This document shows, one piece after another, positions 1 through 52,209 of a stretch of 52,209 bases of DNA (positions within the stretch are counted from its first letter, which is position 1; every line of letters begins with the position of its first letter). A program made the position numbers and the translations under genes. The stretch covers positions 1 through 52,209 of IMG/VR virus record IMGVR_UViG_3300025674_000062; one strand, 5' to 3'. This stretch comes from a virus. The notes beneath the pieces were generated by a model that had not been told where the DNA came from, did not search any database, and worked only from the letters and a program-made list of their open reading frames with translations.

Positions 1-1629
1 CAATTGCCAAACTGCTACTTAGAAACCAGTTTTAATCTAAATGAACACCCTGAATTTGAACGTTTAGTGCTTTTTAACACAAACACTTTATCAATCGACT
101 CTGATGAATTTGATAGAAGAAGATACTTTACAGATTTTAATTTTTTTAGAAGTAGTAATGTAAATTCTCCAGAACCTGTTGTTAATGATTTAGCAGGAGA
201 TGTAACAAGATTTGAAAATATTGTATTAACATCTTACTCTCCTTTTTACTTAAACGGACCTTCAGTTGGAAAAGTTTTTCCAAATAAAATTAATATTAAA
301 ATATCAAACTTGGGAATAACACCAATAAATGTTGGAAATAATTTTAAAAAGTTTTTGCGTGAAAATAAATACATGTATAAGTTTGTTGCTGATATGATTC
401 AAGGAGCATCTCCACTAAAAGAAAGAGATGTTCTTCTAAACAACGAACCAACAAAAATAAGATATTATGATCTTTGGGATTATTTTGATGCATTAGAAAT
501 AGATGAAGATTGGTTTGACAATCATGTAGCTCTAATAAGACCGGAAGAAAAAGAAATAGTAGTAGATTCTTACAATGATGAAACGTATACTAAAACACTT
601 AATCATAATGGAGAAATTGTTTTTGTAAGAATAAACAAAACTGGTGAGGGAATAAACCAAAATTTTTGGGTGTATCCTAATTCTGAAGGAATAGTTGATT
701 TTTGCGATACACAAGTAAAGATTGAAAAAGATTACACTTACAAAGCTTTTGCATATGTTTTGATGATTGAAAACCTAGATGACGGTGGTGTTAATGTCGA
801 CCTATCAGATGCAGAACAACCAAGGCTTTATGAAATCCCAATAAGTGATGAAATTGTAGCTAGAGTAATGCAACCACCTCACCCAAGACCTCAAGTAGAA
901 TTTAAAAATATTAAAAACAAAAAAGACAAGATAAAAGTTATGCTTAATTTATCCTCGAATGAATATAAAAGTCTAAGCTACAGAGGTGTGTCTCAATCTG
1001 AGGAGGAGGATTTTGATTTAAATTATGCAAAATACGATCCATTCTCCACAAGAGATTCTTGTTTTCAATATGAAACAGAAAGAGGAAAATTCCAAATTTT
1101 CAAAATGGAAAAACATCCCACAAGCTATTATGACATTGGGTCTAACGCTTCCTCATTCAATGTAGAATCAGATAAATCAACTATGGCTCATTTTCAAGAT
1201 ACAATTGAACCATTTAAAGATTATTACTACATGATAAGAAGTTTCAATACATACGGGTATTATTCCAATCCCTCGCCAATTTACAAAGTACATATGACAA
1301 AAGACGCAAATGATACTTTCTTGCACGTTGAAACTGTTGACTTTCATGTTTCGGATCAAAACAAATATATGCTTGAGAAAACAATGGCAAAACTATTACA
1401 AGTTGTCCCTTCAAGTTATCAAACAACTTTAGTCACATCTGAGGAGTTTGGAGGATATGGCCAACCAACAGATCCCAATAATTTACCAGATCTTGGTCTT
1501 GTTGATAAAAAAATATGGGATACAAACACAAAATTCAAATTAAGATTAGTTTCTAGAAAAACTGGAAAGAAAATTGACATTAACTTGAATTTTAAATTAA
1601 CAAAACAAATTACTCAAAATACTGAGTAA
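1..1629 (+). CDS. Phage structural protein, 5' end outside window
   Basis: The reading frame is open from the first base, so the gene starts upstream of the window and only its last ~540 residues are visible. I do not recognise a specific family. The C-terminal half (around residues 400-440 of the visible part) has a Tyr-rich stretch, YYYMIRSFNTYGYYSNPSP, that resembles the end of a fibronectin-type beta-sandwich. No signal peptide or membrane segment is visible. It is followed after 31 bases by three virion-type genes, so a tail, baseplate or neck structural role is likely by context only. An ACTATTTATT motif lies directly after its stop. Confidence 0.6.
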   Translation, partial: QLPNCYLETSFNLNEHPEFERLVLFNTNTLSIDSDEFDRRRYFTDFNFFRSSNVNSPEPVVNDLAGDVTRFENIVLTSYSPFYLNGPSVGKVFPNKINIKISNLGITPINVGNNFKKFLRENKYMYKFVADMIQGASPLKERDVLLNNEPTKIRYYDLWDYFDALEIDEDWFDNHVALIRPEEKEIVVDSYNDETYTKTLNHNGEIVFVRINKTGEGINQNFWVYPNSEGIVDFCDTQVKIEKDYTYKAFAYVLMIENLDDGGVNVDLSDAEQPRLYEIPISDEIVARVMQPPHPRPQVEFKNIKNKKDKIKVMLNLSSNEYKSLSYRGVSQSEEEDFDLNYAKYDPFSTRDSCFQYETERGKFQIFKMEKHPTSYYDIGSNASSFNVESDKSTMAHFQDTIEPFKDYYYMIRSFNTYGYYSNPSPIYKVHMTKDANDTFLHVETVDFHVSDQNKYMLEKTMAKLLQVVPSSYQTTLVTSEEFGGYGQPTDPNNLPDLGLVDKKIWDTNTKFKLRLVSRKTGKKIDINLNFKLTKQITQNTE

Positions 1630-1630
1630 T

Positions 1631-1640
1631 ACTATTTATT
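1631..1640 (+). promoter_or_regulatory. ACTATTTATT motif, candidate late promoter element
   Basis: The motif lies 20 bases before the ATG at 1661, with the RBS GGGAG between them. It is one of a recurring series in this window. Confidence 0.4.
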
Positions 1641-1660
1641 ATGATATTAGGGAGAAATTT

Positions 1661-2614
1661 ATGGGTTTTTTAGATAATTCTGGCGACATAATATTAGACG
1701 CTGTATTAACGGACCATGGTCGCAAAGTTTTAGCTAAAGGTGACGGTTCTTTTCAAATTACAAAATTTGCACTTGGAGACGAGGAAGTAGACTATTCTTT
1801 GTATGATACTACGAACACCAACGGATCAGCTTATTATGATCTCGAAATCCTTCAAACTCCAATTCTTGAAGCTTTCACAGATAACGCTGTTTCAATGAAA
1901 TCTAAACTGGTAACTTATGAAAGTCTAGAGCTTTTGTACCTTCCTGTGATTAAGTTGAATGAGATAATCGATGGAACAACAACGGCTCGACATTCAAGTG
2001 GATCATTTATTGTTGCTGTTGACGGATTAACAGAAAATGACAACGGAAGCACTTCAACGCAAAATGGTATTGGATATGATTCAACAGGAACAGCTGTTGC
2101 TGGTATTCTGTTTGGACAAACTACATCTACCGGTGGAAGAATAAGATTAGACCAAGGTTTAGACACAAACGCTATTACACCAGCTCAAACTCTTTCAGCT
2201 GATATGGTTGAGGAAAGCTACACAATTCAAATAGATAACAGACTAGGAAATATCAGAACTGTTGCAGGTGGAAATGTTTCTTTAGATTACATTGACGATG
2301 ATAATATTGCTTATTATACAGTAACTTCAGAAGATGGTGTTATTACCAATAATCCAAACACTGATACAGGTGGTGCTGGTCAAGTAATTGAAGGACCAAG
2401 AGGCACAATTCTAGAATTCAAAATTGGCTCTTCTTTGTCATTGCAAACTAGTACTTATCTATTTACACAACTTGGTTCAACTTCAAGACTAGATAACAGA
2501 GCAGGAAGCTCATCTGAAGTATATCATATTGATACACTAGTTAGAGTTACTGGAATGAATACTGGGTACACTATTGATGTTCCTGTAAGATTCGTAAAAT
2601 TTAAATCAACATAA
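1661..2614 (+). CDS. Virion structural protein (GDIILDAVLTD family)
   Basis: A 317-residue protein that starts MGFLDNSGDIILDAVLTD and continues with GRKVLAKGDGSFQITKFALGDEE. I recognise this N-terminus from structural proteins of marine T4-like phages, but their exact place in the virion is not known to me. The rest is Ser/Thr/Gly-rich and probably beta-structured, with no membrane segment. The ATG is preceded by GGGAG at a normal distance. It is the first of three consecutive structural genes (1661, 2628, 3779) separated by only 13-14 bases, which suggests co-transcription and assembly into the same part of the particle. Confidence 0.75.
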   Translation: MGFLDNSGDIILDAVLTDHGRKVLAKGDGSFQITKFALGDEEVDYSLYDTTNTNGSAYYDLEILQTPILEAFTDNAVSMKSKLVTYESLELLYLPVIKLNEIIDGTTTARHSSGSFIVAVDGLTENDNGSTSTQNGIGYDSTGTAVAGILFGQTTSTGGRIRLDQGLDTNAITPAQTLSADMVEESYTIQIDNRLGNIRTVAGGNVSLDYIDDDNIAYYTVTSEDGVITNNPNTDTGGAGQVIEGPRGTILEFKIGSSLSLQTSTYLFTQLGSTSRLDNRAGSSSEVYHIDTLVRVTGMNTGYTIDVPVRFVKFKST

Positions 2615-2627
2615 AGAGAGATAAAAT

Positions 2628-3764
2628 ATGGCTAATGTAGGTGCATTTAAAAATTTAGGTGAAAACGATATCGTTTCAACAAGAACGCTTCTTCATGAAG
2701 CTATTCCTTTAACGGGAACAATTGTTTCCGGAACTTATAATGATAATAATATAAAGTTTCATACTCATGGTATGTTTCAAACAGTTTATGATTATCCTTA
2801 TCTATCTTCTTCAGCAAACCACATTTTTGATATTACTTATGGTATGTCAACAAATTCTGCTGTTTATGATACAAGCGTAAATCAATACAAAAAGAAAAAG
2901 AACGTTTACAATCAAATGGCTCAAATTCTTGTAGGATATGATGTAACAGGTTCAGTTCTTGAATTCGACGCAGATGGAAATATTCTTGCTGGTGGAGCTA
3001 AACTAAGAGACAACTTTATTATCCCTTTTTCTCGTTTGCTTGTTAAAGATGAAATCAAGAAAGAGTCTTTCTCAATGGAGTTAGGTATCTCTTCTTCTGT
3101 TGATTTTGCCGGAGCGTTGTTCCAAGACAGAATAACCATTTCTGATGTTGGAGCTAAAACTTCTTACTTTGTAAACTCTCCTGCTGGAGAATATGCGATT
3201 CTTTATGCAACTGCTTCAAACCAAACAGGATATCTATTACACGATACAAACGTAACCACAATTGGGTCGAATGTTTATCATCCAGTTGGCTTGATTTATT
3301 ATCAAGCAGGTATTGTTGTCATTACTGGTTCTGTTTTTAAAGATCAATCTGATGGTGGAATTATTCATAACGATTCAGGTTCTTGTAACTTTTTCGATGC
3401 AAATTTAAATACTAGTTCTTCTTTTGATGAAATGACAGATCAATTTACAATTAAAACAATCGGAAACAACTTGAGAAATAGAATTTACAACATTTCTTTC
3501 AATAACACAACCGAGTTAAACTCAACAATCTACTTCTGTCGTGCAAATCACAACGAGTTTAATTACTCAACTAATCCAACTTACCTATCAGGTTCTAAGA
3601 TAATTGTAAAAGATGACAATCCATCAGCTGATCCGATTTCTTATATTACAACAATCGGTCTTTATTCTCCGAATAATGAATTAATGGCTGTTGCAAAATT
3701 GTCTGAGCCTTTGAAGAAAACACCTTCTCAAGAGTTTACCCTCCGAGTTAGATTAGACTATTAA
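2628..3764 (+). CDS. Virion structural protein, paralogue of the next gene
   Basis: A 378-residue protein beginning MANVGAFKNLGENDIVSTRT. Its end pairs with that of the gene at 3779. Both have a phrase of the type 'NxTxY/F' after a 'CRANHNEFNYS' or 'CKAPYSELNWS' segment, then 'I..V.LYS/AIYD..N.L..VAK...P..KTP', and a final short strand ending LDY or LDL. Both also contain 'GLIYYQAGIVVITGS' or 'GLVFYQEGIIVLTGS'. These shared blocks show that the two are diverged duplicates. The specific role is unknown; a tail or baseplate structural function is inferred. The RBS is GAGAG before ATG 2628. Confidence 0.7.
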   Translation: MANVGAFKNLGENDIVSTRTLLHEAIPLTGTIVSGTYNDNNIKFHTHGMFQTVYDYPYLSSSANHIFDITYGMSTNSAVYDTSVNQYKKKKNVYNQMAQILVGYDVTGSVLEFDADGNILAGGAKLRDNFIIPFSRLLVKDEIKKESFSMELGISSSVDFAGALFQDRITISDVGAKTSYFVNSPAGEYAILYATASNQTGYLLHDTNVTTIGSNVYHPVGLIYYQAGIVVITGSVFKDQSDGGIIHNDSGSCNFFDANLNTSSSFDEMTDQFTIKTIGNNLRNRIYNISFNNTTELNSTIYFCRANHNEFNYSTNPTYLSGSKIIVKDDNPSADPISYITTIGLYSPNNELMAVAKLSEPLKKTPSQEFTLRVRLDY

Positions 3765-3778
3765 TCTAGGAGGCTCTT

Positions 3779-5092
3779 ATGGCTGTTTTTAAGTTTGGAG
3801 AAAATGATGTCTTTGTGAATACTTTGGAAGCTTATCCCGAGACTAGCTTTTATATTCACTCAGGCACCGTTGTTATTGATTCAATTCCTGATCTTTCAGG
3901 AGCCAACCAATCAAACATTCTTCATGTTGATGATGGACATATTTCTCTTTATGAGATAAACGTCGACAGACCAGATGGACAAGAGATATCAGCTTCAATA
4001 ACAGCAGATGGTTATCGTTCTTATCCTTCGGCATTATCTGTTGATGGCTTATATGCATACAATGTTGTATATAGCAAAGGACAAGAGATTCCAGTCTCTT
4101 ACAATCTGTCTGGAACAATTTCTCAATATTATTATCCTGAACAAACAAGCAAAGTTTTTAAAGAAAGATTAACCACAATTCAAATTGAAAATAATACTCC
4201 TCCGCATAATGGTAGAGTAATTCACGGAGTAAAAACAGCACTTCCTGAAGAGTCTGTTAATAATGCAACACATCAAGGCTATCCTGTTCCTTATTCAATC
4301 GAGGGATTGTTGGATAAATACTCTTTTCAATCTCCTCACTTTAAAATGAAAACAGCTGCACCTTTACCAGAAAGAGACCTTAGAACGGCCGAAATGTCCG
4401 TTATTTCAATTCCTTCGATATTCTATGGGTCAAAGATTAAGAAAGGTTCTGTTGAGCTAAATTACTATGTTTCTGGTTCTAAAATAGGAACACTTACTGA
4501 TAGAGGTAGACGAGGAGAGTTAATTCAAACTGGTCCTGCCGGTTCAACAGGATCTGGTTCTGTTGCTGGTCTTGTGTTTTATCAAGAAGGAATTATTGTC
4601 TTGACAGGCTCTTGGCAATTAGGCGAGGATAATGGTATTGATTATTCTGGTTCCTCCGATACAATAAACAAGTGGACACATTTCGGATCAGGCTTGCACA
4701 AAGATATTTCAAGCTTCTCAACACTTCCCTCGGCATCTTTCTCAATTGATTTTCAAGGAACGACAAAAATTCCAACAATGGGAATGCTTTGCAAAGCTCC
4801 GTATTCTGAATTAAATTGGTCAAACAATCCAACATTTGTAAACCACAACTCAGCTTACTATGGAACATTTGGGTCTTCTTCGATTCATTACAAAGAAAAT
4901 GAAGTTGATGTTGCAAATATCACACATAAAGAATTAGTTGACTACGTTCCGGAACAAGTTAAAGAGACTTATATATCAAAAGTTGCAATCTATGATGAAA
5001 AGAAAAATCTTATTGGTGTTGCAAAAGTTGCCAACCCTGTTCGTAAGACACCGGATCGTTCATATTTATTTAAATTAAAATTAGATTTATAG
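3779..5092 (+). CDS. Virion structural protein, paralogue of the preceding gene
   Basis: A 437-residue protein beginning MAVFKFGENDVFVNTLEAYP. It shares the central block (YQEGIIVLTGSW) and the C-terminal block (VAKVANPVRKTP, then FKLKLDL) with the 2628 product, but its N-terminal half differs and is longer. The RBS AGGAGG lies just before the ATG and overlaps the end of the upstream gene's leader. Its stop at 5090-5092 directly abuts a consensus promoter (TTGACA from 5093), so the operon of structural genes ends here and a new transcription unit begins. Function is inferred as virion structural from family and context. Confidence 0.7.
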   Translation: MAVFKFGENDVFVNTLEAYPETSFYIHSGTVVIDSIPDLSGANQSNILHVDDGHISLYEINVDRPDGQEISASITADGYRSYPSALSVDGLYAYNVVYSKGQEIPVSYNLSGTISQYYYPEQTSKVFKERLTTIQIENNTPPHNGRVIHGVKTALPEESVNNATHQGYPVPYSIEGLLDKYSFQSPHFKMKTAAPLPERDLRTAEMSVISIPSIFYGSKIKKGSVELNYYVSGSKIGTLTDRGRRGELIQTGPAGSTGSGSVAGLVFYQEGIIVLTGSWQLGEDNGIDYSGSSDTINKWTHFGSGLHKDISSFSTLPSASFSIDFQGTTKIPTMGMLCKAPYSELNWSNNPTFVNHNSAYYGTFGSSSIHYKENEVDVANITHKELVDYVPEQVKETYISKVAIYDEKKNLIGVAKVANPVRKTPDRSYLFKLKLDL

Positions 5093-5121
5093 TTGACAAC
5101 CTTAATATTATATGTTATAAT
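5093..5121 (+). promoter_or_regulatory. Sigma70-type promoter, TTGACA-17-TATAAT with extended -10
   Basis: TTGACA is at 5093-5098 and TATAAT at 5116-5121, with a 17-base spacer and a TG one base upstream of the -10. This is a perfect consensus. Predicted +1 is near 5128, immediately before the ATG at 5129. Confidence 0.8.
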
Positions 5122-5128
5122 AGATATT

Positions 5129-5644
5129 ATGATTATTTTAGGACTAGATATTAGCTCAAGTAGAATTGGGTATTGTTTGATAAACGAAAACGAAGATTTA
5201 CTTCTTGTTGATGAGATAAAGTTAAAACCATCTCAATCTCTTGAAGAAAGAGCCGACATCTTTAAAAAGACTATGGAAATAATAAAAGAACATTCGGAGG
5301 TAAATTATGTTTTCATCGAACAACCATTCATGGCATTCTCCGGAGGCAAAACAACAGCAGCGACAATGGCCAAGCTACAACGTTTTAATGGTATGTGTAG
5401 CTATGTGGTTCATAGTGTATTTGGCAGCCCTGCAACTCTCCTTCAGGCAAACAAAGCTCGGGGTCTCGTTGATCTCAAAATTAAAAGGGGCGAAAACACG
5501 AAGCTCAAAGTTATTGAGTGGGTTCAAGAGAAATACCCAACATCTTTTTTAGTTGAATACACTTCTCACGGCAATCCAAAACCCGGAACAGATGATAAGG
5601 CGGATGCAGTTGTCATAGCAAATGCTGGACTAAAAACTATTTAG
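5129..5644 (+). CDS. RuvC-like Holliday-junction resolvase/nuclease
   Basis: A 172-residue RNase H-fold nuclease. It starts MIILGLDISSSRIGYCL, with the first catalytic Asp in GLDIS, followed by VFIEQPF (catalytic Glu) and a C-terminal DDKADAVVIA carrying the last acidic residues. This is the RuvC/crossover-junction resolvase layout and length. In a T4-like phage a resolvase would debranch recombined DNA before packaging, a job done by the unrelated gp49 in T4. The open frame extends upstream to a TTG at 5093, but that lies inside the promoter. ATG 5129 begins the conserved first strand, so I chose it. No good RBS precedes it and the predicted transcript starts about one base earlier, so translation may be leaderless. 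Confidence 0.85.
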   Translation: MIILGLDISSSRIGYCLINENEDLLLVDEIKLKPSQSLEERADIFKKTMEIIKEHSEVNYVFIEQPFMAFSGGKTTAATMAKLQRFNGMCSYVVHSVFGSPATLLQANKARGLVDLKIKRGENTKLKVIEWVQEKYPTSFLVEYTSHGNPKPGTDDKADAVVIANAGLKTI

Positions 5645-5645
5645 A
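5636..5645 (+). promoter_or_regulatory. ACTATTTAGA motif, candidate late promoter element
   Basis: The motif overlaps the stop codon of the RuvC-like gene and ends 17 bases before ATG 5663. Confidence 0.35.
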
Positions 5646-5662
5646 CATAAAGAGGAATTGTT

Positions 5663-6376
5663 ATGTCAAATGATATGAAAGTGATCATGGAGAATTGGAG
5701 AAAAAATCTGGTTTTAAATGAACAAGAGATACTTGAAGAACAACTGTTGCTTGAAGGCTTTTTAGATAGTTTAGCAAAACTAACAGGAGACGTAAAAAAC
5801 ACATTCACAGTCGCTGGGCAATTAATGAAGGATAGCAAAAAAATTCCAAACTTTGTAGCGTTGTTAGATGATGAGGTAATAACCCCATCTATAAATAATA
5901 TAAAAGAAGTGTTGAAAAAATTACAAGATAAATTTTCCAAAGATGAAGACGAAGGCAATAAATCAATAATATCAGGAATTATAAAAAAAGTGAATGATGC
6001 TGTGAACAAAGTTTACGAATTTGTAAAACAAATACCAAGAACATCATGGAAAAAAGCAGCTGCTGCTATTGGCTTAGCTGTGGTTATAAAGTATTTTGCT
6101 TTTGAAACGTTTGTAGAAATACCAATAGAGCAAGGTATTGAAAAAGCTGTAGAATACTTTAATGAGGAAATTATGAACTTTTTAAACAAATTCTTAGGAG
6201 AAGCTTTAGTAGAAGCTTTGTCATCAACTTTCACAGGTGGCATAGCTACACTAGTTTCTGTTTTATCAAAAATAGTAAAAGGTACTTCTTTTGTAGCTCA
6301 AACTTTAGCTCCTGCTATTGAACCCTTCCAAGCTGGTAAACTAAGCTTATCAAGACTTGAAGAACAAGAAAAATAA
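5663..6376 (+). CDS. Putative capsid cargo protein with MENWRK-type N-terminal leader
   Basis: A 237-residue protein of unknown function. It starts MSNDMKVIMENWRKNLVLNE; a second possible start is Met5. This 'K(V/L)IMENWRK...LNE' leader recurs on unrelated marine phage proteins as far as I recall. It ends in L18-N-E20, and further prohead-protease-type sites follow: L29-L-E31 before Gly32, L178-G-E180 before Ala181 and L182-V-E184 before Ala185. Hydrophobic or amphipathic helices occupy about residues 131-150 and 190-220, so the mature protein may bind or cross a membrane. I infer packaging in the capsid. No catalytic motif is visible. Confidence 0.6.
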   Translation: MSNDMKVIMENWRKNLVLNEQEILEEQLLLEGFLDSLAKLTGDVKNTFTVAGQLMKDSKKIPNFVALLDDEVITPSINNIKEVLKKLQDKFSKDEDEGNKSIISGIIKKVNDAVNKVYEFVKQIPRTSWKKAAAAIGLAVVIKYFAFETFVEIPIEQGIEKAVEYFNEEIMNFLNKFLGEALVEALSSTFTGGIATLVSVLSKIVKGTSFVAQTLAPAIEPFQAGKLSLSRLEEQEK

Positions 6377-6384
6377 AAAACTTC

Positions 6385-6412
6385 TTGACAAATTTTCAAA
6401 ACGTGTTATACT
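6385..6412 (+). promoter_or_regulatory. Sigma70-type promoter, TTGACA-16-TATACT
   Basis: TTGACA is at 6385-6390 and TATACT at 6407-6412. The phrase CGTGTTATA also occurs in the promoter of the full primase gene at 7655, in line with the duplicated gene start that follows. Confidence 0.7.
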
Positions 6413-6430
6413 AAAATCACGGAGGAAATT

Positions 6431-6607
6431 ATGGAAGAAAAAAGAAAGATGTTGACCGACATCCTCGGTTCGTATTATCAAAAAGGTAATGAGCACTTGT
6501 ATCATTGTCCTTATTGTAAGCACCACAAGAAGAAAATGTCTGTAAACTTTGTAAAAAGGCTACTATTTACTTTTAGACATTTCATTTATCAGGAGACACA
6601 AAAATGA
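6431..6607 (+). pseudogene. Truncated second copy of the primase N-terminal zinc-finger region
   Basis: With its own promoter and a GGAGG RBS (6421-6425), this frame encodes 58 residues. The first 40 match the start of the primase at 7705: MLTDILGS against ILNDVLGS, YHCPYCKHHKKKMSVNF against YHCPFCNHHKKKLAINF. Similarity stops after VNF, before the second Cys pair of the zinc finger, and the remaining 18 residues are unrelated. The break falls just upstream of the ACTATTTA motif and RBS of the next gene, so a late-gene cassette appears to have replaced the rest of a primase copy. The stop overlaps the next ATG (ATGA). A 58-residue half-finger is unlikely to work as a primase. Confidence 0.75.
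6562..6571 (+). promoter_or_regulatory. ACTATTTACT motif at the primase-fragment junction
   Basis: The motif lies right after the point where primase similarity ends, 32 bases before ATG 6604. An AGGAG RBS at 6591-6595 follows it. Confidence 0.45.
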
Positions 6608-6879
6608 AAATTACAAACCAACAATTAAGAAGAATTATCAAAGAAGAACTTCAAGCAACTCTACGAGAGAGCAAGGATGAAGCACTTAAAATGATTATGG
6701 ATTTAGAAAAAGGCGACGACTTGGGTATGATCCTCGATTTCAGCGATCTCAAAGAGTTGGTTTCAAATGGAGATAAAGAAGGGGCTCTTAAAGAAATCGG
6801 CTATATGTATGAAGGCACAGAAACAGCAGGCCACGATAAACTCTTGAGACGATTAGAAAGATTAATTAAAAAAATGTAA
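6604..6879 (+). CDS. Small tagged protein (putative capsid cargo)
   Basis: A 91-residue protein whose first 22 residues are the recurring tag: MKITNQQLRRIIKEEL, then residues 17-22 ending L20-R-E22, followed by Ser23. L-R-E before Ser is an exact T4 prohead-protease-type site. The mature part (about 69 residues) is acidic and helical, with segments LKMIMDLEKGDD and LLRRLERLIKKM. I see no known domain. The ATG overlaps the TGA of the primase fragment, and its RBS AGGAG lies inside that fragment. The function after release is unknown; packaging in the head is inferred from the tag. Confidence 0.7.
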   Translation: MKITNQQLRRIIKEELQATLRESKDEALKMIMDLEKGDDLGMILDFSDLKELVSNGDKEGALKEIGYMYEGTETAGHDKLLRRLERLIKKM

Positions 6880-6922
6880 TATAAAAAACTTATCTTTTTT
6901 TATCCTTTTTTATCTTTTAGAG

Positions 6923-6932
6923 ACTATTTAAA
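6923..6932 (+). promoter_or_regulatory. ACTATTTAAA motif, candidate late promoter element
   Basis: The motif ends 15 bases before ATG 6948 and is followed by AAGGAG. Confidence 0.4.
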
Positions 6933-6947
6933 GTAAAAGGAGTTATC

Positions 6948-7121
6948 ATGTCTAATTTAAAAAATCTCAAAATCAACGAAGAGACCCACGAGAAGTTAAA
7001 GAACTATTGTAAAGAAAAGGGTTTGAAAGTTGGAAAGTTTGTTGAGAACTTGATTAACTCCAAGTTAGCGGAGGATAGTCAAAATGAACTCGGGAATTTA
7101 CAAAATAACAAACAAGATTAA
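6948..7121 (+). CDS. Small ribbon-helix-helix-like protein
   Basis: A 57-residue protein, MSNLKNLKINEETHEKLKNY followed by CKEKGLKVGKFVENLINSKL and a short polar tail. The pattern of a short strand (LKIN), a helix beginning EETHEKLKNYC, a turn with Gly, and a second helix (VGKFVENLINSKL) is that of ribbon-helix-helix DNA-binding proteins. It has a good RBS (AAGGAG) and overlaps the downstream homing endonuclease by 38 bases in another frame, so the two probably move or are regulated together. It may be a repressor or a nucleoid-type factor; that is inference. Confidence 0.6.
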   Translation: MSNLKNLKINEETHEKLKNYCKEKGLKVGKFVENLINSKLAEDSQNELGNLQNNKQD

Positions 7122-7647
7122 TGGAAAGTTTTATATTGGATCTTCAAATAATATTGAGAGAAGGTGGCGACACCACAAGTCAAACTTGAGAAGCGGAACT
7201 CATACCAATGTTCATCTTCAAAATTCTTACGACAAGCACGGCGAAGATCAATTTGAGTTTGTATTGATTGAGGAAGTAAGAAGAGCTAACTTACTTGTGA
7301 AAGAGCAAGAGTATCTTGACGAAGCCTTTGGTGGAGATCAAGAAATCTACAACATCAGTAGAGTAGCCGGCTCTCCTATGGCTGGATTAAATCATACAGA
7401 GGAAGTCAAGCAACTTCTATCTGAAAAACTGTCTGGTGAAAACCACCCACATTACGGAAAGCCCGTGAGTGAAGAGTGGCGAAGAAAGATAAGCAAATCA
7501 AATAAAAGATTTACGGACGAAGAAGAAGCGACATTTAGAAAAAGATGGTTAGCTGGAGAAACCAAAGGATCAATTGCAAAAGAAATTGGAGTCCATACAA
7601 CAACGATAACAAGGGCAATTGAAAGGGCGGAAAGATTTAATTACTAA
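7084..7647 (+). CDS. Free-standing GIY-YIG homing endonuclease (Seg-like)
   Basis: A 187-residue protein. The nuclease domain is N-terminal: GIY at residues 4-6, YIG at 17-19, the Arg cluster IERRWRHH at 24-31 with the likely catalytic Arg, and Glu in KEQEYLDEAFG for metal binding. A NUMOD3-like DNA-binding stretch follows (GENHPHYGKPVSEEWRRKIS), then a C-terminal helix-turn-helix (GSIAKEIGVHTTTITRAIE). Proteins of this type cut intergenic or coding targets in related phages lacking them and spread by repair. It sits between a broken and an intact primase start, as expected if its cut-and-repair activity rearranged this locus. RBS AGCGGAGG. Confidence 0.9.
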   Translation: MNSGIYKITNKINGKFYIGSSNNIERRWRHHKSNLRSGTHTNVHLQNSYDKHGEDQFEFVLIEEVRRANLLVKEQEYLDEAFGGDQEIYNISRVAGSPMAGLNHTEEVKQLLSEKLSGENHPHYGKPVSEEWRRKISKSNKRFTDEEEATFRKRWLAGETKGSIAKEIGVHTTTITRAIERAERFNY

Positions 7648-7654
7648 TTTTTCA

Positions 7655-7683
7655 TTGACAAGTCTTTCTTTTCGTGTTATAAA
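7655..7683 (+). promoter_or_regulatory. Sigma70-type promoter, TTGACA-17-TATAAA, for primase
   Basis: TTGACA is at 7655-7660 and TATAAA at 7678-7683. A TG lies before the -10, as in the other promoters of this class. Confidence 0.7.
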
Positions 7684-7704
7684 ACAATTTAAAGGAGGAT
7701 AGAA

Positions 7705-8643
7705 ATGAAGACAGAAAAATTAAAAATCCTAAACGATGTTTTAGGAAGCCCAAAAAGACAGGGACAAGATGAGTATTATTATCATTGCCCTTTCTGCAAT
7801 CATCACAAGAAAAAGCTCGCAATAAACTTCAACAATGGGTTCCACTGCTGGGTTTGTGATATTCGTGGAAAGAACATTTACAGAATTGTAAGAAAGTTCG
7901 GTAACTATCAACAACGACAACGATGGTTGGAGCTTGATGGTAGACTTGATCTCGCAGACTTTGATAAGATATATAAAGAAGTAAATGAGATTGAAGAAGA
8001 ACCAACGTGCGATCTACCACCAGAGATGATTTCGCTTTGCAACAAACACCTTCCACGTTCTTCTGAAAGAGCTCTCGACTATCTTCATAGCAGAGGTATT
8101 GACGATTATCAAATAAAATTATGGAAGATTGGTTATTGCACCGAAGGAAGATATTCAGGCAGAATTATTATTCCATCTTTCAACCAAAATGGAGATCCAA
8201 ACTTCTTTATTGCTCGTTCTTATGTTGGACACAGAATGAAATACCTCAATCCAAGAACCACAAAGGACATAATTTTCAACGAACTAATGATTGATTGGGA
8301 TGAGCCTGTTGTGATTGTTGAAGGAGCCTTTGATGCTATTGTTGCAGGAACACAAGGCATTCCTATTCTTGGCTCAACCCTTAGACCAGAGTCTCGCTTA
8401 TTTCAAGCTCTTGCGATAAACGACACACCAGTCTACATAGGACTTGACCAAGATGCGGAGAAGAAAGCATCGTGGATGATTAAGAAAATGATTGAATACG
8501 ACATGGAAGTCTATAAGATAGATACCACAGCCGTTGAAGACATCGGTTCTATGACTCCTCGACAATTCGAGAACGCAAAAGATAGGGCTCAACCAATTGA
8601 TCCTGACTATTTCTTTTTTGACAAGCTTTTAAACGCTATCTAA
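7705..8643 (+). CDS. DNA primase (zinc finger plus Toprim)
   Basis: A 312-residue primase that would make RNA primers at the phage replication fork. The N-terminal zinc finger uses Cys28/Cys31 (CPFC) and Cys48/Cys51 (CWVC). The Toprim core has VIVEGAFDA with catalytic Glu near residue 206 and the DxD pair in GLDQDAEKK near 248-250, followed by the conserved alternation of helix and strand. The size is close to that of T4 gp61. No helicase domain is fused to it and no separate helicase gene is in the window. The start is supported by AAGGAGG and by alignment with the broken copy at 6431. Confidence 0.88.
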   Translation: MKTEKLKILNDVLGSPKRQGQDEYYYHCPFCNHHKKKLAINFNNGFHCWVCDIRGKNIYRIVRKFGNYQQRQRWLELDGRLDLADFDKIYKEVNEIEEEPTCDLPPEMISLCNKHLPRSSERALDYLHSRGIDDYQIKLWKIGYCTEGRYSGRIIIPSFNQNGDPNFFIARSYVGHRMKYLNPRTTKDIIFNELMIDWDEPVVIVEGAFDAIVAGTQGIPILGSTLRPESRLFQALAINDTPVYIGLDQDAEKKASWMIKKMIEYDMEVYKIDTTAVEDIGSMTPRQFENAKDRAQPIDPDYFFFDKLLNAI

Positions 8644-8652
8644 CTATTTATT
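8643..8652 (+). promoter_or_regulatory. ACTATTTATT motif, candidate late promoter element
   Basis: The motif begins at the last base of the primase stop codon and ends 25 bases before ATG 8678. AAGGAG follows. Confidence 0.4.
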
Positions 8653-8677
8653 GTAAAGTGTTTTAAGGAGATCTAAA

Positions 8678-8971
8678 ATGAAATTAACAAACGCACAACT
8701 AAAACAAATCATCAAAGAAGAACTAAGCAAAGTTCTTAATGAACAAGATGGTGATTTGGAACAACTAGAAACAAGTCTTAAAGGCATGGGCTTTAATGTT
8801 GTAAATAACAGAACATCTCTAATGACTGATAATATTGAGATTGAATCAACTCCAGAGGGATTCAATATAATAGACCTTGATTATCCTGATCAGTCTAGAG
8901 AAATCAGCAAGTCTGTCGAAAAAGCTATAGAAGACATAAAAGACATAGTTAGACACAGAGGTGCTAACTAA
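8678..8971 (+). CDS. Small tagged protein (putative capsid cargo)
   Basis: A 97-residue protein with the tag MKLTNAQLKQIIKEEL, ending L20-N-E22 before Gln23. The remainder (LEQLETSLKGMGFNVVNNRT, then alternating polar and hydrophobic segments including NIEIESTPEGFNIIDLDYPD) looks like a small alpha/beta fold with no known family. It stands alone between the primase and the recombination gene and has its own ACTATTTATT motif and RBS, while its neighbours use sigma70-type promoters. This suggests late expression of an inserted cargo gene within an early or middle region. Confidence 0.7.
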   Translation: MKLTNAQLKQIIKEELSKVLNEQDGDLEQLETSLKGMGFNVVNNRTSLMTDNIEIESTPEGFNIIDLDYPDQSREISKSVEKAIEDIKDIVRHRGAN

Positions 8972-8985
8972 ATTAAACTTTTTTC

Positions 8986-9014
8986 TTGACAAATCTTTTG
9001 TAATGTGTTATAAT
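8986..9014 (+). promoter_or_regulatory. Sigma70-type promoter, TTGACA-17-TATAAT
   Basis: TTGACA is at 8986-8991 and TATAAT at 9009-9014, with an upstream TG. It drives the fused recombination nuclease gene. Confidence 0.8.
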
Positions 9015-9043
9015 AAAAACACTTAATTAATTACGGAGGATTT

Positions 9044-12000
9044 ATGATTAAGAAACCATTACGCATCTGTCACTTCGCTGACACCCACATCCGGAACCTA
9101 AAATTCCACGACGAATACAGATTTGTATTTAATCAAATTTATAAAAAACTATTATCACAAAAACCAGATTATATAATTCATTGTGGGGATCTGGCTCACA
9201 CCAAAACTCAATTGTCGCCAGAGTACTTTGCTCTGGCTTCTGAGTTCTTAAAGAACTTAGCTGACATTGCACCAACTTACATTATTCTTGGAAACCATGA
9301 CGGTAATCTAAAGAATTCTGATAGGGAAGATGCTGTGTCTCCCATAGTAAATGCCCTAAACCATCCACAATTGCATTTGCTAAAGAACTCTGGGCGTGTA
9401 TCACCACAACCTGGCTTGTCCCTAAATGTCCTGTCAATCTTTGACAGAGACGGTTGGATGCGTCCAAAGACCGGAGACATTAACATTGCTCTTTATCATG
9501 GTGCTGTTATGGGATCAAGAACAGGCTCAGGCTGGGCTATGGAACACGGAGACGATGACATAAGCATTTTCAAAGATCATGACTTTGTTATGCTTGGAGA
9601 TATTCACAAGCCACAAATCTTAGACACAGAAGGTCGTGTCCAATATGCTGGTTCCACAATTCAGCAAAACTTCTCAGAAGATGGACGCAAAGGCTACAAA
9701 CTATGGAACATAAGATCCAAAGATGATTTTGATTGTCAGCATGTAATCTTCACAAATCCTCGACCATTTGTCACAGTAGACCTAGACCAAAAGGGTGGCA
9801 TACCTCAACACATTCATGTGCCTCACGGTTGTCGTCTAAGATTAATCTCAACAACAAATTTAGATAGTGCTACAATCCGCAAGGTTACCGATTTAGCGCG
9901 TTCTAAATACAATCCGGTGTCTTTGACCTTTCTAAACAAAGGAACATCTCAATTCACAACCTCGGGCGGAGAAGAGCATAAGATGGAGAACATGCGTGAT
10001 GCTTCCATCCAAGAACAATACATTAGAGATTATTTAAAGGATTATGACTTAGAAGAAGACTTGATGTGTCAAGTGTTGGATCTCAATACTAAATACAATA
10101 TAGAGGTTGAGAAAAGTGAAGAAGTCAGAAGAAATGTCAAATGGAATATTAAAGAGATGGAGTTCTCGAATCTATTTAATTATGGACAAGACAATAGGTT
10201 GGATTTTGATAGCCTTTCTGGAACTGTTGGCATTTTTGGGAAGAACTACAGTGGGAAGTCTTCTGTTATTGATTCTGCTCTTTATGGCATTTTTGGCAGA
10301 ACCAGCAAGGCCGAAAAGAAAAACGTTCACCTCGTCAATCAAAACAAAGACAAAGCCTCTATCAGAATGGTTGTGGAAGCAGATGGTCAAGAGTATCAAA
10401 TTACTCGCAATCTTAATAAATCTAGCAAGACCGTCAAAGGAAAGTCCGTCGCTACTGCCTCTGGTGATCTTGATTTCCATAATCTCACTACCAATTCTTC
10501 TTGCAACGGGGATTCTGTAAAAGATACCGAAGCTAACATAAGAAAGATCTTTGGCGACATTGAAGACTTTATGATAACTTCTATGGCTTCTCAAATGGAT
10601 TCTCTTTCTTTTATTAACGAAGGTTCAACCAAGCGTAAGAATACACTTGCGAAGTTTCTTGATTTGGACATTTTTGAACAAAAACTTAACTTTGCCAAGA
10701 AAGATTCCTCTGAGATTTCAGCGCTGATAAAACGTCTCAAGAATAAAAAGCTTGGAGAATTGTTGGTTGCAAAGCAAGAAGAAGTCGAGGAGATCAATGA
10801 TGATATTGATCAACAAACAGATCTTTGTAAAAAGCATACCAATCGTTATGAAGAATTGCTAAAAGAATTAGCAGACATAGAGCAAGAAATCAACTCTATT
10901 CCTCAACAAATTATTGACATTGATGAGTTAGAAGATGAGATCGATAGACTTGATGTCGAGATACATAAGGCTGGTGTTAAGGTTTCCGGAAATAAAACCA
11001 CTATAAAAGAAAACATTTTAGCAATTGAACAAGCAGAAGCTATTGTAAGCTCCATAAATGAACATAGGCTTGCGCAAATAATAGAGCAGTGTAATGACTT
11101 CGAGAAGTCTCTAAAAGCTTCTGAAAAGGAACTACAGGCTCTCAAAACAAAAGAAAAGCAGTCTATCAAAAAGATCAACATGCTTCATGACCATGAGTAT
11201 GATCCTAACTGTGAATACTGTTCTAATAACAAGTTTGTAAAAGATGCTACCAAAGCCAAAGATTATCTTCCAACTCTTGAGGAAGAAATTGAGGAGGTTG
11301 AAAAGATTATTGATGGTTGGAAGCTAAAGATCTTTGGGTTGGACAAAGAATCAGCTGAAAAAGATCTTCGAATTCTTGATGAGAATATAAGCAAAAGGGA
11401 CAAGTTTGTACAAATAAACAAAAACTTAGAGATTACAAATGAGTCTATTGTTTCAAAAATTTCTTTGATGGGTAACCAGAAAGCTTCTCTCGAACAACAA
11501 CGAGACGAGTATAATGCCAATAGGCAAGCAATTGAGAACCTATCTTCTCTTGTTAAAACCAAGAATGCTGTGAAGACTAAAATGAATGAAGCAAAAGGTC
11601 GCAAAGAAAGATGCGATAAAAAGATTCAGGATTTGTTAGTTGAGCTTGGAGCTGTTAAAAGTACCATCAAGCGTCTTAATGTTGAAAAACGAGAGCAGGA
11701 TGAATTGGAAGAATCTTTCATAGCTTATGAATTGTTTATGCGTTGCATGCATCCAAATGGAATTGCTTATGAGATTATCAAACAAAAACTATCTCTTATT
11801 AACGAGGAAATACAAAAGTGTCTTGCAAACATTGTTGACTTCCAAGTTATGTTCGAGGAAGATGGTCGCAATCTAGATATCAATATAAAGCATCCAAAGT
11901 ATGACTCTCGACCTATCTCAATGGGATCAGGCGCAGAGAAGACCATAGCAGCTATGGCCATTCGTCTTGCTCTTATCGAGATAACCAATTTGCCTAAATC

Positions 12001-12196
12001 TACGCTGTTTATCATGGATGAACCGGCAACGGCATTAGACCAAGAGCATATGGAGGGCTTTGTAAGACTAATTGATATGATAAAAGACAAGTTCAAAACA
12101 GTGCTATTGATCTCTCACCTTGATGTTCTAAAAGACTGTGTTGATAAAACGATAGACATACAGAAAGTTGGCGGTTATGCAAAAGTAAACTGCTAA
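9044..12196 (+). CDS. Fused Mre11-Rad50-type (gp47-gp46/SbcD-SbcC) recombination nuclease
   Basis: One 1050-residue chain carrying both halves of the end-processing complex. Residues ~1-350 are an Mre11/SbcD/gp47 metallophosphatase: D13-x-H15, GD at 48-49, GNHD at 83-86, H152 and GDIH at 185-188. Residues ~365-1050 are a Rad50/SbcC/gp46 ATPase: Walker A (GKNYSGKS, 399-406), long coiled coils, a zinc-hook CEYC at 723-726, signature MGSGAEKT near 960 and Walker B FIMDEPATALD near 987. It would resect DNA ends for recombination-dependent replication. In T4 these are two genes. The frame is uninterrupted, the start has ACGGAGG, and a terminator follows the stop. Confidence 0.92.
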   Translation: MIKKPLRICHFADTHIRNLKFHDEYRFVFNQIYKKLLSQKPDYIIHCGDLAHTKTQLSPEYFALASEFLKNLADIAPTYIILGNHDGNLKNSDREDAVSPIVNALNHPQLHLLKNSGRVSPQPGLSLNVLSIFDRDGWMRPKTGDINIALYHGAVMGSRTGSGWAMEHGDDDISIFKDHDFVMLGDIHKPQILDTEGRVQYAGSTIQQNFSEDGRKGYKLWNIRSKDDFDCQHVIFTNPRPFVTVDLDQKGGIPQHIHVPHGCRLRLISTTNLDSATIRKVTDLARSKYNPVSLTFLNKGTSQFTTSGGEEHKMENMRDASIQEQYIRDYLKDYDLEEDLMCQVLDLNTKYNIEVEKSEEVRRNVKWNIKEMEFSNLFNYGQDNRLDFDSLSGTVGIFGKNYSGKSSVIDSALYGIFGRTSKAEKKNVHLVNQNKDKASIRMVVEADGQEYQITRNLNKSSKTVKGKSVATASGDLDFHNLTTNSSCNGDSVKDTEANIRKIFGDIEDFMITSMASQMDSLSFINEGSTKRKNTLAKFLDLDIFEQKLNFAKKDSSEISALIKRLKNKKLGELLVAKQEEVEEINDDIDQQTDLCKKHTNRYEELLKELADIEQEINSIPQQIIDIDELEDEIDRLDVEIHKAGVKVSGNKTTIKENILAIEQAEAIVSSINEHRLAQIIEQCNDFEKSLKASEKELQALKTKEKQSIKKINMLHDHEYDPNCEYCSNNKFVKDATKAKDYLPTLEEEIEEVEKIIDGWKLKIFGLDKESAEKDLRILDENISKRDKFVQINKNLEITNESIVSKISLMGNQKASLEQQRDEYNANRQAIENLSSLVKTKNAVKTKMNEAKGRKERCDKKIQDLLVELGAVKSTIKRLNVEKREQDELEESFIAYELFMRCMHPNGIAYEIIKQKLSLINEEIQKCLANIVDFQVMFEEDGRNLDINIKHPKYDSRPISMGSGAEKTIAAMAIRLALIEITNLPKSTLFIMDEPATALDQEHMEGFVRLIDMIKDKFKTVLLISHLDVLKDCVDKTIDIQKVGGYAKVNC

Positions 12197-12205
12197 ATCT
12201 CTTTC

Positions 12206-12246
12206 AAAAGCCTATTTAGTGTAAAAGCTATTTAGGCTTTTTTCTT
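12206..12246 (+). terminator. Rho-independent terminator after the Mre11-Rad50 fusion gene
   Basis: A 9-bp stem AAAAGCCTA/TAGGCTTTT with an inner TAG/CTA pairing and an AT-rich loop, followed by TTTTTTCTTTT. Confidence 0.7.
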
Positions 12247-12258
12247 TTGGAGATAACA

Positions 12259-12537
12259 ATGACAAGAGAAGAATTTTTAAAACTTGGAGAACAAATGGAA
12301 GCCAAAGCAAAAGAAATGGATTTAAAAGATAAACTTTATCTTGATAATAAGAACAAAGGTATTCTTGATGCAATTCAAGAGAAAGCAGTTTCTCGTAAGC
12401 TGCTCGTATTTATAGTAGCCACAGCTTTATTGTGGAACGCGCAATTAGACCCTGAAACTTGGGGAATGATTGCTATGATTTACATCGGCGGACAAACCGC
12501 TGTTGACTTTGCCAAGATGTGGAGACATGGAGCGTAG
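12259..12537 (+). CDS. Small membrane protein, holin candidate
   Basis: A 92-residue protein. A charged N-terminal helix (residues 1-47, rich in Lys/Glu) is followed by two hydrophobic segments, about LLVFIVATALLW and WGMIAMIYIGGQTAVDF, separated by a short polar turn, and a basic end. Two membrane segments, small size and position next to a spanin-like gene fit a holin or related lysis protein, but no family is certain. The frame extends to a TTG at 12247. I chose ATG 12259 because GGAG (12249-12252) lies 6 bases before it. No endolysin is seen nearby. Confidence 0.55.
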   Translation: MTREEFLKLGEQMEAKAKEMDLKDKLYLDNKNKGILDAIQEKAVSRKLLVFIVATALLWNAQLDPETWGMIAMIYIGGQTAVDFAKMWRHGA

Positions 12538-12539
12538 TT

Positions 12540-12875
12540 ATGTTCTGGGTGAATAAAGCAAGAAGATGGATAATAGCTCATAAGAACTGGTTGGTTCTTA
12601 TGGGTCTGTTTGTTTTATCTTATGTTCTCGGAAAGAAAGCTAATAAGAACTATCTTGAAATGGCCAAGCTTGCCAAAGATCAATACAAAAAAGAAAACGA
12701 AGAAATTCAACGCCTACAAAAAGAAAAGCAAGTCAGAGATAAAAAAGCAGATGAAAAATCCAAAGCAGTTAAAGCTGCCCTTGAAGCTGAAAAACAAAGA
12801 AAGTTAGATGAATTACAAAATAAAAACGCTAATATCGACGATGTTTTTCAAGACATTGGAATAAAGAAAAAATGA
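12540..12875 (+). CDS. Spanin-like protein: membrane anchor plus coiled coil
   Basis: A 111-residue protein starting MFWVNKARRWIIAHKNW. One membrane segment (about residues 19-36, LVLMGLFVLSYVLGKK) is followed by a long Lys/Glu coiled coil to about residue 95. This is the shape of an inner-membrane spanin (Rz type) or of other phage membrane coiled-coil proteins. An ATG at 12519 is in frame, but it lies inside the upstream gene and lacks a good RBS. ATG 12540 has GGAG eight bases upstream and follows the previous stop by two bases. The stop overlaps the next gene (ATGA). Confidence 0.55.
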   Translation: MFWVNKARRWIIAHKNWLVLMGLFVLSYVLGKKANKNYLEMAKLAKDQYKKENEEIQRLQKEKQVRDKKADEKSKAVKAALEAEKQRKLDELQNKNANIDDVFQDIGIKKK

Positions 12876-13312
12876 AAATAACCAACAAACAATTGAAACA
12901 AATTATTAAAGAAGAATTATCTTACATTCTTAATGAACAAGAAGATAGAATTCAAAAACTTGCTCGTTATATACGAAATGGAGATACAGAAGATTTAATT
13001 CACGGTTTGGAATTAATTGAGGCTGCTGGGTTGGAACCATGGCACAGAGCTGATCTTTATCAGGCAATAAAGCAACATGTAGACCCGATAAAAGAAGAGA
13101 TGAAATCACTAAGTATGAAAATTTATGAGTTACGAGAACAGCTTTGGGGCCGGATACAGACACAACGACCACCTAATCATCTTGAACAGAAATTAAATGA
13201 AGCAGAACAAAAATATGAAGAATTAAAATTTGAACTGAGACAAATTGAACCAGTTCTTTCTAAATTTAAAACTAATTCTATGGTTTATGTTGATGATCCT
13301 ACAATGGAGTAA
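12872..13312 (+). CDS. Tagged helical protein (putative capsid cargo)
   Basis: A 146-residue protein with the tag MKITNKQLKQIIKEEL, ending L20-N-E22 before Gln23. A second possible cleavage site is L48-I-E50 before Ala51. The body is largely helical with a coiled-coil-like middle (residues ~75-135, PIKEEMKSLSMKIYELREQL and EQKYEELKFELRQ). No known domain was recognised. Its ATG overlaps the TGA of the spanin-like gene and it is followed after 3 bases by another envelope-type gene, so a head-cargo gene sits within a lysis-type cluster. Confidence 0.65.
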   Translation: MKITNKQLKQIIKEELSYILNEQEDRIQKLARYIRNGDTEDLIHGLELIEAAGLEPWHRADLYQAIKQHVDPIKEEMKSLSMKIYELREQLWGRIQTQRPPNHLEQKLNEAEQKYEELKFELRQIEPVLSKFKTNSMVYVDDPTME

Positions 13313-13315
13313 CAA

Positions 13316-13711
13316 ATGATTTTACTATTACTTTCAACACTTGCTTGGGGACAAGTTCCCGAGTACACACAAATAGAGCAAGGTGAGCCTGCTCCATTCT
13401 CCGGTCGCCTCTTCAATGAGGAGGCATCGCAACTTATTGCTGATCAATTAGCAAATTGTGTTGAGAAGTGTCAAATTGAAATGGACTATCAGCTTGGCTT
13501 AGCTCTCGCAAGGAAAGAAGAAGAATTAACACAAATAAAATCTCAACACAAGTATGATAAAGAAATTCTTCAACTTAAAGTAGAAGCACAGCAAGAAAGA
13601 ATTCAAGAACTTGAAAAGCTAAAAACACCACCAAAAAGACAACTTTGGTTCACGTTAGGACTAATTAGTGGAGTAGGAATTACAATTTCAATAGCAAAGG
13701 CGGTAAAATAA
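13316..13711 (+). CDS. Exported coiled-coil protein with C-terminal membrane anchor (spanin-like)
   Basis: A 131-residue protein. The N-terminus MILLLLSTLAWG is a short signal-peptide-like segment, with likely cleavage before QVPEYTQ. The middle (residues ~60-110) is a charged coiled coil and the C-terminus has a hydrophobic segment, LWFTLGLISGVGITISIA, ending in Lys. I recall similar proteins in marine T4-like phages without an assigned role. The signal peptide, periplasmic coiled coil and membrane anchor near a second coiled-coil membrane protein fit a spanin-type disruptor of the outer membrane. No lipobox Cys is seen. It ends TAATG with the next gene. Confidence 0.55.
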   Translation: MILLLLSTLAWGQVPEYTQIEQGEPAPFSGRLFNEEASQLIADQLANCVEKCQIEMDYQLGLALARKEEELTQIKSQHKYDKEILQLKVEAQQERIQELEKLKTPPKRQLWFTLGLISGVGITISIAKAVK

Positions 13712-14847
13712 TGAAAATAACAAAACAAGATATCAAAAGAATGATCAAGGAAGAACTAAAAAAAGTTCTCTTAGAAGATATAAGTCCAGTACCAAATATG
13801 AATCCAAGAGACGCTCTTCAGTTTATGAGAGAAGAACTAGAAGGCAAAACGCTTATCTTTTGGGATTTAGAAACAATCTCGGGAATGACAAAAGAAAAGT
13901 ACTTACCACCAGAGTTACAAGAAAGAACTTACTCTGGACAAATAACACAAATTGGTGCGACAGCATATGAAATCGAATCTTTAGATGATGACCCAGCACA
14001 AGCTTTAGTTGGAGAACCATTTGAAAGAAAAGTGATCCTCACCCCTGATACTTTAATGCAACAAGCTTTTGAGAGAGAGCAATTGAAAGACCCTGAATCT
14101 TCTTTTAGCAGATTAGCAGCCCGTCAGCCAGATGCTCCAATAACAGTTGATAAAACACTTCAATTTACACACCATAGTGATCTAGATCTTGAAGACGTTG
14201 ATGAAGCAGATGCTTTGATTGAATATTTTAATTGGCTTGATTCTTTTGATAATAAGGTTTTGTTAGGTCACAACATAATCACATTTGATAATCAATTTCT
14301 TAAGAAAAGAGTTGAGTACTTAGCTGAGACTTTAGAAGACAAACAAAAAGTTGCTCAATTAGTCTCTGGTTACGATTCGTTTTATGATAATGACTTTTTC
14401 GACACTTTAAAGTTTACACGTTATTTGTTTAAGCAAGTTATCACTATGCTTAACTCATATGAAGACCCAATAGCAGCTCAATTCTTTGATCCTGAAACAA
14501 ATCAGAAAAAAATTCAACAAGGAATTACACAAAAATTTACAAGTAAATTATCAAGACTTATGCAAGTTTATGCAAAAGACGCAATTCAATTACATACTGC
14601 TGCTGATGATACGAGACAGTTGGTTAATGTTTTCTTTAAAATGTATCAAACAATAAAAACAGCACAACAAAATCCAGATTATGCTCGTCAGATGGCTTCA
14701 CCGCATCACACTAATCCTATTAAAGCTGCTAAGCAATTGTTCCCAGACGATTTAGAAAAACAAAAATCTGTAAGGGATTTGGCACCAGATGAGATTAGCA
14801 GAATGTTAAAAAGAAAAATTAAATTTCCAGAAGACTGGGAGGTTTAA
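13711..14847 (+). CDS. Tagged DnaQ-type 3'-5' exonuclease (DexA-like), putative capsid cargo
   Basis: A 378-residue protein. The tag is MKITKQDIKRMIKEEL, ending L20-L-E22 before Asp23. From about residue 47 comes an RNase T/DnaQ fold: Exo I IFWDLETISG (D52, E54), Exo II LLGHNIITFDNQFL near 183-197, FFDTLKFTRYLF, and Exo III HTAADDTRQL near 295 giving the HxxxxD motif. It resembles the T4 DexA exonuclease in type but has the extra N-terminal leader. If the leader directs packaging, the nuclease would enter the host with the DNA. Expression is coupled to the upstream gene by TAATG overlap. Confidence 0.85.
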   Translation: MKITKQDIKRMIKEELKKVLLEDISPVPNMNPRDALQFMREELEGKTLIFWDLETISGMTKEKYLPPELQERTYSGQITQIGATAYEIESLDDDPAQALVGEPFERKVILTPDTLMQQAFEREQLKDPESSFSRLAARQPDAPITVDKTLQFTHHSDLDLEDVDEADALIEYFNWLDSFDNKVLLGHNIITFDNQFLKKRVEYLAETLEDKQKVAQLVSGYDSFYDNDFFDTLKFTRYLFKQVITMLNSYEDPIAAQFFDPETNQKKIQQGITQKFTSKLSRLMQVYAKDAIQLHTAADDTRQLVNVFFKMYQTIKTAQQNPDYARQMASPHHTNPIKAAKQLFPDDLEKQKSVRDLAPDEISRMLKRKIKFPEDWEV

Positions 14848-15233
14848 TGAAAAATAAAGATCCAAATTATATTGTAAAAGTAGAAAAAGCTATTGCAGAA
14901 AAATACGGCCAAGAAGCCATCGACAATCCAAAGAGGCACTGGACCGACGAAAAAGAGAAGGAATATGTAAAACAACTAAAAGATCTTTACAAAGATTCAA
15001 AACAAAAAGATGACTTCCAAGTTGAAGTTGGTGGCGTTTTTATTGCAGAGAAACTAATTACCAAAGAATCTAAACGCTCTTGCCCTACTTGTAATACTTA
15101 TTCATTCAAATCAAACGATGACGTTTATATGGCAAAATTTGATTGTTGTGAAAAATGTTATATCCAATGGGTTGAGGGACGAGAAGAACGATGGCTAAAA
15201 GGATGGAGACCCCAAAATGAAAATAACAAATGA
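14847..15233 (+). CDS. Conserved phage zinc-ribbon protein
   Basis: A 128-residue protein. Residues ~1-60 are Lys/Glu-rich helices; the C-terminal part has a zinc-ribbon pattern CPTC (about 78-81) and CCEKC (about 99-103), followed by the distinctive YIQWVEGREERWLKGWRP. I recall this ending from other marine T4-like phages, where it lies among head genes without an assigned function. A nucleic-acid or protein-binding role is a guess from the ribbon. Its start overlaps the stop of the exonuclease gene by one base, and its end overlaps the next gene by 17 bases. Confidence 0.65.
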   Translation: MKNKDPNYIVKVEKAIAEKYGQEAIDNPKRHWTDEKEKEYVKQLKDLYKDSKQKDDFQVEVGGVFIAEKLITKESKRSCPTCNTYSFKSNDDVYMAKFDCCEKCYIQWVEGREERWLKGWRPQNENNK

Positions 15234-15846
15234 ACAATTAAGACAAATTATCAAAGAAGAGCTTGAAGCTGTATTAAATGAAGCTTATGCAGGACAGGGA
15301 GAAACCACAGGTTTATCTGGTCGAACAGGTTATGCAAAAAGCAAACAGCAAAAAGATCTAGAACGAGATGCTAAAGCTAGACAATCTCAACATTATGATA
15401 ACCAAGAAGCTGGTGAGAGAGCTTATAGACAACAACAAGCAGACAAAAAACAAGCAGCAAAAGACAGAGCTGCCCCTGGGAAAAGAAGTGCTAACATACG
15501 CGAAATGTCAAAGTTTGTTGTTAAAGATACCATAAGTGACTTGATAGGATTGATGGATAGTGATTTTGGACAACATAGAGGCGATAGAACCGGTTTTTTT
15601 AAAGCTTTAAAAAAGATTAGCGGAATGACAGAAAAAGATTTTATAAATAAAGTAGAAGAAACAACCGAGGCTTATATGACAAAAAAGAATATTACACAAT
15701 TACAAGACAGAGATATGAAAAAAATTGCAAACGATTCGGCATTTGAAATTAAACAATTAATTAAAGATGCTAAAAAGAAAGCAAGGAATAGAACATTTAT
15801 GCAAAAAGCTGGTAGTTTTTTAACAGGTAAAGGCTTCAAACAATAA
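15217..15846 (+). CDS. Tagged basic/polar protein (putative capsid cargo)
   Basis: A 209-residue protein. The tag MKITNEQLRQIIKEEL ends L20-N-E22 before Ala23, the strongest match to the prohead-protease consensus in the series. Residues 23-90 are low-complexity, rich in Gln, Lys, Ala, Arg and Gly, and probably disordered. Residues ~95-209 are helical (FVVKDTISDLIGLMDSDF, then a Lys-rich C-terminus FLTGKGFKQ). No enzymatic motif is visible. The gene starts 17 bases inside the preceding one, using a GGAG at 15205-15208 as RBS. Net positive charge would suit a DNA-associated internal protein; that is inference. Confidence 0.65.
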   Translation: MKITNEQLRQIIKEELEAVLNEAYAGQGETTGLSGRTGYAKSKQQKDLERDAKARQSQHYDNQEAGERAYRQQQADKKQAAKDRAAPGKRSANIREMSKFVVKDTISDLIGLMDSDFGQHRGDRTGFFKALKKISGMTEKDFINKVEETTEAYMTKKNITQLQDRDMKKIANDSAFEIKQLIKDAKKKARNRTFMQKAGSFLTGKGFKQ

Positions 15847-15858
15847 AAGGAGAATCTT

Positions 15859-16413
15859 ATGAGCAACACAACATTAGAAATTATACAAGGACTTTCACAA
15901 GCAGCAGCTAATGCTTACGATGGCGCACATGATGAAAAATATTCTTACGACGGTCAAGCTCGCACAATGGGTTTGAAAAGAGAAGAAGGTTGTCCAATTA
16001 TGGACAAAAGAGTTATGGACGGCTTCAAAGTTCGCTTCTATGGTGACTCAATGATTCTTTCTTACCAAGCCGAGGTTATGCTTAAAGAAGTTTATGGTGG
16101 GAGATTTGAACAAGATATTGAATCAATGATGAATGATATCAAGAAATTCTTGCAAAAAGAATACAGAGCAGTTACAGGAAAGTCAGTGACCCTTACAGCT
16201 AAAGGTGAGCCTAATATCCTTGTTCAATCAACATCAAGAATTCGTAATTGGGTTGAGGCACAACAACACTTCAAGATTGGCGGAATTGAATCCTTGCCTA
16301 TTCTTGAGCCTTCAATAGACCAAACAAGAGACGTAACAAGAAAGTTCTTAGAACAATTTTCGGACAAACGCCCACAAAACGATACACGCAAAAAAGGAGC
16401 AAATCAAAAATGA
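15859..16413 (+). CDS. Conserved phage protein upstream of terminase
   Basis: A 184-residue protein beginning MSNTTLEIIQGLSQAAANAY and containing REEGCPIMDKRVMDGFKVRF, an alternating strand pattern, and SRIRNWVEAQQHFKIGG. I recognise this as a conserved protein of marine T4-like phages near terminase and portal, but know no function. It has no tag, membrane segment or catalytic motif. The C-terminus is basic and polar. RBS AAGGAG is before ATG 15859, and its stop overlaps the next tagged gene (ATGA). Confidence 0.65.
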   Translation: MSNTTLEIIQGLSQAAANAYDGAHDEKYSYDGQARTMGLKREEGCPIMDKRVMDGFKVRFYGDSMILSYQAEVMLKEVYGGRFEQDIESMMNDIKKFLQKEYRAVTGKSVTLTAKGEPNILVQSTSRIRNWVEAQQHFKIGGIESLPILEPSIDQTRDVTRKFLEQFSDKRPQNDTRKKGANQK

Positions 16414-16730
16414 AAATCACAAATGAACAATTAAAGCAAATTATTAAAGAAGAATTAGAAACAGTCCTCAATGAAGAAAGACAAGCTTTTGTTTTTTTTG
16501 ATCCATCTGGAAACATAGAACTTCAAAATGTTAGCATTGACGATAGTCAAAATTGGAATATTCCTGTTCATTATTTTGATCAACAAAGCTACAGGACTCT
16601 ATTGTCATTGAAAGGGAAACCATTAGGCCAAGAAGGTGCTCAATATTTCTTCAACATGATAAAAAGACTTAATGCTAAACCTGATAAATTGAACGTTGAA
16701 AAATTAGCAAGAGCAAAGGTCACCAGCTAG
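16410..16730 (+). CDS. Small tagged protein (putative capsid cargo)
   Basis: A 106-residue protein with the tag MKITNEQLKQIIKEEL, ending L20-N-E22 before Glu23. The mature part begins near RQAFVFFDPSGNIELQNVSI and looks like a compact alpha/beta domain, with a helix around YRTLLSLKGKPLGQEGAQYF. No known family was recognised. It is inserted directly between the conserved 15859 gene (ATGA overlap) and the terminase, 12 bases downstream. Confidence 0.65.
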   Translation: MKITNEQLKQIIKEELETVLNEERQAFVFFDPSGNIELQNVSIDDSQNWNIPVHYFDQQSYRTLLSLKGKPLGQEGAQYFFNMIKRLNAKPDKLNVEKLARAKVTS

Positions 16731-16742
16731 TAAGAAGGGATA

Positions 16743-18329
16743 ATGTCTCTAAAACTTTCAAAGCAAGAAATAATAAAAGAAATCCTTAAGTGTGGAAAAG
16801 ATCCTCTCTACTTTATTAATAACTATTGTAGGATCTCTCACCCACTTAAGGGTTTAATTCCTTTTAATACCTATCCTTATCAAGATGAATTGGTTAAGGA
16901 TTTTAACGACTATCGCTTTACCGTCATTCTCAAAGCAAGACAGTTAGGTATTTCCACAATCTCTGCTGCTTATGCTGTATGGTTTATGTTGTTTCATAAA
17001 GAAAAGAACATCTTGGTAATGGCAACCAAGTTCAATACAGCAGCCAACTTGGTAAAGAAAGTAAAAATGGTAATGAAAAACATTCCTCCGTGGATGGCAA
17101 TTGCCGACATTACGATAGATAACAGAACCTCGTTCGAACTTTCAAATGGCTCCACAATCAAAGCTGTTGGAACATCAGCAGACGCTGGTCGTTCGGAAGC
17201 CCTATCTTTGCTTATTATAGACGAGGCAGCGCACGTTGAAGGACTTGAAGAGCTTTGGGCAGGTCTTTACCCCACTCTATCAACAGGGGGTCGTTGTATC
17301 GCATTATCAACGCCTATGGGGGTTGGAAACTGGTTTCACAGAACTTATGTGGATGCCGAGAATGGAGATAATGAATTTCACCCTGTATCCTTACCTTGGG
17401 ATGTTCACCCTGAACGTGATCAGGCATGGTTCGCAAAAGAAACCAAGAACATGTCGAGAAGACAAATAGCACAGGAGCTTGAATGTAATTTCAACACATC
17501 TGGTGAAACTGTTATTCATCCGGATGACATTGCTTGGCTATTGGAACAACAACAAGAACCTGAGTACAAAACAGGATGGGATAGAAACTTGTGGATTTGG
17601 GAAAAGTATCAAGAAGGTGTTCCTTATCTTATGGTAGCAGACGTTGCTCGAGGAGACGGAGCTGACTCTTCTGTATTTCACATTCTGAGAACGGATACAA
17701 TGGATGTAGTTGCTGAATACCAAGGAAAACCAACGATGGATCATTTTGCTCAGATTCTAAATGATGCTGGGAAAGAATATGGCAACTGCCTTATAGTCAT
17801 CGAGAATGTTGGCATTGGTATTGCTGCTTGTGAGAAAGTAAGAGATCTTGGATATCCAAACCTTTATTATTCAATCAAATCAACACATGAATATGTTGAT
17901 TCTCTTGAAGGAGAATATAATGACAGAGCAGTTATAGGATTCACAACATCTGTCAAAACAAGGCCTCTGATTGTTGCCAAGCTCGAAGAATATGTAAGAA
18001 ATAAGCTGGTAAGACCAAAGTCAAGTCGGTTGTTTCACGAAGTAAAAACATTTATTTGGAACAACGGAAAACCACAAGCAATGCGATCTTATCATGACGA
18101 CTTGATAATGGCTCTCGCAATTGCGTGTTGGGTTAGAGATACGGCTTTGGAAGTCTCGGAGAAAGATAAGTTGTATCAAGAAGCAATGATTTCTTCTATC
18201 AAATCATCACAAACCACAATGAACACAGCTATCAAAGGAATGAGAGGATACACTGGGACAAAGACACAAGAGTCACTAGAAGAGTTTCAGAAGACATACA
18301 AAGACTTTGCTTGGATTTTCAGAGGATAG
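16743..18329 (+). CDS. Terminase large subunit (gp17-like)
   Basis: A 528-residue DNA-packaging motor. ATPase domain: Walker A variant ARQLGIS at residues 65-71 (the T4-type ARQLGxS loop), Walker B LLIIDEAAH at 156-164 with catalytic Glu, and coupling motif near LSTPMG (188-193). RNase H-fold nuclease domain: ADVARGDGADSS at 299-310 with the first catalytic Asp, further acidic residues near VIENVGIG, and a final YHDDLIMALAIA. It cuts the concatemer and pumps DNA into the prohead through the portal encoded next. No separate small subunit was recognised upstream. Confidence 0.95.
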   Translation: MSLKLSKQEIIKEILKCGKDPLYFINNYCRISHPLKGLIPFNTYPYQDELVKDFNDYRFTVILKARQLGISTISAAYAVWFMLFHKEKNILVMATKFNTAANLVKKVKMVMKNIPPWMAIADITIDNRTSFELSNGSTIKAVGTSADAGRSEALSLLIIDEAAHVEGLEELWAGLYPTLSTGGRCIALSTPMGVGNWFHRTYVDAENGDNEFHPVSLPWDVHPERDQAWFAKETKNMSRRQIAQELECNFNTSGETVIHPDDIAWLLEQQQEPEYKTGWDRNLWIWEKYQEGVPYLMVADVARGDGADSSVFHILRTDTMDVVAEYQGKPTMDHFAQILNDAGKEYGNCLIVIENVGIGIAACEKVRDLGYPNLYYSIKSTHEYVDSLEGEYNDRAVIGFTTSVKTRPLIVAKLEEYVRNKLVRPKSSRLFHEVKTFIWNNGKPQAMRSYHDDLIMALAIACWVRDTALEVSEKDKLYQEAMISSIKSSQTTMNTAIKGMRGYTGTKTQESLEEFQKTYKDFAWIFRG

Positions 18330-18330
18330 C

Positions 18331-18359
18331 TTGACATTCGATTTACTTTATGTTATAAT
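18331..18359 (+). promoter_or_regulatory. Sigma70-type promoter, TTGACA-17-TATAAT, upstream of portal
   Basis: TTGACA is at 18331-18336 and TATAAT at 18354-18359, with TG upstream of the -10. An ACTATTTA motif follows 4 bases later, so the portal gene may have two overlapping promoters. Confidence 0.75.
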
Positions 18360-18362
18360 AGA

Positions 18363-18372
18363 ACTATTTACT
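18363..18372 (+). promoter_or_regulatory. ACTATTTACT motif, candidate late promoter element for portal
   Basis: The motif ends 16 bases before ATG 18389, and AAAGGA follows. Confidence 0.4.
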
Positions 18373-18388
18373 ACGAAAAGGAATAGCT

Positions 18389-20356
18389 ATGCCCAAATAT
18401 AAAAAGTCGCCTTATAATCCTCAGTCGGATCTATTTAAGGCTCTTACAAAATTGTTTTCTGGTCCGATTACCCAGAGAAGAACACAAACAGGTCGTCAAC
18501 TAAGAAGACGACAATTAGATAATTATGCAACAAAGTTTCAATCAGCTACTGGTGCTCAATTTAAGAAGTGGGAATACAATCCCATAAACTCTGTTACTCT
18601 TAACATGATCTCAAACAGAAACAGAGCAGAGCGCTATGTTGATTTTGATGAAATGGAATATATGCCAGAGATCGCATCTTCATTAGATATTTATGCAGAT
18701 GAGATGACAACTCACACAGCACTTCGTCCGATGCTTAACATTAAATGTGCGAACGAAGAAATAAAACACATCCTCCATAATTTATATCACAATGTTCTTA
18801 ACATTGAACACAACCTATTTGGATGGGCAAGAACAATGTGCAAGTACGGTGATTTCTTTCTTTATCTTGATATTGATGAAGATATGGGAATTCGATCTGC
18901 TATTGGTCTTCCAACCAGAGAGATCGAGCGTCTTGAGGGCGAGGACCAAAGTAATCCTAATTACGTTCAATACCAGTGGAACACAGCTGGACTAACTCTG
19001 GAGAATTGGCAAGTTGCTCACTTCAGAATCCTTGGTAATGATAAGCATGCTCCTTATGGAACGTCGGTCCTCGAACCTTGTAGACGCATTCACCGTCAAC
19101 TTATTCTTTTAGAAGATGCTATGATGGCTTATAGAATTGTACGTGCTCCTGAACGTCGGTTGTTCAAAATTGACGTTGGTGGTATTCCACCGCAAGAAGT
19201 TGAACAGTACATGCAAAAAGTTATGTCACAATTAAAAAGACACTCAGTTGTAGATCCAAATACAGGTCGTGTCGATCTACGTTATAACCCTTTATCAATT
19301 GAAGAAGATTATTATATTCCAATACGTGGAGGACAATCTTCAACAGATATCACAAGTCTTCCCGGTGCAGCTTATAATGGCGGTATTGATGATGTTAAGT
19401 ATCTCAGAGATAAATTGTTTGCTGCTTTGAAGATACCTCAGTCTTATTTGACCATGGGCGAAGGTGCTTCTGAAGACAAAACCACATTAGCTCAAAAAGA
19501 TATTAGATTTGCAAGAACAATACAAAGATTACAAAGAGTTGCAATTGCTGAATTAGAAAAGATTGGAATAATACATCTCTACACGATGGGATACAGAAAT
19601 GATGATCTATTAGCTTTCACACTTCAACTAAACAATCCGTCTAAGATTGCTGAGTTGCAAGAACTTGAACATTGGGACAAAAAGTTTTCTGTTGCTGGAA
19701 ATGCAACAGAAGGATACTTCTCAAAACGCTGGATTGCGGAACACCTTTTCGGAATGTCTGAGGATGAGTTTCTTCGTAACCAAAGAGAAATGTTCTTTGA
19801 TAAAAAATTCGCAGCAAAACTTGAAGCTGCTACTGCTGGTGGAGAAGCTAGTGAAGACGCCGGTGGTGGTGGCGGACTTTCTGGTGGACTTGGCGACCTC
19901 GGTGGTGGAGGTGACCTTGGTGGAGGTGAAGATTTAGGAGGTGACCTTGGCGGTGACCTTGGCGGTGGAGACACCGGTGGAGGAGATGTCGGCGGCGACG
20001 AAGGGGGTGATACCGATCTGCTCGCCGAACCCTCTGCGAAACGTGATGATTCACCTTCATATGTTGATATTCCAAGAAAGGTTGGATTTAACAATCCCGA
20101 CACAAGACGAGGTCCATACAAAAGGCACCAATCTTCTTATGATAAAGGCGGTATGAAAAAGTCTATGCTCGGCTCCACAGGAATTGAGGCAGCAAGATCT
20201 ACAGGTCGTAACATTTATAAAGGCTATGTTGGAAATGAATTTTCTGTTTCCCAAGCAGCTGGTGGCTATTTAGAAGAAGAACAAAAACTAGAAACAGTAT
20301 CTCGCGAAGTCGAGATGCTTATTGAATCATTAAACAAAAAGGAATCAATAGAATGA
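18389..20356 (+). CDS. Portal protein (gp20-like)
   Basis: A 655-residue dodecameric portal through which DNA is packaged. Typical gp20 features are AERYVDFDEMEYMPEIASSLDIYADE near residues 70-95, FKIDVGGIPPQEVEQYMQKVM, and LFAALKIPQSYLTMGEGASEDKTTLAQKDIRFARTI. The C-terminal part (about residues 490-550) is an unusual low-complexity stretch of Gly and Asp repeats (GGDLGGG units), followed by a normal polar tail with YVDIPRK and a helical end. This linker is absent in T4 as far as I know. The stop overlaps a tagged gene (ATGA). Confidence 0.92.
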   Translation: MPKYKKSPYNPQSDLFKALTKLFSGPITQRRTQTGRQLRRRQLDNYATKFQSATGAQFKKWEYNPINSVTLNMISNRNRAERYVDFDEMEYMPEIASSLDIYADEMTTHTALRPMLNIKCANEEIKHILHNLYHNVLNIEHNLFGWARTMCKYGDFFLYLDIDEDMGIRSAIGLPTREIERLEGEDQSNPNYVQYQWNTAGLTLENWQVAHFRILGNDKHAPYGTSVLEPCRRIHRQLILLEDAMMAYRIVRAPERRLFKIDVGGIPPQEVEQYMQKVMSQLKRHSVVDPNTGRVDLRYNPLSIEEDYYIPIRGGQSSTDITSLPGAAYNGGIDDVKYLRDKLFAALKIPQSYLTMGEGASEDKTTLAQKDIRFARTIQRLQRVAIAELEKIGIIHLYTMGYRNDDLLAFTLQLNNPSKIAELQELEHWDKKFSVAGNATEGYFSKRWIAEHLFGMSEDEFLRNQREMFFDKKFAAKLEAATAGGEASEDAGGGGGLSGGLGDLGGGGDLGGGEDLGGDLGGDLGGGDTGGGDVGGDEGGDTDLLAEPSAKRDDSPSYVDIPRKVGFNNPDTRRGPYKRHQSSYDKGGMKKSMLGSTGIEAARSTGRNIYKGYVGNEFSVSQAAGGYLEEEQKLETVSREVEMLIESLNKKESIE

Positions 20357-20718
20357 AAATAACAAACAAACAACTAAAACAAATAATAAAAGAAGAACTT
20401 GATAATACACTTCAAGAAATGCAAGTGGGCTTAGGGCTTCCTCATGAATTTACAGATGAGGAATTAATCCAACACGCATCTGAATTTCTGAATACAGTTT
20501 ATGTTCCAGAAAGAACCGGAAGGATTTGGAGCAACGAGGATAATATAAAAGCTTTAGGATTATATAAGATTTTAGGAAACAGGGTGAGAGAAGCAGGTGT
20601 TTTCAATAATGATCCGACTGATGCAGATAAAGATGCGGCAAAAAGAAAACAGTGGGAACTTAGACGGTTACGTAGCGAACTACAGAATATTATATCCCGA
20701 GAGTTTTTAGATATTTAA
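20353..20718 (+). CDS. Tagged protein (putative capsid cargo)
   Basis: A 121-residue protein with the tag MKITNKQLKQIIKEEL, ending L20-Q-E22 before Met23. The mature part is helical and charged (FTDEELIQHASEFLNTVYVP, then ALGLYKILGNRVREAGVFNN and a final WELRRLRSELQNIISREF). I do not recognise a family. It lies exactly between the portal gene and the conserved 20732 gene. In T4 the corresponding position holds the small prohead core genes 67 and 68, so a core or internal protein is a reasonable inference. Confidence 0.65.
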   Translation: MKITNKQLKQIIKEELDNTLQEMQVGLGLPHEFTDEELIQHASEFLNTVYVPERTGRIWSNEDNIKALGLYKILGNRVREAGVFNNDPTDADKDAAKRKQWELRRLRSELQNIISREFLDI

Positions 20719-20731
20719 CAAGGAGAAGCAA

Positions 20732-21526
20732 ATGAAACATAATAAGAAAAGAAATACCGCTTTTCTTTACGAATGCCTAATCAAAGAAATGACCAAGGCC
20801 GTTGTAAGAGGAGAGCTCAAAAAGAAACAACAAATTGTTGAGACGCTTAAAAGATTTTTCTCAAAAGGAAAACCTCTTTACAACGATCTCCAATTGTACA
20901 AACAACTAATGGAACCTCAAAAGCTTGAGGAATCTCTTGGACTTCGTTATATGAAAGAAGTAAAAGAAGACTGGGAAGCTTTAGATAGAAAAGAAATCTT
21001 TAACGAGCAAACCAATCTAATCAAAGAATTCAATCAAAATCTTCCAGAGGCATTTGGAAACTTTATTCCTAACTATAAATCAATTGCAACCGTGGGCCAA
21101 TATTTCCATTCTAGTGGCCTTAAAGCAAAGACTCGCCTATTGATAGAGGAAAAGGTAAAAGGACTTGTTATTTCGCATCCTCAAGCGATTAAAGAGGATA
21201 AAATGAAGCCTCTTGACAACCTTACATACAATACATTCGTTTCTAAATTTAATGACACATATAAAGAAACTTTGCTAAAAGAACAAAGAGAATTGTTGAC
21301 CAATTTCATTACGTCATTCTCCGACAATGGTTTAGGGCTCAAGATGTTCATGAACGAAGAGCTTGGAAGATTGAAAGAAGAATGCGATCAACTTAGTGAA
21401 GGCAAGTGGGCCGATAAGATAAAACTAATTAAAGAAAAGATTGAAGGGTTTAAAACAAAACCTTTAACCGAGGAAGTTGTGAAAGATGTGTTTCATATTC
21501 AACAATTATTAGCGGAGATCAAATAA
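20732..21526 (+). CDS. Conserved phage protein of the head region
   Basis: A 264-residue, Lys/Glu-rich helical protein beginning MKHNKKRNTAFLYECLIKEM. I recall this N-terminal phrase from conserved proteins next to portal genes in marine T4-like phages; the function is unknown to me. The C-terminal half contains FITSFSDNGLGLKMFMNEEL and a long coiled-coil-like helix. It has no tag and no membrane segment. RBS AAGGAG. The next gene starts directly at its stop. A role in head assembly is inferred from position. Confidence 0.65.
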   Translation: MKHNKKRNTAFLYECLIKEMTKAVVRGELKKKQQIVETLKRFFSKGKPLYNDLQLYKQLMEPQKLEESLGLRYMKEVKEDWEALDRKEIFNEQTNLIKEFNQNLPEAFGNFIPNYKSIATVGQYFHSSGLKAKTRLLIEEKVKGLVISHPQAIKEDKMKPLDNLTYNTFVSKFNDTYKETLLKEQRELLTNFITSFSDNGLGLKMFMNEELGRLKEECDQLSEGKWADKIKLIKEKIEGFKTKPLTEEVVKDVFHIQQLLAEIK

Positions 21527-22210
21527 ATGTATAGACCACCACAAGATATTATCACAGACATATTAAAAGAAGATATTGGTATCGATATACAAACCCCAAC
21601 AGGTATCAACATCCAAACTGAACCAGAAGAACGAGACTTGGATATTAAAATTCAAGGAGATAGAGATATCCATTTCACTGATCCTGGGATTGGAATAAAA
21701 ATTGTAAACCCAAACGAAAGAACAACAAAATTTGAAATGAACATTCGCAAAGCTCTTAATGGAGATCTTCTTGTGTTTGATCATGCTGACATTGACATTG
21801 TTCTCATGGTTGAGAAAAAGAAGTTGGTTGCATTTCCAAAAGACCTAATGTCAGAAGTCGTTTATGGTGCAGAAGCACGTTTGATGGAATGGATGAGAAA
21901 GAACGGTATTATTGAGTACGATTCAATCCAAGGTGGTAACGTTTATGGTTCTCTCGAAGGAAAGATTCACGAATCAAAAGAAAGAGATTCAATCAAGTCA
22001 ACCATCTATCAATTGTCCGAGTGGATAAAGTCCGAAGCTCCATCATCAAAAATGAAGAAAGGTCACGATGATATGATGCAAGATGCTCAATTGAAACCTG
22101 ACGAAGAAAACCATACAGAGCTAGGCGAAGTGCCTCATGCAGAAGAGAAGGGTTCTATTTTACAACATAATCTATTTGCGCCTTATCTGTATGGACGTTA
22201 CACTTACTAG
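21527..22210 (+). CDS. Conserved phage protein of the head region
   Basis: A 227-residue protein. Residues 1-60 are rich in short strands with repeated I/D alternation (DIGIDIQTPTGINIQTEPEE). The middle part (FEMNIRKALNGDLLVFDHAD, VEKKKLVAFPKDLMSEVVYG) looks like an alpha/beta domain, and the C-terminus is polar and ends FAPYLYGRYTY. No known family was recognised. It immediately follows the 20732 gene, suggesting joint expression in the head module. Confidence 0.6.
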   Translation: MYRPPQDIITDILKEDIGIDIQTPTGINIQTEPEERDLDIKIQGDRDIHFTDPGIGIKIVNPNERTTKFEMNIRKALNGDLLVFDHADIDIVLMVEKKKLVAFPKDLMSEVVYGAEARLMEWMRKNGIIEYDSIQGGNVYGSLEGKIHESKERDSIKSTIYQLSEWIKSEAPSSKMKKGHDDMMQDAQLKPDEENHTELGEVPHAEEKGSILQHNLFAPYLYGRYTY

Positions 22211-22217
22211 GAGTCTA

Positions 22218-22532
22218 ATGCTTAACTTTATACTCGCCGCTTATGGCTTGACTTTCATTCTTATTCACGGCAAGATCTTTGAAGACATCCGACCACCAAA
22301 AGATTACACAAAGAAATGGAACACACTTTTCCACTGCCCTTTGTGTATGGGCTTCTGGGTTGGTTGTTTTTTATTTTGCATTAACCGTTGGACAGAACTA
22401 TTTACATTTGATTACACAACCGCCAATTTCTTTATTTGCGGTTGGATTTCTGCTGGAACATCATATCTGATTTCTATGTTGGTTGATGACTTCGGCTTTC
22501 GCATTTCAAAAATTGGAGATAAAGATGAATAA
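22218..22532 (+). CDS. Small membrane protein with CPLC motif (DUF1360-like)
   Basis: A 104-residue integral membrane protein. An N-terminal segment (LNFILAAYGLTFILIHG) is followed by a polar loop with FHCPLCMGFWVGCFLF, and then a third hydrophobic region (FFICGWISAGTSYLISML). The HCPLCxGFW motif at the start of a membrane segment resembles the DUF1360 family found in phages and bacteria, of unknown function. The frame is open from 22137, but ATG 22218 has AGGAG at a proper distance and starts the hydrophobic segment. Confidence 0.6.
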   Translation: MLNFILAAYGLTFILIHGKIFEDIRPPKDYTKKWNTLFHCPLCMGFWVGCFLFCINRWTELFTFDYTTANFFICGWISAGTSYLISMLVDDFGFRISKIGDKDE

Positions 22533-22578
22533 AAAATGGATGCTACAACCAGTTCGTCGTTGCTGTTCAGGCAGCTGA
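22525..22578 (+). CDS. Possible 17-residue micro-protein
   Basis: The ORF encodes MNKKWMLQPVRRCCSGS. It overlaps the end of the 22218 gene and has an ideal RBS (GGAG at 22515-22518, six bases before the ATG). A GC-rich hairpin follows. It could be a real peptide, a leader peptide linked to the hairpin, or chance. Confidence 0.3.
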   Translation: MNKKWMLQPVRRCCSGS

Positions 22579-22583
22579 CTCAA

Positions 22584-22602
22584 GCGGGTTGCGCCCGCAT
22601 TT
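22584..22602 (+). terminator. GC-rich hairpin followed by TTTTA before the kinase gene
   Basis: GCGGGT/GCCCGC stem with a short loop, then ATTTTA. It may be a weak terminator or attenuator, since genes continue directly after it. Confidence 0.4.
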
Positions 22603-22615
22603 TATGGAGAAAGAA

Positions 22616-23335
22616 ATGAAAATAACAAATAAACAATTAAGACAAATCATAAAGGAAGAGCTCAATCGTGTTTTAAGAGAAAACATGGGTTTAAAAATGT
22701 TTGTCCTCGTTGGTCCACCATCTGTTGGTAAATCAACTTGGATTAATAAAACTTTTGGACAAAATAGACCTTACGTCATCAATAGAGATGATATAGTTGA
22801 AGATGTTGCCTCAGAATATGGTTGGACATATGACGACATGTTTGCAACACCACCACAGGACGCAGAAATTGGCAGTGTTGACCAAAAATACGGTGAAGTA
22901 CAGAAACCACCAAGTTGGATGACTTGGGCAAAATCAGTGTTTTCAACTGTTATGGAAGCAAATGGGAAAGTTCATAACTTGTTTACACAGAGAGTAGCAG
23001 GTGCCGTAGATAGTGGTCAAGACATTGTAGTTGATATGACTAATATGAACAAGAGAGCCAGATCTGGTGCTTTAAAAGCAATTGAAGGTTCAGAAGATCA
23101 ATATGAAAAAATTGCTGTTGTTTTTGAATCTAAAGGAGCTGAAGAATTTATTAAAGCCGTTGCTCAAAAAAGAGCTGAGGCTGCTGCAAGAATGGGTAAA
23201 TCTAAAACAATCCCTCCTGCTGTTTTTGATAGAATGTTTGCATCATTTGAAGATGTAAGTATGGATGAAGGGTTTGATGAAATAGTGAGTGTGGATAATA
23301 GACAATTACTACAACAACTAGCTAGTGAGATGTAA
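22616..23335 (+). CDS. Tagged polynucleotide-kinase-like P-loop protein, putative capsid cargo
   Basis: A 239-residue protein. The tag MKITNKQLRQIIKEEL ends L20-R-E22 before Asn23. The body is a P-loop kinase: Walker A GPPSVGKS at 33-40, INRDD at 55-59 (the Asp position used as general base in T4 polynucleotide kinase), VVDMTNMNKRAR at 138-149 and IPPAVFDRMFASFE near 199-212, all in the order seen in the T4 PseT kinase domain. No C-terminal phosphatase domain is present. It might phosphorylate 5'-OH ends of RNA or DNA. ATG 22616 is chosen over the upstream ATG at 22589 because it begins the tag and has GGAG six bases before it. Confidence 0.8.
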   Translation: MKITNKQLRQIIKEELNRVLRENMGLKMFVLVGPPSVGKSTWINKTFGQNRPYVINRDDIVEDVASEYGWTYDDMFATPPQDAEIGSVDQKYGEVQKPPSWMTWAKSVFSTVMEANGKVHNLFTQRVAGAVDSGQDIVVDMTNMNKRARSGALKAIEGSEDQYEKIAVVFESKGAEEFIKAVAQKRAEAAARMGKSKTIPPAVFDRMFASFEDVSMDEGFDEIVSVDNRQLLQQLASEM

Positions 23336-23336
23336 A

Positions 23337-23966
23337 ATGAGTAAACAATTATTAACAGAATTTTTTGAACTATGTCCCGATGGACGTTGCCTTGATCGTC
23401 TGAGCGAATCTCAAAAACGTGAGGTAATCCAAGAGGGGGCTGTTTATCTTGTTGGTCGTATTCAAACTGCTGACAAAAAGAACGGAAACGGACGTGTTTA
23501 TCCCGAGAAAGTTCTAAAGAAAGAAATACAAAATTATCAAAAAATCATAAGAGATAACAGAGCCACAGGCGAACTAGATCATCCGGATGATTCTGTTATA
23601 AACTTAAAGAATGTTTCACACATGATTACCGAATGTTGGTGGGAAGGAAAAGATGTCATGGGCAAGATCAAAGTTCTTGACACACCATCTGGTCGTATTC
23701 TCAAAGATCTAATCAATGCTGGTGTAAAACTTGGTATTTCTTCTCGAGGACTTGGTTCTGTTAAAGAATCAATGGGTAACACAGTAGTTGAAGAAGACTT
23801 CCAATTAATTTGTTTTGACATTGTAGCAGAACCTTCAACACCAGAAGCTTATGTTGCTCCTCGTGGATCTACATCTGGAATAAACAGAGGCGCAGTTAAA
23901 TTTAAAATAGCTGAGGGTAAAGAAAACAATATTGACCAACTATTTAATAAGATCTTGAGGGACTAA
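23337..23966 (+). CDS. Prohead core protease (gp21-like)
   Basis: A 209-residue serine protease that matures the prohead by cutting scaffold, capsid and internal proteins after (L/I)-x-E. Candidate catalytic residues are His82 (GELDHPDD) and Ser135/Ser136 (LGISSRGLGS), in the order of the T4 gp21/herpesvirus assemblin fold. FDIVAEPSTPEAYV is the usual conserved C-terminal block. The protein itself contains L22-S-E24 before Ser, I31-Q-E33 before Gly and I191-A-E193 before Gly, consistent with self-cleavage. ATG 23337 follows the previous stop by one base. The end overlaps the next start (TAATG). Confidence 0.92.
   Translation: MSKQLLTEFFELCPDGRCLDRLSESQKREVIQEGAVYLVGRIQTADKKNGNGRVYPEKVLKKEIQNYQKIIRDNRATGELDHPDDSVINLKNVSHMITECWWEGKDVMGKIKVLDTPSGRILKDLINAGVKLGISSRGLGSVKESMGNTVVEEDFQLICFDIVAEPSTPEAYVAPRGSTSGINRGAVKFKIAEGKENNIDQLFNKILRD
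23939..23948 (+). promoter_or_regulatory. ACTATTTAAT motif inside the end of the protease gene
   Basis: It ends 17 bases before ATG 23966, the same spacing as several intergenic copies. It is coding here, so chance is possible. Confidence 0.25.
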
Positions 23967-24385
23967 TGAAAAAGCAAGAATTAAAAAAAATTTTAAAACC
24001 ATTAATAAAAGAGTGCATTAAAGAAGTAATATTCGAAGATGGCACTCTTTCATCAATTATAAGTGAAGTTGTCAAAGGTGTTGGAGAACCTATTGTTGAA
24101 ACAAAGCAAAGATTCCCAAAAAAACCACAACCTCAATATGAAACAGACGAACAAGCAAAAGCAAGATTAGCAAACCAAAGAAAGAAAATGATGGATGCTA
24201 TTGGTAAAGATGCTTACAATGGTGTTAATCTTTTTGAAGGAACCACACCAGCACCTGCTCCACAACAAACTGGGCAAGGTGCTTTATCTGATGTTGATCC
24301 AAATGACCCAGGTGTTGACATCTCATCATTTATGGGCAAGTCTTCCCTTATATGGGAAAAAATGGCAGGTAAAGATGGCAAATAA
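23966..24385 (+). CDS. Putative prohead core/internal protein with variant leader
   Basis: A 139-residue protein. The leader is MKKQELKKILKPLIKECIKE and ends I22-F-E24 before Asp25. It has the same amphipathic Lys/Ile/Leu helix and the same ending logic as the MKIT tag, but a different sequence. I recall 'LKPLIKECIKEVI.E' starts from proteins next to the prohead protease in marine phages. After the leader comes LSSIISEVVKGVGEPIVE, then a Pro/Gln-rich disordered stretch with PAPAPQQTGQG, and a C-terminal helix WEKMAGKDGK. Position next to gp21 suggests a core or scaffold-associated protein. Confidence 0.6.
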   Translation: MKKQELKKILKPLIKECIKEVIFEDGTLSSIISEVVKGVGEPIVETKQRFPKKPQPQYETDEQAKARLANQRKKMMDAIGKDAYNGVNLFEGTTPAPAPQQTGQGALSDVDPNDPGVDISSFMGKSSLIWEKMAGKDGK

Positions 24386-24581
24386 TTACACATATAGAGT
24401 AAAGAAGAAAGATAATATCGAAAGAGTTATCAAGCGTTTCATTAAGAAATGCAAAAAACTTGGAATTATTGACGAGATAAAAGATCGTCAACATTACACA
24501 AAACCTTCAGAAAAGAAACGAAGAGCTAAAGAAAGAGCAATTCGTCGAAGAAAGAAAGAAGAAAGAAAACGTAAAAAATAG
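24375..24581 (+). CDS. rpsU: Ribosomal protein bS21 homologue
   Basis: A 68-residue, strongly basic protein. The segment ERVIKRFIKKCKKLGIIDEI matches the core of bacterial bS21 (ALRRFKRSCEKAGVLAEV in E. coli), followed by the 'R.HYTKPSEKKRRAKERA' part corresponding to 'REFYEKPTTERKRAKASA' and an Arg/Lys-rich tail. In cells bS21 sits near the anti-Shine-Dalgarno end of 16S rRNA and helps initiation. A phage copy could replace the host protein and favour phage mRNAs. The frame is open further upstream, but the bS21 core requires ATG 24375 or near it. It overlaps the preceding gene by 11 bases. Confidence 0.88.
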   Translation: MANNYTYRVKKKDNIERVIKRFIKKCKKLGIIDEIKDRQHYTKPSEKKRRAKERAIRRRKKEERKRKK

Positions 24582-24591
24582 ACTATTTACA
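24582..24591 (+). promoter_or_regulatory. ACTATTTACA motif, candidate late promoter element
   Basis: It overlaps the end of the bS21 gene's stop and ends 17 bases before ATG 24609. GGAGA follows. Confidence 0.4.
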
Positions 24592-24608
24592 ATAGTTTTG
24601 GAGAAAGA

Positions 24609-24962
24609 ATGTCGGACAATATTTATACAGCAGGTTTAGGAAACGTAGGCTCATATCAAGTAGCAGGAACCCCATATTTAACAGGTTCTTCTCTTGATAA
24701 TGAAGAAATATCTTTTAGTTTCCCAACGGTTACAAAAAAGATTGTAATTGAAAATACAGGAAGTAATCCAGTAAATTTCTATTTCTCAGGATCTTCTACA
24801 AAACCTTTTACACTTCCAAATGACAAGAAAGTTGAAATCGATGTAAAGTGTGTTCAGATATTTGTATCGTCCTCTGCTGCTTCTGGTGTTCAGTTGTTTG
24901 CAGAACTAACAAACATCCCAACAGGAAGAATGTATTCTCTTGATGGCTTGGAGGGTGTGTAA
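24609..24962 (+). CDS. Small virion protein, family 'TAGLxNVGSYQV', first copy
   Basis: A 117-residue beta-rich protein that starts MSDNIYTAGLGNVGSYQVAG and ends LTNIPTGRMYSLDGLEGV. The two following genes carry the same N-terminal and C-terminal blocks, so this is the minimal form of a tandem family of three. It probably folds as a single beta-sandwich. The family is known to me only as structural proteins of marine T4-like phages; a decorating or fibre-associated role near host contact is inferred from the fibre genes downstream. Confidence 0.7.
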   Translation: MSDNIYTAGLGNVGSYQVAGTPYLTGSSLDNEEISFSFPTVTKKIVIENTGSNPVNFYFSGSSTKPFTLPNDKKVEIDVKCVQIFVSSSAASGVQLFAELTNIPTGRMYSLDGLEGV

Positions 24963-25321
24963 TGAGCAATATTTATTCAACTGGTCTTCATCATGTCGGA
25001 GCTTATCAAGTTGCTGGTCGTCCTTATTGTGCGACAGGATCAGCAAATGGAGAAGACGAAATTACTTTTCCTAAAGTAACAAAACAAATTGTGGTATTGA
25101 ATACGGATTCTGCTGATGATTTGTATGTTTATTTTTCTTCATCCGCTCCTGATGGAAATAAATACAAGATTGCTTATGGCGAACAACAGACTTTTAACGT
25201 TAAATGTAAGCAAGTTTATCTAAGCGGTAGTTCTGGTAGCGATTATTCACTCTATGCTTCTTTGACCCATATTGACAAGAATAGAATGTATGCCCTTACG
25301 GGTTCTGGAATTTCGGAGTAA
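24962..25321 (+). CDS. Small virion protein, family 'TAGLxNVGSYQV', second copy
   Basis: A 119-residue protein starting MSNIYSTGLHHVGAYQVAGR and ending LTHIDKNRMYALTGSGISE. It has the same length and block order as the preceding copy, including a KITKQIVVLNT-like strand (here VTKQIVVLNTDS), VKCKQVYLSGSSG in place of VKCVQIFVSSSAA, and the common C-terminus. Start overlap TAATG with the first copy suggests coupled translation and possibly hetero-oligomers. Confidence 0.7.
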   Translation: MSNIYSTGLHHVGAYQVAGRPYCATGSANGEDEITFPKVTKQIVVLNTDSADDLYVYFSSSAPDGNKYKIAYGEQQTFNVKCKQVYLSGSSGSDYSLYASLTHIDKNRMYALTGSGISE

Positions 25322-25323
25322 GA

Positions 25324-26484
25324 ATGAGTGATAATTTTAAACACACAGCAGGATTACAAAATGTAGGTTCTTATCAGGTTTCTGGTAAGCCGTTTGTTAC
25401 GGCTTCAACTGTAACTGATGGTTCTGAACAACAGATTCAATTTCCTGAGGTTTCGAATAATATAACGGTTAAATTGGATTCGGCTGGTGGGCAAGAAGTA
25501 AGCATACTCCAGGTTCAAGATGATTATGCTTTGCAAAACGGTAATTCTTTTAGTTCCGAAATTCTTTACTCTGAAGGAGTTACTTTATCTTATTGGTTTA
25601 AAACACCTTCATCAATGACTAGATCTTCTACCCAAACTGTTACTTATGCTTTTCCGCTAAATCCACAACCGCAACAAGGTTACCAAATAAGAATATTTAC
25701 AAACTCTACTTTACAAGTAAGATTTGCGTTTTATAGTAGCCCCAGTGATGCTTTCAATGTAAACAGAGAATTTGTGGATATTAACTCTTCAGTTGTTTTG
25801 CAAGCTGATACTGTTTATAACGTTGTCTTAGTAACAAGTGGAGGAGCAGCAAGTTCGCACTCAAATGATTCATTTCATTTTTATTTAAATGCGGTTTCTC
25901 AAGGTTCAGGTAGCCCAGCTAATTCTAGTTACGCTCGCGGAGAATTTAAAACAATACAGATTAATACACCAAGCTCAAGTCCACAGTTTAGTCCTATTAG
26001 TTATGCCATTTGGCGTGTTGCTTTAAATCCTTCAGATGTTTCTTCTTTGTATAATAACGGTAATTATGTCGATCCTACATCAGTTAGAAACTCAGATATA
26101 GCATTATTATGGAATTTTGATGAAAATGACTCTTCTTCTCCATCAACAGAAATTAAAGTAATTGACGAAATACAATCTTACCCTCTTATAGATAATAATC
26201 TAGACGGAGGAGAAATATATAATTTTAGTACACACACCTTTGGTGGCTCCGGAGGAGAACTAAGAGTTCACTTTAGATCAACAGGGTCTCTACCAAACGT
26301 TGAAACAAACAAGCACTATTGGACACTTGATTCCCAAAACGAATCAATAACAATGAATGTAAAATCAAAGGAACTATACCTTTCAGCAGACGGAGGAGAT
26401 TGCGATTATTCCGTCGAGGCAGAATTGACAAACATTCCAAGTTCAAGAATGTTTCAACACACAGGATCGGGAGTTGATGAATAA
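25324..26484 (+). CDS. Third 'TAGLxNVGSYQV' family member with inserted LamG-like domain
   Basis: A 386-residue protein. Residues 1-56 and about 310-386 match the two short paralogues (start HTAGLQNVGSYQVSGKPFVT; end LTNIPSSRMFQHTGSGVDE). Between them, about residues 60-305, lies an insert with the hallmarks of a LamG/concanavalin-like jelly roll: SEGVTLSYWFKTP, a Tyr-rich strand ladder, NSSVVLQADTVYNVVLVTSG, FHFYLNAV, and YAIWRVALNPSDVSSLYNNG. Such domains bind glycans, so the insert may give the particle a surface-binding function. TAATG overlap with the large fibre gene. Confidence 0.75.
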   Translation: MSDNFKHTAGLQNVGSYQVSGKPFVTASTVTDGSEQQIQFPEVSNNITVKLDSAGGQEVSILQVQDDYALQNGNSFSSEILYSEGVTLSYWFKTPSSMTRSSTQTVTYAFPLNPQPQQGYQIRIFTNSTLQVRFAFYSSPSDAFNVNREFVDINSSVVLQADTVYNVVLVTSGGAASSHSNDSFHFYLNAVSQGSGSPANSSYARGEFKTIQINTPSSSPQFSPISYAIWRVALNPSDVSSLYNNGNYVDPTSVRNSDIALLWNFDENDSSSPSTEIKVIDEIQSYPLIDNNLDGGEIYNFSTHTFGGSGGELRVHFRSTGSLPNVETNKHYWTLDSQNESITMNVKSKELYLSADGGDCDYSVEAELTNIPSSRMFQHTGSGVDE

Positions 26485-29400
26485 TGGGAGAATTTGGATG
26501 GGCATATATAAGTGGTTCTAGAACAGTTGAAGCCAAAGGTATTGACGGATCAGTACAATACAAAGATGGTAACGATTTAAGTGGTTCTTCTAAATTTACT
26601 TTCAATGAAACTGATGGCCTAATTGTAACCGGAAGTGTTACGATATCTGGTTCTCTCACAGCAAATGAATACAGAGTTAATGTTGTTGATCAAACAGTAA
26701 CAAATCTTTATTCTTCAGGTTCGACAAAGTTTGGAAACACAGCAGACGATACACACCAATTCACAGGTTCAGTCTACTTTGCTAGTTCGACAACGACACT
26801 TTCAGCTTCGGCAGGATCAACTTTAATATACAGAGTTACAGGCTCTTATTGGTCTCAATTGAACCCAGCTCAACAATCAGCGGTATCAGTTATTGGTGAT
26901 TATTTTTATCTATCTTCATCAAATACGACACACAGAGGTATCTTAAATACAACAGTAACTTCCGGCTCTGATAGCGTTTTGGTTTCTGATGAAGCGGTGT
27001 TTTTAAGAGCTGATAATCCAGCTCTGGTAGTAAGCGGAGCAGCTGTGTTCAATGACCCTATATCGATACAAGGTGGTATCTTTGGAGCTTCTCCTGTTAA
27101 TGTTTATGCTCCTCTTTTATTTAGAAGAGATGACCTCAATGACACAGATGCACCTGATGAGGAAATGAGAATTGAAGGTGGAAAATTCGTTGGTAACTTG
27201 GTCCTTTCTTCATCAAACGACAATCATGGTTTATTCATTGAAGGTGCTGGTCGCTTGGTTATGAATTCACTACAAGATATTAGTGGCTCTGATGATTCTG
27301 ATGCTGAGCCTGCTCCCGAAATCTTGATGATTAATAATACTCCAGGTCAATTTTCTGCTCCGGTACTGGACATGAGAAACCTAAATGATGTGAATGTTGA
27401 CGAACATCAATTCTTTGTGACTAGAAGACATTCAAATTCAAGGTTTTATGCTGGTGAGTCTAGATACAGAATAGAACTTCCAGTTTTAACAGGGTCCAAT
27501 TCTTCTTCAGCTGATGATTATGAGACCGTGAATTATGATATTGCTAGAACTCTTGTTCAAACTGATCCTCGTCGTAATTCGCACTTAATGTTTATTCAGA
27601 CTTTGGAATCTAATATAGATCCTGAATATGAATTATTAGATGCTACTAACGACGCAGATAGAAATTTATCTGGTAGTGACGTTCCAATCATACATCCAAA
27701 TAGTCCTTTGTATGATTCTAATGAAGACAATTACAGTGCTAGTCTTTTTACTGTATTTGGAGCTGGGTCTTTTGCTAACGCTGGTCAAGGTAATAGGTAC
27801 GGTCTTAAAAGAGGTGTATTTGTCTTTGGAAATATTTTACCTCAAGCCGTCAATCTAAACGGCTCAGGGTTGGACAAAATTAGTTACCAATCTTATGAAG
27901 GTACAATAGGACACCCAGTAACACGTTGGGGTGACTTTTATATTCATGATAATAGACATATTCGCTGGGGACCTCAAGCTGGTGGTGGTTCTTATAAAAC
28001 ATTCTATAACTCAAACACAGCTTCAGCTGCTGATCGAGACGAAGAAAATACTGTTATACTTGGATACTCCACATCTTCAAACATGCTTGAAGTATCAGGT
28101 TCTCCAATGTATCTTTTAAATGGCCTGAATGTTGGAGGCGGAGAGCATATTAATTTTGGAGCAACAACCGGCTCAGATGGGTATGGAATTAGAGACAACT
28201 CCGGAACACTTCAATTCAAAAACTCTGGTGGAACTTGGGAAGATTTTGGAACAGGAACAGGAGATTCTACAATCGGTGCAGCAGAAGATGGCGATTACAC
28301 AGATGGCTTGTTTACAGATCTCACTTCCTCTATGCCAATTGGAACACCAATTGACAGATTTAATGAAGTTTTGAAGATTTTAGCTCCAAGTCCTGCTCCT
28401 TCTTTGAGTAGAATTGATTACACAAACACAGCAGGAATATCAGCAAAGCTTTCATTTGACTCCACAGATACAATAACAGATTATGCTAACTCCTCAACAG
28501 AAGCGGGATTTGATACTGTTACAAGAAACAATATCTACGAATCAGAAACCAGCGGCTCTAACGAACGACTTGGAATTTATGACGGAACACAAGACATCGA
28601 AGGTGTTTTAAACTTTAATGTCACAGCATCAACAACAAACGGTTATGATGCTTACACAGCAGATGCATTTGGTAATGCCGAGACAGGTTCATTAAAACTT
28701 GAACTAAATGGAACAGTTGTCCATACAGTCGATTTATCTTCATTCGGCTCAGGAAACAGTTACTTGAACACAACAGGTTCTGGTTTTACTTCAATATCAG
28801 TCACAGCTTCTTCATATGATGGAAATGGAGCTGAATGGTATATATTTAAATACAGGACAGCTCAATACAAAGTTGACACAGAAGATCAAAGAGCTGGTTG
28901 GAACTATGCTCGTGCTATTCATTCTATTGGCTCAACAGATTACGAAACAAATTATGTTGAATGGGTTAACGATCCTGATGGTTCTGTTTTAGCACTCTCG
29001 GCTACAAACGCAAGAATTGAAGATGTGTTCTTGACAGGTTCAAAGTTTGTATCTGGTGTTGAATACAATACAGATCTCACAGCTTCTTATAAAGCAGAGA
29101 TAAACAATATTTACAGAAATGTTTATCCGGATGGAAACATAATAACCTTTAACGAAACAAATTGTGATCCAATTACAGCACAATCTCTTTCAGCTCTTGG
29201 AGTTGGAGAAGACGAAACAAAAGTTGCTCAAGTTACAGCAAGCGTCAATAACGACCAAAACTTGCTTTTAAATGGCTCCATTTCTGTTTCCCTTAATGCA
29301 ACTCATCCACTTAAATCAAACCTCTCAAATAGTGGTTTAGCGTCCATTACGGGCATGCTAATAGACAATGATACAAGTGATCCTAATTCAAATCTTTCTG

Positions 29401-31823
29401 AAACGTTTATTGACGAAGATTTCAGAATAACATCGGGCTCTTATGATACACAAGCATCTGCTTCTTCTGCTACATGGGACTCCACAGTGCACATGACTTC
29501 TTCTGGACTCTCTGGATACAATGACGGAATGATACAATTCAACAGAAGATTGTACAATCCAGTTGATGGTGATTTGCCTGCTAGTGGAGACTTTTCTTCT
29601 CTTGCAAATGTCGAGACAGGACAACCTGATTACTCTAGCGAATCAGGAATAAGAACTTACTTTAGAAAAATACAAAACACCTCTGGTGGTGTTATCAGAG
29701 ATATGAAAATAACTTCTCAAAAGAGCGGATTTAAATTTAGTTCAGATACAATTGGACTAGACCCTAATGATGCTCACTTCTATATAAAAATTCCCGGGTC
29801 GACAGGGTGGATGAATATTTCAGAAACCTTTAATTATGGATTTACAGATGATGGAGATGGGGCTTACATCAATGGTGCTAGTGATAATTCAAATGCTACA
29901 GGTACAGGTAATTCTGTGCATTGCCTGACTTTTGGAACTCAATCAGTTGCTAACAATGAATATGTTTTAATAAAAATTGAAACAAATGGAATGTGGGGTT
30001 ACGTATCACAATTGGATTTTCAACTTGGTGCTTCTGATGTTGCTGCTCCGACAGAATCTTTGGCTCTTGATGATATTGATGCCGATGATACTGGTACCAC
30101 AGTTAAGTTGTCATTCGGTGCATCAAATACGGTATCTGACTACTCAAATGCAACTGGATCTTCAATTTCTTTGACGGACTTTGACACAAACAGCATTTAC
30201 AATGTTTCCGGAGACAGACGAGGAGTTTTCTCAAGCACAAGGATAATTAACGGAACTTTGAACGAAGATGTTGGATCAAACGGCTCCAACTACACTGCTA
30301 ATTCTTTTAAGGATGCTTACACAGGTTCTGTGGTTCTTGAAGTAAACGGTACCGAAGTTCATACAGTTTCTTTGGCAAACCTCAATGCAATAACAAACGA
30401 TTTTAACGGAAATTCATCAGGTTTTAGTTTATCTTCTGTTTCTTTCTCAGAGACAACAGATGGAATTCCAGATTACACAAAGCCTTACAGAACAGGAACC
30501 TATCAAGTAGGAACAGCCGATCAAAACACTGGTTGGAACTATGCGAGAGTAATTCATAGAATTGGCGGGACTGATACTGAAACCAACTATGTGGAATGGA
30601 TCATTGATCCTTCAGGCTCTGCAAATGATACAGAAGTTTCTGTTCCTGTATTGGATAATTTTGATCATTCTGATGTTTACTACCAATCAGGAATTGGATA
30701 CTTTGCTTCAAATCCATCGGCCTCGTTTGCCTTCACAGGATCTAATTTCTACAGAAATGTTTATCAAAATGGAACAGCTATTACTTTTCCAATTACAACA
30801 AATTGTTCCGTATCAAATATAAGAATAACCGGTTCAGGAATCACAACGTTCGATTCTGCTGTTTCTTTTACTTCAATGCCAGCTTTGAACAATACAACCG
30901 GTTGTGAAACTACAAGTATCGAAGTAACCGGTACAATGTTGTACGATGGAAGCTCCACATCAATAAGTGGAGGTCTTGGGTTATTCACAGACCGAGATGT
31001 AACTGTAACTGGTAGAATACTGCATCCATTCAAATCTGATAGAACAACGAACTCAGCTTCCAAGACTTCTTTCATGATTTATTCAGGCTCTATCGGAAGC
31101 ACTAATCTTAATACTAACGAATACTTTAACACTGAAGATTACAGAATTGTTTCTGGTAATTATGCTAATCAAGCGGCTATAACTTCTTCAGCTAACACTT
31201 GGGATTCCACAATCTCAGTGAACGACACAGCTTCCAATGCTCCTCATGCTGATGGTTTGGTTACTGTAAATGGTTATGCAATTTCTCCATTTAATATTGG
31301 AGTTGCTGGTGATACTAGAAATGTTTCTGATGGTGGGTCTCTCCAAGCTCCCTCATCTAATCCAAACTATTCTACGTTAGACGAAGATGTGAGAACAATT
31401 TATCGCTATTTCAGAAATGAATCAGGAGCATCTTCAATTACTCCAACTATTACTTTGTATGGAGACGCTAACCTAATAGCAAAATCTGGAGCTTTTTATA
31501 CGGGAACTCTTGGAGCAAACAAGAATATAACAGTTGAAATGAAAGTCTCATATGATCCTACTTACACTGGACTTGATGACAAATCAACGGCTTGGGCGGA
31601 TTGCATTAGACCTTATCAAAGTGGTGTTCAACCAACAACTGATGGTGTTGGAATCTTCAATGGTGGAGGTTCTGATTTAAATCAAACAGTTACTACTGGA
31701 GGTCGAGCAATTCCACTACAACTCCAACAATCACAGATAAGAGACGATCAATATTTTGTTGTCAAAATATCAGCACATAAAGACTGGACAGGCTATCTAT
31801 CTAGAATCCAAATAACATACTAG
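26484..31823 (+). CDS. Giant fibre/adhesin-like protein with internal tandem duplication
   Basis: A 1779-residue, Ser/Thr/Asn/Gly-rich beta protein, probably a tail fibre or other host-contact structure. The N-terminal ~630 residues contain many 'SGS' strands typical of marine phage fibres (for example VTISGSLTANEYRVNVVDQT and GSPMYLLNGLNVGGG). From about residue 640, two related repeats of ~550 residues follow. Both contain 'Q..GWNYAR.IH.IG.TD.ETNYVEW..DP.GS', 'NNIYRNVY' or 'SNFYRNVY', and a final IQ(F/I)-type C-strand. No enzyme domain, chaperone domain or membrane segment was recognised. Confidence 0.75.
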   Translation: MGEFGWAYISGSRTVEAKGIDGSVQYKDGNDLSGSSKFTFNETDGLIVTGSVTISGSLTANEYRVNVVDQTVTNLYSSGSTKFGNTADDTHQFTGSVYFASSTTTLSASAGSTLIYRVTGSYWSQLNPAQQSAVSVIGDYFYLSSSNTTHRGILNTTVTSGSDSVLVSDEAVFLRADNPALVVSGAAVFNDPISIQGGIFGASPVNVYAPLLFRRDDLNDTDAPDEEMRIEGGKFVGNLVLSSSNDNHGLFIEGAGRLVMNSLQDISGSDDSDAEPAPEILMINNTPGQFSAPVLDMRNLNDVNVDEHQFFVTRRHSNSRFYAGESRYRIELPVLTGSNSSSADDYETVNYDIARTLVQTDPRRNSHLMFIQTLESNIDPEYELLDATNDADRNLSGSDVPIIHPNSPLYDSNEDNYSASLFTVFGAGSFANAGQGNRYGLKRGVFVFGNILPQAVNLNGSGLDKISYQSYEGTIGHPVTRWGDFYIHDNRHIRWGPQAGGGSYKTFYNSNTASAADRDEENTVILGYSTSSNMLEVSGSPMYLLNGLNVGGGEHINFGATTGSDGYGIRDNSGTLQFKNSGGTWEDFGTGTGDSTIGAAEDGDYTDGLFTDLTSSMPIGTPIDRFNEVLKILAPSPAPSLSRIDYTNTAGISAKLSFDSTDTITDYANSSTEAGFDTVTRNNIYESETSGSNERLGIYDGTQDIEGVLNFNVTASTTNGYDAYTADAFGNAETGSLKLELNGTVVHTVDLSSFGSGNSYLNTTGSGFTSISVTASSYDGNGAEWYIFKYRTAQYKVDTEDQRAGWNYARAIHSIGSTDYETNYVEWVNDPDGSVLALSATNARIEDVFLTGSKFVSGVEYNTDLTASYKAEINNIYRNVYPDGNIITFNETNCDPITAQSLSALGVGEDETKVAQVTASVNNDQNLLLNGSISVSLNATHPLKSNLSNSGLASITGMLIDNDTSDPNSNLSETFIDEDFRITSGSYDTQASASSATWDSTVHMTSSGLSGYNDGMIQFNRRLYNPVDGDLPASGDFSSLANVETGQPDYSSESGIRTYFRKIQNTSGGVIRDMKITSQKSGFKFSSDTIGLDPNDAHFYIKIPGSTGWMNISETFNYGFTDDGDGAYINGASDNSNATGTGNSVHCLTFGTQSVANNEYVLIKIETNGMWGYVSQLDFQLGASDVAAPTESLALDDIDADDTGTTVKLSFGASNTVSDYSNATGSSISLTDFDTNSIYNVSGDRRGVFSSTRIINGTLNEDVGSNGSNYTANSFKDAYTGSVVLEVNGTEVHTVSLANLNAITNDFNGNSSGFSLSSVSFSETTDGIPDYTKPYRTGTYQVGTADQNTGWNYARVIHRIGGTDTETNYVEWIIDPSGSANDTEVSVPVLDNFDHSDVYYQSGIGYFASNPSASFAFTGSNFYRNVYQNGTAITFPITTNCSVSNIRITGSGITTFDSAVSFTSMPALNNTTGCETTSIEVTGTMLYDGSSTSISGGLGLFTDRDVTVTGRILHPFKSDRTTNSASKTSFMIYSGSIGSTNLNTNEYFNTEDYRIVSGNYANQAAITSSANTWDSTISVNDTASNAPHADGLVTVNGYAISPFNIGVAGDTRNVSDGGSLQAPSSNPNYSTLDEDVRTIYRYFRNESGASSITPTITLYGDANLIAKSGAFYTGTLGANKNITVEMKVSYDPTYTGLDDKSTAWADCIRPYQSGVQPTTDGVGIFNGGGSDLNQTVTTGGRAIPLQLQQSQIRDDQYFVVKISAHKDWTGYLSRIQITY
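28405..31823 (+). repeat. Two diverged ~550-residue tandem protein repeats within the giant fibre gene
   Basis: Repeat A covers about 28405-30060 and repeat B about 30061-31823. Shared landmarks are AKLSFDSTDTITDYAN against VKLSFGASNTVSDYSN; LKLELNGTVVHTVDL against VVLEVNGTEVHTVSL; GWNYARAIHSIG against GWNYARVIHRIG; and a 'HPLKSN' against 'HPFKSD' segment. The copies are diverged at DNA level, so the duplication is old. Confidence 0.75.
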
Positions 31824-31830
31824 GTCAATA

Positions 31831-33747
31831 ATGAGTACAGGAAAAACTAATTTAACATCAACCCAATTTGCAGCCAAGAAACTTCTAGGTAAAGCTCACA
31901 CATCTAATAAGTTATCAGATGTTAACGAATCGATACCCTCAAATGTTTCTATGCCTTCTGATGGTATCTATGCTGAACCTATTCCCAATAGCCCTGGTGA
32001 TACTTTCTACACTCTGTATTCAGCTTCTGCTGGTGATCCTGCAACAGTTGAAAGAGTTTATTTTGATATTGTTGGAATTGACGGAACTGAATATGATGCT
32101 AATGATTCTGATGGTGGAGGCGATGAAGCTTCTGATTATGGTAAGCATGGATATTACCTAAAGCTTCCTTCAAACTATGAATCTACTTCATCAAATCCAA
32201 ATGCTAGCACCGGATCTTTTACGAACGGTAAACGCATTTATGACTCTCGTGGTGCTCTACAACTAGTACACCCATTAATATCAAATGCTTCTCCAAATAA
32301 ATATTTCTTAAAGTTATATAAAGGAGATCCTTCAAACCCAGCAAATGAAATTACTTCTGGTGATTCAATTGATTGGCAAATTGATTATTATTCCGGTGTT
32401 GTCTTTATTCAGGATTTCAATTCTTCAATTGTGCCGGTCACAGCTTCAGCTTATCTTTATGTTGGAAAATACTTAAATGAAAAACTTTCTGATATTGATA
32501 CAGAAGCCGGCAACATTACGGTAAAAGATGAAGGTTCTATTGTTACTACTTCCGCTTCTTCATTAAATTTTGTTGGTTCTGGTGTTGTAGCAACCAATAG
32601 TGGAGGAGATGTAACTGTAACGATTGACGATGCAGCTATAACTGCTTTGAATAATCAGGCAGAAAACAGACTTGTAACAATTGGCTCAACAACAACAGAA
32701 CTAGACGGTGAAGCAAATCTTACATTTGACGGATCAGAGTTAATATTAACCGGCTCTTCTATTTTTAATGGCTCTCTGACTTCGTCTAACATTGTGCCAT
32801 TGTCAGATGAGCAATATGATCTTGGACAAGTTGAATTAAGATATGAAAACCTTTATGCAAAGTTCTTAGATGGTGGACTTATGTTCACAGCTATAAATGA
32901 TGAAGGAGCTACAATTACCAGAGGACAAGCTGTTTATGTAAAAGGTATTTCTGGTCAAACTCCTACAATAGCACTTGCTGCTGCTGATGATGCTTCAAAA
33001 ATGCCAGTTATGGGTTTGGTTGCTGATGGTACTTCTAATGATGGTAACGAAGTACGAATAGTCACTCTTGGAAGACTTAATGGATTTGATACCTCAATGT
33101 TTTCTGCTGGTGACACTTTGTACGTTCAAACAGGATCTGGTGGAGTTTCTGGTAGCTTAACTAATTCACCACCTACTGGTTCAGGTGCCTTAATACAAAA
33201 TATTGCAAGAGTTCTTAAATCAGATAATTCAGGACAAGTAAGGGTTGGTGGTGCTGGAAGAACTAACGCTACTCCGAATCTAGATAAAGGCCACATTTTC
33301 ATAGGTAACGATTCCGACCAAGCAGTTCAAGATAATACAGTCTTTATTTCTTCTTCTGTAAACAAGGTAGGTATTAATACCATAAACCCCACACACACAT
33401 TAACCGTTAATGGTACTGTGTCTGCATCAGCATATGTAGGAATTGAAACAGGCATCTCCTATTCAAGAACCCAAGTTACCACAACTATCACTGCATCAGT
33501 TTCTTCAACAATTCTTGGAGTCACGGCTTCTTCTGCTGTTGAAATAAGATTACCTTCTGCTGGAGATTATGATGCCGGACAATATTTTACTGTAAAAGAC
33601 GAATCAGGATTGGCCAATTCTAATAGTATAACCATCCTTGCATCAGGTTCTCAAACTATTGACGGACAAGCTTCAATCGTTCTTGAATCGCCGTACGCCG
33701 CCGTAAACTTATACTCAAACGGCACCGATAAATTCTTTATTTACTAG
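31831..33747 (+). CDS. Tail fibre/structural protein with SQTIDG C-terminal module
   Basis: A 638-residue protein. It begins MSTGKTNLTSTQFAAKKLLG and has a mixed alpha/beta N-terminal half (YFDIVGIDGTEYDAN, KYFLKLYKGDPSNP, WQIDYYSGVVFIQD). A central ladder contains LSDEQYDLGQVELRYENLYAKFL and RAVYVKG-like phrases, and the end is IGINTINPTHTLTVNGTVSA followed by a compact domain with SQTIDGQASIVLESPYAAVN. The 'V.INT..PTH.L.V.G' and 'SQTIDG' motifs are typical of phage fibre trunks and tips. A role in host attachment is inferred. Confidence 0.7.
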   Translation: MSTGKTNLTSTQFAAKKLLGKAHTSNKLSDVNESIPSNVSMPSDGIYAEPIPNSPGDTFYTLYSASAGDPATVERVYFDIVGIDGTEYDANDSDGGGDEASDYGKHGYYLKLPSNYESTSSNPNASTGSFTNGKRIYDSRGALQLVHPLISNASPNKYFLKLYKGDPSNPANEITSGDSIDWQIDYYSGVVFIQDFNSSIVPVTASAYLYVGKYLNEKLSDIDTEAGNITVKDEGSIVTTSASSLNFVGSGVVATNSGGDVTVTIDDAAITALNNQAENRLVTIGSTTTELDGEANLTFDGSELILTGSSIFNGSLTSSNIVPLSDEQYDLGQVELRYENLYAKFLDGGLMFTAINDEGATITRGQAVYVKGISGQTPTIALAAADDASKMPVMGLVADGTSNDGNEVRIVTLGRLNGFDTSMFSAGDTLYVQTGSGGVSGSLTNSPPTGSGALIQNIARVLKSDNSGQVRVGGAGRTNATPNLDKGHIFIGNDSDQAVQDNTVFISSSVNKVGINTINPTHTLTVNGTVSASAYVGIETGISYSRTQVTTTITASVSSTILGVTASSAVEIRLPSAGDYDAGQYFTVKDESGLANSNSITILASGSQTIDGQASIVLESPYAAVNLYSNGTDKFFIY

Positions 33748-33778
33748 AAACATTTTTGGTCGTTTAGAAAACTAGTTT

Positions 33779-33788
33779 CTATTTAACA
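33779..33788 (+). promoter_or_regulatory. TCTATTTAAC, weaker copy of the ACTATTTA motif
   Basis: It lies just before a hairpin and 56 bases before ATG 33845, so the link to this gene is uncertain. Confidence 0.2.
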
Positions 33789-33790
33789 CC

Positions 33791-33816
33791 TAGGGCGCTT
33801 TGTGCGCTCTATTTTA
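33791..33816 (+). terminator. Hairpin terminator between fibre genes
   Basis: The stem TAGGGCGC/GCGCTCTA (8 bp with one G-U pair) has a TTTGT loop and is followed by TTTTAT. Confidence 0.65.
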
Positions 33817-33844
33817 TAACATATTTTCTATGGAGGATTATAAT

Positions 33845-35353
33845 ATGGCTTATAAATTTCAATTGGGAGCATTTACTGCTTCTGGTTCTATCAAAGCTGA
33901 AGAAGGTTTTGATGCGAACTCTCAAAATATTGCTTCTGTTTTAACAGCTTCTGTTTCTGAACTTGATGTTAATTCTGGTCAAGCTGTTATTAGCGCAAAT
34001 GGTTTAGGTGTTTTTCAAGGCGGTCTTAATGCTGCTGATCAAGGTATCGCTTCTGCTGGTGCTATTTCTGGTGTATCAACAATTTCTGGCTCTGGTAAGT
34101 TTCAAATGGCTTCTATGGCTCTTGGTGGAGTTGATGTATCTGCTACTGCTGCTGAGTTGAACTATCTTGCTGGTGCTGATGCGAATATCAATAGCTTAGT
34201 TCTTCCAGCTTCAACAACCATTTCTTCTTTTGGTGCTTCTATTATAGATGATGCTGATGCTTCTGCTGCTAGAACTACTCTTGGTGTTGCTATTGGATCT
34301 GACGTTCAAGCTTATGATGCAGAATTGGCTGCTATTGCTGGTTTGACTTCTGCTGCTGACAAAGGTATTCAATTCACAGGTAACGGAACCGCTGCTACTT
34401 ATGACTTGACTGCTGCTGGTAAAGCACTTCTTGATGATGCTGATGCGTCTGCTCAAAGAACAACTCTCGGCGTTGCTATTGGATCTGACGTTCAAGCTTG
34501 GGATGCTGATCTTGACACATTGTCAGGAATGCAGTCTGGTGCTCCTGCTGCATTGGCTCTTTTGACATCGGCTGAAGTTGCACTTCTTGATGGTGCTTCT
34601 AGTCTCAACAATACAGCTTCTAAGGCGGTTATCTTGGACGGTTTGGGTGATCTTTCTATTGCTGGTTCTGGTTCTATTACTGGTGATTTGACTGTTTCTG
34701 GTGATCTTGTTATCTTAGGTGCTACTGTTTCTGCTTCTGTTGAACAATTGTTGATCCAAGATGCTTTAATCACTATTGGTGATGGTGATGCATCTCTTCA
34801 AACTGGCAGAGGTTTTGAAATTGGTAATGATTATGCTTCTTTCAAGACAGCGAATGCTGATCTCTCTGGCAATGGTGCTGAAGATTATTTTGAATCTTCT
34901 ATTGCTCTTTCTGCTTCTAGTGTTTACGGTGGAACTCTCTTGGTAGCCGAAGCTTACACAAGTAATTGGGATATCACATCTACACATATTTCTGGTGGAT
35001 TGCCTGTTTCTGCTTCTGCTTTTGTTGGTGATGGTTCTCAATTAACTGGAATTACCGCTGATTCTGTTACTTTAACACCAGTTTCAAAAGCTGATACTGA
35101 TACTTTGGAAGCTAATAAAGTTAACTATTTTGGTGATAACTCAAATGCTACTTGGAATGTAAATCTTCCTGCTTCTCCTGATGCTGGTGATTACATTTAC
35201 ATTAAAGCTGCTGACATTACCGGAACAGGTAGAATTAATATTAACAGAGCTGGATCTCAAACAATTGATGGTGAAATTTCAATTACTCTTGAGTCTCCTT
35301 ATGCTGCTGTTACATTGATCTATGTTGCTTCAAATGATTGGAGAGTATTCTAA
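33845..35353 (+). CDS. Tail fibre protein with 'LGVAIGSDVQAYDA' repeats
   Basis: A 502-residue, Ala/Ser/Gly-rich fibre protein. It has a short N-terminal domain (MAYKFQLGAFTASGSIKAEE), then two copies of the repeat 'DDADASA.RTTLGVAIGSDV' followed by QAYDAEL or QAWDADL. This unit is widespread in phage fibre trunks and forms an elongated trimer. Next come SGSGSITGDLTVSGDLVILG and a C-terminal domain ending SQTIDGEISITLESPYAAVT, also found in the 31831 product. ATG 33845 follows GGAGG at 33832-33836. An upstream GTG would lie within the terminator hairpin, so it is rejected. Confidence 0.8.
   Translation: MAYKFQLGAFTASGSIKAEEGFDANSQNIASVLTASVSELDVNSGQAVISANGLGVFQGGLNAADQGIASAGAISGVSTISGSGKFQMASMALGGVDVSATAAELNYLAGADANINSLVLPASTTISSFGASIIDDADASAARTTLGVAIGSDVQAYDAELAAIAGLTSAADKGIQFTGNGTAATYDLTAAGKALLDDADASAQRTTLGVAIGSDVQAWDADLDTLSGMQSGAPAALALLTSAEVALLDGASSLNNTASKAVILDGLGDLSIAGSGSITGDLTVSGDLVILGATVSASVEQLLIQDALITIGDGDASLQTGRGFEIGNDYASFKTANADLSGNGAEDYFESSIALSASSVYGGTLLVAEAYTSNWDITSTHISGGLPVSASAFVGDGSQLTGITADSVTLTPVSKADTDTLEANKVNYFGDNSNATWNVNLPASPDAGDYIYIKAADITGTGRININRAGSQTIDGEISITLESPYAAVTLIYVASNDWRVF
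34247..34320 (+). repeat. 74-bp fibre repeat, copy 1
   Basis: It matches 34433-34506 at 65 of 74 positions by eye, including 28 identical bases in a row near its end. Confidence 0.75.
34433..34506 (+). repeat. 74-bp fibre repeat, copy 2
   Basis: Copy of 34247-34320. Both encode DDADASAxRTTLGVAIGSDV and the following QA(Y/W)DA. Confidence 0.75.
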
Positions 35354-35399
35354 TCTAGATTATTCTTGTCGAGATTATTATCTTTGCTCTCAAAAAGAA

Positions 35400-35426
35400 G
35401 GTCGGGCTTTTGCTCGGCCTTTTTCT
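35400..35426 (+). terminator. Rho-independent terminator after fibre gene
   Basis: The stem GGTCGGGC/GCTCGGCC (8 bp with two G-U pairs) has a TTTT loop and a T-rich tail. Confidence 0.8.
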
Positions 35427-35433
35427 ATTTATT
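35424..35433 (+). promoter_or_regulatory. TCTATTTATT motif, candidate late promoter element
   Basis: It starts within the terminator tail and ends 16 bases before ATG 35450. AAAGGAG follows. Confidence 0.35.
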
Positions 35434-35449
35434 GAAAAAGGAGAAATAT

Positions 35450-36415
35450 ATGTCTTACAAATATTCAAAAGGATCTCAAGTTATTGGAGATTTAAAAGCG
35501 GCGGATGATGCCGAGAGAAATACTATGATTGATTTTGGAGAGGACCAAATCGATTTTCAAACAGGTGGTTTAACAAGATTAAAAATTGAAAACAATGAAA
35601 TAACAACAACGGTTCCAATACATATAAGCGGATCTCAAACAGAAGGCTTGAGAATAGGAAAAGCAGGAAATCATTTTAGAGAAATACAATTTGAAACAGA
35701 CGGAGTCGACACAGCTTTTATTCAAGTTGATTCTTCTGAAGGTATGGTAATTGGATGCCAATCACTAAACGATGAGATTATTATTCAAACAACCGATGGT
35801 GGAGGACTTGGAGAAGTTGCTAGATTTACAGCAAACAAAAGAGTTGGAATTGGAGAAACAAATCCTCAAGAAACACTACATGTTAGTGGAGGTACTATTA
35901 TAGAAAGTGATTTAAAAGTCAATATGAATATTTTAGATTATGAAAATAAAAGCTTTATTAAGAACATAGATACAGGTGGCTTCTTAGCATCAGCTCCTAA
36001 CACTAACACCTTAAGACTGCCAAATGATACAACATCAGAATCTACAACTGGTGTCAATTACAATACTATATTTGTATGCCCTTTTAGTGGAAGTGTTGAT
36101 AAATTAATAATAAGAAGTTCTAACGATGCTCTTGGCGGAAGTCTTGCAGATCTTGGAGACTTAACAGCTTCAGTTCAAATCGGGTTCGATGGCAAAGATG
36201 GTTATTTAATTGATTCAAATCCAGATGCTGAAGAAACTGTTGCAATAGCTAATGCGCAATTAGGAGCTAATACAAATATAGTTTTTAATTTTACAGGATC
36301 TAACTTTAGCCCAAGTGATGTTTTTTCAGTCTCTTTAAAACCTACAAACAATTGGAATAATAATGGTAATAAATACATCAACTTTACTATTGTCTCGTCT
36401 TATCTTTTGGATTAG
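35450..36415 (+). CDS. Short tail-fibre-like virion protein
   Basis: A 321-residue protein beginning MSYKYSKGSQVIGDLKAADD. It contains ISGSQTEGLRIG, then KRVGIGETNPQETLHVSG, a classic fibre phrase of the 'VGIGT..P..LHVSG' type found just before receptor-binding or chaperone-type ends. The C-terminal ~150 residues form a different beta-domain (NTLRLPNDTTSE, IFVCPFSGSVDKLIIRSS, FTIVSSYLLD) that may be the tip. The open frame extends upstream to 35366, but that lies across the terminator; ATG 35450 has GGAG and starts the conserved part. Confidence 0.7.
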   Translation: MSYKYSKGSQVIGDLKAADDAERNTMIDFGEDQIDFQTGGLTRLKIENNEITTTVPIHISGSQTEGLRIGKAGNHFREIQFETDGVDTAFIQVDSSEGMVIGCQSLNDEIIIQTTDGGGLGEVARFTANKRVGIGETNPQETLHVSGGTIIESDLKVNMNILDYENKSFIKNIDTGGFLASAPNTNTLRLPNDTTSESTTGVNYNTIFVCPFSGSVDKLIIRSSNDALGGSLADLGDLTASVQIGFDGKDGYLIDSNPDAEETVAIANAQLGANTNIVFNFTGSNFSPSDVFSVSLKPTNNWNNNGNKYINFTIVSSYLLD

Positions 36416-36435
36416 AGGCTTTTCTAGTTTCTTAA

Positions 36436-36445
36436 ACTATTTATT
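36436..36445 (+). promoter_or_regulatory. ACTATTTATT motif, candidate late promoter for scaffold-capsid operon
   Basis: It lies 34 bases before the scaffold ATG, with the RBS AGGAGA further downstream. Confidence 0.45.
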
Positions 36446-36479
36446 GTGATAAACGTTTATTAAAAATAGGAGATTATAG

Positions 36480-37523
36480 ATGTCATCTATGTTAGAACAA
36501 GCTATTGTTGATGCTAAGGCTTTAAAAGAAGCAGCTCTCAAGAATGCAGAGCAGGCGGTAATCGACAAATATTCCTCTGAAATTAAAGCTGCTGTTGAGG
36601 AGCTATTAGAAGGAAATGATAACTCACAAAAAGAAGTGATTCAAGAAGAAATGGATATTCCATTTGCCTCCGATCCTTCTCTTGCTGATGATGAGCCAGT
36701 TGAAATGGAAATGGAATTTGAATTTAATCCAGAAGATTTTCGTCTTGATTTGGAATCAATCAAACAACAAGCAGAAGAAGATCCAACAAGCGGCGGAGAA
36801 CAGCCACAGGACACCGAATCTCTTGCGGCAGACATTGGTGCCTCCGAAGCTCCCGAAGAGCCTCCAGCGGAAGATATGGGCGATTTAGGCGGTCTTTTGC
36901 AAGAAGGTGAAGAGGAAGAAGATGATTTGTTAAATGAATTGATTTCTATGCTTGAAGATGATGAAGAATTATTGGATGAAGCTCTTGTTGTTGATATGGA
37001 AGAAGTTAAACATGGTCATGTTGTAACAGATAACTCAGCAAGAAAATATGATGCTGAAATGGAGTTGGCAAAACAACAATCAACAAAGTATCAAGAAAAA
37101 GCTAAAGAATTAGAAAAACAAGTCGGAGAATTACAAAACTCTGTTCTTATGTATCAAGACAAACAGGATCAATTAAGAACTGTTCTTGATGACATGAAAG
37201 GTAAGTTAGAAGAAATGGTTTTACAAAATGCTAGACTTTTGTATAGCAATAAAGTTTTACGCGATGCCTCCTTGAATGAGCGACAAAAAGATAAAATTGT
37301 CGAAGCAATCGCTAAGGCGGAGACTTTGAAAGAAGCAAAGACTCTTTACACAACTCTTAAAGAAACTACAGTGGGTACCAAACAAAATGGTCCAAAATCA
37401 CTAAGTGAGTCAGTACAGAGAAAGCAGGTTCTTTCTGCACATCTGCCAAGACGCAAGCAAGAAAACATAACAGAGTCGCATGATTTTGCTTCTCGTATGA
37501 AAAAACTTGCTGGCATAGACTAA
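36480..37523 (+). CDS. Prohead scaffolding core protein (gp22-like)
   Basis: A 347-residue, very acidic helical protein directly upstream of the capsid gene, as gene 22 is in T4. It builds the internal core and is destroyed by the prohead protease. Sites matching (L/I)-x-E before A/G/S are numerous: after E17, E44, E142, E167, E275, E285, E310 and E332. Residues ~60-170 are extremely acidic and probably disordered. Residues ~185-300 form a coiled coil (YQEKAKELEKQVGELQNSVL). The C-terminus (ITESHDFASRMKKLAGID) is typical of the family. RBS AGGAGA. Confidence 0.88.
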   Translation: MSSMLEQAIVDAKALKEAALKNAEQAVIDKYSSEIKAAVEELLEGNDNSQKEVIQEEMDIPFASDPSLADDEPVEMEMEFEFNPEDFRLDLESIKQQAEEDPTSGGEQPQDTESLAADIGASEAPEEPPAEDMGDLGGLLQEGEEEEDDLLNELISMLEDDEELLDEALVVDMEEVKHGHVVTDNSARKYDAEMELAKQQSTKYQEKAKELEKQVGELQNSVLMYQDKQDQLRTVLDDMKGKLEEMVLQNARLLYSNKVLRDASLNERQKDKIVEAIAKAETLKEAKTLYTTLKETTVGTKQNGPKSLSESVQRKQVLSAHLPRRKQENITESHDFASRMKKLAGID

Positions 37524-37541
37524 TATAAAGGAGAAATTAAT

Positions 37542-39293
37542 ATGTCTATTATTCAAACACTAAGTGAAGGCATTGTCAATCGTGATCTTAAAAAAGAAGG
37601 TGCTGCACTTTTAACTAAGTGGGAAGCTACCGGACTTCTTGAGGGTATTGATACCCAACAAGGTAAGCACAATATGGCTCGTCTTCTCGAAAATCAAGCG
37701 AAGGAACTTCTTCGCGAATCTAACGCAATGTCAAATGGTCAAGTTGAAGGTTTTGCTTCAGTTGCTTTCCCAATTGTACGTCGTGTTTTTGCTGGATTGA
37801 TCGCAAACGATCTCGTTTCTGTTCAACCAATGTCTCTTCCAAGTGGATTGATCTTCTTCTTGGATTTTGTTTATTCACCAAGAATTAACGATGATTCTGT
37901 TACCGCTAGTGGTACAGCTGATCCTCGTTTTGGTAATGCAGTATCTAAATCGATTTATGGTACAGATCAAGTTGGTTCTCAAATTACCGGTGGTGTTGAT
38001 CTCGTAGGAAGTCTTGGAGAAAACCTTTCTGGTCCTAGACAAATGGTAGGTTATTCTTATGCTTCTCCTCTTAAAAAAGCTGATATTGCTGGTACTGGTC
38101 ATGAAACTAGTTTTGGAATTATTTCTGCTTTGACAGAAGCTCAAAAGAAAGAAATTAAGTATGATCCAGATGTTCTAGCTGAAACTTCTTCCTATATTTT
38201 AAAATTAGCTATTCCTAAAACTGATTTTAGTAATGCAGACTTCAAAAATCTTGCAGCATTTAATATCTCAGGTTCTTCTTTGGCTTATTCTGATGGCGGT
38301 GGTTCAGATGTTAATGATGATGATACTAAATTAATTCGTCGATTGACTTCTGATGATGGAACTAACATCAACTTTTTCTTTGTTGGTCCTGCTGCTTTGG
38401 CTAACATCGATCCAGATGGCAATGTTAGAATCGACCACCCGGAAAAAGATGAACTTACTTCAACTGCCGATAAGCTTGGTGCTATTGATGGATTCAACTT
38501 CCCGTTTGAAGGAAGCGGCGAATTGCCAGAAATCGACATCAAAGTTGACTCAATCGCGATTACAGCTCAAACCAAAAAGCTTAAAGCAAAATGGACACCT
38601 GAGTTGGGTCAAGATTTGAATGCTTATCACAACCTTGATGCTGAAGTAGAACTTACATCGATTCTTTCTGAGCAAATCGCTCTTGAAATCGACCGTGAAC
38701 TTCTTGCTGATCTTGTAAATGGCGCAACTGCTGCAACATACTACTGGTCTCGTTCACCTGGTCTTTTCGTTAATCGTACAACCGGTGCTGAGCTTGGTGC
38801 TACATCTGCTGCTCCTGACTTCACAGGAACTGTTTCAGAATGGTACGAAACTCTTATCGAAACCATTAACGACGTTTCTGCACAAATCCACTTGAAAACA
38901 CTTCGTGGTGGAGCTAACTACATTGTTTGTTCTCCTGAAGTTGCTAACATTCTTGAGTTTACCTCTGGATATCGTGCAAACGTTACAGCTGATGCTGACA
39001 AAGGAACCATCGGTGCCGTTAAGGTTGGTTCTCTTTCTCGTAAGTTTGACATCATCGTTGATCCTTACTTCCCAAGAAATGCTATTCTTGTTGGACGTAA
39101 AGGCGGCTCATTCCTTGAGTCTGGATACGTTTATGCTCCTTACGTTCCACTTCAAACAACACCTACAATCTTCGGTGTCGAAGACTTTGTGCCACGTAAA
39201 GGCGTAATGACTCGATACGGTAAGAAGATGGTTCGTCCTGATATGTACGGTCTTGTAATCGTTCGTGGTCTCCTTGGAGAGGAAGGTTCTTAA
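37542..39293 (+). CDS. Major capsid protein (gp23-like, HK97 fold)
   Basis: A 583-residue shell protein, somewhat longer than T4 gp23 (521). The N-terminal region is a removable propeptide with three candidate protease sites: L7-S-E9 before Gly, L32-L-E34 before Gly and L57-R-E59 before Ser60; the last lies near the T4 maturation point. The family signature FPIVRRVFAGLIANDLVSVQPM follows. The C-terminal part contains LKTLRGGANYIVCSPEVANI, VDPYFPRNAILVGRKGGSFL and YGLVIVRGLLG, all typical of gp23. It lies 18 bases after the scaffold gene and is followed by a strong terminator. Confidence 0.95.
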   Translation: MSIIQTLSEGIVNRDLKKEGAALLTKWEATGLLEGIDTQQGKHNMARLLENQAKELLRESNAMSNGQVEGFASVAFPIVRRVFAGLIANDLVSVQPMSLPSGLIFFLDFVYSPRINDDSVTASGTADPRFGNAVSKSIYGTDQVGSQITGGVDLVGSLGENLSGPRQMVGYSYASPLKKADIAGTGHETSFGIISALTEAQKKEIKYDPDVLAETSSYILKLAIPKTDFSNADFKNLAAFNISGSSLAYSDGGGSDVNDDDTKLIRRLTSDDGTNINFFFVGPAALANIDPDGNVRIDHPEKDELTSTADKLGAIDGFNFPFEGSGELPEIDIKVDSIAITAQTKKLKAKWTPELGQDLNAYHNLDAEVELTSILSEQIALEIDRELLADLVNGATAATYYWSRSPGLFVNRTTGAELGATSAAPDFTGTVSEWYETLIETINDVSAQIHLKTLRGGANYIVCSPEVANILEFTSGYRANVTADADKGTIGAVKVGSLSRKFDIIVDPYFPRNAILVGRKGGSFLESGYVYAPYVPLQTTPTIFGVEDFVPRKGVMTRYGKKMVRPDMYGLVIVRGLLGEEGS

Positions 39294-39326
39294 TCTTAGA
39301 TTTTGAATCTAGCTTTTCAAAAAATT

Positions 39327-39360
39327 CCCTCAAACTTTTGTTTGGGGGTTTTTTCTTTTT
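39327..39360 (+). terminator. Strong rho-independent terminator after the capsid gene
   Basis: The 9-bp stem CCCTCAAAC/GTTTGGGGG (one G-U pair) has a TTTT loop and a tail TTTTTTCTTTTT. Confidence 0.9.
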
Positions 39361-39366
39361 GGAGAA

Positions 39367-39376
39367 ACTACTTATT
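39367..39376 (+). promoter_or_regulatory. ACTACTTATT motif, candidate late promoter element
   Basis: It directly follows the capsid terminator and lies 51 bases before ATG 39428. A short hairpin lies between them. Confidence 0.4.
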
Positions 39377-39382
39377 ATGAAC

Positions 39383-39407
39383 AGGTCGTTAAGGACCTCA
39401 ACTTTTT
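39383..39407 (+). terminator. Short hairpin with T-run between capsid and decoration-type gene
   Basis: AGGTC/GACCT stem of 5 bp and a six-base loop, followed by CAACTTTTTTT. This may be an attenuator. Confidence 0.4.
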
Positions 39408-39427
39408 TTAATTAAGGAGATTATATT

Positions 39428-39862
39428 ATGGCTAAAGTTGCAAGAGCGGCGAGAAACGCTTCATTAATGAGAGTAGAGTCTGTCTCTGCTGATAAAACTA
39501 TTTTACCTGCCGAATCAGGTGAAATTTATTTAGTAGATGGAAGTTCTGATAGAACTCTTACACTACCAGCTGTTAAAGAAGGGGCATATATTAAAGTCAT
39601 TCTTTCTGTTGCTTGTGGTGTCGGAACAACAGTCACAATCCAAGCTGCTCCAAATACAGTTGATATCTTAGGAGTTCTTCAACAAGTAAATGCTGCTGAT
39701 CATAGTTCGGCTGGTGCTGATGCTGGAGCTGCTGCTGATGACAAGGTAGTTTTTGGTAATAGTTGTGCTGCTGGTTCATATGTTGAATTAGTTTGTGATG
39801 GAACCAAGTGGTTTGCTAGTGGTTTCTCACATGGCGGAACTTTAACATTTGCTGCTTCATAA
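39428..39862 (+). CDS. Capsid-associated/decoration-type structural protein
   Basis: A 144-residue beta-rich protein starting MAKVARAARNASLMRVESVS. It contains ADKTILPAESGEIYLVDGSS, DRTLTLPAVKEGAYIKVILS, and a hydrophobic end ELVCDGTKWFASGF. The layout resembles the compact C-terminal domains of fibre and decoration proteins (a 'LP...G..IK' block followed by 'V.L..DG..W'). Immediate position after the capsid gene, its own RBS AAGGAG and its size suggest a head decoration protein, but this is inference. Low-complexity Ala/Gly/Asp loop near residues 95-110. Confidence 0.55.
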   Translation: MAKVARAARNASLMRVESVSADKTILPAESGEIYLVDGSSDRTLTLPAVKEGAYIKVILSVACGVGTTVTIQAAPNTVDILGVLQQVNAADHSSAGADAGAAADDKVVFGNSCAAGSYVELVCDGTKWFASGFSHGGTLTFAAS

Positions 39863-39872
39863 TAGGTGACCT

Positions 39873-40205
39873 ATGGGACGTAAAGCAAAAAGAGCTAAAG
39901 TACTCGTACGAAAGATGCGAATCACAGGACAAGAAATTGATCCTGTGGTTGCACGTCGTTGCGGTGTAGAAAAGCAAAACCAAAAACTCATTGACGCTCG
40001 ACTTGAAAAAGAAGCAGAAGAAAAGCGAATAGCAGAAGAAGCAGAACGCAAAAAGCGTGAAGCCGAAGAAGCGAAGCGAAAGGCAGAGGAGGACGCCAAA
40101 CGTAAAGCTGAAGAAGCAAAGAAAAAAGCCGAAGCTTCTAAGAAAAAGAAAGCTGCTGCTGAAAAAAAGAAAGCCGAAGCCAAAAAAGAATCTCCTGAAG
40201 AATAA
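39873..40205 (+). CDS. Lys/Ala/Glu-rich coiled-coil protein
   Basis: A 110-residue protein. Residues 1-40 are basic with a small structured segment (VLVRKMRITGQEIDPVVARR). Residues ~44-105 are an uninterrupted charged helix of Glu/Lys/Ala (for example KKREAEEAKRKAEEDAKRKA), TolA- or histone-H1-like in composition. It follows the decoration-type gene by 10 bases and is closed by a terminator. A DNA-binding or head-interior role is possible from its charge, but composition alone proves nothing. Confidence 0.6.
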   Translation: MGRKAKRAKVLVRKMRITGQEIDPVVARRCGVEKQNQKLIDARLEKEAEEKRIAEEAERKKREAEEAKRKAEEDAKRKAEEAKKKAEASKKKKAAAEKKKAEAKKESPEE

Positions 40206-40237
40206 AAATTTAACACATATGTTAGTCCTCCGCTCTC

Positions 40238-40271
40238 GCCCCATGCCTCTCCAATTGCTTGGGGCTTTTCT
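40238..40271 (+). terminator. Rho-independent terminator before neck genes
   Basis: GCCCCA/TGGGGC stem with a 16-base loop, followed by TTTTCTTA. Confidence 0.65.
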
Positions 40272-40281
40272 TATTTAAAAA

Positions 40282-40291
40282 ACTAGTTACT
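40282..40291 (+). promoter_or_regulatory. ACTAGTTACT, degenerate copy of the ACTATTTA motif
   Basis: It ends 19 bases before ATG 40311, the common spacing in the series, and follows the terminator. Confidence 0.25.
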
Positions 40292-40310
40292 TGGAACGGA
40301 GGTTATATGC

Positions 40311-41561
40311 ATGTCACTACCAACTTTAACACCAACATCAACACAATCAGCGATTATTCTTCCTGTTACCGGAACAATATCTAACGTTGCTGCTGCTTGC
40401 CCTATGGGCGTTTATAATTCTTCTGATGAATTCCTATCAGGAGCAGTAAAGCAAGTCAAGTTTACCTACAAAAGACTTGGAGGTGATGTTCTTGATATTG
40501 AATTAACAGAACAAAATGTTTATGCGAATTACGAAGAAGCAGTTCTTGAGTACTCTTATATAATAAATCAACATCAAGCAAAAAATGCTTTAGGTCCAGC
40601 TCTTGGATCTCCAACAGCCTCTTTTGATCACAAAGGCGAAACAACAGCAGGAGCAGATGGTGCTTCTCTCAAATACCCAAAGTTCACCTTTGACTATGCT
40701 TTTAAAATGGGTGATAAATTTGCTACTGAGGCAGGTGTTGGAGGAACAGAACCAATCTATTCAGCTTCTATCTCAACTGTTTCTGGACAACAAGATTATG
40801 ACCTTCAAGATCTTGTTTATTCTGCATCTTTAGAATCAGGCTCACCATTCTCTGGTTCTGTTGGAAACAAAAGAATCAAGATAAGAAAAATGTATTATAT
40901 TTCTCCTCAACAAATGTGGAGATTCTATGGATATTATGGCGGACTTAATGTTGTTGGAAACTTTCATAACTATGGTCAATATGCTGATGATTCTTCATTT
41001 CAAGTAATTCCGGCATGGCAAAATAAACTTCAAGCAATTTCTTATGAAGACCATCTTTACACAAGAACATCACACTATTCATATGAAATCATTGATAATA
41101 AATTGAGATTGTATCCAATACCTTCCACTGTTTCACCGGAGAAGTTTTGGTTTAGATTTACAATTGATGGGAATTCAAGCCCTTTTACAGATGATACAAA
41201 TGTTGGACAAGATGGCGTGAACAATATGAATACTTTGCCGTTCCAAAACATACCCTATGAGTCCATCAATTCAATGGGTAAGCAATGGATAAGGCGATTT
41301 GCTTTGGCGCTCTCAAAAGAGACCCTCGGCCAAATAAGAGGCAAATTTGGAGGTAACATACCAATACCGGGAGACAATATAACTCTCAATGCTTCCGATC
41401 TATTGAGTCAAGCTAAAGAAGAACAAGACAAGTTAAAAGAAGAGTTAAGAAAAATACTTGAAGAAACAACATATGACAAACTTATTGAAACAGATAAGAA
41501 CATGGTTGATAACCAAAATGCAATTGTTCAAAAAGCACCTCTTGGAATTTTTGTAGGATAA
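40311..41561 (+). CDS. Neck protein (gp13-like)
   Basis: A 416-residue head-completion protein that would bind the portal vertex after packaging. Early block: FLSGAVKQVKFTYKRLGGDVLDIELTEQN and YEEAVLEYSYIIN. C-terminal hallmark: INSMGKQWIRRFALALSKETLGQIRGKFGG, then PIPGDNITLNASDLLSQAKEEQDKLKEELR, the typical gp13 order of a helix, an 'IPGDxxTLN' loop and a long helix. It is longer than T4 gp13 (309) because of a beta-rich middle part. ATG 40311 has GGAGG (40298-40302) eight bases upstream. Confidence 0.85.
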   Translation: MSLPTLTPTSTQSAIILPVTGTISNVAAACPMGVYNSSDEFLSGAVKQVKFTYKRLGGDVLDIELTEQNVYANYEEAVLEYSYIINQHQAKNALGPALGSPTASFDHKGETTAGADGASLKYPKFTFDYAFKMGDKFATEAGVGGTEPIYSASISTVSGQQDYDLQDLVYSASLESGSPFSGSVGNKRIKIRKMYYISPQQMWRFYGYYGGLNVVGNFHNYGQYADDSSFQVIPAWQNKLQAISYEDHLYTRTSHYSYEIIDNKLRLYPIPSTVSPEKFWFRFTIDGNSSPFTDDTNVGQDGVNNMNTLPFQNIPYESINSMGKQWIRRFALALSKETLGQIRGKFGGNIPIPGDNITLNASDLLSQAKEEQDKLKEELRKILEETTYDKLIETDKNMVDNQNAIVQKAPLGIFVG

Positions 41562-41566
41562 AATAA

Positions 41567-42058
41567 ATGTCAGATGATAAATGGTCAAAATTAGATGCTC
41601 CGCCTCCTCCAATGTTCCTTGGAGAGAAGGAAAAAAACCTTGTAAAGCAAGTTAACGATGAAATCATCGAGAGAGTTGTTGGACAACAAATCTTATATTT
41701 TCCAATTGATATTGAACATACAAATTATCACCCTCTTTATGGTGAAGCAATTGAGAAAACCTTTCTTCCTCCTGTTAGAGTGTTTGCAAGAGTTGAATAT
41801 GGTGGTGTTGAGACAAATGTTATTGACAATATTGGTTTAGATAAAAAAACCACTTTGAAAGTTATGTTTCATAAAAGAAGATTAACAGAAGATCAAAACC
41901 TTTTTGTTCGAGAAGGTGATTTTGTAAGATATGGTTCTATTTTTTATGAAATCGTAAAAACAAATGAACCAAAGCACCTATTCGGTCAAGCTGATACTCA
42001 ATTCGAAATCATTGCTGACTGTATAAGAGCAAGAGATGGCGTATTTAACGCGGAGTAA
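41567..42058 (+). CDS. Neck/head-closure protein (gp14-like by position)
   Basis: A 163-residue protein located between gp13-like and gp15-like genes, where T4 has gene 14. The sequence includes HTNYHPLYGEAIEKTFLPPV, RVFARVEYGGVETN and FVREGDFVRYGSIFYEIVKT, a small beta-barrel-like head-tail connector pattern. It is shorter than T4 gp14 (256), so homology is not certain. It starts 5 bases after the previous stop and ends 3 bases before the next start. Confidence 0.65.
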   Translation: MSDDKWSKLDAPPPPMFLGEKEKNLVKQVNDEIIERVVGQQILYFPIDIEHTNYHPLYGEAIEKTFLPPVRVFARVEYGGVETNVIDNIGLDKKTTLKVMFHKRRLTEDQNLFVREGDFVRYGSIFYEIVKTNEPKHLFGQADTQFEIIADCIRARDGVFNAE

Positions 42059-42061
42059 ACA

Positions 42062-42898
42062 ATGACAACAGAAAATATTGAATTCAAAGCATCGACAATT
42101 GAAACTATTGACACAAGCATTTATGAGTGGATTGAAAATTCTTTAGATCTTCACACAACAACAAACAAAGGGTTATTTAAGGTACCCGTATTATGGCTTG
42201 GGACTGAAAGAACTTGGCAAATTAAGAACGACCAAAGAATTAGAGACAAAGTTGGTAAGTTAATCTTGCCTTTAATCACAGTTAATCGTGATTCAATTAC
42301 AAAAGATCCTTCATTTAAAGGATCATTTCAAGCAAACCTATTTGAACAACAAGATTATAAAGGTGGAGCGACACCTGTTGATTCTAATATCAATCAGGAT
42401 AAAACTCAAAACTTCCAAAATTCAATAAGAACAAGAAATACAAACAACCAACAACAAACAGGTAAAGTAAAAGATAATAATCAGATAATCTATAATACTT
42501 ATAATGCTCCTATCCCTGTTTACGTCAATACAACATATTCTATAACACTAAGAACAGAATATCAACAGCAAATGAATGATCTTATGCAACCATTTATCAC
42601 AACAACAGGGCAAATTAATTCTTTCTTGTTAAAAAAAGATGGACATAGATATGAAGCCTTTATTCAACAAGATTACTCTATGAACAATAATACAACAAAC
42701 ATTGGCGAAGAAGAAAGAATGTTTGAAACAAAAATACAAATTAAAGTACTTGGTTATTTGGTGGGAGAAGGGTTCAATAGATCCCGACCAACTCTTTCTA
42801 GGAGAGAGAATCAAGTAAAAGTAAGAATAACTAGTGAAAGATCCATAGTCGGTGATAAAGTTCCTTGGAAAAAGAAGGATAATGACTATAGAGATTAA
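42062..42898 (+). CDS. Tail completion/sheath stabilisation protein (gp15-like)
   Basis: A 278-residue protein expected to cap the tail and bind the neck. N-terminal block: FKVPVLWLGTERTWQIKNDQ, then GKLILPLITVNRDSITKDPS, matching the T4 gp15 layout of VP(I/V) strand, PxI block and asparagine-rich loop. A Gln/Asn-rich insert lies around residues 115-140. Then comes IPVYVNTTYSITLRTEYQQQMNDLM (as in gp15 'YELSIFTRYEDDM'), a C-terminal TKIQIKVLGYLVGEG strand, and a basic tail. Position before the sheath gene agrees. Confidence 0.8.
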   Translation: MTTENIEFKASTIETIDTSIYEWIENSLDLHTTTNKGLFKVPVLWLGTERTWQIKNDQRIRDKVGKLILPLITVNRDSITKDPSFKGSFQANLFEQQDYKGGATPVDSNINQDKTQNFQNSIRTRNTNNQQQTGKVKDNNQIIYNTYNAPIPVYVNTTYSITLRTEYQQQMNDLMQPFITTTGQINSFLLKKDGHRYEAFIQQDYSMNNNTTNIGEEERMFETKIQIKVLGYLVGEGFNRSRPTLSRRENQVKVRITSERSIVGDKVPWKKKDNDYRD

Positions 42899-42917
42899 GC
42901 GTTTCAGTTTTTTCACA

Positions 42918-42927
42918 ACTACTTATT
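42918..42927 (+). promoter_or_regulatory. ACTACTTATT motif, candidate late promoter for sheath
   Basis: It ends 30 bases before ATG 42958. AAGGAG follows. Confidence 0.4.
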
Positions 42928-42957
42928 AGAGAAAAAGTTTATTTTAAGGAGAAAATA

Positions 42958-45831
42958 ATGCCTACAAGATTTGATTTTATATCACCCGGAATCCAACTTA
43001 ACGAAGTTGATGAATCCCAAATTCCATCAGTTGTATCTGATGATACCGGTCCAGTTATTATTGGACGCTCACTTTCAGGTCCTGCTATGAAGCCGATCAA
43101 AGTTAAGAATCTTCAAGATTTTAATGAAATATTTGGTTTGGGAATCTCTGGAAAAGGAAATAAAAATAACGATGTCTGGAGAGATGGTAACACTCTTGGA
43201 CCAACTTATGCTGTTTATGCTGCTCAAGCTCATTTAGCTTCACAAACAACTCCTGTTACATTTTTAAGACTATTAGGAGAGAAATCTGCTGATGCTACAA
43301 CAGATGCTCAATATGCTGGTTGGAATATTGCTGATTCTTCAAATCCTTCTGCTACAATTGCTAACAATAAATCAGCTTATGGATTGTTTATTTTACCTTC
43401 TGCATCTCATGATTCAAACGCTACTGGTTCTCTAGCGGCTATTTTCTATGTTAACGGTGGATCGGTTCAATTATCAGGAACTATCGCTGGTGATGGTGTA
43501 ACAGATACTACATCTTCTGTTGGTACTTTGATTAAATCCGTAGGTACTTCAGCAAATCGTTTCACAATTGAAATAAGAGATGCTAGTGATGAAGAAGTTA
43601 CAAAAAAGACTATTGATTTCACACCAGGTTCTTCAAAATACATTAGAAACCAATTTAATACTAACCCTCAATTACTTGAGGCAAACAAAAATTTTGGATT
43701 AACAAACAAAAACTATTTTCTTGGTGAAACATTTGAACAATCTGTTCATGAATATGGTGGAACCTCAACTACAGCTGGTGCTCAATTAGGTATTATCTTG
43801 GCTCTTGATTCTGGTTCTTTGAATTACGGAGATCACAAGAAAGACATGCTACCAGCAAAAACAGGTTGGTTCTTAAACAGAAAATCTGAAGATAACACAG
43901 ATGGTGAAAAGCTATTCCGCCTTGTTTCTCTTCATGAAGGTGAATGGTTGCAAGCTGGATATCAAGTTGCTATAAAAGATTTGACACTTGGAAATGACGT
44001 TGAACCAAATTCAACATTCACACTTGAAATACAAGATAAGCATGGAAATGCAGTTGAACAATTCTCAGGCCTTAATTTAGATCCTTCATCAGAAAAATAT
44101 ATTGCAAAAGCAATTGGTGACCAATATCTTTCTTGGGATGCAACGAACACAAAATACAATGTTCGAGGAGAATACACAAACAAATCAAATTATGTTTATG
44201 TTGAAATGGCATCCGCTGTTACTTCTCAACAACTAGAAGATGCTCATGCTCTTCCTGTCGGGTGTCTTGGTCCTTTAAGAGCAAAAGGGTTTTCAATTGT
44301 AAGTGGTTCACAAGTTGTTGCTAAAGCTGATACTCCTTTATCTGGTAACACAGCATATGCTCAAACATCAGTTGTAGCTAATGCTAATGTGCCTCATGCT
44401 GGTGGAGATGCTGATATCTTTGCTAATGTTCCTGATGCATTCTCAGGTTCTTTTGTATTCCCATCTTTAAGACTCACAACACAAAACGCCAATTCAAATG
44501 GAAAGAACTTTGCAAAAACAGACTTCCAAGGTGTTCGTCATCATAGAGCGACAGCAACAACAAGAGACGATTCTTTCATTGATTTGGTAAGAGTTCTTCC
44601 CGGTAATGCAACACTTAACTTAAATCATCACTTGGGCGAAAACGAATCACTTCCTGCTTCTCATGAATATTCTTACATTTTCTCTCTTGATGATGTTGTT
44701 CAAGATTCAAATAACACAAATGAATATTATTATGAATCAGGTTCTTATGATGCTGGTACTTCTTATTCAAAAGCTCAAGGTTCCATTAAAGACCTTTTCC
44801 AAGATAAAGTTCGTCAATTTAGAGTTCCTTTCTTTGGAGGACATGATGGATTGGACCTTAAAGAAGTTGAGCCATTCTCAAATAAAAACTTGACAGATAA
44901 AACAAGACAAGAATCTTATGCTTACAATTCAGTCTTCAAAGCTCTTGAATCAGTTCAAGATCCCGAGGTTGTTGAATATAATGTTCTTGCAATCCCAGGT
45001 ATCACACACACAGATGTTACTGATGAGGTTTTAAGAGTTGCAGCAGAAAGAAAAGACCACTTGGCTATTATCGATATCGAAGGCGGTTACAAACCTGCTT
45101 ATGAATCTAATGGTTCTGTTACCACTGGTGGTATCAATGGAACAATTACTTCTCTCGAAGGAAGAAAATTGAACACATCTTACGCAGCTGCTTATTATCC
45201 TTGGGTACGCTTAAGAGATAGAATAGGCGGCCAAAATGACGTATTGTACGTCCCTCCATCGGTTGCTGCCATTGGTGCCCTAGCTAAGTCTGATAAAGCA
45301 TCAGATCTATGGTTTGCGCCCGCAGGATTCAATCGTGGTGGTATTAATGAACTTGGTGGATCTCAAGGTCCAATTATAACAGGAACTTGGGAGCATCTAA
45401 CAAAAGATGATCGCGATGACTTGTATCAAAACAACATCAACCCAATTGCAAGATTTCCTTCAATGGACCAAATTGTAATCTTTGGACAAAAGACACTTCA
45501 ACAAACAGATTCTGCTCTTAACAGAATTAATGTTAGAAGATTGTTGATTTTCCTCAAGTACAGAATTGGACTTATCGCTGATACTATTTTGTTTGATCAA
45601 AACGTAAGCACCACTTGGAATCGTTTCAAGTCAAGAGCAGAAAGAGAATTAGTTGATGTTCAAAATAGATTGGGAATATCTGAGTTCAAATTGGTTCTTG
45701 ATGAAAAAACAACAACACAAGACTTGGTAGATAGAAACATCATGTATGCTAAGATATTTATCAAGCCTACGAGATCAATAGAGTTTATTGCAGTTGACTT
45801 TATTATCTCAAGATCTGGTGTAGAATTCTAA
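42958..45831 (+). CDS. Tail sheath protein (gp18-like)
   Basis: A 957-residue contractile sheath subunit, much longer than T4 gp18 (659). Conserved N-terminus: FDFISPGIQLNEVDESQIP and PVIIGRSLSGPAMKPIKVKN. Conserved C-terminal half: YNVLAIPGITHTDVTDEVLR, YYPWVRLRDRIGGQNDVLYV, PPSVAAIGALAKSD, LWFAPAGFNRGGIN, INVRRLLIFLKYRIGLIADT and IEFIAVDFIISRSGVEF. The extra length lies in the middle (about residues 120-560), which is Ser/Thr/Asn-rich and probably forms surface domains on the outside of the sheath. A 9-bp hairpin overlaps its stop codon. Confidence 0.93.
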   Translation: MPTRFDFISPGIQLNEVDESQIPSVVSDDTGPVIIGRSLSGPAMKPIKVKNLQDFNEIFGLGISGKGNKNNDVWRDGNTLGPTYAVYAAQAHLASQTTPVTFLRLLGEKSADATTDAQYAGWNIADSSNPSATIANNKSAYGLFILPSASHDSNATGSLAAIFYVNGGSVQLSGTIAGDGVTDTTSSVGTLIKSVGTSANRFTIEIRDASDEEVTKKTIDFTPGSSKYIRNQFNTNPQLLEANKNFGLTNKNYFLGETFEQSVHEYGGTSTTAGAQLGIILALDSGSLNYGDHKKDMLPAKTGWFLNRKSEDNTDGEKLFRLVSLHEGEWLQAGYQVAIKDLTLGNDVEPNSTFTLEIQDKHGNAVEQFSGLNLDPSSEKYIAKAIGDQYLSWDATNTKYNVRGEYTNKSNYVYVEMASAVTSQQLEDAHALPVGCLGPLRAKGFSIVSGSQVVAKADTPLSGNTAYAQTSVVANANVPHAGGDADIFANVPDAFSGSFVFPSLRLTTQNANSNGKNFAKTDFQGVRHHRATATTRDDSFIDLVRVLPGNATLNLNHHLGENESLPASHEYSYIFSLDDVVQDSNNTNEYYYESGSYDAGTSYSKAQGSIKDLFQDKVRQFRVPFFGGHDGLDLKEVEPFSNKNLTDKTRQESYAYNSVFKALESVQDPEVVEYNVLAIPGITHTDVTDEVLRVAAERKDHLAIIDIEGGYKPAYESNGSVTTGGINGTITSLEGRKLNTSYAAAYYPWVRLRDRIGGQNDVLYVPPSVAAIGALAKSDKASDLWFAPAGFNRGGINELGGSQGPIITGTWEHLTKDDRDDLYQNNINPIARFPSMDQIVIFGQKTLQQTDSALNRINVRRLLIFLKYRIGLIADTILFDQNVSTTWNRFKSRAERELVDVQNRLGISEFKLVLDEKTTTQDLVDRNIMYAKIFIKPTRSIEFIAVDFIISRSGVEF

Positions 45832-45840
45832 TCTACACCA
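45816..45840 (+). other. Perfect 9-bp inverted repeat across the sheath stop codon
   Basis: TGGTGTAGA and TCTACACCA flank a seven-base loop containing the TAA stop region. There is no T-run, so it is not a standard terminator. It could control read-through from sheath to tube or protect the 3' end. Confidence 0.6.
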
Positions 45841-45849
45841 CTATTTAAT
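45840..45849 (+). promoter_or_regulatory. ACTATTTAAT motif, candidate late promoter for tube gene
   Basis: It begins at the last base of the sheath hairpin and ends 26 bases before ATG 45876. CAGGAG follows. Confidence 0.4.
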
Positions 45850-45875
45850 AATAGAATTTACAGGAGAAATAAATT

Positions 45876-46427
45876 ATGACATTTTGGAGTTCACCAGCCG
45901 CTGATCCTAAAAGAAAATATAGATTTTTGGTTAGACTTTTCAATCAAGAAATAGCTTGGTACGTTAAATCTGTTACAGCGCCATCTTACGAAATCACATC
46001 AATTGAACACGCTTTTTCAGATCACGTATTCAATTTTCCCGGAAAAATCAAATGGTCTGATGTTGAAGTAACTCTTGTTGACCCAGCTGGTGATAATGAT
46101 GTTGTTCATAAAACACTTTCTTTGATTCAAACAGCAGGATATGAAATTCCAAAATTTGGTGATTTGGATAATGCATTTAAAACATTTACCAAAGCTTCTC
46201 TTGTTGGAAACAATGGAAACCTTTCAATTGAAACACAAGACGCTGAAGGGAATACTATTGAAAAGTGGACACTTCACAATGCTTTCATTACAAACGTAAA
46301 GTTTGGTGACTTTGATTATAGTTCAGAAGATATGAGAGAAATTTCATTGTCCTTTAAATACGATTGGGCTTCTTGCGAATTTGAAAACGGTGCGAAAGCT
46401 GGTAGTGATTTCTTCACTAATGGATAA
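45876..46427 (+). CDS. Tail tube protein (gp19-like)
   Basis: A 183-residue tube subunit, close to T4 gp19 (163). Beta-barrel pattern: PKRKYRFLVRLFNQEIAWYV, SYEITSIEHAFSDHVFNFPG, WSDVEVTLVDPAGD, and FGDFDYSSEDMREISLSFKY with DWA. It forms the inner tube through which DNA passes. The gene follows the sheath, as in T4 and most contractile-tail phages. ATG with CAGGAG RBS. Confidence 0.9.
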   Translation: MTFWSSPAADPKRKYRFLVRLFNQEIAWYVKSVTAPSYEITSIEHAFSDHVFNFPGKIKWSDVEVTLVDPAGDNDVVHKTLSLIQTAGYEIPKFGDLDNAFKTFTKASLVGNNGNLSIETQDAEGNTIEKWTLHNAFITNVKFGDFDYSSEDMREISLSFKYDWASCEFENGAKAGSDFFTNG

Positions 46428-46440
46428 CACAGAGGTTTAA

Positions 46441-47151
46441 ATGTCTTTTTGGACAAGTCCGGATATGAAAATATTGCCAAAGTTTAGGTTTTCCTTAAAC
46501 TTTGGCGGTGTTATTTGGTGGGTAAAGACAGCACAGTTTCCAAAATTGTCGCAAGAGAAGAAAGAAATCCAAACAGGATTTGGTGGTAATTCAGTTTACA
46601 AACCAGGACCAGCCAAGTGGCAGCCAATAACAGTTACGTTTGCAGATGTTATGATTCCACAAACAGAAGGTGTAACAACAAGAGATATGTCTACACAAAT
46701 GTTTTGGTTTGGGATGGCTAATATTCTTGACGACCATCAACAAAAATCTGGACTTTTAATTTCTAGAGAAAATGGAGTTTATAATGAAGGCTTTGTTGAA
46801 ACGTGGTTGGATGGCGTTCTTATCGAATCTGGTGGAAAGTTAAATAAAATTGAAATCGAAAGACATTATCAAGAAGAATATGATGCTAATGAGAAGTGGA
46901 TTGTAGAAAATATCTTGATATCTGAAATTGATTTTGGTGGAGGAGATTACAGCTCTGATGAATTAAATGAAATTTCGATTACCTTTTCATATGACATTGC
47001 AAGACCAGAGACAACTGATGAAGCGTCTCCATTTTTCCAAGCTGGTGAGGCTAGTTCAAACTTGCAACGAGAAAAGAAACAAAAAATTAGAAAAAGGGTT
47101 CAAAAGAGAAAAGCAAAAAACAAACCAAAATGGAAAGCTAGCTTAGATTAG
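46441..47151 (+). CDS. Second tail-tube-like protein with basic C-terminal tail
   Basis: A 236-residue protein related to the 45876 product: start MSFWTSPDMKILPKFRFSLN, conserved WWVKTAQFPKLS, PAKWQPITVTFADV, and FGGGDYSSDELNEISITFSY with DIA near the end of the barrel. It then adds a ~45-residue Lys/Arg-rich tail (EKKQKIRKRVQKRKAKNKPK). It could form a specialised ring, such as the tube initiator at the baseplate (gp48/gp54 role in T4) or the tube end at the neck. The basic tail could contact DNA or the tape measure. It starts 13 bases after the first tube gene. Confidence 0.8.
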   Translation: MSFWTSPDMKILPKFRFSLNFGGVIWWVKTAQFPKLSQEKKEIQTGFGGNSVYKPGPAKWQPITVTFADVMIPQTEGVTTRDMSTQMFWFGMANILDDHQQKSGLLISRENGVYNEGFVETWLDGVLIESGGKLNKIEIERHYQEEYDANEKWIVENILISEIDFGGGDYSSDELNEISITFSYDIARPETTDEASPFFQAGEASSNLQREKKQKIRKRVQKRKAKNKPKWKASLD

Positions 47152-47159
47152 GAGTAAAA

Positions 47160-47984
47160 ATGAGCAGAAACAATAATGATAGAATCGGGCCCCCGGTTGA
47201 GCCCGCACAACAACCAGCCGAAAACCCATTATTAAACTTTGTTAAGCCAACATTGTTTGTCGATCTTCCTTCAAAAGGAAAAGGATATCCCGAAGGTCAT
47301 CCTTTGAAAGATCAAGAAGTAATTGAAGTTTTTCAAATGACAGCAAAAGATGAAGATATCTTAACATCAGAATCTTTAATAAAGAAAGGAATTGTCCTTG
47401 ATCGTTTTATTCAAAACATTTTGGTGGACAAATCGATCCAACTTGATTCTATTTTGATTGGAGATAAAAATGCTATCCTTATAGATTCAAGAATAACAGG
47501 ATACGGTCCAGACTACAATACAGAAATTGTATGTCCTTCTTGTTTCACTAAGAATCAAGTAACATATGATTTAAATGATAAATCAATTCATTATGGATCT
47601 TCTTTGGAACCAAACGAAAAAGGTCTTTATGAATTAAAGTTACCACAATCTGGTGTTACTTTAGAAATTAAACAATTGACCTCAAAAGAAGAGCGTTTAA
47701 TTGTGGAAAGAATGACAGATTCTAAAAAGAAGAAAAAAGATGAATCAACAGTAACAGATCAATACAAACTAATGGTTGTTTCTGCTAATGGTGTTGAAGA
47801 TAAAGGAATGGTTAATCAATTTATTGAACTTATGCCTCTTAAAGATTCTTTAACTCTTAAAAAGTTTTATAAAGAAATTTCTCCAAATGTTGAGTTAAAA
47901 TTTGACTTTGCATGCAAATCTTGTGGTTATGAACAAGAACTGGAGGTTCCGCTTGGAGCGGAGTTTTTTTGGCCTAAACAATGA
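47160..47984 (+). CDS. gp26-like baseplate hub/tail assembly chaperone, zero-frame product
   Basis: A 274-residue protein of the T4 gp26/T4_baseplate family: LPSKGKGYPEGHPLKDQEVI near 38-57, DEDILTSESLIKKGIVLDRF, ILIGDKNAILIDSRITGYG and LEIKQLTSKEERLI. Two Cys pairs (CPSC about 123-126 and CKSC about 250-253) suggest a zinc site. It lies between the tube and tape-measure genes, the place where lambda-like phages encode the frameshifting G/GT tail chaperone. Its last codons cross a run of seven T (47964-47970) and overlap an open +1 frame, so a longer shifted product is likely. Confidence 0.82.
   Translation: MSRNNNDRIGPPVEPAQQPAENPLLNFVKPTLFVDLPSKGKGYPEGHPLKDQEVIEVFQMTAKDEDILTSESLIKKGIVLDRFIQNILVDKSIQLDSILIGDKNAILIDSRITGYGPDYNTEIVCPSCFTKNQVTYDLNDKSIHYGSSLEPNEKGLYELKLPQSGVTLEIKQLTSKEERLIVERMTDSKKKKKDESTVTDQYKLMVVSANGVEDKGMVNQFIELMPLKDSLTLKKFYKEISPNVELKFDFACKSCGYEQELEVPLGAEFFWPKQ
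47964..47970 (+). promoter_or_regulatory. TTTTTTT slippery run, candidate programmed frameshift site
   Basis: In frame 0 it reads TTT TTT TGG, 12 bases before the TGA stop at 47982. A +1 (or -2) slip gives TTT TTT followed by GGC and leads into the open frame ending at 48159. Confidence 0.55.
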
Positions 47985-48159
47985 ATATTCTAAACAATTG
48001 TATGAACAAATATTTCTTATGAAACATTATGGGGGTTGGTCTTTTATTGAAGTTTACAATTTGCCCGTTGGATTAAGAAACTGGTTTTACCAAAGATTGG
48101 TTCAACAATATGAAGAAGAAAACAAAGCCGCCGAAAAGGCATCAAAGAAGACCCGATAA
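47971..48159 (+). CDS. +1-frame extension of the gp26-like chaperone (GT-type T domain)
   Basis: This frame encodes GLNNEYSKQLYEQIFLMKHY and continues GGWSFIEVYNLPVGLRNWFYQRLVQQYEEENKAAEKAS, a compact helical domain with a charged tail that looks conserved (patterns of the type 'YNLPVGLRNWF' occur in small tail-assembly proteins). No ATG with RBS begins it: the only in-frame ATG in its body (48019) has no Shine-Dalgarno and would remove part of the first helix. I infer expression as a fusion of about 332 residues by frameshift at the T-run. Independent weak initiation is the alternative. Confidence 0.65.
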   Translation, partial: GLNNEYSKQLYEQIFLMKHYGGWSFIEVYNLPVGLRNWFYQRLVQQYEEENKAAEKASKKTR

Positions 48160-48175
48160 TAATCGGGTTTTTTTA
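48151..48175 (+). terminator. Rho-independent terminator after the chaperone frames
   Basis: The 7-bp stem ACCCGAT/ATCGGGT has an AATA loop and is followed by seven or more T. It overlaps the last codons of the +1 frame. Confidence 0.85.
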
Positions 48176-48180
48176 ATTAA

Positions 48181-48190
48181 ACTACTTATT
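48181..48190 (+). promoter_or_regulatory. ACTACTTATT motif, candidate late promoter for tape-measure operon
   Basis: It directly follows the terminator and ends 19 bases before ATG 48210. Confidence 0.45.
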
Positions 48191-48209
48191 AATAAGCGAG
48201 GAACTACTA

Positions 48210-48578
48210 ATGGAACTAGACTTTACAAAAAAGAAATTATTAACCGAATCTTGGATGAGAGCATTTGCAGATTGGAACAAAACATTTCTCCGTTATATGT
48301 ATGGAGAAGATGTTACAATGACTGCTGACTTAAAGGCTCATCAAAGGCTCTCAGAGGACGATGAAGGCCCCAAACTAAAGTTTGTGATACGAGGAGAGAT
48401 TGAAGACGTTAAAGCCTATTCTCGAGCAATTATGGCCGAAAAAGAATATCTTGATAATTTCATCAAGCATGGAAAGGACCATCCTCAATCTCAAAAAACA
48501 AAAGAGATGTTGGACCAAGCCGTTGGACACTTTGAACAAACAACGGGAATTACTTGGCCATTCAAAGACGAGGGATAA
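48210..48578 (+). CDS. Conserved small tail-region protein
   Basis: A 122-residue helical protein: MELDFTKKKLLTESWMRAFA, then DWNKTFLRYMYGEDV, KLKFVIRGEIEDVKAYSRAI and a final FEQTTGITWPFKDEG. I do not recognise a named family. It lies directly before the tape-measure gene (3 bases) and follows the chaperone, so a role in tail assembly is likely. RBS GCGAGG before the ATG. Confidence 0.6.
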   Translation: MELDFTKKKLLTESWMRAFADWNKTFLRYMYGEDVTMTADLKAHQRLSEDDEGPKLKFVIRGEIEDVKAYSRAIMAEKEYLDNFIKHGKDHPQSQKTKEMLDQAVGHFEQTTGITWPFKDEG

Positions 48579-48581
48579 TAG

Positions 48582-51050
48582 ATGGCTACAGATAAAGAAG
48601 AAATATCAGAATTAGAAAAAAAGAAAAAACTTCTAGAAGAAATAAAAGAACTAGAAGAAGAAGAAAGAGCAGCTCGTCTTAGAAAAGATAAAATTGCTGA
48701 TATGAAAATAGAGCTTTCTACTATGGAACAGCTTGGTATGCTACGTGATGCTGAGATTCAGAAACAAGAAATTGAATTAGAAAATTTAAAATTAATGAAA
48801 AATAAGATTAATGAAAAAATTTCACTTCAAAATCAAATAAAAGAATTAGAAGATCAAAGAACGGAAGGAATTAAAGAAGACACAGAGAATAGCAGAGAAC
48901 TAAAAAGACAAATAGAAGAACAATTATTCTTTTTAAACTTACAATTAGAAGACTACGAAGAAATAGATAATACACTAGAAGATATTAATAAGAAAATTAG
49001 TGATCAAGAAGATAAAGTAGAAAAAATTAAAAAAAATACATCAGAATATGATGATATTCTTGGAGGAATTGCATCAAAAATTGGCCTTGGAAATTCAAAA
49101 CTTTTGAAAACTGTTCAAGGCTGGACAGATATCGGAAAGAAAATTGCATCTTCAAAAGAAGAACAAGAGAAGTTTGCCAAAGCAGCTAAACAAATGTTTT
49201 CAGTTCAAAATATTGCTGCTTCTATTTTGGAGTCCTATGTTGGATTAGCCTTGCAAATTGATGCTGCTGGAGCAAAAATGGCTGCTGCGACAGGTGCTGG
49301 AACAAAATTTCAAGATGTTTTATCAGATGTTAAACTTGAAGGTTACGAAATGGGAAGATCCATCGAAAACACTTCTCAAGCTCTTTTGGCTTTCAATGAT
49401 AATCTTATCGGAATGAACGACATGTCATTTGAATCAGTAAAACAGCTTGGAGCAATGGGAGCTGACTTTCAAAGACTTGGTGTTTCAGGTCAAGAGTTTA
49501 CTCAAACCCTAAATATAATGACAAAATCAATGGGTGTGTCTAATAAACAAGCTGCCGAGTTAACTCAAGAACTTGCGATGATCGGAACAAATATTGGTCT
49601 ATCCTCTCAAAAAATGATAAAGGACTTCTCAGCTGCTTCGTCAGTTCTTGCGGCACAAGGAACAAAATCTATAAAGATATTTAAGAATTTAGCTGCCGCC
49701 GCAAGGAACTCTGGTGTTGAAATGTCAGAATTGCTTGGAATTGCACAAAAATTTGATACATTTGCGGATGCCGCCGAGACAACTGCGAAACTTAATGCTG
49801 TTCTTGGGTCTCAAATGTCAGCAACAAAAATGTTAATGATGGATGAAGACAAAAGAATTGAACAAATCATTAAATCTGTTCAAGCATCTGGTCAACAGTT
49901 CTCTCAAATGGATAAATTTACTCAAAAAGCCATTGCAAATGCCGCTGGAATATCTGATATGGCTAAAGCAAATCAAATATTTGGCATGTCTCTTGGTGCT
50001 TACAGAAGATCACAAAAAGAAATGAATAAACAAGCTGATATACAGCAAAAGTTTGCTGATGCTGTTAAAGCCACCATACCATTACAAGAAAAGTTTGCAA
50101 ATGCGATTCAATCTATTGTTGCAAATAAACAATTCATGGGATTTTTGGAATATTCTATTGATTTAATTGAATATTTTGCTATAGGTATTGCCAAGATCAA
50201 TACTTACACTGGTGGGTTGATCCCTATTCTTGTATTATTTGGTGGTACTTGGGCATTTTTAAGTGGTACAATTGGACCACTTTTGGCATTATTTGGACCT
50301 TTAATAGCTGGTTTATTTGGAGCAGGAGAAGCTGCTGTTGTAGCTGGGTCTCAAATGCCGGCAGCTGCTGGTGGAATAGCTGCGGCAATAGAGATAATTG
50401 CTGCTGCTGCATTGGCAGGCGCTGGTGGAATTGGTGTATTGATTTTAGCTGCTATGGGAATTGGTGTTGCTATTGGTATTGCGGCATTTGGTATCTCTTT
50501 TCTTGTTGAATCTTTTGGAGGTCTTGGAGAATCTGCATTGCCAGCTGCACTTGGAATATGGGCTTTTGGTTATGCTCTAGCAGCAATAATTCCTGCATTA
50601 GTTGCTGTTGAAACCGTTGGAGGACCTGCTATTGGTCTGATACTATTATTAGGTCTTGCGATGGGAGGAGTGGCTTATGCTGTTGACATGGTAGCTTCAA
50701 GTTTATCTTCAATGTTTAAAGAATTGAATTTATTTGCTTCCGCAATGGTTGATGGAGCTTTTGATAATGTTTATCTATTAGCGGAGGGAATAAAAGATGC
50801 TTCTGCTGCTTTAGATGGCTTGGGAAGTCAAAAGAAAATTGAACTAATGACAACATTGAATTCAATGGCAACAATCGCATCAGGTGGAAAGTATATAGCA
50901 GGACAAGCCGCAGGTGCATCGGCAAGTTATTCTTTAAGTAACTTGTTCAATCCAAGTTACAGTATTAATAATTCATTTGGAAACTTGAAATTAGTTCTTG
51001 CAGATGGAACACAACTTGATGCTTACATCCATGGTGTAATGCAACAATAA
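48582..51050 (+). CDS. Tail tape measure protein
   Basis: An 822-residue protein that sets tail length and fills the tube. Residues ~1-150 are an almost pure Lys/Glu coiled coil. The middle (about 200-500) is Ala/Gln/Met-rich helix with phrases such as FQRLGVSGQEFTQTLNIMTK and QELAMIGTNIGLSSQKMIKD, typical of tape measures. Several hydrophobic segments lie between about 535 and 710 (ILVLFGGTWAFLSGTIGPLL, GVLILAAMGIGVAIGIAAFG), which may insert into the host membrane at DNA entry. Position after the chaperone agrees with this call. Confidence 0.87.
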   Translation: MATDKEEISELEKKKKLLEEIKELEEEERAARLRKDKIADMKIELSTMEQLGMLRDAEIQKQEIELENLKLMKNKINEKISLQNQIKELEDQRTEGIKEDTENSRELKRQIEEQLFFLNLQLEDYEEIDNTLEDINKKISDQEDKVEKIKKNTSEYDDILGGIASKIGLGNSKLLKTVQGWTDIGKKIASSKEEQEKFAKAAKQMFSVQNIAASILESYVGLALQIDAAGAKMAAATGAGTKFQDVLSDVKLEGYEMGRSIENTSQALLAFNDNLIGMNDMSFESVKQLGAMGADFQRLGVSGQEFTQTLNIMTKSMGVSNKQAAELTQELAMIGTNIGLSSQKMIKDFSAASSVLAAQGTKSIKIFKNLAAAARNSGVEMSELLGIAQKFDTFADAAETTAKLNAVLGSQMSATKMLMMDEDKRIEQIIKSVQASGQQFSQMDKFTQKAIANAAGISDMAKANQIFGMSLGAYRRSQKEMNKQADIQQKFADAVKATIPLQEKFANAIQSIVANKQFMGFLEYSIDLIEYFAIGIAKINTYTGGLIPILVLFGGTWAFLSGTIGPLLALFGPLIAGLFGAGEAAVVAGSQMPAAAGGIAAAIEIIAAAALAGAGGIGVLILAAMGIGVAIGIAAFGISFLVESFGGLGESALPAALGIWAFGYALAAIIPALVAVETVGGPAIGLILLLGLAMGGVAYAVDMVASSLSSMFKELNLFASAMVDGAFDNVYLLAEGIKDASAALDGLGSQKKIELMTTLNSMATIASGGKYIAGQAAGASASYSLSNLFNPSYSINNSFGNLKLVLADGTQLDAYIHGVMQQ

Positions 51051-51065
51051 TAAAGGAGAAATAAA

Positions 51066-51659
51066 ATGGGTGGTAGTCTTTTAAAAACTTTTGGCAATGA
51101 AACAGATCAACAGATTCATGTTTATTCCTTTGCTAGAAACAAAATATGGTCATTTAATGGAGATATTCAATCCTTTAGTGATAGTTATTCTACAAATGTA
51201 AATCAAGAAGCAGTTTATGGAAGAATTGATCAGATAAAAACTTATTCCGGAACAACTCGAGAAATATCATTTAGCGTTCTGATAGAGTCAGAAACACAAG
51301 AAGATGATTTCTTTGACCAAGTAAAACTTATGGCCTCAACTATGTACCCTGTTTATGATACTGGTAATGTACTAATAGATAAACCAAACATTCTAAAAGC
51401 TCCTCCATTGTATGCAGTTAAATGTAGTCCATTACTAGTTGGAGGCTATCAACCCCCTAATATGGAGAGTAACTTGTTGCCAGGGTTCTTTACTTCTTTT
51501 GGAATTGATTATAACACAACAGATGGTGTTGAGGTTGGAGATGCTGAATCTGTTCCAAGAGAAATTACCTTGAATTTTTCATTTTCTCCTTTGCATGATA
51601 GAATGGGTGGCTTCAATAACAATAATGGTCCAATGAGTGATAAAAGTTGGCCTTTTTAG
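51066..51659 (+). CDS. Baseplate/tail tube-associated structural protein
   Basis: A 197-residue beta-rich protein: HVYSFARNKIWSFNGDIQSF, YSTNVNQEAVYGRIDQIKTY, REISFSVLIESE, then YAVKCSPLLVGGYQPP and REITLNFSFSPLHDRMGG. The barrel-like strand order and position directly after the tape measure suggest a baseplate hub or tube-initiator component (a role filled by gp48, gp54 or gp27-type proteins). I do not recognise a precise family. RBS AAGGAG; 6 bases before the stop the frame ends in SWPF. Confidence 0.6.
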   Translation: MGGSLLKTFGNETDQQIHVYSFARNKIWSFNGDIQSFSDSYSTNVNQEAVYGRIDQIKTYSGTTREISFSVLIESETQEDDFFDQVKLMASTMYPVYDTGNVLIDKPNILKAPPLYAVKCSPLLVGGYQPPNMESNLLPGFFTSFGIDYNTTDGVEVGDAESVPREITLNFSFSPLHDRMGGFNNNNGPMSDKSWPF

Positions 51660-51668
51660 GAGATAAGC

Positions 51669-52007
51669 ATGTCAAGATACAATTCAAGAAATAAAGTCAT
51701 TAACGACACAGAAGAATATAGAACAGACGAGATATTTGAAGATCGCGGAGTTCAACAGATAACTCAATACCAAACTCCTCAATTTAAAAGATTGACCGAG
51801 GTTGAGTACAATAGAGTTCCATTTCAAAGATATTATTGGAAGAATGGAGATCGCTTTTGGAAACTTGCAGCAAAGTTTTATGGAGACAAAACAAAATGGT
51901 GGGTTATTGCCGGATTTAACTTTATTCCAACAGAAGCGGAAGTTGAAGAAGGACAAGAGATAAGAATACCAACTAACCTTTCAATTGTAATGGGATTATT
52001 TACATGA
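51669..52007 (+). CDS. Baseplate wedge protein with LysM-like end (gp53-like)
   Basis: A 112-residue protein. After a polar N-terminal arm (residues 1-45), the segment FQRYYWKNGDRFWKLAAKFY continues as GDKTKWWVIAGFNFIPTEAEVEEGQEIRIPTN. This is a LysM-like fold pattern: 'GD..W.LA..FYGD...WW.IA..N' and a final IRIP. T4 gp53 and XkdP-type baseplate proteins have such a domain, so a baseplate wedge or hub role is likely. Its stop overlaps the next ATG (ATGA). Confidence 0.75.
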   Translation: MSRYNSRNKVINDTEEYRTDEIFEDRGVQQITQYQTPQFKRLTEVEYNRVPFQRYYWKNGDRFWKLAAKFYGDKTKWWVIAGFNFIPTEAEVEEGQEIRIPTNLSIVMGLFT

Positions 52008-52209
52008 GCATTATACAATCGATCAAAGATACTATTGTAAAAGAACTTAAATCTGGTGGAAAATGGATTTTCATCAGCCCAAGTGATTACGATCCAAATA
52101 AACACAGAAAAATTAATCCAAATACAGAAATATTTCCGGAATTATGGGCTTGTGTAGCATCTGTATCATTATTTGCTGCTACTTTGACTCTTGGCATTCA
52201 GCAAAAATA
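52004..52209 (+). CDS. Partial gene at window end, baseplate region
   Basis: The first 68 residues of a protein that runs off the window, starting MSIIQSIKDTIVKELKSGGK and continuing WIFISPSDYDPNKHRKINPN. A hydrophobic stretch near the visible end (LWACVASVSLFAATLTLGIQ) might be buried core or a membrane segment. The ATG overlaps the stop of the gp53-like gene. No family can be assigned from this part; baseplate function is suggested only by position. Confidence 0.5.
   Translation, partial: MSIIQSIKDTIVKELKSGGKWIFISPSDYDPNKHRKINPNTEIFPELWACVASVSLFAATLTLGIQQK

What the first reader, a model, noticed from the sequence alone, without database searches (positions are those of the whole stretch)
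6604..23335. A shared 22-residue N-terminal tag on eight unrelated proteins, predicted to be a capsid-targeting and cleavage signal
Genes at 6604, 8678, 12872, 13711, 15217, 16410, 20353 and 22616 all start with MKI/LTxxxxxxxIKEEL-type residues (often MKITNxQLxQIIKEEL) and all have Leu20-x-Glu22, while everything after residue 23 differs. The copies use different synonymous codons, so the peptide is held by selection and not by recent copying of DNA. Known: T4 packages internal proteins through short N-terminal targeting peptides cut by gp21 protease after (L/I)-x-E. Seen here: a gp21-like protease, and the same site repeated in scaffold and capsid. Inference: the tag is an amphipathic helix that docks cargo onto the scaffold core and is then removed, giving a modular system for delivering proteins with the genome.
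Basis: partly seen in the sequence, partly recalled or inferred. Interest (0 to 1): 0.93.

Follow-up and report, generated by a model that had tools for sequence, protein, structure and literature searches.

The report
Phage N-terminal capsid-loading tag on cargo
This uncultured T4-like phage puts the same short, probably cleavable "load me into the head" tag on eight unrelated proteins, and relatives carry up to about 40 such proteins, so the genome itself appears to list which proteins a virus packs and may inject with its DNA.

Summary
Exactly eight genes share a 22-residue N-terminus ending L20-x-E22, their bodies are unrelated, and the codons differ synonymously. A blind comparison of start regions finds these eight and nothing else; in T4 it finds the known packaged pair ipII/ipIII.

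In 332 body-distinct tagged proteins, conservation collapses after residue 22. A [LIVMF]-x-E unit sits at the tag's end in 82% (17-21% in body windows), moves as a unit between registers, and is followed by A/G/S twice as often as expected. The capsid protein has an invariant L-x-E|S/A site and the scaffold is full of such sites. Tag-bearing contigs carry the gp21-type protease, except fragments that lack the head genes. The strict tag pattern is almost absent from 85,000 bacterial and archaeal species genomes.

New here: the tag is one of at least three interchangeable N-terminal tags. Homologous bodies (79% identical in one pair) carry different tags joined at the predicted cut. One 306-kb contig has about 39 tagged genes in 32 kb. 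The tag resembles the N-terminus of a conserved protein encoded beside the protease.

Verdict: a T4-style capsid-targeting propeptide system, in a new and much larger form.

The parts
6604..6669 (+). Tag A, MKITNQQLRRIIKEELQATLRE, on a 91-aa unknown protein (6604-6879)
   Evidence: no Pfam or PHROG hit
8678..8743 (+). Tag A, MKLTNAQLKQIIKEELSKVLNE, on a 97-aa unknown protein (8678-8971)
12872..12937 (+). Tag A, MKITNKQLKQIIKEELSYILNE, on a 146-aa unknown protein (12872-13312)
13711..13776 (+). Tag A, MKITKQDIKRMIKEELKKVLLE, on a 378-aa RNase_T/DEDDh-type exonuclease-like protein (13711-14847)
   Evidence: an ortholog with a different tag in L187
15217..15282 (+). Tag A, MKITNEQLRQIIKEELEAVLNE, on a 209-aa unknown protein (15217-15846)
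16410..16475 (+). Tag A, MKITNEQLKQIIKEELETVLNE, on a 106-aa unknown protein (16410-16730)
20353..20418 (+). Tag A, MKITNKQLKQIIKEELDNTLQE, on a 121-aa unknown protein between portal and protease (20353-20718)
   Evidence: orthologs in L008 and L009 keep the tag
22616..22681 (+). Tag A, MKITNKQLRQIIKEELNRVLRE, on a 239-aa AAA_33 (polynucleotide-kinase-like) protein (22616-23335)
   Evidence: relatives carry tag B or C
5663..5722 (+). Tag-B-like N-terminus, MSNDMKVIMENWRKNLVLNE, on a 237-aa unknown protein (5663-6376): probable ninth cargo
   Evidence: sequence; tag B statistics
23337..23966 (+). gp21-type prohead protease (Peptidase_S77)
   Evidence: Pfam PF03420 E=2e-33, PHROG 207 E=4e-59
23966..24037 (+). 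Tag-like N-terminus (MKKQELKKILKPLIKECIKEVIFE) of a 139-aa protein found next to the protease in nearly all relatives; candidate core component
36480..37523 (+). Scaffold-like protein directly upstream of the capsid gene; 8 [LI]xE[AGS] sites against 1.45 expected
   Evidence: 0 of 500 shuffles reach 8
37542..39293 (+). Major capsid protein (Gp23)
   Evidence: Pfam PF07068 E=5e-71
37710..37718 (+). Predicted capsid maturation site L57-R58-E59|S60
   Evidence: L57 and E59 invariant in 74 capsid proteins, residue 60 S or A in 85%
16743..18329 (+). Terminase large subunit (context)
   Evidence: Pfam PF03237 E=5e-9
18389..20356 (+). T4-type portal protein (context)
   Evidence: Pfam PF07230 E=2e-76

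Best explanation
The tag is a capsid-targeting propeptide, working like the CTS of T4 internal proteins. It is an amphipathic N-terminal helix of about 20 residues that brings otherwise unrelated proteins into the prohead core. The phage's gp21-type S77 protease then cuts it after L-x-E (normally E22, probably E14 in variants with A/S/T/V15), leaving free cargo packed with the DNA and probably ejected into the next host. It is one of several exchangeable tags (A: MKITxxxLxxIIKEELxxVLxE; B: MKxLMENWRxFLxE; C: MKxLRxYIRxxLxE). Tag A may descend from, or mimic, the N-terminal helix of the conserved protein encoded next to the protease. Shown from sequence: the tag's modularity, the floating LxE unit, tag swaps at the cut, the matching site in the capsid protein, the scaffold's enrichment for such sites, and co-occurrence with S77. 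Inferred: helix, docking partner, cleavage, packaging and injection.
For: 1. Boundary: in 332 body-distinct families, information is about 1-4 bits (mostly 2-4) at residues 2-16, 0.4-0.8 at 17-22, 0.2 at 23, and 0.12 or less from 24 on. In 74 families from protease-selected loci, column 22 has 2.0 bits and column 23 has 0.5. 2. Cut motif: [LIVMF]xE with E at 17-27 in 272/332, against 57-70/332 in body windows; 68/74 against 14/74 in the protease-selected set. L and E covary in each main register (E22: 139 observed, 93 expected; E19: 20 against 3.5), as expected for a site rather than a helix register. 3. P1' is A/G/S in 119 of 272 (permutation mean 63, max 83 of 2000). 4. E15 tags have a downstream LxE in 228/296, non-E15 tags (mostly A/S/T/V15 after I-x-E14) in 7/36, p=2e-11. 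This holds inside one genome (p=0.003) and without it (p=5e-9). 5. Capsid protein L57-x-E59|S/A invariant in 74 homologs; scaffold enriched for [LI]xE[AGS]. 6. Same cargo, different tags: L008 against L074, bodies 79% identical, junction at LxE; exonuclease A/C, with L20 and E22 the only invariant tag residues; AAA_33 kinase A/B/C. 7. S77 in 15/22 long tag-selected contigs, 0/12 controls. The seven without it also lack Gp23; one of them ends just beyond the portal gene. 8. The blind method recovers T4 ipII/ipIII (MKTYQEFIAE|A).
Against: No virion proteome exists for any tag-A phage in the libraries searched, so packaging and cleavage are unproven. About 18% of families have no LxE at the tag's end. 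S77 and the tag could be linked only by descent, since all these phages belong to one T4-like group. The control contigs are few and shorter. Tag A has no sequence identity to the T4 CTS. The AlphaFold model gives the tag as a helix (residues 5-21) only at low confidence (pLDDT about 35-55). Much of the larger set was chosen by a pattern on residues 1-16, so conservation there is inflated; positions 17-22 were not selected on.
Confidence: 0.83

Rival explanations
1. The tag is a docking helix for another phage assembly or host target (replisome, membrane, phage compartment, or the protease itself as a substrate tether) and is not a capsid address. LxE is only the end of the helix.
For: Some cargo are enzymes (AAA_33 kinase, exonuclease, GNAT) that could act in the infected cell. 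No virion data exist.
Against: LxE moves between registers as a unit and is followed by small residues, which helix register does not predict. The same site is invariant in the capsid protein. Tag swaps join at LxE.
Confidence: 0.1
2. The tag is removed by the protease but the tagged proteins are scaffold or core assembly components rather than delivered cargo, as T4 gp67 and gp68 are.
For: The tag resembles the N-terminus of the conserved protease-adjacent protein. T4 IPIII also affects head assembly (PMC9026906).
Against: Cargo sets differ between close relatives, and the bodies include kinases, nucleases, acetyltransferases and transpeptidases. About 40 distinct tagged genes in one genome are too many for core parts.
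Confidence: 0.05
3. The shared start is a by-product of recent duplication or recombination of gene starts (a DNA-level cassette) with no function for the peptide.
For: Cargo shuffle between genomes and tags swap, so recombination does act.
Against: Synonymous divergence among the eight copies reaches about 80% of independence. Functional columns are conserved in hundreds of unrelated bodies with a sharp end. Different tag sequences converge on LxE.
Confidence: 0.02

Closest known systems
Capsid targeting sequence (CTS) of T4 internal proteins IPI, IPII, IPIII and Alt (Mullaney and Black 1996; reviewed in PMC9026906)
   Same: Short N-terminal propeptide shared by unrelated small proteins, ending (L/I)-x-E before A/S/G, in a phage with an S77 gp21-type protease, Gp23 capsid and T4 portal. 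Tag B ends W-x-x-(F/Y)-L-x-E, close in pattern to T4 Y-Q-E-F-I-A-E.
   Different: Tag A is about 22 residues (T4 10-19) with no sequence identity to MKTYQEFIAE. There are at least three tag types, often in one genome; 8 to about 43 tagged genes per contig against three IPs plus Alt in T4; and cargo include recognisable enzymes. Packaging is not demonstrated.
T-even ip loci (Repoila et al. 1994, as cited in PMC12373910)
   Same: Rapidly exchanged genes recognised by a shared N-terminal signal and otherwise unrelated; at least 10 ip types known, T4 Ip1-3 being anti-restriction proteins.
   Different: A different signal, and a far larger and more diverse repertoire: 341 body clusters from the material sampled here.
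P1 DarB capsid targeting sequence (PMC9024508)
   Same: An N-terminal 30-residue signal is sufficient to send a protein into the head.
   Different: P1 appears to lack a separate scaffold (PMC9024508); I did not test the DarB sequence here. In this phage the tag ends at a predicted protease site.
SPN3US and phiKZ-type giant-phage propeptides (PMC5694885)
   Same: Prohead protease removes N-terminal propeptides, proposed to target ejected proteins.
   Different: Those propeptides are mostly longer than 100 residues (one of 20), with only limited sharing between paralogs; here one short tag is shared by unrelated proteins.

Membership tests
T4-type CTS / internal head proteins | Short N-terminal segment shared by proteins whose mature parts are unrelated | tested here: met
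T4-type CTS / internal head proteins | Segment ends with a gp21-type site (L/I)-x-E followed by a small residue | tested here: met
   LxE in all eight of the window; 82% of 332 families with a floating register, A/G/S enriched twofold though not universal
T4-type CTS / internal head proteins | Genome encodes an S77 (gp21-type) prohead protease with matching sites in capsid and scaffold | tested here: met
T4-type CTS / internal head proteins | Sequence homology to the T4 CTS MKTYQEFIAE | tested here: not met
   T4 ipII/ipIII read; tag A is unrelated in sequence. Tag B shows only a pattern resemblance (aromatic-x-x-F-L-x-E). It is therefore filed as working like a CTS, not as a homolog of the T4 CTS
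T4-type CTS / internal head proteins | Segment is sufficient to package a protein in the head | not testable with these tools
   needs tag-reporter fusions
T4-type CTS / internal head proteins | Segment is removed in the mature virion | not testable with these tools
   needs N-terminal proteomics of virions; no tag-A phage appeared among 50,697 phage records except one weak metagenomic hit
T4-supergroup myovirus head module | Gp23 capsid, Gp20-type portal, S77 protease and T4-type terminase | tested here: met
P1 DarB-type capsid targeting | Targeting peptide in a phage that appears to lack a separate scaffold | tested here: not met
   This genome has a scaffold-like gene full of [LI]xE[AGS] sites

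The most novel reading that the evidence does not exclude
These phages run a large, open protein-loading system. Several different N-terminal addresses (A, B, C) feed one core and one protease, tag A being derived from the N-terminal helix of a conserved core protein beside the protease. Some members load tens of different effectors (about 40 in a 306-kb phage, in near-continuous operons), so an injected counter-defence and takeover arsenal can be read from the genome by tag alone. The different tags may be sorting codes for position or order of loading rather than equivalents.
Probability: 0.35. Interest if true: 0.88.

Novelty: new variant of a known kind. Interest (0 to 1): 0.76.

Why it matters
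The injected proteins of phages are mostly unknown and are a prime source of counter-defence and host-takeover factors; in T4 all three IPs turned out to block type IV restriction enzymes (PMC12373910). A tag that can be read from sequence turns hundreds of nameless environmental phage genes into predicted injected proteins, and makes the idea testable in one proteomics run. It would also show that the T4 CTS is one case of a general, exchangeable address system, and could give new loading tags for phage-based protein delivery in laboratory strains.

Tried and rejected
Tag in cultured phages: tblastn with consensus tags A, A-variant, B and C against 50,697 phage records gave nothing beyond one weak metagenomic hit; short queries limit sensitivity.

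T4-type late promoter TATAAATA at tagged genes: 4 in the window, 3.5 expected, not linked to the tags.

PHROG 207 on the seven S77-negative contigs: nothing found, but the control did not ring either, so it is uninformative.

Nearest cultured relative, Flavobacterium phage immuto (capsid 38% identical): no tag A, B or C found, but two pairs of different shared N-termini, MKKQILSEQFxRMQxLAGIITE|S and MENFDLKKFLVEN; no virion proteome of it was found.

First control pattern found nothing and a second was malformed; replaced.

PADLOC scan of cargo: only the DEDDh exonuclease matched.

Considered and rejected: recent duplication (codons), a conserved upstream or RNA element (upstream DNA differs between copies), chance.
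Full report
OBSERVATION. The eight genes start as described. Every copy fits MK(I/L)T(N/K)xx(L/I)(K/R)(Q/R)(I/M)IKEELxx(V/T/I)LxE with L20 and E22, and each start has its own upstream DNA. Of 441 identical-residue codon pairs, 170 use different synonymous codons, about 80% of the 212 expected from independent choice, so this is not recent copying. The bodies do not match one another (best E 0.07). A blind all-against-all comparison of 229 candidate start regions in the window returns exactly these eight genes. The same procedure on two T4 stretches returns ipII and ipIII, the known packaged pair that share MKTYQEFIAE|A, plus a pair of homologous homing endonucleases, which is a positive control.

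CONTEXT. The window is an IMG/VR virus record of 52 kb with a T4-type head module: terminase 16743, portal 18389 (Portal_T4 E=2e-76), S77 protease 23337 (E=2e-33), a scaffold-like gene 36480 and Gp23 capsid 37542 (E=5e-71). The closest annotated phages are distant: the protease of the best-covered match is 46% identical, and the closest capsid protein is 38% identical over nearly its full length.

DISTRIBUTION. Of 80 viral loci chosen only because they encode a relative of the protease, 54 carry the tag (121 copies, all on the protease strand). One of the four, a 305,838-bp contig filed under a Methylococcaceae MAG, is a jumbo phage: it has terminase, portal, S77, scaffold, capsid and sheath relatives. 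In 22 long tag-selected virus contigs S77 is present in 15, against 0 of 12 control contigs. All 7 without S77 also lack Gp23, and the largest of them (155 kb) stops about 1.7 kb beyond its portal gene, before the place of the protease. No contig tested had the capsid gene and the tag but no S77. The control set is small and its contigs are shorter.

CUT SITE. From all loci I collected 435 distinct tagged proteins in 341 body clusters. In 332 representatives the information content is about 1-4 bits (mostly 2-4) at residues 2-16, 0.4-0.8 at 17-22, 0.2 at 23, and background after. Residues 17 onward were not part of any selection pattern. A [LIVMF]xE with E at 17-27 occurs in 272 of 332, against 57-70 in equal windows of the bodies. 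E is mostly at 22 (131) or 21 (69), then 18 and 19. Within the main registers L and E occur together more often than their columns predict (E22 139 against 93; E21 69 against 50; E19 20 against 3.5), so the LxE unit is selected as such and slides along the helix. The next residue is A, G or S in 119 cases, with a permutation mean of 63 and maximum of 83. Tags with E15 have a downstream LxE in 228 of 296. Tags without E15 (mostly A, V, T, S after I-x-E14) have one in 7 of 36 (p=2e-11). The relation holds within the single jumbo contig (p=0.003) and without it (p=5e-9). The simplest reading is that I-x-E14 is itself cuttable when a small residue follows, and that E15 moves the cut to E22. The motif L/I-x-E is the published gp21 specificity (PMC9026906). 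In the capsid protein L57-x-E59 is invariant in 74 homologs and followed by S or A in 85%. The scaffold has eight [LI]xE[AGS] sites against 1.45 expected (0 of 500 shuffles), while portal, terminase and sheath show no excess.

TAGS ARE EXCHANGEABLE. Two further N-terminal tags occur in the same phages: B, M(K/R)xL(M/I)ENWRx(F/Y)LxE, where 42 of 43 families end in a hydrophobic-x-E, and C, MKxLRxYIRxxLxE, 15 of 22 families. Bodies move between tags. L008:9415 (tag A) and L074:7802 (tag B) are 79% identical over 167 residues right after the LxE. An exonuclease family has tag A in five genomes and tag C in L187, and the only invariant residues in its first 24 are L20 and E22. AAA_33 kinases carry A, B or C, while relatives of the kinase in other phages match only the body, from about residue 17-31 on. 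Eleven body clusters carry more than one tag type, though a few are joined by short or repetitive matches. The jumbo contig has about 39 tagged genes between 182 and 214 kb: 18 consecutive A genes, a block of C genes, then six more A genes.

POSSIBLE ORIGIN. The gene after the protease (23966) is present next to it in nearly all relatives and starts M(N/K)KxELKKxLKPLIKECIKEVIFE|(E/D)G; in L216 it reads MKKSELKNIIKECVKEVIFE. Scored with a tag-A profile, the top of 1,916 other start regions consists almost only of diverged tags and this protein. I infer that it is a core component whose N-terminal helix is the model or source of tag A. This is a similarity result, not proof of homology or binding.

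CARGO. Of 100 body-distinct tagged proteins most are unknown; recognised ones include AAA_33 kinase, RNase_T/DEDDh exonuclease, GNAT acetyltransferase, YkuD transpeptidase, pentapeptide repeats, zeta-toxin-like and tRNA-ligase-CPD domains. T4 Ip1-3 each block a particular type IV restriction enzyme (PMC12373910), so counter-defence is a fair guess for some, but only that.

MECHANISM AND STATUS. Most likely the tag helix binds the prohead core, cargo is enclosed when the capsid shell forms, S77 cuts after LxE during maturation, the tag leaves, and the cargo stays with the DNA and is ejected. Shown: the sequence statistics above. Supported weakly: helix 5-21 in an AlphaFold model of low confidence. 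Inferred from T4 (PMC9026906, PMC3012670): docking, cutting, packaging, ejection.

NOVELTY. The kind is known (T4 CTS, T-even ip loci, P1 DarB, giant-phage propeptides). Fifteen open-access papers since 2000 use the phrase "capsid targeting sequence"; judging by titles, abstracts and the ones I read, none describes this. New are the tag sequences, the coexistence and exchange of tags, the size of the repertoire, the E15 switch and the link to the core protein.

Noticed in passing
G026:C5 (305,838 bp; L255-L270) 182-214 kb: A near-continuous array of about 39 genes that all begin with tag A or C (one with a related variant), on a jumbo-phage contig filed under a Methylococcaceae MAG (NHDW01000006.1).
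   Followed up: partly
window 23966-24385; L216: Conserved protein beside the protease with a tag-like N-terminus; in L216 almost identical to tag A.
   Followed up: partly
L371:1315, L371:8272, L373:25061, L373:1803 (Flavobacterium phage immuto): Two pairs of otherwise different genes in the nearest cultured relative share N-termini MKKQILSEQFxRMQxLAGIITES or MENFDLKKFLVEN: possibly further tag types in a phage that can be grown.
   Followed up: partly
window 7084-7647: GIY-YIG-like homing endonuclease reading frame between tagged genes (judged from the sequence).
   Followed up: no
window 24609-36415: About 12 kb of repetitive fibre- or adhesin-like genes sits between the protease-adjacent gene and the scaffold, where T4 has genes 21-22-23 adjacent (T4 order).
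   Followed up: no
L372 (LR756508, 484-kb uncultured phage) 10340-21494: Cluster of about ten genes starting with tag-A-like helices (e.g. MKIQEQKLRGIIKEEIKKIVNE).
   Followed up: partly
window 23337-23966: The protease has internal sites LSE|S at 22, IQE|G at 31 and IAE|G at 191, possible self-cleavage points; the C-terminal one is not conserved in most relatives.
   Followed up: partly
window 9044-12196: 1050-aa reading frame that looks like a fused SbcD/SbcC (gp47/gp46-type) nuclease, judged from the sequence.
   Followed up: no

What the first reader, a model, noticed from the sequence alone, without database searches (positions are those of the whole stretch)
13711..14847. A DnaQ/DexA-type exonuclease carrying the capsid-targeting tag
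The protein has complete Exo I (WDLE), Exo II (HNxxxFDNQF) and Exo III (HxxxxD) motifs behind the 22-residue leader. A nuclease placed inside the head would enter the host at once and might degrade host DNA or defence-generated ends, or trim phage DNA. Having an active nuclease packed next to the phage genome also raises the question of how it is kept inactive; the uncleaved tag or the packed state could do this.
Basis: partly seen in the sequence, partly recalled or inferred. Interest (0 to 1): 0.78.

Follow-up and report, generated by a model that had tools for sequence, protein, structure and literature searches.

The report
Phage exonuclease with head-import tag
An uncultured T4-like phage and its relatives make a DNA-end-chewing enzyme that carries a removable address label for the virus head, so it is probably packed into the particle and delivered into the next bacterium with the genome; this has not been shown by experiment.

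Summary
ORF 13711-14847 (378 aa) has complete DEDDh exonuclease motifs behind a 22-residue leader shared with seven other proteins in the window. Across 89 leader-bearing proteins from related viral contigs (45-46 unrelated bodies), conservation stops sharply at residue 22. [LIM]-x-E ends exactly there in 75 of 89, against about 1% at other positions. That is the T4 gp21 cleavage rule (L/I-x-E|). The window encodes the matching S77 prohead protease, and its gp23 has the motif near the place where T4 gp23 is cut.
The exonuclease is a core gene of a clade of uncultured T4-like phages, next to a fused Mre11-Rad50. All five catalytic residues are invariant across 21 homologues (down to ~21% identity), and dN/dS is 0.06-0.14. 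Every complete homologue keeps an N-terminal [LI]-x-E site, even long forms with a different leader. The predicted fold matches Exo I, Pol III epsilon and TREX (Z ~14).
Most likely it is packed by a T4-type capsid-targeting propeptide, freed by the protease before DNA enters, and injected to act on DNA 3' ends. Corrections: it is not DexA-type, and the tag is probably cut off, so it is a poor candidate for the inhibitor. Packaging, activity and substrate are unproven.

The parts
13711..14847 (+). DEDDh 3'-5' exonuclease precursor, 378 aa
   Evidence: ORF; PF00929 above cut-off; fold matches Exo I/epsilon/TREX Z 13.6-14.9
13711..13776 (+). 22-residue leader MKITKQDIKRMIKEELKKVLLE, proposed capsid-targeting propeptide
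   Evidence: shared with 45-46 unrelated protein bodies; near-invariant in the exonuclease family at 37-40% overall identity
13768..13779 (+). predicted prohead-protease site LLE|D (residues 20-23)
   Evidence: L20-x-E22 invariant in all 21 homologues; matches T4 gp21 L/I-x-E rule (PMC9026906)
13864..13872 (+). Exo I motif D52-L53-E54
   Evidence: invariant in 21 homologues
14269..14289 (+). Exo II motif H187-N188-xxx-F192-D193
   Evidence: invariant positions in 21 homologues
14401..14403 (+). D231, invariant acidic residue after a beta strand, role unknown
14593..14610 (+). Exo III motif H295-TAAD-D300 (DEDDh type)
   Evidence: H295 and D300 invariant in 21 homologues
6604..6669 (+). same leader on a 91-aa protein
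8678..8743 (+). same leader on a 97-aa protein
12872..12937 (+). same leader on a 146-aa protein
15217..15282 (+). same leader on a 209-aa basic protein
16410..16475 (+). same leader on a 106-aa protein
20353..20418 (+). same leader on a 121-aa protein
22616..22681 (+). same leader on a 239-aa AAA_33 / polynucleotide-kinase-like protein
23325..23966 (+). prohead protease, Peptidase_S77 (T4 gp21 type), the presumed leader-cutting enzyme
   Evidence: PF03420 E 2e-33, phrog_207 E 1e-59
36480..37523 (+). putative scaffold (gp22-like by position only; 13 L/I-x-E sites, 7.6 expected)
   Evidence: position before gp23; no family hit
37542..39293 (+). major capsid protein gp23 with conserved LRE|S site at residues 57-60
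   Evidence: PF07068 E 5e-71; site conserved in relatives

Best explanation
The protein is a precursor of a DEDDh 3'-5' exonuclease that is a natural internal head protein. The 22-residue amphipathic leader binds the prohead core (inferred from T4 CTS). The S77 prohead protease cuts after L20-L21-E22 before DNA packaging (site shown, cutting inferred), leaving a 356-residue enzyme beside the genome. In the particle it is idle because it acts from 3' ends and needs divalent metal, while packaged linear DNA offers only two ends (inferred). On infection it enters with the DNA (inferred from T4 internal proteins) and acts in the first minutes on 3' ends in the host: host or defence-generated DNA ends, or ends of the incoming genome (substrate inferred, least certain). 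Shown by computation: intact conserved active site, fold, strong selection, leader modularity, fixed cleavage motif, matching protease and gp23 site.
For: Leader on 89 proteins, 45-46 unrelated bodies. Conservation ends at E22 and [LIM]xE ends there in 75/89. Synonymous codons vary, so selection is on protein. S77 protease in the window and in 18/24, 3/8 and 4/6 fragmentary contigs. gp23 carries LRE|S/A in all relatives read. L20 and E22 are invariant in all 21 exonuclease homologues, including four at 21-23% identity with a different leader; further complete long forms also have [LI]xE|R. Catalytic D52, E54, D193, H295, D300 invariant. dN/dS 0.06-0.14. AlphaFold2 model pLDDT 80.7, pTM 0.80; best PDB matches E. 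coli Exo I Z 14.9, Pol III epsilon 14.1, TREX1/2 14.1. T4 precedent: CTS-fused nucleases packaged, processed and delivered (PMC9026906).
Against: No virion proteomics is known to me for this clade. The exonuclease has no homologue in 50,697 phage records by single-sequence search. The leader differs in sequence from the T4 CTS (MKTYQEFIAE, from memory). The gene sits beside a fused Mre11-Rad50 in every branch where that flank is held, which also fits an intracellular recombination role. The mature exonuclease is acidic (net -18), unlike basic T4 IPs. P1' is D, which is not typical of the T4 sites known to me.
Confidence: 0.62

Rival explanations
1. Intracellular DNA-metabolism exonuclease: it works with the fused Mre11-Rad50 in replication, recombination or host-DNA breakdown during infection. 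The leader only parks surplus enzyme in, or near, the prohead.
For: Conserved synteny downstream of the Mre11-Rad50 fusion across branches; DEDDh fold of replication/repair enzymes.
Against: Mre11-Rad50, primase, terminase and other DNA enzymes in the same genomes lack the leader, so the leader is selective. L-x-E is kept even where the leader changes.
Confidence: 0.17
2. The leader is not a head-targeting signal but a docking peptide for another partner (host chaperone, replisome, membrane).
For: Leader is a predicted helix and binding partners are unknown; sequence differs from T4 CTS.
Against: Fixed L/I/M-x-E end at residue 22, co-occurrence with S77 protease on most contigs, and absence from conserved non-head proteins.
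Confidence: 0.13
3. The enzyme acts inside the head or prohead, trimming 3' overhangs or frayed ends left by terminase, rather than in the next host.
For: Would need exactly such an end-specific enzyme in the head; nucleases can be active in T4 heads (PMC9026906).
Against: T4-like headful packaging is not known to need it; no direct evidence.
Confidence: 0.08

Closest known systems
T4 internal head proteins (IPI, IPII, IPIII, Alt) with capsid-targeting sequence
   Same: Short N-terminal leader shared by unrelated proteins, ending in an L/I-x-E site for an S77 (gp21) protease
   Different: Leader is 22 rather than 10 residues and different in sequence; cargo is a nucleic-acid enzyme; far more cargo types across the clade
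Engineered CTS-nuclease fusions in T4 (IPIII-SN, EcoRI; PMC9026906)
   Same: A nuclease carried into the head by a cleavable leader
   Different: Those were man-made endonucleases; this is natural and an end-dependent exonuclease
E. coli exonuclease I (SbcB), Pol III epsilon, TREX1/2
   Same: DEDDh fold and motifs, Z about 14 over 165-196 residues
   Different: 15-24% identity; large insertion between Exo I and Exo II; helical C-terminal extension; no such leader known in those
T4 DexA
   Same: A DEDD-type 3'-5' exonuclease in a T4-like phage
   Different: No family or profile match; annotated for T4 replication and host DNA degradation

Membership tests
T4-type capsid-targeted internal head protein | N-terminal leader shared by several otherwise unrelated proteins | tested here: met
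   8 in window, 89 in total, 45-46 body families
T4-type capsid-targeted internal head protein | Leader ends in L/I-x-E site | tested here: met
   LLE|D in the window; invariant L20/E22 in 21 homologues
T4-type capsid-targeted internal head protein | Genome encodes an S77 prohead protease and gp23-type capsid with the same site | tested here: met
T4-type capsid-targeted internal head protein | Protein is inside the particle and processed there | not testable with these tools
   needs virion proteomics
DEDDh exonuclease (DnaQ superfamily) | Exo I D-x-E, Exo II D, Exo III H-x4-D | tested here: met
   all invariant in 21 homologues
DEDDh exonuclease (DnaQ superfamily) | RNase H-like exonuclease fold | tested here: met
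   model pLDDT 80.7; Z 14.9 to Exo I
DEDDh exonuclease (DnaQ superfamily) | 3'-5' exonuclease activity | not testable with these tools
   needs assay
T4 DexA | Match to the DexA family profile (phrog_255) | tested here: not met
   DexA hits phrog_255 at 4e-91; none of 12 family members does at E 0.01; hhalign probability 0.4% against the single DexA sequence
Exonuclease I / TREX subfamilies | Subfamily-specific sequence features beyond the shared fold | tested here: inconclusive
   several DEDDh subfamilies tie at Z about 14; best PDB sequence hit only E 2e-4

The most novel reading that the evidence does not exclude
A whole clade of uncultured T4-like phages loads its heads with a nucleic-acid end-processing kit, all addressed by one cleavable 22-residue leader: the DEDDh exonuclease, a polynucleotide-kinase-like enzyme and, in relatives, a 2H phosphoesterase. 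These enzymes would act before any phage gene is expressed, probably against host defence. In the long-form branch both ends of the exonuclease would be trimmed, as in T4 Alt.
Probability: 0.38. Interest if true: 0.8.

Novelty: new variant of a known kind. Interest (0 to 1): 0.64.

Why it matters
If true, it is a natural case of a nuclease carried in a phage head next to the genome by a cleavable address tag, known in the papers read here only from engineered T4 fusions. The tag lets head cargo be read from sequence in uncultured phages, and it gives a direct test of how a virus ships an active nuclease with its own DNA.

Tried and rejected
DexA membership: rejected. Cultured relatives (Flavobacterium immuto, Microcystis Mel-JY01, Rhodothermus RM378, T4): no exonuclease match with the family profile. 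Cellular genomes: none found at this sensitivity. T4-type late promoters TATAAATA: not enriched (4 vs 3.5 expected), so timing is untested. First structure model too weak (pLDDT 54.8) and not used. Literature: no phage paper in the held library prints the leader core IIKEEL (only an immunopeptidome paper matched), and no paper on this leader or on a natural CTS-borne exonuclease was found. L015 is a DNA polymerase match, not a family member. Terminase N-termini (MKLTKNEIVKELVRCGKDP) resemble the leader's first residues but lack the EE core and E22; judged coincidence. No base rate of the S77 protease among random viral contigs was measured.

Full report
Observation. The gene at 13711-14847 (+) encodes 378 residues and looks translationally coupled to its neighbours: its ATG overlaps the upstream stop, and the next ATG overlaps its own stop. 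Pfam gives RNase_T above the gathering score. The leader MKITKQDIKRMIKEELKKVLLE is shared with seven other window proteins.

The leader. I collected 89 distinct proteins with this leader from the window and related IMG/VR contigs. Without the leader they fall into 45-46 unrelated body families, so the leader is a module. Conservation is high through residue 16, lower at 17-18, and ends abruptly after E22 (3.55 bits at 22, 1.0 at 23, below 0.9 after). [LIM]-x-E ends exactly at 22 in 75 of 89, and in 38 of 45 families counted once; 29 of 45 have strict [LI]xE. The background is 1% per position. Codons vary synonymously, so selection is on protein. T4 gp21 cuts after L/I-x-E, and T4 internal proteins use 10-19-residue N-terminal propeptides both as address and as cleavage site (PMC9026906). 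The window encodes a S77 protease (E 2e-33) and gp23 (E 5e-71). Its gp23 and all relatives read keep LRE|S/A some 60 residues from the start, near T4's cleavage point (65-residue propeptide). S77 was found on 18 of 24 leader-bearing or related contigs and on 3/8 and 4/6 of those holding further homologues, all of them fragments. Conserved non-head enzymes in the same genomes (Mre11-Rad50, primase, terminase) do not carry the leader.

The exonuclease family. Close homologues (36-40% identity) all carry a version of the leader, including variants my strict pattern missed (MAITKQDIMKMIKEEL..., MRIDQQTIRRIIKEEL...). A distant branch (640-755 aa, 21-23% identity where measured) occupies the same syntenic place after the fused Mre11-Rad50. 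It has a different basic leader (MRIKIKKxxxxLNE|R). Even so, L20 and E22 are invariant over all 21 aligned proteins, together with D52, E54, H187, N188, D193, D231, H295 and D300. All eight long forms with a complete N-terminus have [LI]xE|R within about 15 residues. Their C-termini also hold a hydrophobic-x-E|[SNGD] followed by a conserved basic tail, reminiscent of T4 Alt, which is cut at both ends (PMC9026906); this is suggestive only. dN/dS in the body is 0.06-0.14 for close pairs. No homologue was found in the phage record collection, in the nearest cultured relatives or T4, or in GTDB genomes at this sensitivity.

Structure. With 21 homologues AlphaFold2 gave pLDDT 80.7 and pTM 0.80. The leader is a low-confidence helix (residues 5-19, pLDDT about 50-64). 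PDB matches are E. coli exonuclease I (Z 14.9), Pol III epsilon (14.1) and TREX1/2 (14.1) over 165-196 residues. Several subfamilies tie, so no subfamily is assigned. T4 DexA belongs to phrog_255, which this family does not hit.

Mechanism. Best explanation: targeting to the prohead core, cleavage by the S77 protease, retention beside the DNA, ejection with the genome, and early action on 3' ends. Shown here: active-site integrity, fold, selection, modular leader, fixed cleavage motif, matching protease. Inferred: targeting, cleavage, ejection, substrate. On the question of how it is kept inactive, the uncleaved tag is an unlikely brake, since the site is conserved and T4 propeptides are removed before packaging. 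Packing alone is also not a brake, since staphylococcal nuclease in T4 heads digests the genome once Ca2+ is supplied (PMC9026906). End-dependence plus metal need is the simplest account.

Related cargo. The window also has a leader-bearing polynucleotide-kinase-like AAA_33 protein (22616-23332). In a relative it directly follows a leader-bearing 2H phosphoesterase-like protein with two HxT motifs. This suggests a nucleic-acid end-processing set, but function is untested. A 484-kb uncultured phage record (LR756508) has at least five ORFs with a related leader, four ending in L-x-E and one in V-x-E at residue 22, so the device is wider than this clade.

Novelty. Capsid-targeted internal proteins are known from T4; nuclease delivery by such a tag is known only from engineered fusions in the papers read. 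A natural exonuclease with such a tag and this 22-residue tag family were not found in the held literature. I therefore call it a new variant of a known kind.

Noticed in passing
window 9044-12196: Mre11-type phosphoesterase and Rad50-type ATPase fused in one 1050-aa ORF (T4 gp47-gp46 as one chain), conserved near the exonuclease across the clade.
   Followed up: partly
window 22616-23332; L022:794-1510: Leader-bearing AAA_33 / polynucleotide-kinase-like protein, probably another head cargo.
   Followed up: partly
L003:20250-20747, L036:7813-8307, L020:2115-2609, L056:106-603: Leader-bearing 2H phosphoesterase-like proteins (two HxT motifs read in L003 and L036); could be RNA repair or cyclic-nucleotide cleavage.
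   Followed up: partly
window 5675-6376; L003, L028, L037: A second N-terminal leader type, M(K/Q)LIMENWK(R/Q)(F/Y)(L/I)xE, also ending in L/I-x-E; the window copy is MKVIMENWRKNLVLNE.
   Followed up: partly
LR756508.1 at 155070, 194332, 219570, 219852 (L126-L129): A 484-kb uncultured phage has at least five ORFs with a related leader such as MRLSERKLRRIVKEEISRVLRE|D.
   Followed up: partly
L049, minus strand, 693-2024: 444-aa protein of unknown family with a leader MRVKIKRLLKE|N and C-terminal VIKVRIL like the long-form exonucleases.
   Followed up: no
window 7084-7647: GIY-YIG homing-endonuclease-like gene with NUMOD3 motif inside the cluster.
   Followed up: no

What the first reader, a model, noticed from the sequence alone, without database searches (positions are those of the whole stretch)
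22616..23335. A polynucleotide-kinase-like enzyme carrying the capsid-targeting tag
The order GPPSVGKS, INRDD, VVDMTNxNxR and IPPxVFxxM follows the kinase half of T4 PseT, but the phosphatase half is missing and the 22-residue leader is added. T4 uses PseT with RNA ligase to undo host anticodon-nuclease damage. A virion-delivered kinase could act before any phage gene is expressed. This anti-defence reading is inference.
Basis: partly seen in the sequence, partly recalled or inferred. Interest (0 to 1): 0.75.

Follow-up and report, generated by a model that had tools for sequence, protein, structure and literature searches.

The report
Capsid-tagged RNA-end kinase in a phage
A T4-like phage gene makes an enzyme that probably repairs the 5' ends of broken RNA and carries a removable address label of the kind that sends proteins into the phage head, so it may be injected with the DNA and reverse host RNA damage before any phage gene is switched on.

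Summary
ORF 22616-23335 is a 239-aa P-loop kinase with a 22-residue leader that seven other ORFs in the window share. All eight leaders end in LxE, the motif that T4-type prohead proteases cut after. Sequence profiles, structure and gene partners place the core with 5'-OH polynucleotide kinases: relatives are fused or adjacent to HAD phosphatases, CCA-adding enzymes, RNA ligases and 2H cyclic phosphodiesterases. In a sister phage (L010) the gene directly upstream encodes a 2H enzyme with the same leader, whose predicted fold is closest to CNPase. So it resembles a split Trl1/CNPase-type end-healing pair at least as much as T4 PseT.

The gene sits 1 nt before the prohead protease gene, downstream of a conserved hairpin element. 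Between that element and the protease, related phages carry no cargo, 2H, 2H+kinase, kinase, or other tagged proteins. This looks like an exchangeable virion-cargo site.

Virion presence, cleavage, activity and any anti-defence role are inferred, not shown. No RNA ligase was found in the window or its closest relatives, which are fragments. The T4 residue Arg38 is not conserved. Verdict: new variant of a known kind; a virion-delivered RNA end-healing kinase is likely but unproven.

The parts
22616..23335 (+). Tagged polynucleotide-kinase-like gene, 239 aa
   Evidence: AAA_33 2e-13; phrog_505 polynucleotide kinase 2.4e-11; PDB profile hits are mostly PNKs
22616..22681 (+). 22-residue leader MKITNKQLRQIIKEELNRVLRE, predicted capsid-targeting propeptide; predicted cut after LRE
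   Evidence: predicted as helix 5-22; T4 precedent PMC9026906
22712..22738 (+). P-loop GPPSVGKST (residues 33-41)
   Evidence: invariant G33, P35, G38-K39-S40 in 20 relatives
22787..22789 (+). Asp58, equivalent of T4 PseT Asp35 (general base)
   Evidence: invariant
22844..22945 (+). Insert between the Asp58 helix and the next core helix (residues ~77-110, KYG and SPxWMTW-type motifs), absent from T4 PseT and from the short untagged relatives
   Evidence: alignments
23171..23212 (+). Lid region: Arg186 (T4 Arg126 by profile alignment) to Lys197-Thr-Ile
22533..22615 (+). Conserved structured intergenic element upstream of the cargo gene (GCGGGTTGCGCCCGC hairpin)
   Evidence: (MFE -23.4; flank 96.5% identical to L010)
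23337..23966 (+). Prohead protease (gp21-type), start 1 nt after the kinase stop codon
   Evidence: phrog_207 head maturation protease 3.7e-59
18389..20356 (+). Portal (gp20-type)
   Evidence: 42-44% to portals of cultured T4-like phages
16743..18329 (+). Large terminase (gp17-type)
   Evidence: sequence; same order terminase-portal-core-protease in relatives and in cultured phage immuto
37542..39293 (+). Major capsid protein; its propeptide carries the same kind of site (ELLRE59-S)
   Evidence: phrog_138 5.8e-68
20353..20718 (+). Another leader-tagged ORF (121 aa)
13711..14847 (+). Leader-tagged protein with RNase_T/DnaQ-type exonuclease domain (378 aa)
   Evidence: PF00929 4.7e-6
15217..15846 (+). 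Leader-tagged ORF (209 aa)
16410..16730 (+). Leader-tagged ORF (106 aa)
12872..13312 (+). Leader-tagged ORF (146 aa)
8678..8971 (+). Leader-tagged ORF (97 aa)
6604..6879 (+). Leader-tagged ORF (91 aa)

Best explanation
The gene encodes a polynucleotide 5'-OH kinase of an RNA end-healing subfamily, loaded into the phage head through a cleavable N-terminal capsid-targeting propeptide. Proposed steps: (1) it is made late, from the head-gene block, just before the prohead protease; (2) the leader helix docks on the prohead core; (3) the prohead protease cuts after LRE22 and frees the kinase inside the capsid; (4) the kinase enters the next host with the DNA; (5) it phosphorylates 5'-OH ends of host-cleaved RNA, most likely tRNA, while 2H/HAD partners (tagged, in related phages) clear the 2',3'-cyclic or 3' phosphate and a ligase seals. 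Supported by sequence comparison: kinase family, leader, cleavage motif, placement, partners. Inferred: late expression, packaging, cleavage, delivery, substrate and the anti-defence use.
For: Kinase identity: profile search of solved structures returns Clostridium Pnkp, Pnkp1, T4 Pnk, mammalian PNKP and a tRNA ligase; Foldseek best hits are PNKP and Cth Pnk; catalytic K/S/D/R positions are conserved. Pathway: fused HAD_SAK phosphatase in L103/L110/L117 and neighbouring tagged HAD_SAK in L027; fused CCA-adding enzyme in L012 (PF01743 1.1e-35), L111, L112; RNA ligase next to it in L115 and phages RHph_I1_18, RpAliso, Cr30; tagged 2H enzyme overlapping it by ATGA in L010 and L013, with predicted fold closest to CNPase then fungal RNA kinase/CPD. 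At least seven larger kinase-bearing records also encode an RNA ligase. Tag: eight leaders in the window ending in LxE, 346 tagged ORFs elsewhere with the motif concentrated at residue 21/22, and a second tag type with the motif at one position in 28 of 33. Kinase relatives swap tag types or carry a C-terminal tag; T4 Alt is also processed C-terminally (PMC9026906). Placement: element-cargo-protease site with variable cargo.
Against: No virion proteome of this phage is known to me. No RNA ligase, RtcB or 2H partner was found in the window, though it is a fragment. T4 Arg38 is replaced by Val61, as non-Arg throughout the subfamily. Structure alone does not separate PNK from PSTK or zeta folds (Z 13.9, 14.1, 12.5). 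The leader could serve head assembly rather than delivery.
Confidence: 0.6

Rival explanations
1. The kinase is packaged but acts on DNA: it restores 5'-phosphates at nicks or ends of the incoming phage genome, as mammalian PNKP does for DNA.
For: Mammalian PNKP (a DNA enzyme) is the top Foldseek hit; T4 Pnk acts on both DNA and RNA (established knowledge).
Against: Partners are RNA-specific: CCA-adding enzyme fusions, RNA ligases, 2H cyclic phosphodiesterases, and a putative tRNA-His guanylyltransferase in RHph_I1_18.
Confidence: 0.13
2. The leader is not for delivery: it is an assembly module that anchors the protein to the prohead core, and the kinase acts during or before assembly, or is discarded.
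For: A core-like protein beside the protease (23966) begins with a similar helix MKKQELKKILKPLIKECIKEVIFE; most tagged cargo is small with no known domain.
Against: LxE sits at the leader-cargo boundary across unrelated proteins; catalytic residues are kept under divergence down to about 40% identity; recognisable enzymes carry the tag.
Confidence: 0.15
3. It is a P-loop kinase of another substrate: zeta-toxin-like (UDP-sugar), seryl-tRNA(Sec) kinase-like, or a small-molecule kinase.
For: VIA-align Z for PSTK (14.1) and zeta (12.5) is close to PNK (13.9); weak PSTK profile hits in some relatives.
Against: No Zeta_toxin Pfam match for this protein up to E=1; profile hits in the PDB are mostly PNKs; RNA-repair fusions and neighbours.
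Confidence: 0.08
4. The repeated leader is a DNA- or RNA-level signal (translation or regulatory element) that happens to be coding.
For: All copies sit at gene starts.
Against: Synonymous codons vary to near codon-usage expectation while the peptide is kept; tag types are swapped, including to the C-terminus, on the same kinase.
Confidence: 0.03

Closest known systems
T4 PseT (Pnkp) tRNA-repair kinase-phosphatase
   Same: P-loop, Asp35, Thr-Asn, lid Arg and Lys positions; motif order
   Different: No HAD phosphatase domain; Arg38 replaced by Val; ~35-residue insert after the Asp58 helix; capsid-type leader; sits in the head-gene block, whereas T4 pseT lies near alc and rnlA
Fungal Trl1 / mammalian CNPase kinase plus 2H phosphodiesterase
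   Same: Kinase next to a 2H enzyme with two HxT motifs in sister phages; predicted fold of that enzyme nearest CNPase and fungal RNA kinase/CPD; a P-loop/2H fusion beside an RNA ligase occurs in record G021
   Different: Separate tagged proteins rather than one polypeptide; the 2H gene is missing from the window; no ligase domain
T4 internal proteins IPI-III and Alt with capsid-targeting sequences
   Same: Short N-terminal propeptide (T4 10-19 residues, here 22) ending in a Glu cleavage motif, shared by otherwise unrelated proteins; cognate prohead protease encoded next door; Alt shows C-terminal processing too (PMC9026906)
   Different: Different leader (not compared by alignment here); cargo is an RNA-repair-type enzyme; virion presence untested
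Jumbo-phage RNA-repair repertoire (PNK, 2H, Swiss-army-knife HAD, CCA-adding, Thg1; PMC7824862)
   Same: Same enzyme set in the same kind of combinations
   Different: The passages read treat these as part of the phage's counter-defence gene repertoire and do not mention packaging; here kinase, 2H and HAD enzymes carry capsid-type tags

Membership tests
Polynucleotide 5'-kinase (PNK) superfamily | Walker A P-loop GxxxxGK(S/T) | tested here: met
   G33-T41, invariant G33/P35/G38/K39/S40 in 20 relatives
Polynucleotide 5'-kinase (PNK) superfamily | General-base Asp (T4 Asp35) and lid Arg (T4 Arg126) | tested here: met
   Asp58 and Arg186, the latter by profile alignment
Polynucleotide 5'-kinase (PNK) superfamily | Acceptor-phosphate Arg (T4 Arg38) | tested here: not met
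   Val61; non-Arg also in relatives adjacent to RNA ligase, so a subfamily trait
Polynucleotide 5'-kinase (PNK) superfamily | Phosphorylates 5'-OH polynucleotide ends | not testable with these tools
   needs an enzyme assay
T4-type Pnkp (PseT) | C-terminal HAD 3'-phosphatase domain | tested here: not met
   239 aa, kinase only
Trl1/CNPase-type end-healing pair | 2H phosphodiesterase partner with two HxT motifs | tested here: inconclusive
   Adjacent in L010 and L013, absent from the window fragment
T4-type head-internal protein with capsid-targeting sequence | Short N-terminal propeptide shared by unrelated head cargo | tested here: met
   Eight ORFs in the window; 346 in viral contigs; that they are head cargo is inferred
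T4-type head-internal protein with capsid-targeting sequence | Prohead-protease motif (hydrophobic-x-Glu) at the propeptide end | tested here: met
   8 of 8 in the window at residue 22
T4-type head-internal protein with capsid-targeting sequence | Present and cleaved in the virion | not testable with these tools
   needs virion proteomics
Zeta toxin (PF06414) | Match to the Zeta_toxin profile | tested here: not met
   No PF06414 match up to E=1
Zeta toxin (PF06414) | Zeta-like fold | tested here: inconclusive
   Z 12.5 against 13.9 for PNK

The most novel reading that the evidence does not exclude
These phages carry an exchangeable virion-cargo site directly upstream of their prohead protease gene: a hairpin element, then zero to two cargo genes, each with a tag that the protease next door would remove. 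Recombination within the tag swaps cargo. The recurring recognisable cargo is an RNA end-healing kit (5'-OH kinase, two kinds of 2H phosphoesterase) injected with the DNA to mend host tRNA before phage transcription starts.
Probability: 0.5. Interest if true: 0.85.

Novelty: new variant of a known kind. Interest (0 to 1): 0.72.

Why it matters
Phage tRNA repair is known as a response made after infection starts. If the healing enzymes arrive inside the virion, a phage could counter RNA-cutting defences (anticodon nucleases such as PrrC and RloC, Cas13-type tRNA cleavage) at time zero. The leader would also give a simple sequence rule for listing head-packaged proteins, mostly of unknown function, across many uncultured T4-like phages. 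One T4-like phage in culture (Flavobacterium phage immuto) carries an ORF with a similar leader and could be tested directly.

Tried and rejected
Zeta-toxin reading: no profile match; fold similarity is real but not decisive. T4-type RNA ligase (PF09511), RNA_ligase (PF09414), RtcB (PF01139) and a phage RNA-ligase profile: none in the window or its closest relatives; the PF09511 search rang in no control, so it says little. In one search the 'CPD' labels at L045, L046, L057 and on the window kinase are leader cross-matches; near kinases only L010, L013 and L027 survive with the leader removed. Anti-CBASS Acb1 for the 2H partner: the fold match is weaker (Z 7.0) than CNPase (12.2), and PADLOC gave nothing. 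Pfam on 94 tagged ORFs named almost none, so cargo function cannot be generalised from it. The Fisher test for 'untagged kinases sit beside RNA ligases' was not significant as run (p 0.10; L039's annotated start would move it to untagged). No paper in the library contains the leader string. Rfam: no match in the window. One bacterial genome in 84,980 gave a weak relative, so no host could be read off.

Full report
What is there. The window is an IMG/VR virus record of 52,209 bases with a T4-like head and tail region: terminase (16743), portal (18389), prohead protease (23337), scaffold-like protein (36480), major capsid protein (37542). The finding is ORF 22616-23335, 239 aa. Its stop codon TAA is followed after 1 nt by the ATG of the prohead protease. 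There are no tRNA genes in the window.

The kinase. Pfam gives AAA_33 (2e-13) and PHROGs gives phrog_6931 (3.7e-14) and polynucleotide kinase phrog_505 (2.4e-11). A profile of 15 relatives finds in the PDB the Clostridium Pnkp kinase, Pnkp1, T4 Pnk, mammalian PNKP and a tRNA ligase, besides generic P-loop GTPases. The AlphaFold2 model (mean pLDDT 84) hits PNKP and Clostridium Pnk first in Foldseek; the second aligner ranks PSTK 14.1, Cth Pnk 13.9, PNKP 13.8, T4 Pnk 12.7 and zeta 12.5, so fold alone does not decide. Against T4 PseT read from the T4 record, Lys15, Ser16, Asp35, Thr86, Asn87, Lys129 and, in the profile alignment, Arg126 are conserved; Arg38 is Val61 here and non-Arg in all relatives aligned, including those beside RNA ligases. 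That Lys15, Ser16, Asp35, Arg38 and Arg126 are T4 Pnk active-site residues is from general knowledge; the primary papers were not held. The tagged subfamily has an insert of about 35 residues (KYG...SPxWMTW in most members) that T4 PseT and the short untagged relatives lack; it might supply acceptor contacts, which is a guess.

Partners. Of 103 viral relatives found, 80 were fetched. The same kinase is fused to a Swiss-army-knife-type HAD phosphatase (L103, L110, L117), to a CCA-adding/poly(A) polymerase head (L012 by Pfam at 1.1e-35; L111 and L112 by profile), and lies beside RNA ligases (L115, Rhizobium phage RHph_I1_18, Ruegeria phage RpAliso, Caulobacter phage Cr30). In L010, whose kinase is 92% identical to the window's, the preceding gene overlaps it by ATGA, carries the same leader, and matches fungal tRNA-ligase phosphodiesterase PF08302 at 22.9 bits (cut-off 23); L013 repeats the arrangement with another tag, with a weaker Pfam match. 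The two HxT motifs are invariant, and the model is nearest CNPase (Z 12.2), then the fungal RNA kinase/CPD structure (9.9), then Acb1 (7.0). Six kinase-bearing records have such a 2H gene. Record G021 has a P-loop/2H fusion next to an RNA ligase. RNA ligases occur in at least seven larger kinase-bearing records (two more below the curated cut-off), and those inspected have no recognisable tag. None was found in the window, L008, L009, L010 or L013; these are fragments, so absence is not shown.

The leader. Eight ORFs in the window share it; all end in LxE at residue 22; flanking DNA is unrelated and synonymous codons are nearly free. A second type (K-hydrophobic-ENWRxFLxE) has LxE at one position in 28 of 33 ORFs. 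Kinase relatives carry either type, other short amphipathic extensions, or a C-terminal version (LKESIRRxxRKELWNL) with no N-terminal one. This matches T4, where 10-19-residue propeptides target internal proteins into the head, are removed by gp21, whose cleavage follows a Glu in a short motif, and Alt is also cut C-terminally (PMC9026906; PMC5694885). The major capsid protein of the window has a matching site (ELLRE59-S), at the place of QIVSE-A in Flavobacterium phage immuto. immuto, a cultured phage, encodes an ORF starting MKKSQLRQIIKEALD.

The site. Upstream of the kinase lies a structured element of about 84 nt. The 176-nt flank that contains it is 96.5% identical to the flank of the L010 2H gene, though neighbouring genes are 83-87% identical, and unrelated (43%) to the DNA preceding the L010 kinase. 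The leader is equally close (79%) to both L010 leaders, and the kinase body is 87% identical. So the window kinase sits behind the 5' flank of the 2H gene, with the junction in or at the leader. The element recurs in other phages, followed by variable cargo and then the protease: no cargo (L184), 2H (L121), 2H+kinase (L010), kinase (window; L030 with the other tag), a second 2H-like protein plus a 193-aa protein (L126), ~108-aa proteins (L135, L175). The L126 protein has HVT...HVS motifs and a weak 2'-5' RNA ligase match; a homologue lies near the kinase in L032.

Interpretation. The best reading is a 5'-OH RNA kinase packaged in the head and injected. Placement supports this: a repair enzyme produced with head proteins would be of little use in the current cycle but useful at the start of the next (inference). 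Supported by sequence: kinase family, tag, motif, placement, partners. Inferred: late expression, packaging, cleavage, injection, RNA substrate, anti-defence use. Main gaps are the missing ligase, the missing Arg38 and the lack of any virion data.

Known and new. Phage RNA repair with these enzyme types is described for jumbo phages (PMC7824862), and capsid-targeting sequences are described for T4. Their combination, a tagged RNA end-healing kinase with a tagged 2H partner at a cargo site beside the protease gene, was not found in the papers searched. The search covered open-licence full texts only.

Noticed in passing
window 22533-22615: Structured intergenic element (GCGGGTTGCGCCCGC hairpin, MFE -23.4) more conserved than flanking genes, found before variable cargo or directly before the protease in several related loci.
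   Followed up: partly
window 13711-14847: Leader-tagged protein with an RNase_T/DnaQ-type exonuclease domain, another candidate virion-delivered nucleic-acid enzyme.
   Followed up: no
window 7084-7647: Probable GIY-YIG homing-type endonuclease, from sequence reading only.
   Followed up: no
L196:31-9572: Dense run of leader-tagged ORFs on one strand; similar runs in L187, L233, L210, L159, suggesting large virion-cargo islands of unknown function.
   Followed up: no
L027:12009-14030: Second, 673-aa tagged P-loop kinase (VNIFKFKKWLLEE leader) beside the family kinase and a tagged Swiss-army-knife HAD.
   Followed up: no
L111:3591-8474 and L112:1962-6872: Proteins of over 1,600 aa containing the kinase and CCA-adding domains, reminiscent of polyvalent proteins.
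   Followed up: no
L126:3435-3995 and L032:6984-7574: A second tagged 2H-type protein family (HVT...HVS/HIS), at the cargo site in L126 and near the kinase in L032.
   Followed up: partly
L014, L015, L017, L019 kinase C-termini: Same kinase with no N-terminal tag but a C-terminal amphipathic tail LKESIRRxxRKELWNL.
   Followed up: partly
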